Source: Tachypleus tridentatus (taxonomy: Eukaryota > Arthropoda > Merostomata > Xiphosura > Limulidae). Taken from it: DNA of 64,000 nt. Of this stretch, positions 1-64,000 are shown piece after piece. The notes beneath the pieces are model-generated. The model did no database searches. It saw nothing but the letters and a program-made list of their open reading frames with translations, and was not told the DNA's origin. Position 1 is the first letter of the stretch; each line of letters opens with the position of its first letter. The position numbers and the translations under genes are program-made. The stretch spans positions 12,648,001 through 12,712,000 of the forward strand of contig NC_134830.1 in NCBI RefSeq assembly GCF_004210375.1, written 5' to 3'.

Positions 1-1318
1 ATAAACAAAAACAAAGCTGCTACACTACTAAAAAATTCCACCAAGGTACAGGCTATAATGTAGGATATAAAATGTACCATTGTAGGCTTTGAAGGTTACT
101 GATGAAGTAGGACCCAAATTACGGTGGGGATACACCGTCTATCAGTCTTAACCTCTGTTTGCCAGTCTCATGTAAGGAATAATTAAATGATAAAATAATC
201 AAAGGAATAGAAAGAGAAATTAGGAGAGTTTGATGTGGGTATTCAAGCCCACAACATTCCACATCTATATCACCCTCTGATGCTTGCAGAGAGTTGTGGG
301 AAGGTGATTGCTAAGATTTAAGTTGTTTATCAGCTTATAAATGACAGGTAGCAAAATGGTTAAGATATATTAGTAGCAGTGACTCAGTTGGAGTGAAAAA
401 TAACTGGGTTTAGGACAAAAATGTCGTTTGCAGGAGAATATTCAATAGATGAAACTTTACGAGAAAGTGAGAAAAGTATATTTAATTAGTTGTACTCATC
501 ATTAGATTAATTGTTAGTTTCACTCTAAATGGGAACTTGCTCTTATTGGAAGTTGATATTAAGTACACTCACATACGTGTACACGTGTGGCTTATCTTAT
601 TTTTCGCTTGTAACTGTTTTAATAATCTATTCAGTTGATTGATTTCCGAAGCACTGGCTTTTGATTCGTTGAAGTCTATTCTCTTGGTATGGTTGTCACG
701 CATTACTAACTTCTTATTAACCACGGTATACTTCAATGCCTATTTATTACATGTTATCTACGTTCAAATATCCTGATGTAATAGAATAGCGCTAGCTCTA
801 AGTGATAATCTGTTCAAATACAGTTTGTTTGTTTACATTTAAAGGGAAGTCCGCAATAAGCTTAAAGGGTGGGTATTTTCTGCGTTTAATACGATCAGTT
901 CATCACTTTATGCTAATAAGAACCAAAATCCCTAATTTTGAACATCTTTCAAAGTTTTGGAATTGTTTTATAGACCAGGTTAAGCATTGTTTTCTAATGT
1001 CTGGGGATTTTTAGGTCTTAACATGATTATTAAATTATTGATGTAAGCAACGATTTCAAAAGAAAACATCAACGATTTCTGAATTTTCTAATTATCAGCT
1101 AATTACAAGTTTTCTAAGGATTTAGTTTTAAATCACTTAAAGCATTTCTCAAAATTAGTAGGTTTATTTACAGAGTTAAACTTTATCATCATATTGTATA
1201 TGTAACTGAAAACACCAGTTTTTGTAGAAGAGTATTAGAAAGTACCAGGCTTAACATGTACAGTTTCTAGACTTTTGTTTTAATTTTAGGCACATTAAGC
1301 CACGTTAAGTACTTTTAG

Positions 1319-1412
1319 GATGTCACCTGTAAGAGACAGAAGTGAGATTAGAACCAAAGTTAATGAACAACAAGTGAAAGATGGGGAAGAGATTTTAAAT
1401 AAGACTGCAAAC
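1319..1412 (+). other. Doubtful exon candidate, left block (copy A)
   Basis: An AG precedes an ATG-led frame that starts MSPVRDRS and stays open until it runs into a type-2 SINE at 1413. The same stretch lies at 44408-44504 in copy B. Several of the few differences between the copies change amino acids, which argues against strong selection. No donor site is obvious and no family is recognised. It could be a first exon, a decayed exon or chance. Confidence 0.15.
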
Positions 1413-1535
1413 ACCCCCTCTAGTGGAACAGCGGTATGTCTGCAGACTTATAATTCTAGAACCCGGTTTTGATACCTGTGGTGGGCAGAGCACAGATAGC
1501 CCTTTGTGTAGCTTTGTGGAAAATAACAAACAAAC
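1413..1535 (+). repeat. Type-2 tRNA-derived SINE
   Basis: tRNA-like head (CAGCGGTATGTCTGCAGACT, B-box-like CGGTTTTGATACC), then GGGCAGAGCACAGATAGCCC and the tail TAGCTTTGTGG, ending in a short A/C-rich tail. Matched at 44505-44622, so the insertion predates the two copies. Confidence 0.85.
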
Positions 1536-1840
1536 AATTAGACTGCAAAAGGTTATTGCAGAGTCTGGTCTGAAATTTAGAGGAATTAGTAAGTAGGAAA
1601 GAGTTAGGTATTTATGATAGTGTTTGAAGAGAAATACATTATATAACGTATAGCCTGAAGAATTTGAGATTCATGATTCAGCCGCCAGAAAAAGTAGATT
1701 CTGAATTTGTGCAAACACTATGGATTTTAACAATGTTAATAAATCTAAGCTTCGAAATGCAATACGTGTTGGAAGGAAACTGTTATAAGTCACAGTTCTG
1801 TATTTTGACCTAAATCCTTAAAATTGATCACGTCGGTTTG

Positions 1841-2060
1841 GTTTGAATTTTGCGCGAAGTTACACAGAAGCTATTTGTCTTCCCTCTTTTAGCAGCGATA
1901 GATGAAAAGCAGCACCTACCGCATACTCCTGGGCTACTCTTTTACCAACGAATACTGGGATTAGCCGTCACATTATAACGCCCCAACAACAGAAAGGGTG
2001 AAATGTTCGATGTGACGGGGATTCGAACCCGCAACCACTAGACCGATCATATCGGACACC
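1841..2060 (-). repeat. Type-1 SINE, degenerate
   Basis: Reverse orientation. The tail end (TTTTGCGCGAAG) comes first, the middle motif ACCAACGAATA is kept, and the tRNA-like head ends in GGGATTCGAACCC as read on the plus strand. The central part has diverged. Copy B has it at 44941-45155. Confidence 0.8.
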
Positions 2061-2239
2061 GAAAATAAAACATTAATGATGAAAAAGCTATCCAGTTCCT
2101 AAAAGTCATTGCCCAACAACCCACTTAAGAAACATCATAGTTACACACATGTGATACGACGAAAATTCGTAGAAACTCAAAGAAGAGTTGGAAAATTTTA
2201 GGCACGTCGTCCGTGGTCCGCCGTGGGCAAGAAGAACAG

Positions 2240-2450
2240 TTTGTTTTTTTTTAATTTCGCGCAAAGCTACTCGAGGGCTATCTGCGCTAGCCGTCCCTAA
2301 TATAGTAGTATGAGACTATACGGAAGGCAACTAGTCACCACCACCCACCGCCAACTCTTGGGCTACTCTATTACCAACGAATAGTGGGATTTACCCCACT
2401 ATTCGTTGGTAAAAGTCGAACGCCTTAACACGCTTGGCCATGCCGGGCTC
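2240..2450 (-). repeat. Type-1 SINE with an internal inversion
   Basis: Reverse orientation from the poly-T side to the tRNA-like 5' end (GGCCATGCCGGGC). Inside it the motif CCAACGAATAGTGGG is followed within six bases by its own reverse complement, making a short hairpin at about 2376-2413; part of the head is missing. The copy B version (45331-45570) has a longer loop. Confidence 0.85.
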
Positions 2451-2482
2451 AAGAAGAACAAAACTGTTCGACATCTCAAACG

Positions 2483-3010
2483 ATGAAATCCAATAAACGA
2501 AACAAAACAAAACAAGCTTCATATGATGAATTTTACAAAAGAAATTCTAATTATACTGAAAACTTAAATTTTAATGCATCGAGCTTATTTCGTATCTCTA
2601 CACTAATACAGATTGCTTTTGAAAAGCATTTGATGAGTTTAAGACGAGATATGCCCCTCAGTGACTCAACGGTATGTCTGCGAACTTACGACAACAGAAA
2701 CCGGGTTTCGATGCCCGTGTTGAGCTCCGTGCAATTGAAAACGAGGATTTTTTTATATCTAGTACTGATATTGATAAAGCTAATGTTTTAAGAAGGTTCT
2801 TCAATACTATTCTTAAAGTATTATTAAGTACTTAAAATAATATTCTATGCTATTCTAAAGAATCAAATATTTATATTTCTGATCTTAATGATATTGAACC
2901 CAGTGAGGAATGATCTACATGATAACGAAAGAGTTAAGGGACCACTACTGAATTTGCAAAAACTTTACGTCAAATATAATAAAGACAGATTTTCACTAGG
3001 AAATCAGGTT
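2483..3010 (+). other. Exon-like segments interrupted by a SINE piece
   Basis: A 102-codon frame starts MKSNKRNKTKQ and runs into a type-2 SINE piece at 2653-2725. Beyond it, 2726-3008 has a second stretch of protein-like composition, clearer in copy B (45865-46150), where segments such as LRAIENEDFFISSTDID and VKGPLLNLQKLYVKY can be read in shifting frames. No family is recognised. It may be a decayed exon or remains of a transposon; splice sites are not convincing. Confidence 0.2.
2653..2725 (+). repeat. Type-2 SINE, head only
   Basis: Head with CAACGGTATGTCTGCGAACT and B-box-like GGGTTTCGATGCCCG. Copy B (45773-45863) keeps about 20 more bases, including a GAGCACAGCACAG stretch missing here, so the copies differ by a small indel. 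Confidence 0.8.
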
Positions 3011-3351
3011 TACGTTTGTTTTTCTCTTGTTTTCCATCATCAAAAATCAACATAATGATTCTTTGAAATAAAGCAAAACATAAAAAACAAAAATGGAGAT
3101 CTTTAAATTAGGCTTCTGATTGCAAACTGGATCGATGGTATATGCAGTGCTGCTTTGTAGTATGCTACGTTGTAAGATAATGTTGTATGAAACAGTTACG
3201 ATACCATATTTCTGTACATACGGTTCTGTTGCTAGCTTGTTATAATCTAGTGACATCTTTGAATATATGATATTCAACACATTCTAAAATTACTAAATAC
3301 CTACACCTCCATTACTTAACGGTAAGTCTGATGTTTTTTACTAACGCTAAA

Positions 3352-3497
3352 AGTTTGTTTGTTTACTTTTGCATTTCGCACAAAGCTACTCGAGGGCTAT
3401 CTGTGCTAGCCGTCCCTAATTAAGCAGTGTAAGACAAGAGGGAAGGCAGCTAGTCATCACCACCCACCGCCAACTCTTGAACTACTCTTTTACCAAA
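3352..3497 (-). repeat. Type-1 SINE, 3' part only
   Basis: Reverse orientation; poly-T side, then TTTCGCACAAAGCTACTCGA, the AGACAAGAGGGAAGGC stretch and CACCCACCGCCAACTC, then it breaks into unrelated sequence. The left half of the hybrid SINE at 46482-46760 in copy B matches this element. Confidence 0.9.
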
Positions 3498-5560
3498 GTT
3501 ACATAACAAACTTCTCATAATTATTACTTTGATAGTATTAACTCGTTATGAAAAGTAAATAATTATTAAGTATGAAATCACTAAATAAACTAAATAATAA
3601 CTATTAAGTGAAGCAGTCTTGAAAATACAACTCTGACACTTTGTTCAACTACCAAAGCAGTCACGTTGCATCTCCTGTTTATCTTAGATAAAAAGATGTC
3701 TTTCAATGAAGTACTCTTGCTGTCTTATGACTCGACTTTTATTACATTTTATACCGGACTTACTCATGCTAAACAAGGCTCGTCAGTGACATGGCTTTAG
3801 TTTGTCACTTTGTTCAAGTGAATTCGAAATTTAGCAATTCGATAAAAAATATGCTAAGTAACAGTTTAGCCAGTGCTGAGTTACTGCGATAGTCTAAGCA
3901 TATGTCACAGCACACTAAGTCTTAATGCTTGAACTTTTGTTTCTTAATTAATTCTACATTGTAAGATCTCTTTTGCTTTGTCGTGGCCACACACAGTTGC
4001 CAATATGGAGGTTCGTGTATGTCAGCTAATGCAAATCTCAACCACCGTAAAGTCCTATGGAAATCTCTGTGCACCGACTGCAAATCAGATATATGATTAA
4101 CAGTCACTGCTGCTGCTGTTTCCAGTTACACTGTGTTCAGAATGTGGGTCTTCAGTTCAAAGACAAGTTCACATCATTAGCCAAGGCAGTTTGTCTGTTT
4201 CGTTCTTGCTGGTCTTATCTATGATCAATAAAAAAGTCGTATCCCTGCAATGTTTTATTCAACATGAAATAATCGCTTCCAAGTTTTGAATTTCACCAGT
4301 CATATCAGAGAAACATAATCTAAATGAATAGTGAATTTATGCAATACACATAATGACAGTAGCACTAGAAAAAATGCTGCATTTACGTGAAGTTCTTTCA
4401 AACAGTAACCGAATTATGAGTTGTTGCTATATGGTTCTAGCAGGCAATTGTATTCCTCCGTAATAATACTGGAATTTGTATCCAGGGCAAATGGACAGCG
4501 AAATCTTGAGAATGCTAACACTAGAACTTAAAATGAAGTATGTGTTTTAAGTTTAGTAGTCAGTTCAGACAATGGTGCAGCTATCTTGGAGAAATTGACC
4601 AAAATGTCAATATGAGTACACAAAGCTTAGAAAATGGTAAAGTATTTTAACCCTGGTAAGGACAAGTTTCAGACTACCATAACGTGTGCAGGATCAGTAA
4701 GCATAGCATTTGTTTACAGAATGTGTTTCATACGTGCACACATTCCTGGATTCATAATCAAACCTATCTGTCTGTGTAATGATAAACTGTACCCATGTTT
4801 TTAAAACAGACTGGAATGCCCAATCAAACATCAAGATATACATAAATTAAAGCATCTCTTCCAATGGATTCTTCTAAAAGAAAGTATATGTTACTGCAGC
4901 ACGATTGTGAAAGGTAACACGGAAAATCCTCACTACTCACTGGTAATTAGTATGACTGTGTACAGTTACTTTTGATAAGAAAACTATAGGTTAAACTTCG
5001 GTTCTTCAAGGCAAAGTTACCTTTTGAAGGTTTTTTGTTCTTGAAGACTATGAGCCATTAAAACTACCACTGTGAGTTTTTTTCCTCTCTCTGTCTTAAA
5101 GCTTACTTTTCAAACTTATTTGCACACAAACACCTTATGTCAGGACTTAAATATCTTTAAGATCCATATGGTGTCATACTGTAACTTTTGGAGACCTATA
5201 ATGAATTTATCAACAAGAATATTGCCACAATCTACAATTTTTTGTACTATATGCCCTTTCATTTCATAGAATAAAGAAATGATTAATTTACTTGGCATCA
5301 AGCATTACACTACCTTTCCCTAAGCTCAACCATTTCTGGCAGATAACTATCTCAAATATTTAATACAGCAATCTAGGTCCTCTTTAGTAATTGCCTCTAA
5401 TGTCAAAAAGTACTTTGTTTAATTTCACAAACATTAATTTTCAATACCTCTGTTAGTTTCTCACCAACATGTGACTCAGACAGCCACGCTATCAGGCTGC
5501 CTTTCATTAATGGAACCCAAAGACATGTGGCCCTTGACTTCGATCAATGGCTTTCCAAGA
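3498..5560. other. Copy A-only block, no recognised gene
   Basis: Present only in copy A. A 61-codon minus-strand frame at 3922-4107 contains LQSVHRDFHRTLRWLRFALA and looks protein-like, but has no family match I can name, no clear splice sites and no supporting neighbour. The rest is AT-rich with stops in all frames. Confidence 0.4.
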
Positions 5561-5661
5561 CTAGGAGGCTAGAGCGCTCGATTCGTAATCTGAAAGTTGT
5601 GGGTTCGAATCCCAGTCACACCAAAGATGAGAGATTTTCACCCATAGGGGCATTATAATAT
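5561..5661 (+). repeat. Type-1 SINE head (tRNA-like), partial
   Basis: Reads GCTAGAGCGCTCGATTCGTAA, then a perfect B box GGGTTCGAATCCC and CACACCA, then GGGGCATTATAATATGA, which is the segment after the head in type-1 SINEs. The 5' end does not pair with the 3' TCACACC as a tRNA acceptor stem would, so I call a SINE and not a tRNA gene. Confidence 0.75.
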
Positions 5662-6016
5662 GATATCCAATCATACCAAAGCTTATCTGAATTCAAGAGG
5701 TGAGCTCAATTTCTTTATCCACTTAACAGCATTACCTAGAAACCTTTTCTCCCCTACAACATTGCTCAACTGTTGTATTCAATTAACATCATGACGGGGT
5801 AACAAAATGGTGAGTTGAAAATGATTTAAAGACATCATAAATATTTCAAGTCCAGAAAAATGTACGCAGTATCATTGCGACAAATAACTGGTAAGTAAAT
5901 AAATATTTTATTGTTTCTCAATATAAACAGTCCAGTTATGTTACATGTATGATACGTTTTCATGTACAAAATTTGGGATTAAAAAAAAACAACTGCGTGC
6001 CTTTAATATGAAGAAA

Positions 6017-6133
6017 GTCAGCCGGTAAAGTAGTGGACTTATAACGTGAAAACACAGGTTTCGACTTTGATGCTTGTGGTGAGCACAAAATACATTGCCA
6101 ATTGTGCAGCTTTGCGCTTATCGACAAACAAAC
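6017..6133 (+). repeat. Type-2 SINE, diverged
   Basis: Head CAGCCGGTAAAGTAGTGGAC and CTTATAACG, B-box-like CAGGTTTCGACTTTG, then GTGGTGAGCACA and tail GCAGCTTTGCGCTTATC with an ACAAACAAACG end. Confidence 0.75.
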
Positions 6134-6242
6134 GAAAATAATTCTAATCGTAACAGTAACACATATTCTTATTATTTAATTATCAACTAACTTGATTCAC
6201 TAAATATCAGCATGGGATTGTTGCATATTTTATAAACAAAAA

Positions 6243-6372
6243 TGTGTTTGTGTGTGTTTTCTTATAGCAAAGCCATATACCGCTATCTTCTGAGCCCACC
6301 GAGGGGAAACGAACCCCTGCTTTTAGTGTTGTAAATCCGAAGACATACGACTGTACCAGCTGGGAGGCATAA
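6243..6372 (-). repeat. Type-3 tRNA-derived SINE
   Basis: Reverse orientation. On the minus strand: a tRNA-like head (GCTGGTACAGTCGTATGTCT, GGATTTACAAC), B box GGGGTTCGTTTCCC, then CTCGGTGGGCTCAGAAGATA and the tail GGCTTTGCTATAAG. The plus strand shows TTCTTATAGCAAAGCC and GAGCCCACCGAGGGG. The head resembles that of type 2. Confidence 0.8.
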
Positions 6373-6447
6373 ACAAACATAATGCAGATTGCATAGTGTC
6401 ATGAAAGAAGAGTTCCAGAAGAAGAAATAACATCTGAACTTACAACT

Positions 6448-6568
6448 GCCCCCCCAGTGGCTCAGCGGTTTGTCTGAGGACTTATAACGCTAAAAACCAG
6501 GATTCGACACCCGTGGTGGGCAGAGCACAGATAGCCCCTTGAGTAGCTTTGTGCTAAATTCAAAACAA
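6448..6568 (+). repeat. Type-2 SINE
   Basis: Near-complete: CCCCCAGTGGCTCAGCGG, GGACTTATAACGCTAAAAAC, CACCCGTGGTGGGCAGAGCA, CAGATAGCCCC, TAGCTTTGTGCTAAATTC. Lies in the block absent from copy B. Confidence 0.9.
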
Positions 6569-6822
6569 CTGACCCTACAAATCTTGCGAAAACACCAAAA
6601 CACCTATAATATTTTAACGCATAGTGTTATTTAATCAATATTAGTGATTCATCAGCCAAATACGAAATGTTCAAATTCTTTTTAGAAAAATGTGTGGAGA
6701 ATTATTTTTAGACAAGAATTAAATATCTTTTTTTAAATGTGCAAATGCTGACCTTCAGAAGGGATCTATTGAAACCCATGAGTGTTTCTCAAATTATGTA
6801 ATTAGGTAGCACGCGACTTTAA

Positions 6823-6922
6823 GCCCCCAGTGGTACATTTGAATGTCTGCAGACCTAGAACACAAGAAACCCGTTGTGGGCAGTGCGCAGATAGCCCATT
6901 GTGTAACTTTGTGCTTAACTTG
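6823..6922 (+). repeat. Type-2 SINE, shortened head
   Basis: CCCCCAGTGG, GTCTGCAGAC, CCCGTTGTGGGCAGTGCGCA, GATAGCCCATTGTGTAACTT and TGTGCTTAAC. Several bases are missing from the middle of the head. Confidence 0.8.
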
Positions 6923-6999
6923 TTATTATTCTAGAGGACGCAACCAAATAAAATAGAATAGGATTAACCTATTGTGTAATATGACTAATTGTTTAGTTT

Positions 7000-7273
7000 C
7001 TTTGTTTTTTTAAATTTCGCACAAAGCTACTCGAGGGCTATCTGTGCTAGCCGTCCCTAATTTAGCAATGTAAGACTAGAGGGAAGGCAGCTAGTCATCA
7101 CCACCCACCACCAACTCTTGGGCTACTCTTTTACTAACGAATAGTGGGATTGATCGTAAAATTATGATGTCACAACGGCTCAAAGGGCGAAGATGTCTGG
7201 CGCAACGGGGATGCAAACCCGCGACCCTCAGATTACGAGTCGCACGCCTGAACACGCTTGGCTATGCCGGGCC
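7000..7273 (-). repeat. Type-1 SINE, full length
   Basis: Complete reverse-orientation element from the poly-T side to GCTATGCCGGGCC. Distinguishing bases are AGACTAGAGG and CACCCACCACCAACTC. Its right-hand part and right flank match 46593-46760 of copy B, making it the second partner of the SINE/SINE deletion there. Confidence 0.95.
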
Positions 7274-7662
7274 TTTAATCGTTTAGTGCTGAAACGTTGA
7301 TGACAGAAACTAGAATGTTGCTGTAAGAGTAGTGAATCAAAGAATAAATTAACCTGCTCATCACTTTTCTTTTTAGCTTCACTCACTTCACGTTTCGGAA
7401 GAGAATTTAAACATTTAAAGCAATCTGTTTGTCTGCGAAATAATGTTATTCAAACACCTAAATTAATTTAGAATAGTGGCAAGGTCTACAATATTCGATC
7501 TAAATCAAACAAACTGCATGCATTCCACCCCAATAGTCATAGTACATGAGGTTCAAGTTATTTATTTTCTTTTATCTTTCCAGCATCACTAATGACGTGT
7601 ATTTCTAAAAAACATGAAAGTAGCGAATCGAAAAATACATTGGGATCTACTTCATCACTGAC

Positions 7663-7920
7663 AGGGCCGAGCGCGTAGGGCGTGCGACTCGTAATCCGAG
7701 GGTCGCGGGTTTAGCGCCCGCGTCGCGCTAAACGCCTTCCAGCCATGCGGGCGTTATAATGTGACGGTCAATACCACTATTCGTTGATAAAGAGTAGCCC
7801 AAGGGTTGGCGGTGGGTGGTGATGACGAGCTGCCTTCCCTCTAGTTTTACACTGCAAAATTAGGGACGGCTAGCACAGATAGCCCTCGAGAAGCTTTGTG
7901 CGAAATTTCAAAAAAAACAA
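7663..7920 (+). repeat. Type-1 SINE, full length
   Basis: Head GGCCGAGCGCGTAGGGCGTG with a CGT anticodon-like loop (GACTCGTAATC), GCGTTATAATGTGACGGTCA, the conserved centre (CACTATTCGTTGAT, GGCGGTGGGTGGTGATGACG), then CAGATAGCCCTCGAGAAGCT and a poly-A tail. The copy B counterpart is 47149-47406. Confidence 0.95.
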
Positions 7921-7970
7921 CAAAAAACTTCATCATTGTAATTTAAGCGTGAGTGATTTAAACTGATAAA

Positions 7971-8092
7971 AGCCCCTTGGTGTCTCAGCGGTATGTTTGT
8001 GGACTTACAACGCTAAAAACCGCGTTTCGATACCCGCGATGGGCAGAGCACAGACAGCCTATTGTGTAACTTTGTGCTTATTTCAAAACAAC
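7971..8092 (+). repeat. Type-2 SINE
   Basis: Complete: TCTCAGCGGTATGTTTGTGG, B-box-like CGTTTCGATACCCGC, GGGCAGAGCACAGACAGCCT, TGTGTAACTTTGTGCTTATT. Copy B has it at 47457-47577. Confidence 0.9.
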
Positions 8093-8093
8093 A

Positions 8094-8160
8094 ATGTGTG
8101 TGTTTTTCGTATAGGAAAGCCACAAAGGGCTATCTGCTCAGCCCACCGAGGGCTGATTCA
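8094..8160 (-). repeat. Type-3 SINE, 3' end only
   Basis: Plus strand reads TTTTCGTATAGGAAAGCCAC and GGGCTATCTGCTCAGCCCAC, the reverse of the type-3 tail, and stops before the tRNA-like head. It abuts the type-2 SINE at 7971-8092. Copy B: 47578-47645. Confidence 0.75.
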
Positions 8161-8690
8161 ACAAGCTATTGTTGATTCATTTTTTCTAATTACTTGTTAT
8201 TTAGGTTTTATTGCATGTAACGTAACTATATTTTATTTGAATTAATTTTAGTAAAATTAATTTAAAAATATCATGGTTATAAGAATTATAAAAAAGGTGT
8301 TTAAAAAGTAGATTACTTAATTATTTGTTAATTTTAAAAAGTATATAAATTTTTCTTTTAGATTTAGTAAAATATTGCGAGTTCCTAGTTACATTTGATT
8401 GGCTACAACACTTATAGTATTGTTATATTTTATAATGTGTGGTTGCTTAGCAAAATAGAACGTTTGTAACGGTTTTGATGAATGTGATGTAAATGTGACT
8501 GCTCGCTCGTGATAATTTCCAGAAAATCAAAAAAAATATTAGTTTCAGTTTAAAAGAAAAAGAAAACTGTTGGTTATATTACAAACATTACCATCCTTCG
8601 CACGTTTTTAATAAATCAAAAGTTTTATTGAGCCTATTATTTTGTAATATATTGAGCTTTAAATTTACACCATTCCAGACATTAGGCTTA
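8161..8690. other. AT-rich stretch, nothing recognised
   Basis: No long frame, known repeat or splice-bounded exon seen. Matched with a few per cent divergence at 47646-48178. Confidence 0.5.
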
Positions 8691-8692
8691 AC

Positions 8693-8772
8693 ATGGCTCA
8701 TGTTATTATTAAACACCAAACTAACCAGCAAACGAGATGGCTTGTTCCAAAGGTTATAGTGAAAATTCTAAC
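8693..8772 (+). other. Weak exon candidate before a strong donor (copy A)
   Basis: An ATG-led short frame (MAHVIIK) leads to a textbook donor, GTAAGT, at 8773. Copy B (48180-48260) has the same donor and reads on to SEHSN at the boundary. In neither copy does its phase fit the next recognised exon (49037), which needs one base left over from the exon before it. It may be an unrelated start, an exon with an indel, or chance. Confidence 0.25.
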
Positions 8773-8819
8773 GTAAGTGTGTGTGATTCACAAAATTATG
8801 TCTGATTTATATTAATTGC

Positions 8820-10925
8820 ATACAAGTTAGTAAAGGAGCTTGTTGTCAAAAGTTGAAGTTACCACAAGCAAGATAATCAAACCTCTGTGGAGTTTGCCCA
8901 TGAAAAAGATAATTATTTTGATTGATGATGTAATATTGTGCATTTTGGCAACAAAGTTTTAGAAATTAAGACAACTATGTTTAATTGCAGAATTTAAATG
9001 CTGTACTAGTGATGACCTGAAAACTTACTTTAATGAAAAGAAAGTTGAAACACTATAAGAAGCAGCTGCTCTTTCCAGTGATTACACTTATACACATAAT
9101 ACCAGTTTTCATGAAAAGAAGTTCCTTCCAGCTCAGTAAAAACCTGTACCTCTTCAATTCACTAAGGTTGAGAATTTTAAAACAAATTCCAACTTCTCTA
9201 ATTCAAATTCTTCAGACACACAGAATCATCAAGGTCTCTCTGCCATTTCTGTAAAAATCCTGTCATGTTTGATTTTGGCAGTTTGAAAAATAAAAATGAA
9301 AAGAAAGCAGCATTCAGTATGTTCACGTCCATGTATTGATATGGTTTCTCCAGATCACCTGATGTTGTTGATTTGGTCACTAACAGAAAGGCTTATGTAG
9401 TTATGGAGAAATATAAGTGTTTTGTGTCTGTTGGTTCTGTGTATTTGGCATAGGATACTGCTAATCTTATACCCACATGTATTTTAAATGATACTGGAGT
9501 TACTCAGTCATTATTCTTAGAGGGTGTATTGGCTTTAAATTTGAGTTTTGCCACTGGTGAGTCTGTTATTGCTCAGGGTATTGAGGTTGGCTTTGTTGAT
9601 GTTCCTTTTTATAACATTTATTAGCATCAGACCTAGTTTCAGGACCATTTGTTGATGGAGTAAAACCTACTCTCCCAATTTAGGGTGTATCACTATTGTT
9701 GGAAAAAGATTTGGCTGGGGGAAGAGTTGTTGCCAAATTCAAAATGGTTATCTAGCTGAAAAAACAGTGATCAATTAATTATCAGTGGGACAATTACTTA
9801 ATGAATGACAGTGAAAAACATAAGAGATCTGGTTCACCTGTGAAGCTCAGCTGGAAGTAAACTTGTCGTTGAGCAAGAAAAGGATCCAAAGTTCAAATCA
9901 CTATTTAAACGTGCACCCCGAAAGAATCAACTGGAGAAAGTTCCGTATGGTTACTTCTTATGTATATGTATATCAAATATTTTAGTTAAAAAATTGTGTA
10001 ATATCAATTTTTAATTCTCTAAAAGAAGGATATGTAATGGATTTACCATTACACATTTATTTTAAAACCTGTGTTTGTTTCAGTTTGATGCATGTGATGT
10101 ATATTGTGCAAGTCCTGCTTCTCCTATAAATTTGTAGAAGATTCTCAAGAGCAAGAATCAACAATACATGTTTTATTATAGTACTAGTGTGTCTTGGAAT
10201 GTTGTTGAATGTTCTAGAATCTTGCCTAATTGGTATAAATGCCAGCTGAGACACAGTAATAGAATATTATTGGCCAGCTGTAGTCAGTATGCTATGAGAT
10301 TCAGAAGTTATAATTGCCATTGACACTTATTAATTGGAAAACTACAGAATGTGGTCAAGAACATTTATAGACTTTGAACATTATGAACCATTCAACTTCA
10401 GAGAATTAACTTTGGAGGTTAGTATTTCTATGAAGACAATAGATATCTCTGTTGTCTTCCTTTGTTAAAGGAAACCTTGTAAACTGCATAAGGCCAAACA
10501 AGTAAAGAGCTAGCGAGCATTTTCATCAAGTGAAGTTTATTTGTCCATCAACATAAAAGTAATTTGTCCTTCATGGTCTTAGACTGTCGATAAACTATTC
10601 AATTCCAGACCAGATAAAAGACTGAATATTGTTTGCGAGTTTGTAAAATTTTTGTAATAATCATTATTTTAAATTGTATTGTTTTTTGTGTATAAATATA
10701 TATTTGTGTTAAGAAGGAAAATTTTGTGTATCAATGTTGTTGGCAAGTATAATAAATTTGATACATATTAACATTTTATTGACTACTTCTAAGTTAAAAT
10801 TTCCAGCATATTTTTAAAATTGTAATATGCAACATACATAACATAATAAATTGGAAACTCTTCCAGGATAAATAATAATATGTAACAGGAGAACTCCAAT
10901 GACTCAACTGTGAGAAACAATAAGG
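8820..10925 (+). mobile_element. Ty3/Gypsy-like LTR retroelement fossil (copy A, partial)
   Basis: Broken remains with several breaks. A Gag-like stretch (QDNQTSVEFAHEKDNYF) lies near 8870-8920. A retropepsin-like stretch lies near 9480-9720, with the family pattern DTG, then SLFLEG, and later LLLEKDLAGG. An LTR follows, starting TGTAA at 10033 and running to at least 10780, possibly 10925, where similarity to the 5' LTR-like sequence of copy B fades. The LTR matches the solo LTR at 22471-23235 with clear divergence, so this is an old insertion. The fuller version is in copy B (50920-53670). Confidence 0.8.
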
Positions 10926-11099
10926 GATAAGAAGTCATTTCATTATTATTTGATGGAGAAAGTAATTTATATAGACTTACAGTATGAAAACAACATACAA
11001 AAGTTTTATTAATATGTTCTTGTACAGAAGAAGTGTAATTAGTTTTAAGTCTTAGTAACATATTAAAGTAGTTTTATTTTAGGATTTTTTAAAAGGTTG

Positions 11100-13250
11100 T
11101 ATCCAAGTGTTTATGGTGCTAATCCCTCTCCTTATTTGTTACTCATGGTCAGTGTTAGCTAGTGCAGGTATATCTGCTTCTCTTTTATGTTATAGATAGA
11201 ATCTTCACAAAAGTTTCTCAGGTTCATGCACAAGGGTCAGATGCTGCAGTTCAGGTCTCTGGCATTTGGTTTTGCATCAGCACCTTATGTCTTCTGCAAA
11301 GTTGTTTGAGCATTTTCTCATCACCTGCATTCCTTGGGGCTGTGCACACATCATTATATGGACAACTGGCTCCATCCCTTCAATTAGCTTAAAAACACTC
11401 TCACATTCTCCTTTCAGATGCCACAGAAGCAGGCTTCTTTATTAGACTGGAGAAATCTGTTTGGTCACTGACACAATATCTCGTGCATTTGGATGTGTTT
11501 TTCAATGCTCACTTGAGTCATGCACAACCAATTCCTGTGAGGCTTCAAGTCATGGAAAGAGCCATCAGGCTTTCACTTGTGTATCTTTCTTTTACTGCAG
11601 AGATGGTTCTCTCACTTTTGGAGATGAGGGTATTCTTCTCAAGCCTCTCATTTTTTTTGGGATGGACACATATGAGATCCTTTTAGTAGTTTCTGCATGA
11701 ACAGTGGGTCATGCATTCTTATTCTTTGTATTATCCTGTCTCCTTATCCAAGAGCAACTTCATTGATTACAAATGGTGGTTGGATCACAACAACATAAAT
11801 ATTGAAGCATTCATTCCACAACCTCCTCCCTAGATCCATCTGTTCACAGATGCATCTCTTCAGTGATAGGGTAGCTTATCTTCAAGGTCAGAACTTCGAT
11901 GGTACTTGGAGAGAAGATTGTAACTTATTGAAATTCTCAACTGGAGTTATTGTGGTTTCCAGTACCTCATCCTCAAGCATTGGCAGTTGTTACATTCATT
12001 CAGGACTGAAAAGGATTTCAACTGTACATCTTTCCCTCAATTTGGCTATTGATTCATTCTACTCTCTGTCATCTTCTCTTGGTTGCACCATATTGGCCAG
12101 CTCAATCAAGCATTGTTTCTACGTTTTCAGTATCTGCATGAATGTGTACCTCCATCATTTCTGCACTGGCAGTATCTGTTGAGACAACCATGAACAGTCA
12201 TTTTCCATCTACATGGTCAGAAACTCAGTCTTCATGCTTGGAAGTTATAGTTTTTTACCCAGCATATGGATTTAACTTCTAAGGTTTCTCTGTATTTAAC
12301 TGTACATCTCCATTTGCCAACCACAATCGTTTATCAATAGAAATGGAATATTTATCATAAATGTGGTATTAAAAGGAACTTCAAACCTCTTCACCCAAAA
12401 GTATTTACCATATCTTGTTTTATGAGTTGAGTATTTGAGAAGGGTCTTGCTTCATCAACTGTGGCTTCATATAAGGCATCCTTATCCACTGTTTTTAGTT
12501 ATTCTTAATGTTTGGAAGGCTTTTGAATCCTGAGCTCTATCAGGTTTGCTAAAATCCTTTAGTATTCTTCAGCCCAAATGACATTTTTAATTACATAATT
12601 TAATTTTACAGTTGTTTTACATACATTTTCTCAATTTCTTTTCAGCTCTTACCTTTGTTTTCTTTGTTTCACTTTTTTTTAAAATTATGCTTGTGGACAT
12701 TATCTCTCAGAATTGTTTGCAGTCTATATACATAGAACTCTATCATGCCACATTTGTACTTCTTGACTCCTGTCGGTCTTTTCTTCACAAGACTCTGGTA
12801 AGCAGGAAAGAGAAAATATCCTTTTCACTAATCCATTTATCAGCTGTTTCTCACCTTTATTACTGCTCTGATCATGACCATTTGTTATGTCTTGTACGGG
12901 CCCTCAGGTATTTAGTAGCTTGTAATAACTCATTCTGAGGTACCAGGAACTGATTGTTCATTCATTAGGATCCTTCTATTTCCCATTACCCTAACGAGGT
13001 GGTTTATCATATTGAATCACATAGCCTGAAATGGATTATCATTACAGGAAAGGAATCTTCTGCATGTCACATTTGATCAGGTTAATAATATCTCAAAGTT
13101 ATTAGCCACCTAACTTAATCATCCTCTGGAAGACTATCCTCTGGGATAGTATGTAGACTATTATTAATACTTTCCTATCTTATTACTTACCTGATCTGGC
13201 AGTTTCTTCTTCTGAGTGTTTTCAAATACCACATGAATATATTTTTAATG
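11100..13250 (+). mobile_element. DIRS-like tyrosine-recombinase retroelement fossil (copy A)
   Basis: A reverse-transcriptase-like region lies at about 11160-11700, with family patterns such as LAFGFASAPYVF and YMDNWL, then IPVRLQVMERAI. An RNase H-like segment (HLFTDASL) lies near 11840. A tyrosine-recombinase-like region follows at about 12400-13080, including LCLVRALRYLVA. The order RT, RNase H, recombinase is that of DIRS/Ngaro-type elements. It is broken in several places. A related, more decayed copy is at 26830-29480. The copy at 53850-56000 belongs to the large duplication and is nearly identical. Confidence 0.75.
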
Positions 13251-13927
13251 CATCTATTAGACTATAACCAGAATGGAGTATTTTTCTCAATCATATATTT
13301 TTTTTAGCCCAATATCTCTGTTTTCACTGGATCTCATTCTGTGATAAGTGTTGCCCAGGTAGATTCTGTTGAAGTGGGGTGTTTTATAAGGCCATCTAGA
13401 AACCTACCACATGGTATTACATTGTTATTATTGACCACCACTCATGGACTATCATGAGTAGAAATAAAATGGACCCTGCCCATTCTTGCCAATATTCTGG
13501 TTGAATAAATTAGGATTAATTTTCTTTTAAAATGTACAAAATGCAGTTAAACTATTGCAGAGTCCTTGGTAGAGCACAGGTTCCACATCCTCTATAATTA
13601 TTGTGATAACTGTTAAAACTAAATTGATGTTATATTCCAGTCACTGGTTGATAGACAAGGTACCTTTCTTGCTGAAATAATAGAAAACAAATCCAAACAA
13701 AAATCTGGCTGAAGTTTCTTTCAAACTAAAACTAAGAATAGTAGATAGGCAGGTGTGCATACCTAACATGAAAAGAACGTATTTTTTATGGAGACCAAAG
13801 TAAACTCCCATTACAAACAGAATGTTGTTTAAAGATGAAATCCACAGCCATTGTAGTCATTCTTCAGATAGTAATAAGTAGTTTTATACATTTTTGATGT
13901 AAGCAAAAATACACTTAAGATATACAT
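13251..13927. other. Intronic sequence without recognised features
   Basis: AT-rich, no open frame or repeat family recognised. Matched almost identically in copy B at about 56000-56689. Confidence 0.5.
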
Positions 13928-14475
13928 ATACGGGGTGTCTGAAAATGAATATACCAAAAAAAAACGGTTGAATGCTTTATTGTTATTTAAGATAACAATT
14001 GGATATAAAGACAAGCACTAGGCTTGTAAAGTTTAGTTTTAATTGGTAATGTACTTTTACAAGTCTTCAATTATTCTCTAAAATTAATTTAATTCTGCTT
14101 TCAAATTCTGAGAAATTTTCCAACACAGCAGTAGGGATGGATAAGATAACTTCACAAATCTGATGTTTCAGTTTTTCAAGGTCTTTTGATTTGTTACGGT
14201 AGACTTATGTTTTTAAAAATATTTCAAAGGTGAAAATTTAAAGGGGTTCAATTGTGTGTCCAAGAGGGCTGTTTGATAGGTTTTCCTCTACCAGTCCAAC
14301 ACTGAAAAAGTTTCACTTAAAATCTTTAACAATTCAAGCAACATGGGGTGGTGTTCCATCCTGTTTGAAGGTATCTCTTTGTAACAAACCAAGTGTTTCT
14401 TGGAGTTGTGGAATAAAGAAACAATTCATTTGTCAAAAAATAATTAATATTAATTTATTTTTGGACACTCTGTGC
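13928..14475 (-). mobile_element. Mariner/Tc1-like DNA transposon, 3' end (copy A)
   Basis: On the minus strand, from about 14375 downward, a transposase C-terminal region is readable in shifting frames. A segment in the position of the family's QDGAPPH motif is followed by one in the position of PDLTPLDFFLWG, then by LKHQICEVI and ENFSEFESRIKLILENN, typical of IS630/Tc1/mariner DDE transposases. The element seems to end at 13931, where the minus strand reads TTTTCAGACACCCCG. The 5' part and the other terminal repeat were not found, and several frame changes show it is inactive. Copy B: 56690-57230. Confidence 0.7.
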
Positions 14476-14788
14476 CACAAACATCTTATTACCTCAGGAA
14501 ACTTTGATAAAGAGTGTACTTTTGCAAATGTATCTGTAGATTTAGAAAATATTTCTAAGTGATGAGTCATATTAAGTAATCAAGATTGAAAAAATTAGAT
14601 TAAATATCTTAATTTCTTGATCTGTTGAATAAACAAATTTTGCATGAAGGAAATAGAAAAAATTATTTTCAGGAATTATAGGTATTGCCTGAATCATGCT
14701 ATATATAGATATTTATATTAAAAGTATTCTTTACTACTGGCTTTTAATGTGATCTTTTTTATTATTATGCATCATTGGTACTATCCAG

Positions 14789-16068
14789 GAAAGTATATCA
14801 TCCTTCAAGAAGTATGTAGAAGAAAGTAGAGCAGTAACACCTGACCTCATAAATACTGTATTAGTGAAACAAATTGCTGAAAATGAAATAATTTGTCAAC
14901 AGCAGTTGAAAAATACAGAAAACATTTGGAAAAACAAAATGGATGAAGAGTGCCAAAATATCAGCAAAGAATTTATGCAGAAAATGAAAGAACTGAATTT
15001 GACCTCAAACAAAAGTTTGAGAAAGAAAAAAGTGATATAGAACAGAGATACAAGACTAAAATGTGTGAAATGGAAAAGATTTAAAACACCAGTTTAAAAC
15101 AGAAAAAGGTGAAGATAGAAAAAAGATTGAAAATTCATATAAGCAGAAAATTGGAATATTGCAACAGTTGCATGCTGATGAGAAACAAACTTTACAAAAA
15201 TTACATTATGATGAACTTCAGGCCTCAGAAAGACAACAAACTAAAATCTTGAAAGCTTTAGAAAACAATTAAATGACTGCCACCAAGAACATATTTTGTC
15301 TTTAAAAATGACTTTCTTCGTGCAAGAGAGATTGTTCAAAAGGATAATAAAGAAAGTATCAAGCTTTTGCAGGAAGACTTTGAAAAGAAGCTCAAATTTG
15401 AATGTCATTCACTTAATATTAGTCATCAAAATGAAGTAAATGAATTAAACATTAAGTTCCAGAATGATATATCTGCTGTACAGATGGCTCACCACGAACA
15501 GTTTCAGAGATTGGCAGAAGATCTGAGGAGACACTGGGAAGTTGAAAAATCTGAACTTCAGAAACTTCATGCTGAAGAAATTGAAGCAATCAAAGAAAAC
15601 CTTAATAGACAGTTTGAACGTGAGAAACAAATAATGAAAAAAGCACATATTGAAGAAACAAATGAACTGAAAAAGGTCAGTGAAAAATCTCTTGAAAATA
15701 TAATAAATAATCTCAAGTTTTTTTGTGAAGAAAAGTCAGGGCATGCTGTTTCAGAGTCCCTTGAATATGAAAAGCATTCATTGAATGATACAAATAGTTT
15801 TGAACTTTTAAAATTTCAAGAGGAATGTAAGAGCATCATAAGTGGTGAAAAGCAAAAGCTCAAACAAAAATATGTTGAGCAGTTGAAACAAGAAGTGGAA
15901 AAGCTTCGTGAACAGTTTTTAGAAGAATATAAAAGTTTTTGTCTTACCAACAGAGAAGCTTATGAAAAAGAAAAAGCTTACTCTACAGCTCTGTTACAAG
16001 CTCTTGAAACAGAATGTGTGAAAGTAACCCAGTTACAGTTGGCTGTGGAATCAAAAGAAAAGAATGAG
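14789..16068 (+). CDS. Pericentrin/AKAP9-like protein, large coiled-coil exon (copy A)
   Basis: An internal exon of about 428 codons. It starts after the acceptor CTATCCAG at 14788 in phase 0 (ESISSFKKYVEESR) and ends at GAATGAG before the donor GTATGG, also phase 0. The product is almost all charged alpha-helical coiled coil, rich in K, E and Q, for example QFQRLAEDLRRHWEVEKSEL and LKQEVEKLREQFLEEY. The exon measures 1280 bases; the open frame needs 1284. Four single-base losses are inferred, near 14994, 15080, 15268 and 15309. The last three are shared with copy B; the first is not, since copy B has GAACTGG there. Long coiled coils before a PACT domain are the normal build of pericentrin and AKAP9, which scaffold gamma-tubulin and kinases at centrosomes. 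The family is assigned from the downstream PACT exon. Confidence 0.75.
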
Positions 16069-17000
16069 GTATGGAAAGCTTAAGGTTGCTAATGATATTA
16101 AAAATTTTTAAACCAAATTCTAAGAGTGAACACGACAAGTTTATACTTGCATGCACTTTTATCTGTTACTTAATAAGAGCTCTTCTTTATTCTGTTTTAT
16201 GTTCAATGATTTTTAAACTATTATTTTAAAAAACTGAAAACTTGAAATATGTTTGTGTTGTAGCTTTGCACTTTGCATATTATTTTTAGTTTTCTGTTTA
16301 TAACAGAGCAAAAAGGACATTTAATTTTACCAATGGCTTCTAGTACATTATTTGTCCTTTCATGGTTTTGAGTGTTATATAAGTTAAGTCATACATCTCT
16401 GCTACAGTTTTAATAGAAAGTTTGTTTTCAACTTTACAAAGAACCTTAAAGAAATGTTGATCTCCAGTGGAGGTGGAATATCTTATCTGTTTTCAACACC
16501 CCCTGATATTGAAAACTTCAGAAGTCCAAGTACAAATAGGTATATTGTGTGTGTATATATTTTTTCTTTCTTTCTTACAAAACCTACTTGTGATTTTTAA
16601 AGACAGAAAAATTGCTGCAAAAAATTATAAGCACGCACAGTTGCACTTACTCTGAAAATATTTGTTTACAAAAACCAAACATGCAAAGTTATTGAATAAA
16701 ATGTATGACCAAAATTCATTATGTTCTAACTTGTAAATATTAGTTATATTGACTACAGAACATTATTTTTATCAGTAGTTTAAATATAATATTTTTTATT
16801 CCCTCATGACATCTGTAAAGTACATCATATAAACGTTTTAATTCAGAAAAGCTACATGTGTAGACTCTAACCTTCCACAAATGTATCGTTATCTATGCAC
16901 AGTAGTCCATATTCTTTCTTCTGCACTGCTAGTGTTTATATTATGATGCTTTCAAATTTTGCAGTATTGAAATTTTGGGCAATTACCTTCAGTTTCCCCA
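16069..17000. other. Intron, 5' part
   Basis: Begins with donor GTATGG. AT-rich; nothing recognised. Matched at 58809-59740 in copy B. Confidence 0.6.
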
Positions 17001-18650
17001 CACACACACACCATGGATTTAAAGATTGATGTTTCTACAATATCCAATGGCCCTAACACTCCAGGATTCTTCTCCTGCTGTTTCATTGTTAACAAGAGAC
17101 ACTTTGTTTGTCAACGATGTTGTCATCATTTCACATCAGGTGTTTGGTCGTCTTGTGTCTCACTACTTCTGTCTTTTTTTTCTTTACGTCTATAATTACT
17201 CAGGTATGTGACTTTGTTTTTTCCCATTTCTTCTTCTGACTTTCTTTTCTCCTATCCTTCCCCAAACATTGGTGTTCATACTGATGATTTTCTGTCCAAC
17301 TAATGGGCTCTCCATATCAGTTTTAGCCTCTTCATCTTCAGTACTTTTATTGTTCCCTATGCTTTTGGTACTCTTGTTGTTCTTGAGCCTTAATCCCGAG
17401 AATGTCTTCTTATTCGGGGTGCTCTATTTTATGTTTTATTTATCTTCAGTCTCTTTGTCTTCATTTTGCCATCATGTAACTCCTTTGCTACTTGTCTTTT
17501 CTTCACCTTCTCTCAAAGTCTGTCTATTAGGACCTCAACAGTTTTTATGGGATGCTCTTTCCTACTTGTTCCACACTTTAATCTTGATCCATTTTACTGC
17601 TTTGTTACTGTGGTTTCTTTGTTTCAGGAATTTAGTTGGTTGCAAGATCTTTCAAGGTGTTCAAGACTCTTTGAAATTTCATTTTGAAGCTGCTTGTCTT
17701 TTTTTCATTTTCTTCCGTACCCAACAACAAATTCTGTAACAATTACCCTTTTCAGGAGTTGCACAGATTTGTCCTCTGTCCTGTTCCTCATTCTTTTATC
17801 CCTTTCATAGGGTTGGGAATTATTGTTCATGTAGAAGACTTGTCTTGTGTGCTTCCTGTCAGCTCAGGTCCTGTGGAATTCAGCCAAACACGTATGAACT
17901 CCCTGTGCTAACAGTCTTTAGCTCATGAACATGCTTTCTCATGGTCTGTCCCTGTGTTGTCAAACTCCACCCCACCCCCTCAGCTTTTTTCTTGTCTGGA
18001 CTTTTTTTAACTTACATCTCATTCTATGCATCTTCAAGCATCTCAATAACAATTTATTCTATTTACTGACTTAGGATTGGACACCTCCTTTACTCTTTAT
18101 CACAAAGATCAGTTGATTTTATTTCTGTAACTCTCATTTCTCTCTAAAACTTGAGCTACATGGAAAGAAAATGGGATTTCTATTTCCCATCATTCTGGCT
18201 TCCATTTCTTTATACAGCCATTTTAACTCTGACTGTTTTTGAGCCTGGTTTGAGCTATTCTTTATTTAACTGGAACTGCCCCTTCTTACCATGGTATTTC
18301 TTCATTTCTCATGACTGTTCATTTTATCATGTCACCTCCCATTAGGTTTGTCAAGGTTTTTCTTGTCTCTTATAATTGTTTGAACCCTGGATGAGACCAT
18401 TTAGATCAGCATGTAGACCAGATATGTTACATTACTTCTATCATATGGCATTTTTAGTACTTCTTTCTCCTTCCATCTGCCATTCTCCATCCTGCTCAGA
18501 GGCTCTTGTGAAATGAGTATTGTTATTTGTTTTTTACTTCCTCACCTGCTCACTGCTCGACATTCTTAGATCTTACTATCCCTTACCTAATAATGCTGGA
18601 ACCCACCTTGTGACCATTGTTGCCTCATGGGGAGTATTTACCTAAAATGC
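17001..18650. other. C/T-rich intronic block of unknown origin
   Basis: After a short CA run the sequence becomes pyrimidine-rich on the plus strand for about 1.6 kb, with overlapping open frames (up to 156 codons) rich in L, F, S and C. This composition opens frames by chance. It could be the remains of a retroelement, perhaps from the part of a DIRS-like element I cannot recognise, but no motif supports that. Copy B carries it to the N gap. Confidence 0.35.
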
Positions 18651-18769
18651 ACAATATGGATGGGTACAGATAATGTTAGGTCTCTTTGCCCCTGCCCTGT
18701 GCACTCTGTTGAAATGGGGTTTCCCTCAAGACTGCTTTGATGGCATCTTATATATATTCTGCCTTTCAG

Positions 18770-18862
18770 ACTGTACTTTACAACACTAGAAACTGTATTT
18801 TGATACCTATGTTGGTTGCTGCATATAGCCCATTGTGTAGTTTTGTGTTTAATGATAAATAA
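18770..18862 (+). repeat. Type-2 SINE, highly diverged
   Basis: ACAACACTAGAAACTGTATT, TTTGATACC, ATAGCCCATTGTGTAGTTTT and GTGTTTAAT match the type-2 consensus with many changes. An old insertion. Confidence 0.6.
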
Positions 18863-21098
18863 GCTAGGCCATCCTGCACTTAAATAAAACAAACTAAAAA
18901 ACTGCAGCACTAGCCATGTGCATAACCTCACCCCTGACTTGCACATGCTGTCTTTTGTCACTTTAACACTCAAATGTAAACAAACAAAAAAAAAAAAAAG
19001 ATGTAAGTGTGTGAAATATCCTAAAGGTTCATTCTCATATAAATTACTCTTTGCAAGCTGGTTACTGGATAACTTGTCATTTGACAATTGTTAAATTTTT
19101 ATAAAAACATTTCTTTGCAGTTTCCAAAGCAGTTATTAGAAGCAATCAATTTATAAGGTCATTTAACCCAAACTAATAGATGATAGTCATTTCCCTTTTG
19201 TGTTTGTACTAGGCCTAGTAAATTATCTGAATATTATGGCTGTATGATATGAAGATGTTCTCTTATTATCATTATTATTACTGTAATTATAATTTGCAAA
19301 AATATGACTCAAGTCTAATAACTGTAAACAGTAATATTATTAAAATATTACTTGTGCTTGGTATTTTACATCTTCTTTAATAAATTGTTGATAAGTCCCA
19401 CTAAATATGAGGATGTGTTGTTTTTTTTATTATAGTGCAAGATATTTAAATACCTTCTCGAAACCCTGTAACTTATTTCACATTGATTGCAAAAGTTATG
19501 AACTTGTCAAACTGAAAGTGTTTACTTTTATTAATTCTCTTCAGAAACAATAATATTAATATCTTAAAATTAAGTTTCTACTGCAGTGTATATGCTATAT
19601 TTGTGGTAAATCAAATGCAAGTGTCGAGATCTCATTGCCTAATTGTGATGCAGAATTAAAACAAATGATAACTAAGGTTTCTCTTGCTGTGACCATGACT
19701 AGACAAAACTGCTGATATAAAAAACATTAATTACCATCCTCAGCTCATTTTAATGCAAATGAGCATAAATATATCTAAATTGGATTGCAGCTGTTTGGTT
19801 AGTTACATGTAAAATTTCTGGTACTTGTATATATCTTTAGTAATAAGCTTTCAATGTTTACAGCTACTTACATTTTCTAAATACTATTATTTCATATTTC
19901 TTATCAGACTGTCAGCTTTTTCATAATATGTAACTTGAAAAATTATATAATTGTAACATTAATTCTGTTGATTGTCATCAACCATGAAATTTGTTATTAT
20001 TTTCTTCATTCTTTGGTAGTTATTAACATGTCTCTTCATGCTAACTAGGAGTATACTTATAATTTGTCAATGTTTTTAAAGGATAGGAAGAAATCTTAGA
20101 TTTTTCTTTTTTCCATGGTAGATCTCTTGCTCCAGACTTCAATAGCACTCTTCAAGTCACCTCTTTGAATGAAACGAAACCAACAGAAACAGTTATGAAG
20201 TTTTTCTCTAAATATATTTAATTAACAATGCTAATATCTCATTTTAAAGAACATTAGTTTTAATTTCTTCTGTACTGATTAGTTAGTCCTCTCAAAATCA
20301 GTTGTGAAAATATCCCACTTACAAAAATGTTTACTAAGAGTGACAAGATAGATCTACAGAATTACTGGAGATTCATTGAGATATTTACTGTAAAATAATT
20401 CTCTATTCTCTAGTTAATTGAGTGCACATGAAATAAACTTAGTGAAAATGTATTTTACTTGTCACAATGAGAGTTAAATTTGAAGTCATTTTACTTGTTC
20501 AGATAAGATCATATGTAAGACTAATTCTGTTGAGATGATGTTACTCCATGAATCTCATGTTACTTAATAAACTGTTTAATGTCATACTTACCCAAAGCAA
20601 TTAATACTACCCACTTGATTGTCATTCCCAATGAAGCATCAGGAGGGCATAATCAAAAGAGATCAGTTGACTGCTCGTATAAAAGATACGTGCTTAACAT
20701 CACATAATACAGGTAACCTTGCAGCTTTATTTGCCAGATGAAGATAAACTGTGCTACTCTAGGTTAGTGACACAGAAGAATAGGTTACTAGAACAAAAAT
20801 AGTTAAAGGACCTTCTTCACCAGTGTCTTTCATGGAATCTATACACATCTGCACAAATAAAACTTTTGAACAATGCCTCTATTAATAAAAATAGGAATGT
20901 ACGGTATGCTTATATACCAAAAAAAAATATATATGCATAATTTTTGTTTTCATTCTATAAAATGTCTTAGGAAATAAAATTATTATATTTATATATAAAA
21001 CGTTGCACTTTCTGATATTTTAAAAATAAGAATGAAGGTACATTTATCAAACTGTTGTTTTATTAGTCAATTGACAGTGTATTTTATTTACTTTATAG
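18863..21098. other. Intron, no recognised features
   Basis: AT-rich, stops in all frames; an A run near 18985 and no repeat family recognised. Ends in the acceptor TTTACTTTATAG. Confidence 0.6.
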
Positions 21099-21271
21099 GA
21101 TTGTAGAAGGTGCAATTCACTTGAAATTGAAAGGGCTAGTTGGGTCAAAGAGCAATCCAACATCCTGAAATCCCTTCATCAATCTGAGAGTGAAGTCATC
21201 AGACTCAAAAGCTACTTCAGACCACAGAAAATGAGAATAATGGAAATGCTGTAGTTGATAAAAATAAGAAG
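21099..21271 (+). CDS. Pericentrin/AKAP9-like protein, coiled-coil exon
   Basis: Bounded by acceptor ACTTTATAG and donor GTATAT. It starts in phase 0, matching the end of the 14789-16068 exon, and reads DCRRCNSLEIERASWVKEQS, then LHQSESEVIRL. One base is missing from the A run near 21210. Allowing for it, the exon continues as LLQTTENENNGNAVVD to the donor in phase 0, in register with the PACT exon at 24973; as written, the frame stops early. It is 173 bases long, and 174 would be a multiple of three. Heptad-like content continues the coiled coil toward the C-terminus. Another exon may lie between this one and the PACT exon. Confidence 0.7.
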
Positions 21272-21329
21272 GTATATTGTATCACACATGTATTTTCTTT
21301 TGCAATATAGTAACTTTGTATATACATCT

Positions 21330-22340
21330 CTCAGAATGCCAAAAAGGATTATCTCTTAATGATTTGTGGGGAAGGTTTTTGGAAATTGTTAAGAATAGGT
21401 TTCTTCACCAATTAGTCAAGGAACTGACCAGAAACAATGTTATTTTAGATTTATTGTTGACTTCAAATATAGAAATAATTGAAAGGGTGGAAATTGGGGA
21501 ACATTTGAATACAAGTGATCATTGCTCTTATTAATTTCAATATTTTGTTACATATAGATATAAGGAATGATATTATTTTAGTCACAAATTGTAAACTTTG
21601 AAGGCATGCAACAAGAATCATTTGTTGTGAATTAGGCAACTGAGTTTTATGAAAAGACTGATTGCTTGTGGAAAATTTTTAAAGATAAATTTTAAATATT
21701 CAAAATAAACACATTTCTTATAAAAACGTTAGCTCAAATGAGTTAAAATTAAAGAAAAACATCATGAATATAAGAAATTTGAATTGATTGGTATGACAGG
21801 AAACTTGGAAGATCATAGAATATAAAGAAAGTTAGTGAAACAGGATTTCAGGACATTAAAAATATGTATGAGGAAAGGTTAGTTGAAAATATAAAAATTA
21901 ACAGTTAAGATTTATTTAAATACATTAAAAGTAAACAAAATGTCAGAATGAGGGGAAAACCCTTGAGGGATGGTAAAGGATGGTAAATTATCACAATATG
22001 ATAATTGTGAGATGGCTGTGTTATTTAGTTTTGCTTTTTCTTTAGTTTTTACTAATGGAAGTTTAAAGAAGATGACTGAATTAATTTTGAGCTGGTTAAT
22101 TATAAATTGGGAAATTTAGGAAAATGATGAGGCTCCTTGGCCATTGAACATTTCCCCAAGGGTTTTGAAGGATATTAAAGATTGGATATGTGAGCCACTT
22201 TCTACTATTTTTTGTTCGCCCTTGAATAGTGAGCAGGTTCCAAAGGATTAGAGGTTTGCTAATGTAAACTCCTCTTGTCAGGAAGGTGATAAAATTATTC
22301 CAGTGATTGTAGACCCATCAATTTTATTGCATAGTTAACA
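21330..22340 (+). mobile_element. CR1/L2-type LINE fragment
   Basis: Decayed ORF2 piece in an intron. The end of an endonuclease domain reads FLHQLVKELTRNNVILDLLL then LNTSDHCSY, the usual TSDH region. The linker has the family pattern NIKINS, then FKYIKSKQ and LVFTN, in mixed frames. The start of the reverse transcriptase reads SPRVLKDIKDWICEPLSTIF, then EQVPKD, near 22150-22250, and is lost by 22340. Multiple stops and frame changes; 5' and 3' truncated, same strand as the host gene. Confidence 0.8.
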
Positions 22341-22470
22341 TAATTTCTGGTGTTATCTATTTATTGCATGACATCACAATCTAACTGTAAAATTGTGATG
22401 ACATCATAGTCAAATTTTGTGCCTACTGGGAATGCCATCCTATTTCTTCCTGAGTTTCTTGCTCATCATG

Positions 22471-23235
22471 TGTAACAGATTTATTATGTGTTAAGTTTAA
22501 TACACGTGTGTGTTTCAGTTTGATGCATGTGACATATATTGTTGAATATGTATTGAGCAAGTCCTGACTGTTCTCTGAATTTGTAGAAGATTCTTGAGAA
22601 TAAGAATCAACAGTATTTGTATTGTGAAATGCTGTTGCCTTTGAACCTTGTGAAATGCTCTATTATCTAGTGTGATTCATATAAAAACTATCTGAGAGAC
22701 AGTAATAGAATATTATTAGTCAGCTACAGTTAGTGTGCTCTAGACCTCAGAAGCTGTAATTGTGATTAATACCTATTAATTGAAAAACTACAGAATTGGA
22801 CCAGGAAATTCATAGATTTCAAATGTTAGAAACTGTTCAACATCAGTGAATTAATTTCAGACATCAGTATTTCTTAAAGGACATTAAATATCTTCCTCAG
22901 TAAAAGTCAGAGGGATAAGGTCAACCTAGTCAGCTTAAGCAAGGTGTGACAGTACCAATTCAGAATTAATTTGCTCATTATTTTCCTGAATCATTGACAA
23001 AATATTCAGTTCTAGGCTGAATATAAAACTCAGTAGTATTTGTAAGTTTGTAAAACTGTTGTATGTAAATCATCACTTGTAATAACTGTTATTATAAATT
23101 ATGTTGTTTTATTAATTTTCTTTGCATATTAAAATATATTTGTGTGAAGAAACAAAATTGTGTGTATCAATCTTGTTAGCAAATATCATAAATGTGGTAT
23201 GTATTGACCTTTAATTAACTTCTATTTAGATATAA
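22471..23235 (+). mobile_element. Solo LTR of the Gypsy-like family
   Basis: Starts TGTAACAGATTTA and matches 10033-10780 over its length with clear divergence: shared CAGTTTGATGCATGTGA, TTTGTAGAAGATTCT and GACAGTAATAGAATATTATT. No internal region adjoins it on either side, as expected after recombination between two LTRs. An old fossil sitting just after the CR1 piece. Confidence 0.75.
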
Positions 23236-24972
23236 GTGATATTTTTGTGTATCACATGCTTTCTAATTGAAAGACTGTAAATTGTTTGTTTAAGTAGGAG
23301 CATCTCAGTTAATTTATGACTGTTACAGTGTGACTGTAACATAATGTAAGAAAATTTCAAAATATTTTTGTGATATAATTTGATAAATTTGCTTTTTTTA
23401 ATAAACCTTTACTTGTTTTTTTGTAATGTAAGTGGAATCTTTCAAAGTTAAAACTGTTTTCATCAATTATGTTGTACATTTTTTCTTAAAGTATCTTAGA
23501 AAACTAATATTTTTGCTTCTACAATTTCTATCGATTTTATAAGAAATTTTCCCTGGGCTTTCCACCTAACAAATAAAGATGTCCCTCATCTCAGCAGCCA
23601 GTTGATGTCAGTGTAGAATATAAAGGTTGCAGGTAGCTGGATAAATACTTAGCAACATATTATTTTTCACTGTGAATAAAGATCTTTTTCCATTCACATG
23701 TTAGTGATTTTTTCTTGTAATGATTATGTTTGACATAATTTGCACATACCATTTCTGGAATATGCATGTTGTCAATACTTTTAATTTATTTACCAGATAT
23801 CAGTGGACCTGAATACTGCATATATTAAGAATTCAAAACAGATACAGTGGTTTATTACATCAGGGTGTAGGAGATATACGACATTTATACTTTTAAGTAC
23901 TATATATAAATTTTTGGTTAAAAAAAACACTTCCATCAAATCTTATAAACTGTTTGTTATTTAGTCATTTTTCTGTTAAAAAGAAATAGGCTTTTTATCT
24001 TTTCAGGGTATAGCTCTTCTAAAAGGAAAAATCAGTTTTTTTCTGATTACATGTCACTTGCCATTTAGTTATTATGCAGCAGTTATTGTTACATTTAGAA
24101 TATCTTTGCCCCAAAATAATTATATACTTTATATGTAACAATTTATAATTTTTGTCCCCTTTTATTGTCTACATCAGATTTATGTTGTTTTAAATACACG
24201 TTAGTATCACAAATATACTTTTATATGCTCCCTAATTTTTTTTAGATGCTGTAGCAAGAAAAATATTACAAGTTAGAGTTACTCCTTATATGTGGTATGA
24301 ACCATTGATATTCAGCAGATAAGTTTAAAAGTGTCTACAAAATGCAAATTCCAGAAATGATATGTACAGAATACATTAAACATGGATGATAAAAGACAGT
24401 AACACAATTAAGTGAACAAACAGTCTATTTACAGTGAAAAATATATGTAGTTAAGTGTTTCACCTACTGGTCAGTCTTTAATTCTGCTGTGACTTAACTG
24501 GCTGCTGGGGTAAAAGAAATCTTTCTTCAAAATGAGTTGCACTGGACAAGGGATATTCTTTTATGTCTACTCAGAAACATAACAAAACGAATTCTGTTTT
24601 TTGCTGAAAGTTCATTATACCAGAATCCAATGTTATGTACATCATCAGTTGTTCCAAATAACATTTACTCAGAGAGACAAGATAATATTACTCATGCAAC
24701 TTTGTGACACCTTTGAGATAAGCTTGCCACTTCCTTGGGTAAACAGTCACAGAACTATGTTACGTGTTTGTAACCATTAGTGAATGCAACCCTTAATTCA
24801 GCAATTTTCAAGTAATTAATGTGTTTTCAAATGTGAAAACATTATGTTGATCTAAGTGAGAAGAAACCAAAGAAATCAGAACTTAAATTATTAAAGAATA
24901 ATTGGTTAAGAAATCTTTTTTTCTATTTAAGAATATGTGTTTTATAACATTTCACTTTCTTCATTTCAACAG
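23236..24972. other. Last intron, no recognised features
   Basis: AT-rich intron sequence ending in the acceptor TTCATTTCAACAG. No repeat family or exon recognised. Confidence 0.6.
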
Positions 24973-25260
24973 TTTTACAAGGCTTATTGCAAATACAGAC
25001 GTGCTGAAAATTACAGGAGGTCACTGGTCTACCAAAAGAAGTATTTGCTAAATCTATTAAATGGATTTCAAACCACAGAAATTATAACTATGGCCCTCCT
25101 TGCAAAAATTATTGACGAACCCACTGATAACCACCAGACTATTTTGTCTCCTGTGTCATCATTTCGATCTGTGGCATATGCTATTATAGCACTTCATCGT
25201 ATGCATTATCTGGTGAAACGATGGAAGAAAGCTTTATATATCTGTGCAAACAGCAACTGA
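24973..25260 (+). CDS. Plp/PCNT-like: Pericentrin/AKAP9-like protein, C-terminal PACT-domain exon
   Basis: The last coding exon: 95 codons plus TGA, starting after acceptor TTTCAACAG in phase 0. The sequence follows the PACT domain (pericentrin-AKAP450 centrosomal targeting). FYKAYCKYRRAENYRRSL corresponds to the family's LYxxYLRAESFRKAL; VYQKKYLLNLLNGFQ to IYQKKYLLLLLGGFQ; ITMALLAKI to the TLALLARM region. Near the end, RSVAYAIIALHRMHYLVKRW corresponds to the basic segment RFRxAVxxxIAxxRMKFLVRRW, which in the family overlaps a calmodulin-binding site. PACT anchors these scaffolds at centrioles and centrosomes, where they recruit gamma-tubulin complexes and, in AKAP9, kinases. The protein stops about 10 residues after the motif, with no long tail. 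This exon is open and undamaged, and occurs only once in the window. I cannot tell a pericentrin from an AKAP9 orthologue; arthropods usually have one gene, called Plp in Drosophila. Confidence 0.9.
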   Translation, partial: FYKAYCKYRRAENYRRSLVYQKKYLLNLLNGFQTTEIITMALLAKIIDEPTDNHQTILSPVSSFRSVAYAIIALHRMHYLVKRWKKALYICANSN

Positions 25261-25517
25261 GTATGTGCAACAGAATGACCACCATATTCTGTCATTAAAC
25301 AAAATTGTAACTTGTATTATTTGTATGTCCTTGTTTTATGTATCTTTTCAAATTTGTGTTTCAAGAAATAAAAAAAAGTGTGTATATATTTATATTGTAT
25401 TATCTTTAAATATTGTGGAAATTATTTCTGTACACTAGCCAAAATCCTGATTGAAATATTTAATTATTTGTGTGTAACTTTTGAAATTATTATTTGATTT
25501 AGATAATTTACAATAAA
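25261..25517 (+). other. 3' UTR with poly-A signals
   Basis: After the TGA there are AATAAA hexamers at 25367-25372 and 25512-25517, in AT-rich sequence. Either could end the transcript; choice is inferred, not shown. Confidence 0.5.
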
Positions 25518-25680
25518 TTTAAGTTAATTCTCTGTTTAAATGGTTTACATTTTGTTCTAACTCACATGACATAATGACAACATTATATGCAATTAACATA
25601 TTTACACAAAATAACTAAAGGATTTGAAATAAAAAAGATTGTATAAGTTCACAATTTTTTCAGATGGGTCACAAAATGTA

Positions 25681-25920
25681 GAGGCAGACATGGCATAGTG
25701 GTTGATTCACAATTCATATCCTGCTCCACACTTTGGAGCTGTGAGTGCATAATAAGAATGATGGACAGATCCGACCATTTGATAAGAATATTCCTAAAAT
25801 CGGCTATGAGTGCTGGTCACTAGCAACCTTCCCTCCAGTTAACCATTTCAAAATTAGGGGCAACTAACATTTTGTGTTGATAGCCCTTGAGTAACATTTT
25901 GCAATTTTACACAAACAAAA
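25681..25920 (+). repeat. Type-1 SINE, highly diverged
   Basis: Order of type-1 blocks kept with many changes: GGCAGACATGGCATAGTGG head, GTCACTAGCAACCTTCCCTC, AAATTAGGGGCAACTAAC, GATAGCCCTTGAG and an ACACAAAC tail. One of the oldest type-1 copies here. Confidence 0.65.
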
Positions 25921-26830
25921 TCAGAAAGTAATATGTATGACAGTCAGAATATCTTATAATATTTAATTCATTTTCATCAATAAGAAGAAAATTAAATGTT
26001 AAATGTTTAAACAAGGACAGTGATTTTCTGAATGTGAACTGATTTATGAACAAGTTTCTGAATATTCACACATAGCTGGTGATAATTGCAGTCAAGAGAA
26101 TAACTCTGATGACCCCACTTTGTTAAACATGTATACAAAGTAGAACACTGGATTGGGGTTAGTTATTTTGTAGTAAAACAAAATAGGTTAGTTGGTGGGC
26201 TAAGTATTAACAAATGCTGTTTGAAACATAAACCACAAGACATAAAGCCTAACATAAAATTGTTACAAGTTGGAAAATAATGATAACACTACAGTAGATA
26301 TTAAACTAGAAAATGATTTATTTGACAAACTTACAACCTAAACACTTAACAAGGTAATACATTTGATGATGAATGTACTTTCATTAGTGACTGTTTAAAT
26401 ATCAACTAATGAAAGGTCATACTTTCATGTTCAGTTGCAAACACAATAAAACTATATGTCTGTATTTTTTTCTCTAAATATTCTAATTGGATTCATGAAT
26501 CCATGGTAACTACAGGTCATTAGTCGGGATTAGTCATTCATATAACATCTTCACCACAATGTAGTGTCTCTGTCTCCCACAAATCCTTAAATTTCAAGAC
26601 CTAGTTTTTGGGCTATCAAAGTTGTTTTTTTTTTTATCTGGAAGTAGAGAGAAAGAGAGTCATTCCAATTATTTTCTGGTTTTGTTCCCCTTGGTATTTT
26701 GGTTTAAAAAACACAGGACTCTGGGATCCAGGAATAAATATGGATGAAAAAGATAGATAACCTTCACAAATGACTCATTTGTCAATCTGAGTTGCCATTT
26801 TAAATAAGATTGTATATGTTCAGTGTCATC
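25921..26830. other. Intergenic, nothing recognised
   Basis: AT-rich with a poly-T run near 26622; no supported features. Confidence 0.5.
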
Positions 26831-29480
26831 AGCTCCTTTCTGCAAATTATCACACTGATGGCATCCCACCAGTATTAGTTTGTGTGCACAAGGGTCTGGT
26901 GCAGTTCAGGATTCTCACCTTCAAACTATCATTGGTATTACATGGGTTTTGATGAATTGTACCATTTTGTTCATCACCTTCACTCCCTAACCCTGTACAC
27001 ACATTATTCCATGGATGTCTGGTTACTGTTGATACAATCTCATCAAATGATTCAGAACATCAACCTAGATTCTACTTTCAGAAACAACCTAGGCAGGCAT
27101 CATTTTTAGAGTTAAGACATCTGTTCTTATTTCATCACAATATGTTGCAGTCAAAGTATTTTTATCATTATGTTTACCAGTCCAACTCAGCTGACTCCCA
27201 ACTGGCTCCATGCTATGGAACAAAAAGTCTGTCTCTTTCTCATCTGTCCTTCTCTCACTGCATGGATGGTTCTTTTGCTTTTAACAATGTCAGCATCATT
27301 TGAATTCCTCATGTCTTTGGGACAACCATACAAGAGATCTTTTCAATGGTATTTGTGCAACTACTGGATCATAAACAACAACTCAATGGATTCCCCAGTT
27401 TCCTTATTCAGGATCATTCTATTTTACCTTGAGATGCAGTTACATCAGCACAATACCAAGATATGGATTCCTCTGCTGCCAGCTTGTCCAGTGATATATA
27501 TATCTTCTTGAATGCCTTGCTTTAGTGATGAGGTGCATATCTCAACAGTCAGAAATTTCATGGTCTATGAATGGATAGTAAGGCTTCCCTACACAACATT
27601 TTGGGCCTTCTTGATTTCTAAAAGGCAATATCTCATGACTTGGGGCTAAATAAGCAAACAATTTTAGGCTTCACTCTAACAATTAAATAGCTGTCACAGT
27701 AGCATTACTTCATTACACTACTTAAGTAACTTCTCTGGGACTTATTGTTACTTAAGTACTCAAGAACTATATTATTTTTTGATAAAACTTTGTAGAATGG
27801 ACAGCAACAATCTATCAGAGAATATTTTATTTTTTACTTTGCCATGGTGATAGTTTTTATTTACATCAATCAGAGCATGCGTATTCTTTCAAATGAGACA
27901 ATACAAGCAGTGCTGCTGAGCAGGAAAAATAATTTACATCTACTATTGAGTGTAATAACTTTGTCCCTGTGTAGCCATCTTGTATGACACAAAAAATCAT
28001 GGCCTTATTAGAAAGACATACTTTCACAGAAAACAGTATTGGGAAATTTACTGAAGTTGCAGCGTACAAGTATTTGCTTAGTTCAGTGTGGTTCTTGTTC
28101 ACAATGAGACAAGCTAATCTAGCCAGTAGGAGTGTTAAAAAATCAGATGCTGCTGAAGCTAAATAATAAGTGGAGTGTGTGGGAAGAGCTATACCATAGA
28201 CAGTAACACTGATTGTTTCAATAAAAGTAAAGTTTGTTGAGTTAATATTGGGTAGTGCCTTTTATGTGGGGATTTAAGTTAAACATAGACTATTTTTAAA
28301 AATGCATTCAGTCCTTATTTTTGCTAATACTTTTCACTGTATTGTTACTTGAGTGCTGTATATATTTAGTACTTTTATTTTTTACTTGAGTAAATATTTT
28401 CTAAAATAATAGTACTTTTACTGTTGTAAATATTATCATTGCTTTACCCACTTCCTATATGGTGTCTTGCATTTCCAGTCAAAGAGGCACTTCGTTCAGG
28501 GTTCTTTGTCTTTGAACGTTGGATCTCCTTTTTCAGGACCACTCCTGCCATGTCATTCGACTAGCTTGCCATGTTCCATGGGTGAGGACTTTGGTAACCA
28601 ATCAAATTATCTCAACCCAAACAGGTTCTCCCCAAAGAATAGATTCTGCATTACAAGTTTTCGTCTGTTGGATGGATTCTTGCTTTGATACACTGATGAT
28701 TGGTTGATTGGCCACTTGTTGGTACACACAACTACTGACAATTTGGTCTCTAGTACCTCATCCTTCAGCCTTTGCAATAGATGCTTTCTATCATGATGGA
28801 ATGAAATTACAATGCCATGCCTTCCCTTCAATTTGTATGTTACCCATGGTCTTAGCTATGATTCATTCCAATCCATAGTTAAGTACTTTTGATAGCACCA
28901 GATATGCAGCTAAACCCTGGTTTCTGTTTATGCAGTACTTTCATGAGTAGCCCCCTCTTCTACTTCCTCTTTGATCATCTCTCTGAAGGCAACCATCATC
29001 TGACATTGTACACCAAACTGTCCATAAGCTCAAGCTTCAGGCATGTAGATTATGTTCTCCTTTGCACATTATCAGTGTTTAATTTCCAAGATTACCATAT
29101 ATCTGGGTTAGCCTTTGCTTAGTCCTGCAATGGACATGTATCAATGGAAATGGCACACATGTCACCATTGGTATATTGAGAGGAGGTTGAATCTACTTTA
29201 ATCAGAAGTGCCAATCATAACTCATTTTTAGTCTGGCTCTGTGTCAAGAATTTTACATCTCCCAATGTTTCACTGCATAAGACAGCCTTATTTAACACTT
29301 TTCAATTATAGAGACAAAATATTCTTTGAGTCCCTAGTACTCTCCAGACTACCTGTGTTGTTTTGAGTTCTTTCTCCCAAATGGCCATTGCAGTTACCTA
29401 ACTGGTATGTAAAGGTGGCATTACATTACATTTATCAACATCCATTTGAGTCCTTGGCCTCACACGCCATGTATTACTTG
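26830..29480 (+). mobile_element. Second DIRS-like fossil
   Basis: Related to the element at 11100-13250 in the same order. 26880-27060 matches the RT part (shared GTGCACAAGGGTC, VHHLHSL and YSMDVWLL); 27170-27400 matches the next part (TPNWLHAMEQKV, FQWYL); 28730-28800 matches the segment with AGTACCTCATCC; 29100-29400 probably holds recombinase remains. About 27600-28440 is unrelated and may be an insertion. Heavily broken and clearly older than the copy A/B element. Confidence 0.6.
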
Positions 29481-32289
29481 TCCGTCAAGTTTATTTTAAT
29501 AGTACGTTATTAAACGTACCTGTGCATAGCCACCAATAGTTTTAACCTTATGTTCAAGAGCACCTGTCACAAACCTTGGGTTATTCTGATGAAACAGTGA
29601 TATTCAACTGTCACTCTTATAATACACTCACAGTTACAAAGTGTGGAGTGCATTTTCACAGCAACAGTATTTAACCTTTAACTTTTAAATTCAGTCTTGA
29701 TACATAACCACAAGGCCCTGCTTGGCCCAAAGAACATTTAATGAAAATGAAATTATTACTGTGTTTATAAAATGAGAGCTTCACATCAACAAAATATAAT
29801 AACTTATGACTGCATACTTGAATGGTACAGGGCAGGACAATGTGTTTTATACACACTGTTTTTGATATGCAAATATTTAATTGTTTTTTAATTTCAGTTT
29901 ATTTGGGATGAGGAAAGTTACCTGGTTAAACACATTTTAAATTTGCTTGTTTCAATAACAATACATGATATTGTGTTCTAAATGGTAATTAGTCAAGTAT
30001 CTTGCAAGAAAGATGGGTAATAATACCTGCAACTAGAAAGTAGTCCTGTCTGTCATTTAATTAGATAATGGCCAAGAGTTTCCACCATGCCAGCACAAAT
30101 TGATAAAGGCAACATGTAGAATAGCATTCCCTGTGCAAATCTGGCTTAAGTTGTTATTGTATTTTTTTTAGTATTCTCCTCAGTTAGTCAGATTCATGTT
30201 GAAATTTTAGATTACTAAAGAATTTATATATATTGTAGAGATCTTACATTTGAGGTTTCGAAGAGATTGTGCAGAAGTTTTTAGATCTTTGGTAACATTT
30301 GTGACTTCTTTTTAATTTTATATATTTTAACTTGGTTTAAAAGTATTCAGCTTTGTAGTTTACCATACAAATGGGGACCAATCACTAGACTGGTGAGGGA
30401 GAGATCACTTTGTTTTATTTCCTCTTTCTTGCAAGTATAACACATGACAAACACTCTTGCTTTTGGTGTTTCATATTGCAATTGTGCTTTTGTGAATAAA
30501 CATTGTACTTTTACATCTTTCAACTTTGAGACTTTCTTTCAGTCATACCCAGTTGGTGATCTGAAAGATGCACAGTCACACACCATAGACCATTTTATAA
30601 GAACCTCTAATTGGTGAGTCTAACTGACTGCTTTGTGAGAAAATCATTCTCAGGAAAATACCACATTTATAGCAACTGTATAATATTTACACTATAATTA
30701 AATTACTAGGGGTATTTTAATCTTGTGAATCGTCACCACTTAATACATGTGTTTTCAAACATTCAGTGTGTGTATTTTGAATAGTTCCTTATAAAAAATG
30801 CATATTCTGTGTACAGAGATTGTCATTTCCAAAAAACATAATCTTAACAAAAAAAACAGAAACAGGAGAAATTGCCCAGATAGACAAATGCGAACCAGGA
30901 AGTTATTTTTCACAATCTCACAAGTTGAAAAAATCTAGAACTTGACACAAACATCAATTGAAAGTATGAATATTGTATGTTGTATGCTATGTAAAAAATC
31001 TAGTACTGTACACTATGTCAAATAAGAGACAATTTGGATGCACAGTATGAGTAAAATAGTACACAACATTAATTAACAGTTGTGACATCGGAGTATACGA
31101 AGTTACAAATGGAGAATAAACAGGATGCTACAGGAAAAGTAGATATCTAAATAATTTGTATTATAAGATGCAGTTGAAGTAAAAAATGCAATCCAATTAT
31201 TATTATTTATCAAAAATATAACATTGAGGCCTCTTTAATCTAAGCAGTCATAGAATTTAGAAGATTTAACAGCAGTAAACTAAAGTTTTCTTCAAAAAAG
31301 TGGACAATTTGCAATGTTACTAAACTATGCTCTGTTTCCCAAACTGTAGAGTACGGCTGCAAAAGGAGTTGCAACATGATTTTGGCTTACAACCACCATT
31401 TTTTTCTGTAAGGAATACATATGCCCATCTTGAATACTTATAAAATTTATTTTTTAAAGTTTTTTACATTTGATTGATATCACCAACAATGCTATATCAC
31501 AAAATGATGATAATCATCTTTCGAAAACCAAACCTGAACTTTGGACTAGCCCAGGCTACCCATCATTTTACCCTAAGATATCTTCTGTCATTTTAAGCTA
31601 GGCTTCCCCCCATCCTCAGTGGCACAATAGTATGTTTGCAAACTCATAACATTAAAAACTGGGTTTCAATACTGATTGTGAGAAAAGCACAGATAGCCTA
31701 TAGTATAGTTTCGTGCTTAACTTTAAACAAACCCTTCATTGCCTTTATAATGGTTCTACAGAAATGATTTGTTTCCTTTATTCTGCAGCAAAAGCAACAG
31801 TAGGGCTACTGAACTCAGCAGTCACAACAGGCTCCAGGTAAGGCCATATAATACAGGCTTGTGTGAGCTTCAGAGTGTGATTACATAGTATCCCTGGCTA
31901 CCATGCCATTGTTATTGTATTTTCAAAATTCTGCAGGCCTTTGACATATGCTCGATGTACCTAGATAAGTTAAAATCATTTGTGACCCTTTGAGCTTGCT
32001 TCTCCCCACATCTCAAGGAAATTTTCTACACTACTGATCTCCACTTAATTTAGTTGCCCAGTTCATAACAGGAAATTCTTCTATCATCTACTTAAAATTT
32101 GATTTTTTTGGAATTTGGATCCAAAATATCATTTTAATTATCTCCACATGTAAAACTTAAAATATTCCACAATTATGACATTATTAACAACTGTAGTTTC
32201 TTTAAGTGCTCTGTAACAAATTCCAATTAAAACCCAAACTGAGTCAATCATCTCAATACTATTAACTTGAATATACTCACTTAAATAGG
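29481..32289. other. Intergenic, few features
   Basis: Apart from the SINE at 31611-31730, nothing definite. 30360-30560 looks faintly like the end of an LTR (GTGAATAAACATTG followed by CAGTTGGTGATCTGAAAGAT, as before a primer-binding site), but no partner or internal region adjoins it. Confidence 0.35.
31611..31730 (+). repeat. Type-2 SINE, diverged
   Basis: CCCCCATCCTCAGTGGCACA, CATTAAAAACTGGGTTTC, AGCACAGATAGCCTA, TTTCGTGCTTAACTT and ACAAAC tail. Confidence 0.75.
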
Positions 32290-33470
32290 ATCTAACTCAC
32301 ATTTTTACATGTAGAGCCACTCCTCGACTTTGTGATTTATCCCTATAAGTGACAACAATACGCTTATTGAGGAAAGACACAAAGAGCTTGAAGGATGGAT
32401 TATCTTGGCGTTCAGAAACCATTCTGCCCCAACACTGCACTAACCATTCTAGCAGTTTCTCAAGGATCTTTCGATTCTCTCTGCAGTCATTGAGGATTTC
32501 GAAACCCTCAACATGGCCCATTGTTACTTGACACTGTTGCAGAAAAATCAGTTTCCTCAATGCTTGGCTGTCTCAGCTACCCACTCTCGGTCATTCTTGC
32601 AGCTTGTCCTTGAATGCTTCTTTTACCATGAATAGATTCCAATAACGATCATTCAGGATTTTTCTGGCACTCTAGTAGGCAGATCCTGAATCAAAATAAA
32701 AGGTTCCCTCTATTGCATCCTTGGCCTCTCAACCAAGATACTTCTTCAAATTCTGGATCCGCTCAGTGGGAGCAATTCACCTTGAGTCTATAAGTGCTGC
32801 AAAGGAAGCCTTCCACCCTGGATATTTCAGGGTATTCCCTTAAAATATAGAAGGCACAGGTGCGGCAAGACGATTGATGTTCACCACATCTATGAACGTC
32901 TTTACAAGCGACTGTATATCAGGGATAGTTTTTCCTGACGAGGAGTAGCTCTTGGCAACTGCAAATCATGTTAAGTGCCATCTATGTCTGATGATTCATC
33001 ATCAAGAGCTTGTTTTCCGAAGAGTTCACTAACTGTTCATTGTTTTTCTAGTTCATGTCGTTGTCACTGAAGTTCCCCTTGAGCCTCTTCCTCTTCTTTG
33101 TGTGCAGACACCTCTGCCTATATATACTCCAGCTCATGTTCTTTCCTTCTTGCCTTTTCTGCCAGTAGAGCTACGGCTTGAGCAGCGAGAGGTGCTCTCC
33201 TCGAGGCAGTCATCGACCTTGACCTTGTTAAATTGCTGACCCAGCTGAAACCTTTCAATGTTTAGTCATTTGTTGTCCTATATGAAGTATCGTCTGGATA
33301 TCACTTTTTGCTCTGTCTAATAGAAGCCTAATATCAGGTGGTTCCTCGTTCTCTGTATGATCATGAACCTCAGAGTTCAGTCTGTCAAGACAATCCAAAC
33401 TACTATTCAGCTGTTCCATTGTAACATGAATTTTTCGGGACGACACACAGAGTCAAAAGTTTCTCTACCT
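32290..33470 (-). mobile_element. BEL/Pao-like retroelement fossil, Gag region
   Basis: Read on the minus strand. The N-terminal part lies near 33255-33446 (MEQLNSSLDCLDRLN, DIRLLLDRAKSDIQTILH). A stretch of the DUF1759-type Gag core seen in BEL/Pao elements follows at about 32630-32830 (YPGWKASFAALIDSR, FYFDSGSAY, ARKILNDRYWN). Then 32300-32560 has GFEILNDCRENRKILEKLLE. No protease, RT or integrase region and no LTR was found next to it. Broken fossil with several breaks; it directly follows the LINE on the same strand. Confidence 0.7.
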
Positions 33471-33639
33471 TGTCACATAGCTGCATGCTCTGCTTGAACC
33501 AGATCAATGGTTAATAACCTCCTCATTCTTTTCCATAGCCTTTAGAGATGGCATGCAAACTCTAGTACTACAATGGGTATCTAATGCATTTCGAGCATTA
33601 ATGGAAGTAAGTTTCAGGATGAGCATCTACAGCCACTAC

Positions 33640-36371
33640 AACGTATTAGGAAACATGAGTATGAGTATTGGCAGGGATCGGAATGTCATTTACAAAGAGA
33701 ATGTATAATAAGGAGCTAAGTACAGAGCCTTGTGAACTCCAGCTAGTAAAGGGAACGAGTGAGAGAGTTCATTATCAACTTTAAAAAGCTAGCTATCCAA
33801 CGGATAAAGGTATTCGGAATGCTTATGGAGAACAGTTTATAAAGGAAAACATATTGCCATACAGAATCGAAGGCCCGTCTGACATTGAGAAATACACTCA
33901 CGCAACCTGGTTCTGGTTAAAAGCTTGGAATAGGGATTCAGTAAGTCTAACAAGGTGGTCAACGGTTTGACGTTTTCGTCTGGAGGCATTTTGGATATTA
34001 GATAAGATGTTATTAGTTTCAGCAAAGAAAGTAAGTCTATTAGTGATGATTTTCTCCAGTAGTTTGCTTAAGGTATAAATGAGGCTAATAGGTTTGTAGT
34101 TTGAAGAATCAGACAGGTTAGATAAGGACTTGGGGATGACAGTGATAGTGGTTGTTTTCCAGTAATTAGGGTAGTAGCCATGCAAAAAGGAATAACTACA
34201 TATAGAAAGTAGATGATTTAGAAAGGTCAGGGATAAATGTTTCATGGCGCAGTTATTTATGCCATCTATTCCGGGGGCACTATTGCTTTTAAGTCGTTTG
34301 ATGGACATTTCGAGTTTGGTTTGGTGGTTTGAATGGTTTGGTGATATAAGCGTTATGGATGAGAAGGTCTAAACTGAAGCTGGGAGTTAATATTTTGCGG
34401 TGTTGGGTATGAAATTATTTATATTAACGAAGTGAGTGTTGTCAAAAGCAGGAAGGTTAGATTTTGTAAAGAAATTCTTAAGGACTTTAGCAAAAATTGT
34501 ACATTTGTTCTTGTCAGTAGAAGCCATTTGGTTGTTACGTACTAAGTTGTGAGTGTAAAGATTTTGTGATGACTTACAAACAAATTTAAATTTATTCAAG
34601 AATTATTTAGGATGGTTGCAGAAATTGTCTATTGAGGTGCAGAAGTTTTCCCATCTAGCCATCTAGTTATTTGTTATTGTTGTATTAGTCGTTTAATGGT
34701 ATAGTTTCTTTAATTGATAAATGTTTTGATGTGGTAATTACGTGTAGAGACAAAACGTCTACGTAAACGACGTCTTTCAGTAATGTGGCTATGGATTTCG
34801 GGAGTTAAGGTCCAGTGATGTAACGGCGGGTGCGGACCTGAGCAGGAGTGACAGAATGGAGGGCATTAGTAATAGATTTAGTAAATTTAATAACAAGATC
34901 GTCAAGGACTTGGAAGCCAGAGATTAAGGGAGAAACATAGAAGGGAGTGTTAGACAGAGTAGATTTAAAAGCATCCCAGTTGGAATTGGAAAGTTAAGGA
35001 TAGAAGATGTGGGAAGGGAAAAGCAGGAAGAGCTATTAAAAAGATGGAAGGACACAGGAAGGTGATCACCTCCAATATGATTGTTGACTGGAAAATCAGA
35101 AGTATGAGGCAGATGGTTAGGGGTGACTATGACTAGATCAAGAATATCTTGGGAGGCATTAACATGTGTGTGTGTGTTTGATAATCCTTGTTGATACGTG
35201 TTAGATTGTTCAAAAGTAAAAAAGTTACGAATAATATGTCTGTTACGATTGTTGGTGCAACAGAAGAATTCTTTGTGCTTAGAATTTAAGTCACCAAGGA
35301 TTATGGAGTGTTTGTGGAGAAAATGGCGTATTGTAAAAAAGTGAAGCCGGGGAACTGTGAGGGGCTGACGTAAATTAAGATTGTGATGATTGGTAAGCAA
35401 TTAGGAGTTAGTTCAGCTAAAACAGTTTCATTATGGGGCTGAGAGGGAGGCTTCAGAATTTTAATATTTAACTTACGTTTGTAAAGAAAGGCAATGTTTC
35501 TAGTGGGGGCAGAATGGGAGACAGAGAAAATTTTATAACCAGGGAGGGAAAAAGAATGATTGATATTTAGTAAGGTTTCATTAATTGAGCTGATGTCAGA
35601 GTTTAGGGTGTTGTAGAGGTCTAAAATCTCATATTTTTTAAAGTAAAAGCCACCTTGAATATTTATGTGTAAGAATGAAACCATACCACTTATCTGGAGG
35701 AGAAGTGCCCTTTCTTGCTTGAATCTAGTGGTACGTGACATTCAAATCCGGATTGCTGATGTCTAAAAAGAACTTGGTAGAGTGGTATATCCAGGAATAT
35801 AGTTGGTGGAGAGACTCGGATTTGTTTTATATCAACAGGAAAGCAATATCAGCAACAAAAATAGCGAGCCGTTCATGGAAGGCACTACCAAAACCCCCTG
35901 AGTTTCTTGGGAGTAGGCTCCGAAAGTTGTTGAACTCCGGTCTTGTTGAAAGTTGGGTTTTGGGTTTTCAGGGCTGCTGCATAGTTGACATGTGAGCCTG
36001 GACAGATTTAGTATTGGCAGCAGGAAGGCTGTGGAAATCACTGAAAGGTCCACCTGAAAGTGTTGGTTTGCCAAGTTTCAATTTGTTTAGTTCCAGCACT
36101 TGTTAGTATTTAGGGCAGCCGTGATAGGAGGCAACATGATCACCATTGCAGTTGCTGCACGTAGTTTCCTGATGGGGCCTCTGGCAGTTACTCACATGGT
36201 GTAGAACTCCACAGCAAACACATCGCGGAGAGGCTTTACAGGCTGCAGGGGTATGACCAAAACGGTGACATTTGAAACAGCATTCTCTGACGAGTTTCCA
36301 CTGGGCTATCCTTGTACCCCAAATAAAAGCAAGGATATCTACGTTTAACGTATAATCTCCAACCATCATAC
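33640..36371 (-). mobile_element. Jockey-type LINE, decayed, minus strand
   Basis: Read from 36371 down. The end of ORF1 (36369-36103) has three zinc knuckles: CFKCHRFGHTPAAC (C-x2-C-x4-H-x4-C), CVCCGVLHHVSNC and CSNCNGDHVASYHGC, the trio typical of arthropod Jockey-clade ORF1 proteins. ORF2 starts near 35700 with an APE-type endonuclease (INIQGGFYFKKYEI, INETLL, later GDLNSKHKEF and GGDHLPVSFHL). The reverse transcriptase lies at 34308-33660 (SNSAPGIDGINNCAMKHL, YKPISLIYTLSKLLEKII, LLYI..VNDIPI). Stops and frame changes break ORF2 in several places, and ORF1 is cut at 36371 next to a SINE head. RNase H and the 3' tail are not seen. Confidence 0.9.
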
Positions 36372-36380
36372 CATGTTTGC

Positions 36381-36430
36381 TGGCCTGGCATGGCCTAGTG
36401 CGTTAAGGCGTGCGCTTCGTAATCTGAATT
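36381..36430 (+). repeat. Type-1 SINE, head fragment
   Basis: TGGCCTGGCATGGCCTAGTG, CGTTAAGGCG and CTTCGTAATCTGA match the first 50 bases of type-1 SINEs, stopping just after the anticodon-like loop. It sits at the truncated edge of the Jockey LINE. Confidence 0.8.
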
Positions 36431-36599
36431 TAATTTAATTTAACATATAAACGTATATTCATAAAGCCGATGGGCTCCATCTGGGCCGAGTGTGATGATT
36501 TTCGTGGATAATTACTGATAAAAAGCAAGACATTTATAGATTTTTTTTTATATTGTTACATTTTCACTATATTGTCTTTGTTTCAGAATTTCAAAAGGG

Positions 36600-36860
36600 G
36601 CCCGGCATGGCGTAGCGCGTTAAAGCGTGCGTTTCGTAATCTGATGGTCGCGGGTTCGCGCCAAAACATGTTCGCCCTCCAAGCCGTGGGGCGTTATAAT
36701 GTTCGGTCAATCCCACTATTCGTTGGTAAAAGAGTAGCCCAAGAGTTGGCGGTGGGTGGTGATGACTAGCTCCCTTCCCTCTAGTCTTATACTGCTAAAT
36801 TAGGGACGGCTAGCACAGATAGCCCTGGAGTTGCTTTGTGCGAAATTCCAAAAAAAAAAC
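36600..36860 (+). repeat. Type-1 SINE, full length and young-looking
   Basis: GCCCGGCATGGCGTAGCGCG, GTAATCTGATGGTCGCGGGT, TTCGCGCC B box, GGGGCGTTATAATG, CCCACTATTCGTTGGTAAAA, GGCGGTGGGTGGTGATGACT, AAATTAGGGACGGCTAGCAC, TTTGTGCGAAATTCC and a poly-A tail. One of the copies closest to the consensus in the window. Confidence 0.95.
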
Positions 36861-37078
36861 CTTGTTTTTTTTTTTGTGTGAACATTTTGATATACATTTG
36901 TCATTATACTTTTCAAATTTTAAGTGTTCAATAGATCACTTCCTTTCGTATTTTGAGCAGAAATTAAGCAATTGAAACAAGTAAACACTTAAATAATATA
37001 GGAATTGGTGATGTATAATTAAATCAAATAAAGAATTTTAAAGTTAAACTGATGTCACCAAATCTGTTTTATTTTAAC

Positions 37079-37163
37079 CTGTAAATGACGGCCATCATCA
37101 CTCAGTGCTGCTACCTGGAACACTCCCGCTGCTTCAATTTTGTTGTAAATACGTTTTCCATTG
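37079..37163 (-). CDS. Candidate internal exon of an unidentified minus-strand gene
   Basis: On the minus strand an acceptor (TTTGACAG) is followed by 85 bases and a donor (CAG then GTTAAA). One base plus 28 open codons read NGKRIYNKIEAAGVF then QVAALSDDGRHLQ, with mixed, protein-like codon content unlike the AT-rich flanks. I do not recognise the family, and no neighbouring exon was found. It may be a true exon, a leftover of a retrogene or transposon, or chance. Confidence 0.35.
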
Positions 37164-39499
37164 CTGTCAAATTGTACTTTTTTCAACAAAATTGACCGAA
37201 CTTAGCCTCGAAATCAAATATAAAGTTAAATTCTTTGATGACAGCAAGTATTTGATTATACTGCGACAAATTATATGATGTTTTCTTTTCAAAGTGTACA
37301 GGAAAAAGTAAGATGGTGTTTGTAATGTTAAAACTAAATCAAACTGAGGAATAAATATGTAATGTAAAAACAATATAAATAGACCGGTATCTTCAGTATT
37401 ACTTTACATATAAAAATATATAGTTTTCATTTTGCTATGCTTTTTTATCAAAATGGCGAAGCTATTTTCTTTGAGTAGTACAATTGTCTTGTCAGGTGAA
37501 CTTGGATAAAGTGTGCTACAACGATTGAACAGCACTTAATGAAACAGATATTGTGGTTAGTAAACTCAAGTAGAGGATTGTAAAAGGTTTAATACTTATT
37601 CAGTGTGTTAATATTCTTGTATTTCTAACGTTTATTTCAGAATTTTCTGATCATATTTCATTAAGGTAAAAATCGATATTTTTTAATGCGTCCGTCTAGC
37701 TGAGCTGATTATTCTTTATTCGTTGTCACATGTTTTGAACAATTGTCGTCTATAATTATGGAAATCGTTCCGCTAGTAGAATTAAATGTGTACAAATGCT
37801 ACAAACGTATTCAACTTTGAACTCAAACTAAACACCTAGAGTTATTTTAACAGAAAACCAGTAGTTAAAAAACATTCATAAATACCAGTTGAATTAACAT
37901 ATTCCACTTGTGTGCATTTTACGAATTCTTTGCACCTAATGAGCACGGGTTCAATGCTGATAAAGTATATCTGTATATAAATAAGAGTGATGAATCAGGA
38001 GCATGCGTCGATTCGTGATTCATGTTATGAGCTATGATTCGAAAGTTCACATTTCTAGTAGCAATAGGCTGCAGAGCAGGTTTCGCGGTTTTAACTGTGG
38101 TGGAGTTATGACTATCATAAACAATCCTACTAAAAGTATCCATCCCTTTAGTACTTTGAAATCATGGATAAATATGCCCGACCATTTGTTACCTGCTTTT
38201 TTTAAACCCATGTACCACACAAGATGTTCAGCAGTTAGAGATTAAGGATCGTTATTCTTCAAATATGGGATCTCTGACCTGCGTTTTGTGGTTTTAACAT
38301 TCGAAAAGTTTTATTTATGGCACTCGGTATTGTATATCAGGCATTTCGATACCACAGGAAGACTTGACTTATTTTCTAATAGGACTAATTAACAATAACA
38401 AAAAAAAAGACATTTTATGATATTTAAAGTAAAGAAAGTGCTTAATCAACTCAATCGCCTGGTAACATACGAGTAGAAGATTTTCCAATGGGTTTCGACA
38501 AATACTGAGACGTTTGATTTCAAACTGTTTCGTCTGTACTCTCGCAAATATGAATAGCTTGGCTGTAATCTACCCTCGCAAACAATCTAACAAATGTGTT
38601 GCTGAGCTTGCAAATACACAGATATTATACATTATACAGTTCAAGAATATCCAATCCCATTAGTTGATTCTTTGGGTTTTTTTCTCAAGAAAATAAAATT
38701 TATATATTTATCAATGAAACTGCTGGTAGTGTTCATATTTTCCAAAAACGTAAACCTGAATTGAATTTCTCACGGTAGCCTAACAGAGTCATCATGAAAA
38801 CACTGCTGAAAGATGAAACCCAAGTCAAACTTTTTAAGGTAACCTGAAAGAAACGTTGTCAAGGAGACATCTCTAATTGCTGAAACTTTATACATCTGTT
38901 TAAGAAATTATTGTACGTTTATTTTGATACGTCAGTAAATCACCACTCATGCTTGGATCTGTTTTCCGGAATTTGAAGAATTCACAGAAGTGACTTATTT
39001 ATAATGGAAAAGAAGTAATTGCTGTACAAGTTGAAAATGACAATTGAGATATTACACCACACCGAGGTAGTTCTATGTTACTGCATATTTATAATTTTAA
39101 TATTTTTATGAGGATAGTAATAATTATATACATACACACACACACCTAATCATATACATAAAAACATTAAAAGTAAATCATAAAATTGCGATTATAAATA
39201 TCAACTTAAAATGCTAAAAAACAAAAATCATTTTAAGTGTTATATCCCATTGCTTACATTTGTCTGTTAATCGTATTTGAAATATCTTTGTCTTAAGCGC
39301 AAAATCTGTGCTGTTCTTACCGCAAAATACAACCCTGAATTTTATTAGACCTTAAGCTTATCTCTTAGACACCAAATAGTTGAGAATTATTAAAAATATA
39401 TCAATGCCGATACTGGAATGAATAAAAAGAATATTAAACAGTACGCAACACATACATAGATATATGTATAACTAAACAATATTTTTGTTCCTTTGTTCT

Positions 39500-39600
39500 A
39501 AGCAGCAGAAATACACAATGGTCTGTCTGTGCTCTGCATACTGGTGGTGTCGAAATCTGAGTTTTTTATAGTGTTGACTTGCCGCTGAGTAACAAGATGG
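39500..39600 (-). repeat. Type-2 SINE, diverged, reverse
   Basis: On the minus strand: CTCAGCGGCAAGTCAACACT, CAGATTTCGACACCACCAGT, GCAGAGCACAGACAGACCAT, TGTGTATTTCTGC. Many changes from the consensus. Confidence 0.7.
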
Positions 39601-41574
39601 AGTCAAATCTTTTAAAATGAAATCAAAAATAGTTTCACAAAATTATCTCTCAGAACAAAATTACAAATCATACGTTTTGTGAAAACAAATAAAAATTTAA
39701 ATGAATTTTATCAAACCAATCCATTTTCGCGCCACTAAGTACCCCAAGAAACAAGCTAATTAAACATTATACCATTTGTAAGAAAAGTAAATATAAGTAT
39801 AATTTTTAAAATAACGTGTCTGTGAAAATAGATCTACAAAGTGATAGAGATATCCTGTTAATTAGACATAATCCAAAAATATAAATCATAACGAGACAGC
39901 TGCTAATGAATACCAAATACAGGCTAGATTTTGAGTACTAAAAACTTTTAATCTGAAAAGTCCTGATATTTTCTAGCATTCGATGTTAGGAGCTGGTTCT
40001 TGTAATGGGTTCTTACTCGTAAAATCATTAAAATGATAGTAGACTTAGCACCACAGTGGTAATTTTTTAGTAATTAAAAAAAGTTATTTCGAATAAGTAA
40101 ATACTCCAACCATAACCTTACGAGACAAGAAGTATAACAAATCATCATATTTTACAGATGAATGAACAAAACTTTAGTGAAAACATTTTATTTGAACCGA
40201 ATATTTTAATCGACGTCAAAAAATAGATTTGTAAGAGTTCGTAAAGAATAGTAATAATAATAAAATTTGATTATAAAGAGTCAATAAACGTTAATAAGAA
40301 ACTCTGGCCTAAATCATTTCCTATCGTGAGAGGTAGAAAGCTTCGCAATGCTCAGCACCTTGCACATACACATTTTCCTTTTAAAGGACGCCAAGCAGAT
40401 TCAGTGTCAGACGTAATTTGCTTTGAAAATCAGGTTAGACCCTCCTGAAAGAGACAGCGACAAGGTCCTTAAAGATTTCGTTTGCACCAACCAGACTGGA
40501 AACTCTACAAGTTGCCAACTTAGTGTTTCAGGAATGTGGACAAAGCAGTTGTTAACAGTTATATAACAAGGGGCGTGTTTATATAAGCATGTTTTATGGT
40601 TGTGTGCTAGGTATTCATTCTACGGACAAGAATGTATGCGCACATTTGTTTCATCTGGGTATGAATCTCACTATTATTTTGTTTTTGTTGCAGATTGAAA
40701 AAGTAAACTTTATCTGTCCTTCGGAATGATACTTTGTAAAATTTGTTAAGTACATTAAGTGTCAAAACGTAGATTATTTTGTTATTCATTTGAAACGCGA
40801 AATGACAATTTTCATTACAAACCGAAAAGTCTTATGAATAGCTTACCGATATCCTCACCAACACACACACACACAAACAGGAAACTCTGATGGTTTAAGT
40901 ATTAGAGATAATACATCACTGAAGGAAGACATCATCAAGATAAAATTTTATTATACATTTTTAAAGAAAACCCACGTTTAGAAAGATACAATTCGCTTTA
41001 CGTTATCAGCACCCTTCTTATCTGGATGACACACTTAATCTCATTTGGAATTCTTGTGTTTCTTATATTTGTGTATAATTTTACAGACAGCTTTAACGCT
41101 GATTGGTAATATATGAAACGTCATTGTGTCCACTTGCATATTTGTCAGTAAACTGCCACACAATTACAGTTTTGTTCTACAAAGTCTTACCACATAAAAT
41201 ATCATCACATCCAACTGATCACCATAAGAAGCTTTGCAATATTCACTAGAACGTTTACCAAACTGAAATTCGTTATATCCATTTGTTTACTCTCACAAAA
41301 GTAGATTTGTCTACCAAAAATATTTTCATATATAACGTCATTTTATTCATCTCAAACTTATCGTTGTACCTCTAGATTGTTGTCTTACAGAATGTCATTA
41401 TATGAGTCTGCTTGTCATCAGAAACGTACACTCTTATGATAATGCTTGTGGAGCATTTTTTAACAAAAATTCTCGTCTCACTGAATGATATTATATACAA
41501 CTCTCTATGGGTTCATATTCTTGATCTCACTAATTGCTATGTGTTTCAGGTATTTTAAACATATCTTTGTTTGT

Positions 41575-41815
41575 TTGTTTCGGAATTTCTCACAAAGCTA
41601 CTCGAGGGCTTTCTGTGCTAGCCGTTCCTAATTTAGCAGTGTAAGACTAGAGGGAAGGCGGATAGTCATCACCACCCACCGACAACTCTTGGGCTACTCT
41701 TTTACCAACGAATAGTGGGATTAACCGTCGGTGTGTGGTGATGACTAGCTGCCTTCCTTCTAGTCTTACACTCTAAATTAGGGATGGCTAGCACAGATAG
41801 CGAAATTCAAAAACA
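41575..41815. repeat. Fold-back type-1 SINE (head-to-head hairpin)
   Basis: A reverse-orientation type-1 SINE 3' half (arm 41581-41683) is followed after a 43-base loop by a forward-orientation SINE 3' half (arm 41727-41812). The inner ends pair exactly: CACCGAC-type sequence at 41677-41683 faces GTCGGTG at 41727-41733. Only the loop keeps CCAACGAATAGTGGG; no tRNA-like head is present. Confidence 0.9.
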
Positions 41816-43109
41816 AAACAAGTTTCGATTATAGATTTAGAAAGAGAAGATCATGTTTTGAGAATTTGCTGGATTTCTTTGAAAGTTTACGTTTAACCCG
41901 GGCATGGATATGAAATAGACGTGGTATAATTTAATGTTTATAAAGCTTGTGATAAAGTGTCGTGAACGGAGATTTCTTAAGTATGGTGGTGAAAGAAATA
42001 ACCAGTTCGAGAGTTGTTTGGATAGAGAAGGTTAATATAAACGGTGTTAAGTTAGCGGATTAACTGGCAAGGACCTATCCAAGGTCGATTAGTATTCATA
42101 TTTGCAATGGTACTACAGAATATCTGGAACAATAGAAAAGAATTATATGGCTGACTCTGAAATTTACAAGCCCACTTGTGTCAGAGTTGGAACAGTACTC
42201 TAGCTGTTATTAAGAATGACCTATATTCAGTAGAAATAATTTAACAGTGTATCTTGTGTGCGTTTTTTGTTTTTGCTTTAGTTTAGTTAGGGCTAAACAT
42301 TACCGTAATTTATTACATCAATAAATAATGACATATGAAACTTATAATGTTATGCTTTAATCTGTTAGGCCTCTTTAAAACTTAAATCTTTTAATGTTAT
42401 ACAAAATGTCTACTGAACTAAATAATGTATATTTATATCCGTTTAAAAGAGAGCGCGAACATGAACGTTTTCAGGACAAACAAAACCGAATATAGTTATC
42501 ATGTTGATACATGCTTCAAGTGATATACCTGTGAGTTCTGTAATAGATCGTATACTATTTCTCGTTTTCGTCAGCGAAGTTAATAATGAAACATTCAGTA
42601 AGTTTGTTAAATCTGTGGTTCATGTGTTCTTAATGGAATTTTTAAATTGTACACTCAAGGTCTTAAAGTTTTGGGGAGATTTGGAGCTAGTCTAACACCT
42701 GGCAGATGTCTTTTAATAAATCATTAGATACGAGGTTGTACATACTGATTATCATACCATTAATTATTGTAAATCTGTAGAGAAAACTAGAGAAATTAAT
42801 GAGGAATAACTGTAATGTGCGGACTAGTTCCTTTAAAAACCTAATTATATTTACTTTATAAATATAGATCCAATATCTTGTCTACTATCTGGTTGCAGTA
42901 TTTAAAGATATTTGTCTGAAGTACCACAGGGTGAAGAAAATGTGGTCTGAAGTTTTTATTACATAGGTAACATCCTAATGTACTTTTAATAAAATAGAAT
43001 TACCAAGAAAATCTGATACATTTAGTGTCATAGGCACACATGGGCAGGTCTGAAAAATCTGTAATTAAGCCTAGAAAAAAAATTTAATTGTGTATGTATA
43101 TAATTTGTT
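41816..43109. other. No recognised features up to the start of copy B
   Basis: AT-rich; a 64-codon frame at 42501-42695 has no recognised product. The duplication begins near 43110 with no terminal repeat visible at the junction. Confidence 0.45.
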
Positions 43110-44504
43110 ATAAACAAAAAAAAGCTGCTACACTACTAAAAAAAATCCACCAAGGTACAGGCTATAATGTAGGATATAAAATGTACTATTGTAGGCTCTG
43201 AAGGTTACTGATGAAGTAGGACCCAAATTATGGTGGGGATACACCTTCTATCAGTCTTAACCTCTGTTTGCCAGTCTCATGTAACGAATAATTAAATGAT
43301 AAAATAATCAAAGGAATAGAAAGAGAAATTAGGAGAGTGAGATGTGGGTATTCAAGCCCACAACACTCCACAACTATATCACCCTCTACTGCTTGCAGAG
43401 AGTTGTGGGAAGGTGATTGCTAAGATTTAAGTTGTTTATCAGCTTATAAATGACAGGTAGCAAAATGGTTAAGATATATTAGTAGCAGTGACTCAGTTGG
43501 CGTGAGAAATAACTGGGTTTACGCCAAAATGTCGTTTGCAGGAGAATATTCAATAGATGAAACTTTACGAGAAAGTGAGAAAAGTATATTTAATTAGTTG
43601 TACTCATCATTAGATTAATTGTTAGTTTCACTCTAAATGAGAACTTGCTCTTATTGGAAGTTGATATTAAGTACACTCACATGTTCACGTATAGCTCATC
43701 TTATTTTTCGATTGTAACTGTTTTAACAATCTATTCAGTTGTTTGACTTTTGATTAGTTGAAGTCTTTTCTCTTGGTATGGTTATCACACATTACTAACT
43801 TCTTATTAACCACGGTATACTTCAATGCCTATTTATTACATGTCATCTACGTTCAAATATCCTGATGTAATAGAATAGCTCTAGCTCTAAATGATAATCT
43901 GTTCAAATACAGTTTGTTTGTTTTCATTTAAAGGGAAGTCCGCAATAAGCATAAAGGGTGGGTGTTTTCTGCGTTTAATACGATCAGTTCATCACTTTAT
44001 GCTAATAAGAACCAAAATCCCTAATTTTGAACATCTTTCAAAGTTTTGGAATTGTTTTATAGACCAGGTTAAGCATTGTTTTCCAATGTGTGGGGATTTT
44101 TAGGTCTTAACATGATTATTAAACTATTGATGTAAGCAACGATTTCAAAAGAAAACATCAACGATTACTGGATTTTCTAATTATCAGCTAATTACAAGTT
44201 CTCTAAGGATTTAGTTTTAAATCACTTAAAGCATTTCTCAAAATTAGTAGGTTTATTTACAGAGTTAAACTTTATCATCATATTGTACATCTAACTGAAA
44301 ACACCAGGTTTTTGTAGAAGTGTATTAGAAAGTACCAGGCTTAACATACGCAGTTCCTGGACTTTTGTTTTAATTTTAGGCACATTAAGCCACGTTATGT
44401 ATTTTTAGGATGTCACCTGTAAGAGACAGAAGTGATATTAAAACCAAAGTTAATGAACAACAAATGAAAGATGGGGAAGAGATTTTAAATAAGAGTACAA
44501 ACAC

Positions 44505-44622
44505 TCCCTCTAGTGGAACAGCGGTATGTCTGCAGACTTAGAATGCTAGAACCCGGTTTTGATACCTGTGGTGGGCAGAGCACAGATAGCCCTTTGTGTA
44601 GCTTTGTGGAAAATAACAGACA
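44505..44622 (+). repeat. Type-2 SINE (copy B of 1413-1535)
   Basis: Same insertion as in copy A, with a few substitutions. Confidence 0.85.
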
Positions 44623-44940
44623 AAACAATTAGACTACAAAAGGTTATTGCAGAGTCTGGTCTGAAATTTAGAGGAATTAGTAAGCAAGAAAGAGTTAGGT
44701 ATTTATGATAGCGTTTGAAGAGAAATACATTATATAACGTATGGCCTGAAGAATTTGAGATTCCTGATTCAGCCGCCAGGAAAAAGAAGGTTCTGAATTT
44801 GTGCAAACTCTATGGATTTTAACAATGTTAATAAATCTAAGCTTCGAAATGCAATACGTGTTGGAAGGAAACTGTTATAAGTCACAGTTCTGTATTTTGA
44901 CCTAAATCCTTAAAATTGATCACGTCGGTTTGGTTTGAAT

Positions 44941-45155
44941 TTTGCGCGAAGTTACACAGAAGCTATTTGTCTTCCCTCTTTTAGCAGCGATAGATGAAAA
45001 GCAGCACCTACCGCATACTCCTGGGCTACTCTTTTACCAACGAATACTGGGATTAGCCGTCACATTATAACGCCCCAACAACAGAAAGGGTGAAATGTTC
45101 GATGTGACGGGGATTCGAACCCGCAACCACAAGACCGATCATATCGGACACCGAG
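44941..45155 (-). repeat. Type-1 SINE, degenerate (copy B of 1841-2060)
   Basis: Same insertion and decay pattern as in copy A. Confidence 0.8.
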
Positions 45156-45330
45156 AATAAAACATTCGTGATGAAAAAGCTATCCAGTTCCTAAAAGTCA
45201 TTGCCCAACAACCCACTTAAGAAACATCATAGTTACAAACACGTGATACGACGAAAATTCGTAGAAACTCAAAGAAGAGTTGGAAAATTTTAGGCACGTC
45301 GTCCGTGGTCCGCCGTGGGCAAGAAGAACA

Positions 45331-45570
45331 GTTTGGTTTTTTTTAATTTCGCGCAAAGCTACTCGAGGGCTATCTGCGCTAGCCGTCCCTAATATAGTAG
45401 TATGAGCCTATATTGAAGGCAACTAGTCACCACCACCCACCGCCAACTCTTGGGCTACTCTATTACCAACGAATAGTGGGATTTACCCACTAAGGGTAAA
45501 TTTTAACGGATTTACCCACTATTCGTTGGTAAAAGTCGAACGCCTTAACACGCTTGGCCATGCCGGGCTC
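45331..45570 (-). repeat. Type-1 SINE with internal inversion (copy B of 2240-2450)
   Basis: Same hairpin arms, CCAACGAATAGTGGG and CCCACTATTCGTTGG, but separated by about 40 bases that include GGGTAAATTTTAACGGATTT instead of six. Confidence 0.85.
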
Positions 45571-45602
45571 AAGAAGAACAAAACTGTTCGACATCTCAAA
45601 CG

Positions 45603-46150
45603 ATGAAATCCAATAAACGAAACAAAACAAAACAAGCTTCATATGATGAATTTTACAAAAGAAATTCTAATTATACTGAAAACATAAATTTTAATGCATC
45701 GAATTTATTTCGTATCTCTACACTAATACAAATTGCTTTTGAAATGCATTTGATGAGTTTAAGACGAGATATGCCCGTCAGTGACTCAACGGTATGTCTG
45801 CGAACTTACGACAACAGAAACCGGGTTTCGATGCCCGTGGTGAGCACAGCACAGAAATATCAGAGCTCCGTGCAATTGAAAACGAGGATTTTTTTATATC
45901 TAGTACTGATATTGATAAAGCTAATGTTTTAAGAAGGTTCTTCAATACTATTCTTAAAGTACTTAAAATAATATTCTATGCTATTCTAAAGAATCAAATA
46001 TTTATATTTCTGATCTTAATGATATTGAACCCAGTGAGGAATGATCTACATGATAACGAAAGAGTTAAGGGACCACTACTGAATTTGCAAAAACTTTACG
46101 TCAAATATAATAAAGACAGATTTTCACTAGGAAATCAGGTTTACGTTTGT
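45603..46150 (+). other. Exon-like segments (copy B of 2483-3010)
   Basis: Same as in copy A. Here the first frame reads through the SINE piece at 45773-45863 and continues, so the ORF is 109 codons, but part of it is SINE. No recognised family. Confidence 0.2.
45773..45863 (+). repeat. Type-2 SINE, partial (copy B of 2653-2725)
   Basis: Keeps GTGGTGAGCACAGCACAG, lost in copy A. Confidence 0.8.
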
Positions 46151-46481
46151 TTTCTCTTGTTTTCCACCATCAAAAATCAACATCATAATTCTTTGAAATA
46201 AAGCAAAACATAAAAAACAAAAATGCTGGTCTTTAAATTAGGCTTCTGATTGCAAACTGGATCGATGGTATATGCAGTGCTGCTTTGCAGTATGCTACGT
46301 TGTAAGATAATGTTGTATGAAACAGTTACGATATCATATTTCTGTACATACGGTTCTGTTTCTAGCTTGTTATAATGTAGTGACATCTTTGAATATATGA
46401 TATTCAACACATTCTAAAATTACTAAATACTTACACCCCTATTACTTAACGGTAAGTATGATGTTTTTACTAACGCTAAAA

Positions 46482-46760
46482 GTTTGTTTGTTTACTTTTG
46501 CATTTCGCACAAAGCTACTCGGGGGCTATCTGTGTTAGCCGTCCCTAATTTAGCAGTGTAAGACAAGAGGGAAGGCAGCTAGTCATCACCACCCACCACC
46601 AACTCTTGGGCTACTCTTTTACCAACGAATAGTGGGACTGACCGAAAATTATAATGTCCCAACGGCTCAAAGGGCGAACATGTTTGGCGCAACGGGGATG
46701 CAAACCCGCGACCCTCAGATTACGAGTCGCACGCCTGAACACGCTTGGCCATGCCGGGCT
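46482..46760 (-). repeat. Hybrid type-1 SINE at a deletion junction
   Basis: The left flank and left part (AGACAAGAGG at 46561-46570) match the SINE at 3352 in copy A. The right part (CCACCACCAAC at about 46594-46604) and right flank match the SINE at 7000-7273. One SINE here replaces two SINEs plus 3.5 kb in copy A. Confidence 0.95.
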
Positions 46761-47148
46761 TCTAATCGTTTAGTGCTGAAACGTTGATGACAGAAACTAG
46801 TATGTTGCTGTAAGAGTAGTGAATCAAAGAATAAATTAAGCTGTCTATCACCTTTCTTTTTAGCTTCACTCAACTTCACGTTTCGGAAGAGAATTTAAAC
46901 ATTTAAAACAATCTGTTTGTCTGCGAAATAATGTTATTCAAACACCTAAATTAATTTAGAGTAGTGGGAAGGTCTACAATATTCGATCTAAATCAAACAA
47001 ACTGCATGCATTCCACCCCAATAGTCATAGTACATGAGGTTCAAGTTATTTATTTTTTTTTATCTTTCCAGCATCACTAATGACGTGTATTTTTAGAAAA
47101 CATGAAAGTAGCGAATCGAAAAATACATTGGGATCTACTTCATCACTG

Positions 47149-47406
47149 GCATGGCCGAGCGCGTAGGGCGTGCGACTTGTAATCCAAGTGTCGCGGGTTC
47201 GCGCCCGCGTCGCGCTAAACGCCTTCCAGCCGTGCGGGCGTTATAATGTGACGGTCAATACCACTATTCGTTGATAAAAGAGTAGCCCAAGGGTTGGCGG
47301 TGGGTGGTGATGACGAGCTGCCTTCCCTCTAGTCTTACACTGCAAAATTAGGGACTGCTAGCACAGATAGCCCTCGAGAAGCTCTGTGCGAAATTCCAAA
47401 AAAAAC
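47149..47406 (+). repeat. Type-1 SINE (copy B of 7663-7920)
   Basis: Full length. The B box reads GGGTTCGCGCC here, closer to the consensus than in copy A. Confidence 0.95.
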
Positions 47407-47456
47407 AAAAAAACTTCAATATTGTAATTTAAGCGTGAGTAATTTAAACTGATAAA

Positions 47457-47577
47457 AGCCCCTGAGTGTCTCAGTGGTATGTTTGTGGACTTACAACGCT
47501 AAAAACCGCGTTTCAATACCCGCGATGAGCAGAGCACAGACAGCCGATTGTGTAACTTTGTGCTTATTTCAAAACAA
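47457..47577 (+). repeat. Type-2 SINE (copy B of 7971-8092)
   Basis: Same insertion, few substitutions. Confidence 0.9.
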
Positions 47578-47645
47578 CAATGTGTGTGTTTTTCGTATAG
47601 GAAAGCCACAAAGGGCTATCTGCTCAGCCCACCGAGGGCTGATTC
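47578..47645 (-). repeat. Type-3 SINE end (copy B of 8094-8160)
   Basis: Same truncated piece directly after the type-2 SINE. Confidence 0.75.
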
Positions 47646-48179
47646 AACAAGCTATTGTTGATTCATTTTTTCTAATTACTTGTTATTTAGGTTTTATTGC
47701 ATGTAACGTAACTATATTTTATTTGAATTAATTTTAGTAAAATTAATTTAAAAATATCATGGTTATAAGAATTATAAAAAAGGTGTTTAAAAAGCAGATT
47801 ACTTAATCATTTGTTAATTTTAAAAAGTATATAAATTTTTCTTTTAGATTTAGTAAAATATTGGGAGTTCCTAGCTACATTTGTTTGGCTACAACACTTA
47901 TCGTATTGTTATATTTTATAATATGCGGTTGCTTAGCAACATAGAACGTTTATAACGGCTTTGATGAATGTGATTTAAATGTGACTGCTCGCTCGTGATA
48001 ATTTCCAGAAAATCAAAAAAATATTAGTTTCAGTTTAAAAGAAAAAAGAAAACTGTTGATCATATTACAAACATTACCATCCTTCGCACGTTTTTTAATA
48101 AATCAAAAGTTTTACTGAGCCTATTATTTTGTAATATATTGAGCTTTAAATTTACACCATTCCAGAAATTAGGCTTAAC

Positions 48180-48260
48180 ATGGCTCATGTCATTATTAAA
48201 CGCCAAACTAACCAGCTAACGAGATGGCTTGTTCCAAAAGGTTATAGTGAACATTCTAAC
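48180..48260 (+). other. Weak exon candidate before GTAAGT (copy B)
   Basis: Counterpart of 8693-8772. The frame MAHVIIK to SEHSN is open up to the donor at 48261, but its phase does not match the exon at 49037. Confidence 0.25.
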
Positions 48261-48365
48261 GTAAGTGTGTGTGATTCACAAAATTATGTCTGATTTATAT
48301 TAATTTCAAAAGAAGTAGCCAACATGCTTGACCATTCCATATTTTGCCATAAACTATAACAGTTT

Positions 48366-48638
48366 CGTTGTTTTTGAATTTCGCACAAAGCTACTCGAGG
48401 GCTATCCGTGCTAGCTGTCCCTAATTTAGCAGTATAAGACTAGAGGGAGGGTAGCTAGTCATTACCACCCATCGCCAACTCTTGGGCTACTCTTTTACCA
48501 ACGAATAGTGGGATTGACTGTCACATTATAACGCCCCCACGGCTGAAAGGGCGAGGATGTTTGGCGCGACGGGGATTCAAACGCGCGACCCTCGGATTAC
48601 GAGTCGCATGCCTCAATGCGCTTGGCCATTACAGGCCC
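48366..48638 (-). repeat. Type-1 SINE, full length, in copy B-only segment
   Basis: Reverse orientation, from TTTTTGAATTTCGCACAAAG to GGCCATTACAGGCCC; keeps GGGATTCAAACGCGCGACCC and CGGATTACGAGTCGCA in the head. Lies in the 3.3 kb missing from copy A. Confidence 0.95.
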
Positions 48639-49036
48639 CAACAATAATAGTATAAATTAGTGAATGTTTTTTATATATAATTTTTATTTATGGAAAAGAA
48701 ATGTTTCCCAAACTTCTTCTTGACCATGTTCTGTCTTTGTTGCAATAGTAAATTTTTTTTAGATGATTGTGTTGATGATTTAAATTTTAACTGATATTCA
48801 ACTTGTATATATATATATATGTAAAGAAATTTAATTAATATTTTTTGGAACTTTAAAGGGAGCATAGAATTCTGACTGTGGCTGAAAATCTAATGACAGT
48901 GTTATATACTCATAGAATTCAACAAGATTTTAAAATATATGACTTTTGCCATTGGCTCATAGCAATCTCTGACATTTGGTCTAGAATTAAGAATAATATA
49001 TGTATACTATAAGTGTTTCCATTGTTTAATTTTCAG

Positions 49037-49194
49037 GCTACAGACCCCAGAGGAGAGAATACATCTCTCTCTCGTTATGCCAAGATGTATTTGAGAGAAA
49101 AGATGAGGGAATTGATAAATTACGTGAACAAATACACCAGTTGAGAGAAGAATTTGCAGAAATGAAGCCCAAAGTGGTTCAAAGTGCTAACATG
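49037..49194 (+). CDS. Pericentrin/AKAP9-like protein, upstream coiled-coil exon (copy B only)
   Basis: 158 bases between acceptor AATTTTCAG and donor GTGTGA. After two bases that finish a split codon, 52 codons are open: YRPQRREYISLSLCQDVFER, then KLREQIHQLREEFAEMKP and VVQSANM, ending in phase 0. The second half is a clear coiled coil. The exon before it must end with one extra base; I did not find it. The end phase fits the next exon at 50307. Copy A lacks the whole region. Confidence 0.65.
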
Positions 49195-50306
49195 GTGTGA
49201 TTCGAGAATTTTTTTTTTTGTCATTGGTGTAACTTTAGACTTGTAGTACACATTCTTTAATTTGTATCAGTATATAGATCTTTGTACAATACAAGATCAT
49301 ACTTTCATCTAGCTTTTACTGAAAATCAGTTAAAATGCATTTTAACCTTAATACAGTGCATTGACATGTTTGTTTGAACTGTGTTTGCCTTTTGTTATTG
49401 TTTTAATGAAACAGACAACAGCAGCTAGATACATAATATGCTATAATTTGTTATGAGTAATCTGCACTAAGTGTGCATGTAAAAGTCATTTATTGGAGTT
49501 CAAGGTGATTACAAAGAAAGTGTCACAGTTCAGCACATATTTCACAAATAGCATGGTATTGGGAGTTGAAATTATATAGGGTTATAATGAGTATTACGTG
49601 GAAGTAAGTGTCATGTTGTCACCAGAGGTTCCACTTTGATTTATTTCTAATTGGTATAAATGGCTCTTTTGATTGCAGTGCAGTTCATTTAACCAACATT
49701 AAACTGACAAGTTTGCAGACAGGTAAGCTAGTAATGCATGATACCATAGGGTACAGCATTAAAGCAGCACTCAGAGAATGGTAGAGTGTATAACATCCAT
49801 AGAGGGCTTTACTCCAGTCTTGTTGTGTATAATTACAAAAGAAATATAAGGAGACAGGTTGGACTTGTTATAACCCATATGGGGAGAAGTTATGAACACC
49901 TAGTTAAGTGAAGTTATCAGAGATCAGAAAAAGTAACATCACATTCATTGCTTCACCCATATTACATATGGATTAGTTTCTAACCAGATAATACAGTTGG
50001 ATGTGTTGACAATTTCAGAATGAGTGAAATGTGCTTCATCAGCCAACACAACATTGGCAAAAAAATGCTTAACAACTTCCAGTCTTTTGTGTAATTAAAA
50101 ATGGTTAAATTCATTTTTTGAAAATCTTTAAACATGATACAGCATGTCCGGATTTGGCATTTTCAGCTGTTTGTGGGGCTCTCCAGTTAACTTTGAAAAT
50201 GTTTCCTGTTAACAAAATACATATTTTTCATAGCATACTGTACACTATTTTTATGATACTCACAAAGTGCTGATATACATGTTTCTTATATTTTTTGCAT
50301 TATAAG

Positions 50307-50560
50307 ATCAAAGAGTTACAAGGAACTTTAGAAGATAAACAAAGTTATCTACTAAAGAAGGACAGAGTAATGGCTAAAAAAGAAGTGGAATTGAAAGACC
50401 ATCAGAAAAGTTATGAATCATATCAACACAAAATTTTCCAGCTTAGTGCCCAAATAATTCAAAGGATGGTGACCTTGCAGAGATGAAAAAGGAGAATGCC
50501 CAGCTTCAAATTCAAATCAACACTCTCCTTGAAGAAGTAGAATGTATGAGAAACTCCCAG
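50307..50560 (+). CDS. Pericentrin/AKAP9-like protein, coiled-coil exon (copy B only)
   Basis: Lies between a weak acceptor (CATTATAAG) and the donor CAG then GTACAT, phase 0 at both ends. Reads IKELQGTLEDKQSYLLKKDR, then KKEVELKDHQKSYESYQHKI; a one-base loss in the G run near 50463 shifts the frame. Allowing for it, the exon continues LAEMKKENAQLQIQINTLLE to MRNSQ. Its 254 bases would be 255 with that base. Strong coiled coil throughout. It precedes the large exon at 57540 across an intron that carries the Gypsy-like, DIRS-like and mariner-like elements. Confidence 0.7.
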
Positions 50561-50919
50561 GTACATTTTGTTATCTTTACTGCAGTTTTCACTGTATTTC
50601 TGTATGACCTGTTGTGAAATTAATAATCTAATAATACAGGTGTTTAGGAATTTCAACTTTTATGTAAAAATCAGTACATGATTATGAGAGATGGTTTACA
50701 TATATACATCTTTAGTATTTTAGAAGGAATTTGTTATGATATCATGACGATGTAATATCTAGAAGTTCATGAAAGTTAAGGCAACCTTGAAATCTAGACG
50801 TTTCTTGTATTTTATAGAAATAAGAGTACTGTATAAGTGTCAGATTGAATGAGTTATTACTGAGATATTCAGTTCAATGTCAGTCAGTATTATTTACTTT
50901 TTTTATATTAAACAAAATT

Positions 50920-53670
50920 TGTCATAAGAAAGAAAATTGTATGTGTCAATCTTGTTGGTAAGTTTCATAAATTTGATACATGGAACATTTAAGTAACTTC
51001 ATAATCAAAATTTCCAGCTATTTCAAATCATAATATATAATGTATATAGCATAATAAATTAGACTCATCTTAGATAAATTATGACATGTAACATAATATG
51101 GATGCTTGTCTAGGAACTGAATCAGAGACAATATTTGTTCTAAATTAAAATAAAAATCCTAATTCAATTTATATTTATTAGTGCCAACAAGATTATATCA
51201 TGTCCGATTATCAAGGTTTTCTTGAATCACCCTTCTTCGAACAATGAGAAAACATAACAAAAGATAATTGCTTGAAATTACCAAAATCAGAGAATTAGAA
51301 GTTAAAATACCATGAGAAAAAATGAACTAAAAAGCATATTGTTGAAATATTAGTCTGATGATTTTTTGTTTGGGGAAGCATCAGACGAATACCCTGGTGT
51401 CTGAAAATGAAGTTGAAAAATGCTTCCAATGTTTTTACAACATTGCCCAAGCCATGGAATAACCCACCAAAAATGATCATTATTGTTACAGAGTGTTTTG
51501 ACTGGTAAAGCACAAGAAGCATATGCCACTCCACAAGATTGCACTAATTATGATAAGATTAAAGAAGCTATTCTCAAAGCATACAAGTTAGTAAAGGAGC
51601 TTGTTGTCAAAAGTTGAAGTTACCACAAGCAAGATAATCAAACCTCTGTGGAGTTTGCCCATGAAAAAGATAATTATTTTGATTGATGATGTAATATTGT
51701 GCATTTTGGCAACAAAGTTTTAGAAATTAAGACAACTATGTTTAATTGCAGAATTTAAATGCTGTACTAGTGATGACCTGAAAACTTACTTTAATGAAAG
51801 AAAGTTGAAACACTATAAGAAGCAGCTGCTCTTTCCAGTGATTACACTTATACACATAATACCAGTTTTCATGAAAAGAAGTTCCTTCCAGCTCAGTAAA
51901 AACCTGTACCTCTTCAATTCACTAAGGTTGAGAATTTTAAAACAAATTCCAACTTCTCTAATTCAAATTCTTCAGACACACAGAATCATCAAGGTCTCTC
52001 TGCCATTTCTGTAAAAATCCTGTCATGTTTGATTTTGGCAGTTTGAAAAATAAAAATGAAAAGAAAGCAGCATTCAGTATGTTCACGTCCATGTATTGAT
52101 ATGGTTTCTCCAGATCACCTGATGTTGTTGATTTGGTCACTAACAGAAAGGCTTATGTAGTTATGGAGAAATATAAGTGTTTTGTGTCTGTTGGTTCTGT
52201 GTATTTGGCATAGGATACTGCTAATCTTATACCCACATGTATTTTAAATGATACTGGAGTTACTCAGTCATTATTCTTAGAGGGTGTATTGGCTTTAAAT
52301 TTGAGTTTTGCCACTGGTGAGTCTGTTATTGCTCAGGGTATTGAGGTTGGCTTTGTTGATGTTCCTTTTTATAACATTTATTAGCATCAGACCTAGTTTC
52401 AGGACCATTTGTTGATGGAGTAAAACCTACTCTCCCAATTGAGGGTGTATCACTATTGTTGGAAAAAGATTTGGCTGGGGGAAGAGTTGTTGCCAAATTC
52501 AAAATGGTTATCTAGCTGAAAAAACAGTGGTCAATTAATTATCAGTGGGACAATTACTTAATGAATGACAGTGAAAACATAAGAGATCTGGTTCACCTGT
52601 GAAGCTCAGCTGGAAGTAAACTTGTCGTTGAGCAAGAAAAGGATCCAAAGTTCAAATCACTATTTAAACGTGCACCCCGAAAGAATCAACTGGAGAAAGT
52701 TCCGTATGGTTACTTCTTATGTATATGTATATCAAATATTTTAGTTAAAAAATTGTGTAATATCAATTTTTAATTCTCTAAAAGAAGGATATGTAATGGA
52801 TTTACCATTACACATTTATTTTAAAACCTGTGTTTGTTTCAGTTTGATGCATGTGATGTATATTGTGCAAGTCTTGCTTCTCCTATAAATTTGTAGAAGA
52901 TTCTCAAGAGCAAGAATCAACAATACATGTTTTATTATAGTACTAGTGTGTCTTGGAATGTTGTTGAATGTTCTAGAATCTTGCCTAATTGGTATAAATG
53001 CCAGCTGAGACACAGTAATAGAATATTATTGGCCAGCTGTAGTCAGTATGCTATGAGATTCAGAAGTTATAATTGCCATTGACACTTATTAATTGGAAAA
53101 CTACAGAATGTGGTCAAGAACATTTATAGACTTTGAACATTATGAACCATTCAACTTCAGAGAATTAACTTTGGAGGTTAGTATTTCTATGAAGACAATA
53201 GATATCTCTGTTGTCTTCCTTTGTGAAAGGAAAGCTTGTAAACTGCTTTAGGCCAAACAAGTAAAGAGCTAGCGAGCATTTTCATCAAGTGAAGTTTATT
53301 TGTCCATCAACATAAAAGTAATTTGTCCTTCATGGTCTTAGACTGTCGATAAACTATTCAATTCCAGACCAGATAAAAGACTGAATATTGTTTGCGAGTT
53401 TGTAAAATTTTTGTAATAATCATTATTTTAAATTGTATTGTTTTTTGTGTATAAATATATATTTGTGTTAAGAAGGAAAATTTTGTGTATCAATGTTGTT
53501 GGCAAGTATAATAAATTTGATACATATTAACATTTTATTGACTACTTCTAAGTTAAAATTTCCAGCATATTTTAAAATTGTAATATGCAACATACATAAC
53601 ATAATAAATTGGAAACTCTTCCAGGATAAATAATAATATGTAACAGGAGAACTCAATGACTCAACTGTGA
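50920..53670 (+). mobile_element. Ty3/Gypsy-like LTR retroelement fossil (copy B, fuller)
   Basis: LTR-like end sequence lies at about 50920-51140, similar to the region after 10710. The internal region runs about 51185-52700, with Gag-like features (KAQEAYAT, LVKELVV, QDNQTSVEFAHEKDNYF) and a retropepsin-like stretch near 52240-52480. The 3' LTR starts TGTAATGG at 52792 and runs to about 53540 or 53670. No RT or integrase region is visible between them. The two LTR-like ends differ substantially, so the insertion is old. Several breaks. Confidence 0.8.
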
Positions 53671-53849
53671 GAAACAATAAGGGATAAGAAGTCATTTCAT
53701 TATTATTTGATGGAGAAAGTAATTTATATAGACTTACAGTATGAAAACAACATACAAAAGTTTTATTAATATGTTCTTGTACAGAAGAAGTGTAATTAGT
53801 TTTAAGTCTTAGTAACATATTAAAGTAGTTTTATTTTAGGATTTTTAAA

Positions 53850-56000
53850 AGGTTGTATCCAAGTGTTTATGGTGCTAATCCCTCTCCTTATTTGTTACTC
53901 ATGGTCAGTGTTAGCTAGTGCAGGTATATCTGCTTCTCTTTTATGTTATAGATAGAATCTTCACAAAAGTTTCTCAGGTTCATGCACAAGGGTCAGATGC
54001 TGCAGTTCAGGTCTCTGGCATTTGGTTTTGCATCAGCACCTTATGTCTTCTGCAAAGTTGTTTGAGCATTTTCTCATCACCTGCATTCCTTGGGGCTGTG
54101 CACACATCATTATATGGACAACTGGCTCCATCCCTTCAATTAGCTTAAAACACTCTCACATTCTCCTTTCAGATGCCACAGAAGCAGGCTTCTTTATTAG
54201 ACTGGAGAAATCTGTTTGGTCACTGACACAATATCTCGTGCATTTGGATGTGTTTTCAATGCTCACTTGAGTCATGCACAACCAATTCCTGTGAGGCTTC
54301 AAGTCATGGAAAGAGCCATCAGGCTTTCACTTGTGTATCTTTCTTTTACTGCAGAGATGGTTCTCTCACTTTTGGAGATGAGGGCATTCCTCTCAAGCCT
54401 CTCATTTTTTTGGGATGGACACATATGAGATCCTTTTAGTAGTTTCTGCATGAACAGTGGGTCATGCATTCTTATTCTTTGTATTATCCTGTCTCCTTAT
54501 CCAAGAGCAACTTCATTGATTACAAATGGTGGTTGGATCACAACAACATAAATATTGAAGCATTCATTCCACAACCTCCTCCCTAGATCCATCTGTTCAC
54601 AGATGCATCTCTTCAGTGATAGGGTAGCTTATCTTCAAGGTCAGAACTTCGATGGTACTTGGAGAGAAGATTGTAACTTATTGAAATTCTCAACTGGAGT
54701 TATTGTGGTTTCCAGTACCTCATCCTCAAGCATTGGCAGTTGTTACATTCATTCAGGACTGAAAAGGATTTCAACTGTACATCTTTCCCTCAATTTGGCT
54801 ATTGATTCATTCTACTCTCTGTCATCTTCTCTTGGTTGCACCATATTGGCCAGCTCAATCAAGCATTGTTTCTACGTTTTCAGTATCTGCATGAATGTGT
54901 ACCTCCATCATTTCTGCACTGGCAGTATCTGTTGAGACAACCATGAACAGTCATTTTCCATCTACATGGTCAGAAACTCAGTCTTCATGCTTGGAAGTTA
55001 TAGTTTTTTACCCAGCATATGGATTTAACTTCTAAGGTTTCTCTGTATTTAACTGTACATCTCCATTTGCCAACCACAATCGTTTATCAATAGAAATGGA
55101 ATATTTATCATAAATGTGGTATTAAAGGAACTTCAAACCTCTTCACCCAAAAGTATTTACCATATCTTGTTTTATGAGTTGAGTATTTGAGAAGGGTCTT
55201 GCTTCATCAACTGTGGCTTCATATAAGGCATCCTTATCCACTGTTTTTAGTTATTCTTAATGTTTGGAAGGCTTTTGAATCCTGAGCTCTATCAGGTTTG
55301 CTAAAATCCTTTAGTATTCTTCAGCCCAAATGACATTTTTAATTACATAATTTAATTTTACAGTTGTTTTACATACATTTTCTCAATTTCTTTTCAGCTC
55401 TTACCTTTGTTTTCTTTGTTTCACTTTTTTTTAAAATTATGCTTGTGGACATTATCTCTCAGAATTGTTTGCAGTCTATATACATAGAACTCTATCATGC
55501 CACATTTGTACTTCTTGACTCCTGTCGGTCTTTTCTTCACAAGACTCTGGTAAGCAGGAAAGAGAAAATATCCTTTTCACTAATCCATTTATCAGCTGTT
55601 TCTCACCTTTATTACTGCTCTGATCATGACCATTTGTTATGTCTTGTACGGGCCCTCAGGTATTTAGTAGCTTGTAATAACTCATTCTGAGGTACCAGGA
55701 ACTGATTGTTCATTCATTAGGATCCTTCTATTTCCCATTACCCTAACGAGGTGGTTTATCATATTGAATCACATAGCCTGAAATGGATTATCATTACAGG
55801 AAAGGAATCTTCTGCATGTCACATTTGATCAGGTTAATAATATCTCAAAGTTATTAGCCACCTAACTTAATCATCCTCTGGAAGACTATCCTCTGGGATA
55901 GTATGTAGACTATTATTAATACTTTCCTATCTTATTACTTACCTGATCTGGCAGTTTCTTCTTCTGAGTGTTTTCAAATACCACATGAATATATTTTTAA
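53850..56000 (+). mobile_element. DIRS-like fossil (copy B)
   Basis: Near-identical to 11100-13250: RT-like region about 53915-54440, RNase H-like near 54590, recombinase-like about 55150-55830. Long stretches show no substitutions between the copies. Broken. Confidence 0.75.
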
Positions 56001-56689
56001 TGCATCTATTAGACTATAACCAGAATGGAGTATTTTTCTCAATCATATATTTTTTTTAGCCCAATATCTCTGTTTTTCACTGGATCTCATTCTGTGATAA
56101 GTGTTGCCCAGGTAGATTCTGTTGAAGTGGGGTGTTTTATAAGGCCATCTAGAAACCTACCACATGGTATTACATTGTTATTATTGACCACCACTCATGG
56201 ACTATCATGAGTAGAAATAAAATGGACCCTGCCCATTCTTGCCAATATTCTGGTTGAATAAATTAGGATTAATTTTCTTTTAAAATGTACAAAATGCAGT
56301 TAAACTATTGCAGAGTCCTTGGTAGAGCACAGGTTCCACATCCTCTATAATTATTGTGATAACTGTTAAAACTAAATTGATGTTATATTCCAGTCACTGG
56401 TTGATAGACAAGGTACCTTTCTTGCTGAAATAATAGAAAACAAATCCAAACAAAAATCTGGCTGAAGTTTCTTTCAAACTAAAACTAAGAATAGTAGATA
56501 GGCAGGTGTGCATACCTAACATGAAAAGAACGTATTTTTTTATGGAGACCAAAGTAAACTCCCATTACAAACAGAATGTTGTTTAAAGATGAAATCCACA
56601 GCCATTGTAGTCATTCTTCAGATAGTAATAAGTAGTTTTATACATTTTTGATGTAAGCAAAAATACACTTAAGATATACATATACGGGG

Positions 56690-57230
56690 TGTCTGAAAAT
56701 GAATATACCAAAAAAAACGGTTGAATGCTTTATTGTTATTTAAGATAACAATTGGATATAAAGACAAGCACTAGGCTTGTAAAGTTTAGTTTTAATTGGT
56801 AATGTACTTTTACAAGTCTTCAATTATTCTCTAAAATTAATTTAATTCTGCTTTCAAATTCTGAGAAATTTTCCAACACAGCAGTAGGGATGGATAAGAT
56901 AACTTCACAAATCTGATGTTTCAGTTTTCAAGGTCTTTTGATTTGTTACGGTAGACTTATGTTTTTAAAAAATATTTCAAAGGTGAAAATTTAAAGGGGT
57001 TCAATTGTGTGTCCAAGAGGGCTGTTTGATAGGTTTTCCTCTACCAGTCCAACACTGAAAAAGTTTCACTTAAAATCTTTAACAATTCAAGCAACATGGG
57101 GTGGTGTTCCATCCTGTTTGAAGGTATCTCTTTGTAACAAACCAAGTGTTTCTTGGAGTTGTGGAATAAAGAAACAATTCATTTGTCAAAAAATAATTAA
57201 TATTAATTTATTTTGGACACTCTGTCCACA
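56690..57230 (-). mobile_element. Mariner/Tc1-like DNA transposon, 3' end (copy B)
   Basis: Counterpart of 13928-14475, differing by homopolymer length only; inactive remnant of a DDE transposase C-terminus and one element end. Confidence 0.7.
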
Positions 57231-57539
57231 AACATCTTATTACCTCAGGAAACTTTGATAAAGAGTGTACTTTTGCAAATGTATCTGTAGATTTAGAAAA
57301 TATTTCTAAGTGATGAGTCATATTAAGTAATCAAGATTGAAAAAATTAGATTAAATATCTTAATTTCTTGATCTGTTGAATAAACAAATTTTGCATGAAG
57401 GAAATAGAAAAAATTATTTTCAGGAATTATAGGTATTGCCTGAATCATGCTATATATAGATATTTATATTAAAAGTATTCTTTACTACTGGCTTTTAATG
57501 TGATCTTTTTTATTATTATGCATCATTGGTACTATCCAG

Positions 57540-58808
57540 GAAAGTATATCATCCTTCAAGAAGTATGTAGAAGAAAGTAGAGCAGTAACACCTGACCTCA
57601 TAAATACTGTATTAGTGAAACAAATTGCTGAAAATGAAATAATTTGTCAACAGCAGTTGAAAAATACAGAAAACATTTGGAAAAACAAAATGGATGAAGA
57701 GTGCCAAAATATCAGCAAAGAATTTATGCAGAAAATGAAAGAACTGGAATTTGACCTCAAACAAAAGTTTGAGAAAGAAAAAAGTGATATAGAACAGAGA
57801 TACAAGACTAAAATGTGTGAAATGGAAAAGATTTAAAACACCAGTTTAAAACAGAAAAGGTGAAGATAGAAAAAAAGATTGAAAATTCATATAAGCAGAA
57901 AATTGGAATATTGCAACAGTTGCATGCTGATGAGAAACAAACTTTACAAAATTACATTATGATGAACTTCAGGCCTCAGAAAGACAACAAACTAAAATCT
58001 TGAAAGCTTTAGAAAACAATTAAATGACTGCCACCAAGAACATATTTTGTCTTTAAAAATGACTTTCTTCGTGCAGAGAGATTGTTCAAAAGGATAATAA
58101 AGAAAGTATCAAGCTTTTGCAGGAAGACTTTGAAAAGAAGCTCAAATTTGAATGTCATTCACTTAATATTAGTCATCAAAATGAAGTAAATGAATTAAAC
58201 AGTAAGTTCCAGAATGATATATCTGCTGTACAGATGGCTCACCACGAACAGTTTCAGAGATTGGCAGAAGATCTGAGGAGACACTGGGAAGTTGAAAAAT
58301 CTGAACTTCAGAAACTTCATGCTGAAGAAATTGAAGCAATCAAAGAAAACCTTAATAGACAGTTTGAACGTGAGAAACAAATAATGAAAAAGCACATATT
58401 GAAGAAACAAATGAACTGAAAAGGTCAGTGAAAATCTCTTGAAAATATAATAAATAATCTCAAGTTTTTTTGTGAAGAAAAGTCAGGGCATGCTGTTCAG
58501 AGTCCTTGAATATGAAAAGCATTCATTGAATGATACAAATAGTTTTGAACTTTAAAATTTCAAGAGGAATGTAAGAGCATCATAAGTGGTGAAAAGCAAA
58601 AGCTCAAACAAAAATATGTTGAGCAGTTGAAACAAGAAGTGGAAAAGCTTCGTGAACAGTTTTAGAAGAATATAAAAGTTTTGTCTTACCAACAGAGAAG
58701 CTTATGAAAAGAAAAAGCTTACTCTACAGCTCTGTTACAAGCTCTTGAAACAGAATGTGTGAAAGTAACCAGTTACAGTTGGCTGTGGAATCAAAAGAAA
58801 AGAATGAG
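57540..58808 (+). CDS. Pericentrin/AKAP9-like protein, large coiled-coil exon (copy B)
   Basis: Same exon as 14789-16068, with identical acceptor (CTATCCAG) and donor (GTATGG). It measures 1269 bases where 1284 are expected. It keeps GAACTGG near 57746, where copy A has lost a base, but has more losses later, mostly in A, T, C or G runs between about 58400 and 58780. Protein segments are otherwise the same as in copy A. This pattern looks like poor consensus sequence rather than gene decay. Confidence 0.7.
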
Positions 58809-61112
58809 GTATGGAAAGCTTAAGGTTGCTAATGATATTAAAAATTTTTAAACCAAATTCTAAGAGTGAACACAATAAGTTTATACTTACATGCACTTTT
58901 ATCTGTTACTTAATAAGAGCTCTTCTTTATTCTGTTTTATGTTCAATGATTTTTAAACTATTATTTTAAAAAACTGAAAACTTGAAATATGTTTGTGTTG
59001 TAGCTTTGCACTTTGCATATTATTTTTAGTTTTCTGTTTATAACAGAACAAAAAGGACATTTAATTTTACCAATGGCTTCTAGTACATTATTTGTCCTTT
59101 CATGGTTTTTGGAGTGTTATATAAGTTAAGTCATACATCTCTGCTACAGTTTTAATAGAAAGTTTGTTTTCAACTTTACAAAGAACCTTAAAGAAATGTT
59201 GATCTCCAGTGGAGGTGGAATATCTTATCTGTTTTCAACACCCCCTGATATTGAAAACTTCAGAAGTCCAAGTACAAATAGGTATATTGTGTGTGTATAT
59301 ATTTTTTCTTTCTTTCTTACAAAACCTACTTGTGATTTTTAAAGACAGAAAAATTGCTGCAAAAAATTATAAGCACGCACAGTTGCACTTACTCTGAAAA
59401 TATTTGTTTACAAAAACCAAACATGCAAAGTTATTGAATAAAATGTATGACCAAAATTAATTATGTTCTAACTTGTAAATATTAGTTATATTGACTACAG
59501 AACATTATTTTTATCAGTAGTTTAAATATAATATTTTTTATTCCCTCACGACATCTGTAAAGTACATCATATAAACGTTTTAATTCAGAAAAGCTACATG
59601 TGTAGACTCTAACCTTCCACAAATGTATCGTTATCTATGCACAGTAGTCCATATTCTTTCTTCTGCACTGCTAGTGTTTATATTATGATGCTTTCAAATT
59701 TTGCAGTATTGAAATTTTGGGCAATTACCTTCAGTTTCCCCCACACACACACACCATGGATTTAAAGATTGATGTTTCTACAATATCCAATGGCCCTAAC
59801 ACTCCAGGATTCTTCTCCTGCTGTTTCATTGTTAACAAGAGACACTTTGTTTGTCAACGATGTTGTCATCATTTCACATCAGGTGTTTGGTCGTCTTGTG
59901 TCTCACTACTTCTGTCTTTTTTTCTTTACGTCTATAATTACTCAGGTATGTGACTTTGTTTTTTCCCATTTCTTCTTCTGACTTTCTTTTCTCCTATCCT
60001 TCCCCAAACATTGGTGTTCATACTGATGATTTTCTGTCCAACTAATGGGCTCTCCATATCAGTTTTAGCCTCTTCATCTTCAGTACTTTTATTGTTCCCT
60101 ATGCTTTTGGTACTCTTGTTGTTCTTGAGCCTTAATCCGAGAATGTCTTCTTATTCAGGGTGCTCTATTTTATGTTTTATTTATCTTCAGTCTCTTTGTC
60201 TTCATTTTGCCATCATGTAACTCCTTTGCTACTTGTCTTTTCTTCACCTTCTCTCAAAGTCTGTCTATTAGGACCTCAACAGTTTTTATGGGATGCTCTT
60301 TCCTACTTGTTCCACACTTTAATCTTGATCCATTTTACTGCTTTGTTACTGTGGTTTCTTTGTTTCAGGAATTTAGTTGGTTGCAAGATCTTTCAAGGTG
60401 TTCAAGACTCTTTGAAATTTCATTTTGAAGCTGCTTGTCTTTTTTCATTTTCTTCCGTACCCAACAACAAATTCTGTAACAATTACCCTTTTCAGGAGTT
60501 GCACAGATTTGTCCTCTGTCCTGTTCCTCATTCTTTTATCCCTTTCATAGGGTTGGGAATTATTGTTCATGTAGAAGACTTGTCTTGTGTGCTTCCTGTC
60601 AGCTCAGGTCCTGTGGAATTCAGCCAAACACGTATGAACTCCCTGTGCTAACAGTCTTTAGCTCATGAACATGCTTTCTCATGGTCTGTCCCTGTGTTGT
60701 CAAACTCCACCCCACCCCTCAGCTTTTTCTCTTGTGACTTTTTTTAACTTACATCTCATTCTATGCATCTTCAAGCATCTCAATAACAATTTATTCTATT
60801 TACTGACTTAGATTGGACACCTCCTTTACTCTTTATCACAAAGATCAGTTGATTTTATTTCTGTAACTCTCATTTCTCTCTAAAACTTGAGCTACATGAA
60901 AAGAAAATGGGATTTCTATTTCCCATCATTCTGGCTTCCATTTCTTTATACAGCCATTTTAACTCTGACTGTTTTGAGCCTGGTTTGAGCTATTCTTTAT
61001 TTAACTGGAACTGCCCCTTCTTACCATGGTATTTCTTCATTTCTCATGACTGTTCATTTTATCATGTCACCTCCCATTAGGTTTGTCAAGGTTTTTCTTG
61101 TCTCTTATAATT
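58809..61112. other. Intron of copy B up to the gap
   Basis: Matches 16069-18377, including the C/T-rich block. Nothing further recognised. Confidence 0.6.
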
Positions 61113-61612
61113 NNNNNNNNNNNNNNNNNNNNNNNNNNNNNNNNNNNNNNNNNNNNNNNNNNNNNNNNNNNNNNNNNNNNNNNNNNNNNNNNNNNNNNNN
61201 NNNNNNNNNNNNNNNNNNNNNNNNNNNNNNNNNNNNNNNNNNNNNNNNNNNNNNNNNNNNNNNNNNNNNNNNNNNNNNNNNNNNNNNNNNNNNNNNNNNN
61301 NNNNNNNNNNNNNNNNNNNNNNNNNNNNNNNNNNNNNNNNNNNNNNNNNNNNNNNNNNNNNNNNNNNNNNNNNNNNNNNNNNNNNNNNNNNNNNNNNNNN
61401 NNNNNNNNNNNNNNNNNNNNNNNNNNNNNNNNNNNNNNNNNNNNNNNNNNNNNNNNNNNNNNNNNNNNNNNNNNNNNNNNNNNNNNNNNNNNNNNNNNNN
61501 NNNNNNNNNNNNNNNNNNNNNNNNNNNNNNNNNNNNNNNNNNNNNNNNNNNNNNNNNNNNNNNNNNNNNNNNNNNNNNNNNNNNNNNNNNNNNNNNNNNN
61601 NNNNNNNNNNNN
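61113..61612. other. Assembly gap of exactly 500 N
   Basis: A round-number run of N, typical of a scaffold join of unknown true size. Sequence on the two sides is unrelated. Confidence 0.99.
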
Positions 61613-61695
61613 TTTGTTGTTAAAACAAAGTTGCACAAGGTGCTGTCTGCATTATGTCTACTTTAGATATCAAATTTTAACGTTATGAGCCGTCA

Positions 61696-61765
61696 AACTT
61701 ACACTGCTAAATCAAGGACGGCTAGCACAGATAGCCCTCTTGTAGCTTTGCGCGAAATTCAAAAC
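61696..61765 (+). repeat. Type-1 SINE, tail only
   Basis: CTTACACTGCTAAATCAAGG, ACGGCTAGCACAGATAGCCC, TAGCTTTGCGCGAAATTC. Confidence 0.85.
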
Positions 61766-61832
61766 ACGCCAAACCAAATCGTCAAACGTAAGCTAAAATT
61801 CTTGATGCTGAGTGGTTTATACCTGTTGTTTG

Positions 61833-62104
61833 GGCCCGGCACGGCGAGGTGGTCAAGGCACACAATTCATAATCTGAGGGTTGCGGGTTCAAATCCCCGT
61901 CACACCAAGCATGCTCACTCCCCGAGCTGTGGGGACGTTATAATGTGACGGTCAATCCCACTATTTGTCGGTAAAAGAGGAGTCCAAGAGTTGGTCGTGG
62001 GTGGTGATGACTAGCAGCCTTCACTCTACTCTTACACTGCTAAATTAGGGACGGTTAGTGCAGATAGCCCTCGTGTAGCTTTGCGCGAAATTTAATAAAC
62101 AAAC
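61833..62104 (+). repeat. Type-1 SINE, full length, variant head
   Basis: GGCCCGGCACGGCGAGGTGG head with GGGTTCAAATCCCCGTCACA, then CTGTGGGGACGTTATAATGT, CCCACTATTTGTCGG, GGGTGGTGATGACTAGCAGC, CTAAATTAGGGACGG and TAATAAACAAAC. The head differs from the other full-length copies, which have the TTAAGGCGTGCG pattern. Confidence 0.9.
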
Positions 62105-62190
62105 CTGGTGTTTAAGACACTATTGAACATGTTTTTTCCCCAAACAAACGTGGTGTTTAAGACACTATTGAACATGTTTGTTTTTTCCCC
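62100..62190 (+). repeat. Two-copy tandem repeat of about 45 bases
   Basis: CAAACCTGGTGTTTAAGACA ... TTCCCC at 62100-62141 is repeated with one G/C change and a GTTT length change at 62145-62190, immediately after the SINE tail. Confidence 0.85.
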
Positions 62191-62854
62191 TTTATTCATG
62201 CATTTCGACTTTTACGTCTTGTAACCCGTTACATTGTTTACATTGAATTGTTCTGTTGTTGATATCAATAAAATGTCTTCTAATTGTCAACAAGTGTCAA
62301 CAGCGAAATATGGCCTAATATTATTTTCAACTTATTGTTAGCAATGTTTAAAAAAAATTACAAGAGAAAAAAATCATCTTTGTTTCTTATTTGAGCCAGT
62401 AATATTGATTCCAACAATGTATTATTTTGATAGTTTGGAATAACTTTTAAAATCTACCGGCCAAAACAAGAAACCCAAATATTCTGATGTATTTAGATAC
62501 AGTGTTATTCAAGATTTGTAACAAATATTGCCAATGGAAACAAGAAATCAATATTTTTGTTAATTTTAAATTAGGCAAAGTAATATATAAATATAGGGCC
62601 ACAATGACGACACATAGTAACTAAACCCTTTACAAAGACTATTAGTCTACTATTTTATTTTGGTGTCGGGTTAGAGAAATGCTGGTGTTTCGTACTTACC
62701 ATCAATTGTGAGTGGCCTCATACACTCGCTAAGAAGAACAATTTCAGATCTATTTCATACTATATTTCGAAAGTAGAAACAGCTTTGTAAATAGAAGTAA
62801 CTTGTATTTTATTTTGAATATTAATTATTTAATTGTTTCACTTACTCTTGACAG
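62191..62854. other. AT-rich, nothing recognised before the exon
   Basis: No frame or repeat family recognised; ends in the pyrimidine-rich acceptor of the next entry. Confidence 0.5.
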
Positions 62855-62948
62855 AAGGTGGCGTTAACATGAAAAGTATGTCCCAGACGTTTTGGATTCA
62901 ACCTCTTGTAAATGGAACGTTATCTGTCGACACTTTCTTCTTTCTTAG
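62855..62948 (+). CDS. Candidate exon of an NRF-6-like acyltransferase gene
   Basis: 94 bases between acceptor CTCTTGACAG and donor TTAG then GTACAA. Two bases, 30 open codons (GGVNMKSMSQTFWIQPLVNG then TLSVDTFFFL) and two more bases. The pattern F-Q-P-x-x-N-G-x-L-S-V-D-T-F-F-F-L, to be followed by S-G, is characteristic of the nose-resistant-to-fluoxetine (NRF-6) family of animal multi-pass membrane acyltransferases (Acyltransferase 3 fold); the trailing AG fits a split serine codon. C. elegans NRF-6 is linked to lipid and drug transport. No other exon was found before the window ends, so the rest of the gene would lie in long introns, the gap or beyond 64000. Confidence 0.6.
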
Positions 62949-64000
62949 GTACAAAATTATATCTAGATACTAAATAGTATTTGATATTTACTTAATCAGA
63001 GGCATTATTTAGTAAATTTATTACGTTCGAAAAAATTTGTAAATATACAAAAAATTATAGAACGTAGTAAAAACATCTGTAAAATACAAAGAAACAAACA
63101 TGATAGCAGTATTGTAATCTATTTATTTTTTAACGGTAACTCCTAACACTGTTATAAACCTTAGGCTCGGGGTGTTATCTTAACGTATGTTTGGAAAACT
63201 CGAGAAACCCGGGTTACTGGTGATTAACGTTATTTAATTCTCGGTGTGTGTTGATAGTTTAACTTTTTATACAATATACATAAAAAAAAGAACTTATATT
63301 GTCAATGAGTTTTAATGGGCAAACTACGCCTTCTTGTTATTAGTCTTTGGCGCAAGGTTTCAGCTACCTGTTTCAAGGCTTCACTTAATACGTTTGTATA
63401 GTTCATAAGCCTATACATATGAACGGGAAGGTAAAATATTGTAAAATGATAATCATAGAATACAACATTGTTGTTGTTACAAAGACAAAAACAACAATAA
63501 TAAAAGTTATTGTTTATAGTCCTGACGTAGGACTATCAACTAGTTTAAAAGCGAGGGATTAAAACTAAAAATATTAATCTTGAGTGGAGTTTCTTATACA
63601 ATATTGCTATAAGCGTAAATAAAATCACGACTTTTATCTCCAGAATGTAACTTTATTAGCTCAATATTTCGCTATTACGCCTTTCTTAGGAGCTATCGAT
63701 ATCCTACAAATAAAGTAATCAAGTTAAATCACTAAATATAGTGTCTTTTATTGCTAAATTAAACACGATTAGCGCAGATAATTCTCGTGTTTCTTTGTGT
63801 AAAATTCAGTACAAACCAAAATCTGTTATTTCTAGCTATCATATCATTCGAATGAGTACAAATGTTCTTTTTTCCCACTGAATGACATGAACCAGTATGA
63901 CTTACATATTCAACTAGTGCAGAACTATGGATTTCGTCATAGTAGGCATAGAATAAATTAACATAATGTTTTTAACATTTCTCTTATGTTAATTATTCTA
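62949..64000. other. AT-rich sequence with one SINE tail piece
   Basis: No exon recognised. A degraded type-1 SINE tail lies at 63752-63817 (GCTAAATTAAACACGATTAG, CGCAGATAATTCTCG, TTTGTGTAAAATTCAG). Confidence 0.5.

Follow-up and report, generated by a model that had tools for sequence, protein, structure and literature searches.

Concerted evolution among the copies of a tandem segmental duplication proceeds through interlocus gene conversion as well as through unequal crossing-over. Gene conversion between copies is reportedly a feature of the OPN1LW/OPN1MW pair. Copies of quite another kind, false duplications, arise in long-read assemblies. The horseshoe crab locus described here resembles concerted-evolution systems such as OPN1LW/OPN1MW: its tandem units are in part nearly identical, copies are mosaic, and tracts are patchy. 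It differs from them in that the young part is common to loci placed ~19 Mb off and in that the unit junction is a pair of SINEs. It also resembles the false duplications of long-read assemblies, with near-identical copies at gaps and homopolymer errors, but unlike false duplications that are alleles, it has head-to-tail junctions within contigs and 3.3% divergence on the left. The patchy homogenization that is probable at this locus would be not a new kind of process but a known one. The genome of another limulid species also contains lineage-specific tandem clusters, which were found there by gene name, and the main text of the paper on that genome makes no mention of gene conversion. Among the matches listed for horseshoe crab and gene conversion in the literature, judged by title and the start of the abstract, this array was not found.

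Layout of the array and the unit junction

The window, which is the whole stretch of Tachypleus tridentatus DNA that was analysed (64,000 nucleotides; scaffold C6, positions 12648001 to 12712000), was compared with a genome of 2,167,478,450 bases in 205 contigs. Self-comparison of the surrounding 184 kb (C6:12568001-12752000), in which only matches of >600 bases were counted, gave a tandem period of ~42.7 kb, with head-to-tail units inside contigs. Three 500-N gaps in these 184 kb (C6:12580455, 12633292, and 12709113) delimit contigs X2 (52 kb) and X3 (75 kb), and units A and B of the window (Table 1) are on one contig, X3, without a gap between them. Additional copies are found at C6:12.58-12.62 Mb, at C6:31.36-31.57 Mb, and on the unplaced contig C112 (60,071 bases), which has two tandem copies (1 to 17329 versus 42732 to 60071; 99.33%). 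The copy on X2 is called C, that on C112 is called D, and those near 31 Mb are S1 (C6:31391643-31413065), S2 (C6:31362042-31374991), and S3; S1 and S3 are placed ~19 Mb from A and B in the assembly. Taken together, the sequence comparisons suggest that the window crosses a recent tandem segmental duplication with a unit of ~42.7 kb on scaffold C6. Because contigs from any tandem array would overlap suffix to prefix, the overlaps that X3 has with X2 and with C112 were rejected as proof that the contig order is wrong. A piece of flank has a 98% copy 6 Mb away. With flank L017 as the query, the matches scored were short repeats.

An earlier note on this DNA had described one locus present twice, in blocks at 1-18377 and 43110-61112. 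The blocks are indeed homologous, but there are more than two copies, and neither edge of the second block is a real one. Position 43110 is simply the partner of window base 1 and is ruled out as a junction, since homology extends farther left in both copies (C6:12646602 pairs with 12689727), which puts the start of B at 41727 and the unit junction at 41564-41801; 61112 is the last base ahead of an assembly gap.

Table 1. Features of the window (window coordinates)
Feature	Position	Strand	Remarks
Unit A	1..41562	+	From self-comparison; starts 1399 bases before the window, at C6:12646602
Old-type left block of A	1..8817	+	3.3% from B where aligned; nearest relative S3, at C6:31.56 Mb
A-only segment, 3498 bp	3497..6994	+	Absent from B; flanked by direct-repeat SINE copies, 3352-3496 and 6995-7137
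Step and join in A	8817..8818	.	B's 48306-51578 missing here
Young right block of A	8818..18377	+	Partner of 51579-61112
Open frame of 268 aa, E/K/Q-rich	15277..16083	+	Part of A's large exon
Junction J, forward SINE piece plus reverse SINE remnant	41564..41801	.	From alignment of unit boundaries
Unit B	41727..61112	+	Ends at assembly gap
B-only segment, ~3.27 kb	48306..51578	+	Absent from A; two exon-like open frames, 49039-49194 and 50447-50543
Right block of B	51579..61112	+	Large exon with many single-base deletions
First part of B's large exon	57504..57836	+	Open frame of 110 aa, then a frameshift
Assembly gap, 500 N	61113..61612	.	

At junction J, a forward SINE piece ending in GGGATTAACCGTC meets a reverse SINE remnant, GGTGTGTGGTGATG, and the GTC at the join point is found in both kinds of flank. 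The repeat element of the unit is one that we take to be a tRNA-derived SINE, as in Limulus. J is present in all 5 aligned unit boundaries (A/B on X3, X2, C112 twice, and the 31.39-Mb locus) and in 0 of the 4 flank arrangements aligned. A junction of unit end to unit start thus lies within contiguous sequence, as in a tandem segmental duplication. Since the retention of both haplotypes cannot make such a junction, it is very likely, from these alignments, that one or more tandem duplications truly exist.

A sharp step in divergence between units A and B

The left blocks of A (1-3496 plus 6995-8820) differ from B by 175 substitutions in 5,284 aligned bases (3.3%) and by 23 indel events, 9 of which are in homopolymers. 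In contrast, the right block (8818-18377) differs by only 25 substitutions in 9,526 bases (0.26%) and by 39 indel events, 28 of them in homopolymers; gaps and N are excluded from the substitution counts. The contrast in substitutions is highly significant (Fisher p = 7.5e-53). In bins of ~1 kb, A and B have 18 to 41 differences (1.9 to 4.1%) left of the step, with 21 in the final 576-base bin, versus 0 to 7 (0 to 0.7%) in 1-kb bins right of it. These results agree with what had been noticed from the sequence initially, namely, left blocks that are a few per cent apart with indels and right blocks that are nearly identical apart from homopolymer length, except that the left blocks are also interrupted by the A-only 3,498 bp and the B-only ~3.27 kb. 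The step that a binned plot had been expected to reveal is seen, and it is sharp. The argument that both patterns cannot come from one event of one age stands.

The ~3.27 kb missing from A coincides exactly with the divergence step (the borders of the B-only segment were read by eye from alignments). No bases common to the segment ends are present at A's 8817/8818 join, and the join has one occurrence genome-wide at ≤3 mismatches. Read by eye, part of 51481-52400 resembles a retroelement gag. The best match elsewhere to positions 4700-6300, within the A-only segment, is C6:31565771-31567374 on the minus strand (99%).

Mosaic and patchy divergence in the other copies

A, B, C, D, S1, and S2 were aligned, while S3 was compared in sequence over 5.3 kb around the step and elsewhere by match positions only. 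B, C, and D are very similar to one another over 20 bins (~19.3 kb), with totals of 45 (B-C), 42 (B-D), and 55 (C-D) substitutions, or 0.2 to 0.3%; they have 0 to 10 differences per 1-kb bin, and 0 to 3 in 47 of 60 bin comparisons. S2 differs from B at 28 of 12,911 positions. S1 differs from B at 139 of 8,940 positions across the nine bins that end at B 50726 and at 14 of 9,581 in the next ten, the final left-type difference being at B 50694 (for S1, S3, and A, differences were listed only at positions where C equals B).

S3 is a near-twin of A on the left, where 4 of 1,049 positions differ, and it retains the segment that is missing from A. Relative to B, it differs by 3 to 8% in 8 of 11 250-base bins up to B 49999 and by 0.8 to 2% in the other three. 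It then has zero differences from 50089 to 50993, nine from 50993 to 51424, three from 51850 to 51865, and otherwise none to ~B 52380. S1 and S3 are therefore mosaics of an old left part and a young right part like A, with step positions that differ. Divergence here changes sharply along a single pair of copies, and several copies are young over the same part, as concerted evolution by interlocus gene conversion would leave them.

In the second half of the unit, where a difference cluster was defined as five differences with a spacing of ≤250, C versus A has nine clusters (e.g., 52 differences at 24508-26677 and 51 at 40495-41723) separated by nearly clean stretches such as 28724-33677; there are four clusters for D, two for D0, and none for C0. 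The patchiness in C and D fits conversion tracts, and these clusters, together with the S3 patch at 50993-51424, fit tracts that are short and discontinuous, although multiple crossing-overs could also yield both.

Homopolymer indels and probable consensus error

Private changes (columns with one deviating copy and at least four copies present) were counted in the right block. The numbers of private indel events and substitutions are 3 and 4 for A, 16 and 10 for B, 10 and 10 for C, 5 and 6 for D, 7 and 5 for S1, and 14 and 12 for S2. Fifteen of B's 16 private indels are deletions and 11 are in homopolymers; in a 1.36-kb exon zone, B has 7 private deletions and zero private substitutions. Compared with S1 over the 1,326-base exon, the frame-shifting indels and substitutions are 4 and 0 in A, 16 and 3 in B, 3 and 1 in C, 5 and 2 in D, and 8 and 3 in S2. 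Several copies have exon indels in common relative to S1, so S1 may hold errors of its own, and private error does not account for all of the indels. A simple contig-end effect is argued against by the left part, where 20 private indels are found in C and 6 in B.

Single-base deletions are many while substitutions are almost lacking, a combination that speaks for errors in the consensus and not for age or decay; a large share of the homopolymer difference looks like long-read consensus error that was left uncorrected. Gene decay as the cause of B's frameshifts was rejected on the same grounds (16 indels versus 3 substitutions against S1). The homopolymer differences thus carry little information on age, and it is the substitutions that hold the age signal.

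Origin of the mosaic

We consider it probable that the locus is a tandem array in which there has been non-allelic exchange among copies and a later deletion in A, with consensus errors on top. By this reading, the units would have been born when a tandem duplication formed at 3 bp shared by two SINEs in opposite orientation, and the copies would then have traded sequence through non-allelic gene conversion, unequal crossing-over, or both. Such exchange would have made the right part of the unit near-identical in the compared copies, while the left parts of A/S3 and of S1 kept an older divergence. In the A/S3 lineage, the boundary between old and young would lie near B 50.09-51.42 kb, where it is still visible in S3, and A would later have lost B coordinates 48306-51578 in a blunt deletion of ~3.27 kb across that boundary. 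If A comes from an S3-like copy, the deletion removed the whole transition zone, so that the step in A is abrupt and located at the deletion. Either conversion or crossing-over could underlie the A, S1, and S3 mosaics. Of the options raised initially, recent gene conversion (or unequal exchange) is the best fit, given the S1 and S3 mosaics and the patchiness of C and D. Against this reading, the three steps (A, S1, and S3) are within 1.5 kb of each other, unlike the prediction for random exchange, and short-read polishing could raise the apparent likeness of near-identical copies.

It is unlikely that the step is instead a chimera of assembly, in which the assembler attached diverged flanks, separate in the genome, to a single near-identical core that it had collapsed or mis-walked. 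Cores that are 0.2 to 0.3% apart are hard to resolve by noisy reads, and several contigs terminate within the unit. However, the step positions differ among A, S1, and S3, the step in A has a unique 3.27-kb deletion, and a mis-walk is expected within identical sequence and not at a border of divergence.

We likewise think it improbable that A and B, or some of B, C, D, S1, S2, and S3, are unpurged haplotypes, that is, alleles of fewer loci that were scaffolded side by side. The published heterozygosity is ~0.65% and the published k-mer genome size is 2.14 to 2.15 Gb (PMC6390705). By those values, the right-block divergence of 0.26% is below heterozygosity, and B, C, and D are mutually within the range of alleles; moreover, contigs here are short with 500-N gaps at their borders, C112 is unplaced, and the flank piece has its 98% copy 6 Mb away. 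Divergence is not at the level of alleles throughout, however, since it reaches 3.3% in the left block of A, or ~5-fold the heterozygosity. J lies inside contigs, twice on C112, A and B share a contig with no gap, and the published k-mer genome size is close to the 2.167-Gb assembly. A haplotype switch alone, which had been offered as one option for the mosaic, is thus a misfit both on the left and at the head-to-tail junctions, although some of B, C, D, and the 31-Mb copies may be mutual alleles.

Unequal crossing-over alone, in which a single exchange at the 3.27-kb gap would have turned A into a hybrid with neither conversion nor an S3-like ancestor, would account for the coincidence of the step with the missing segment and for A being the leftmost unit of the array on its contig, but it is very improbable given that S3 has A's left block yet keeps the segment, with its own earlier, patchy boundary, and that A's join is without homology.

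Duplicate ages calculated from pairwise identity can vary ~10-fold along a single unit, as they do here, and copies with frameshifts in the assembly may represent intact genes that homopolymer errors have disrupted. If the array is real, it would offer a compact setting in which to measure exchange tracts, in a chelicerate that has gone through several genome duplications; if not, the data call for caution on gene counts in this assembly.

The gene family carried by the unit

The large exon has a 442-aa open frame in S1 that is rich in E, K, and Q, and from this composition the gene family appears to be coiled-coil-like. The earlier note's identification of a centrosomal gene is unsupported: none of 5 exon-derived proteins scored above the Pfam cutoff (a subthreshold match was DUF4709, E = 0.018), and searches of the PDB with 2 of them gave no solved structure at E ≤ 0.1 for either (best, 0.11). 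A search of the window against Rfam gave no matches at gathering scores.

A genome search with 252 aa of the large exon gave at least 60 matched pieces (at least 24 on C6, at least 2 on C112, and at least 34 on other scaffolds), and the stretch 16200-18300 has at least 29 genome matches (at least 23 on C6, at least 1 on C112, and at least 5 elsewhere); for a family this large, such counts are lower bounds. We put forward only tentatively, and with some doubt, the idea that this coiled-coil-like family has grown largely along one chromosome and exchanges sequence across ~19 Mb. The ends of the exchanges would then concentrate within 1.5 kb of the unit (B 50.09-51.58 kb), a zone that would act as a recurrent conversion boundary, so that the half with the large exon is kept near-identical while the other half diverges.

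ARAGORN with bacterial settings found no genes on a mitochondrial piece. The mitochondrial contig (15,008 bases) encodes COX1 under the invertebrate code, with COX2 apparently directly after it.

Repeats and distant copies around the tandem array

The 3,498 bp that copy A of the repeat unit carries and copy B does not are bordered by a directly repeated pair of SINE copies with 91.7% identity (see the table); such an arrangement would be expected if the B lineage had undergone a SINE-SINE deletion. A broken non-LTR retrotransposon was recognized by its Pfam matches, with the endonuclease domain scoring above the Pfam cut-off and the RVT_1 match remaining below threshold.

Features of the window and of scaffold C6
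Feature	Position	Strand
SINE copies	window 3352-3496; 6995-7137	
Non-LTR retrotransposon	window 33898-35741	-
Piece with RVT_1 match	window 33898-34368	
Piece with endonuclease match, PF14529	window 34924-35400	
Sequence past 500-N gap	window 62150-63950	
Its copy	C6:18848512-18850315	-
Minisatellite	L020 3354-5551 (C6:12745354-12747551)	
~228-base repeat	L017 8708-8935	
Unit part	C6:31358509-31361541	-
Unit part	C6:31362042 onward	+

The sequence past the gap has a 98% copy ~6 Mb distant, representing either a further recent duplication or a misplaced haplotig. Unit parts near 31.36 Mb lie in opposite orientations across another 500-N gap, either a palindrome or a scaffolding error.

Self-comparison of L020, a stretch of C6, revealed a ~2.2-kb minisatellite with a 32-base step between self-matches. 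The ~228-base repeat in flanking stretch L017 has copies of 94 to 100% identity on many scaffolds and is perhaps a recently active element.
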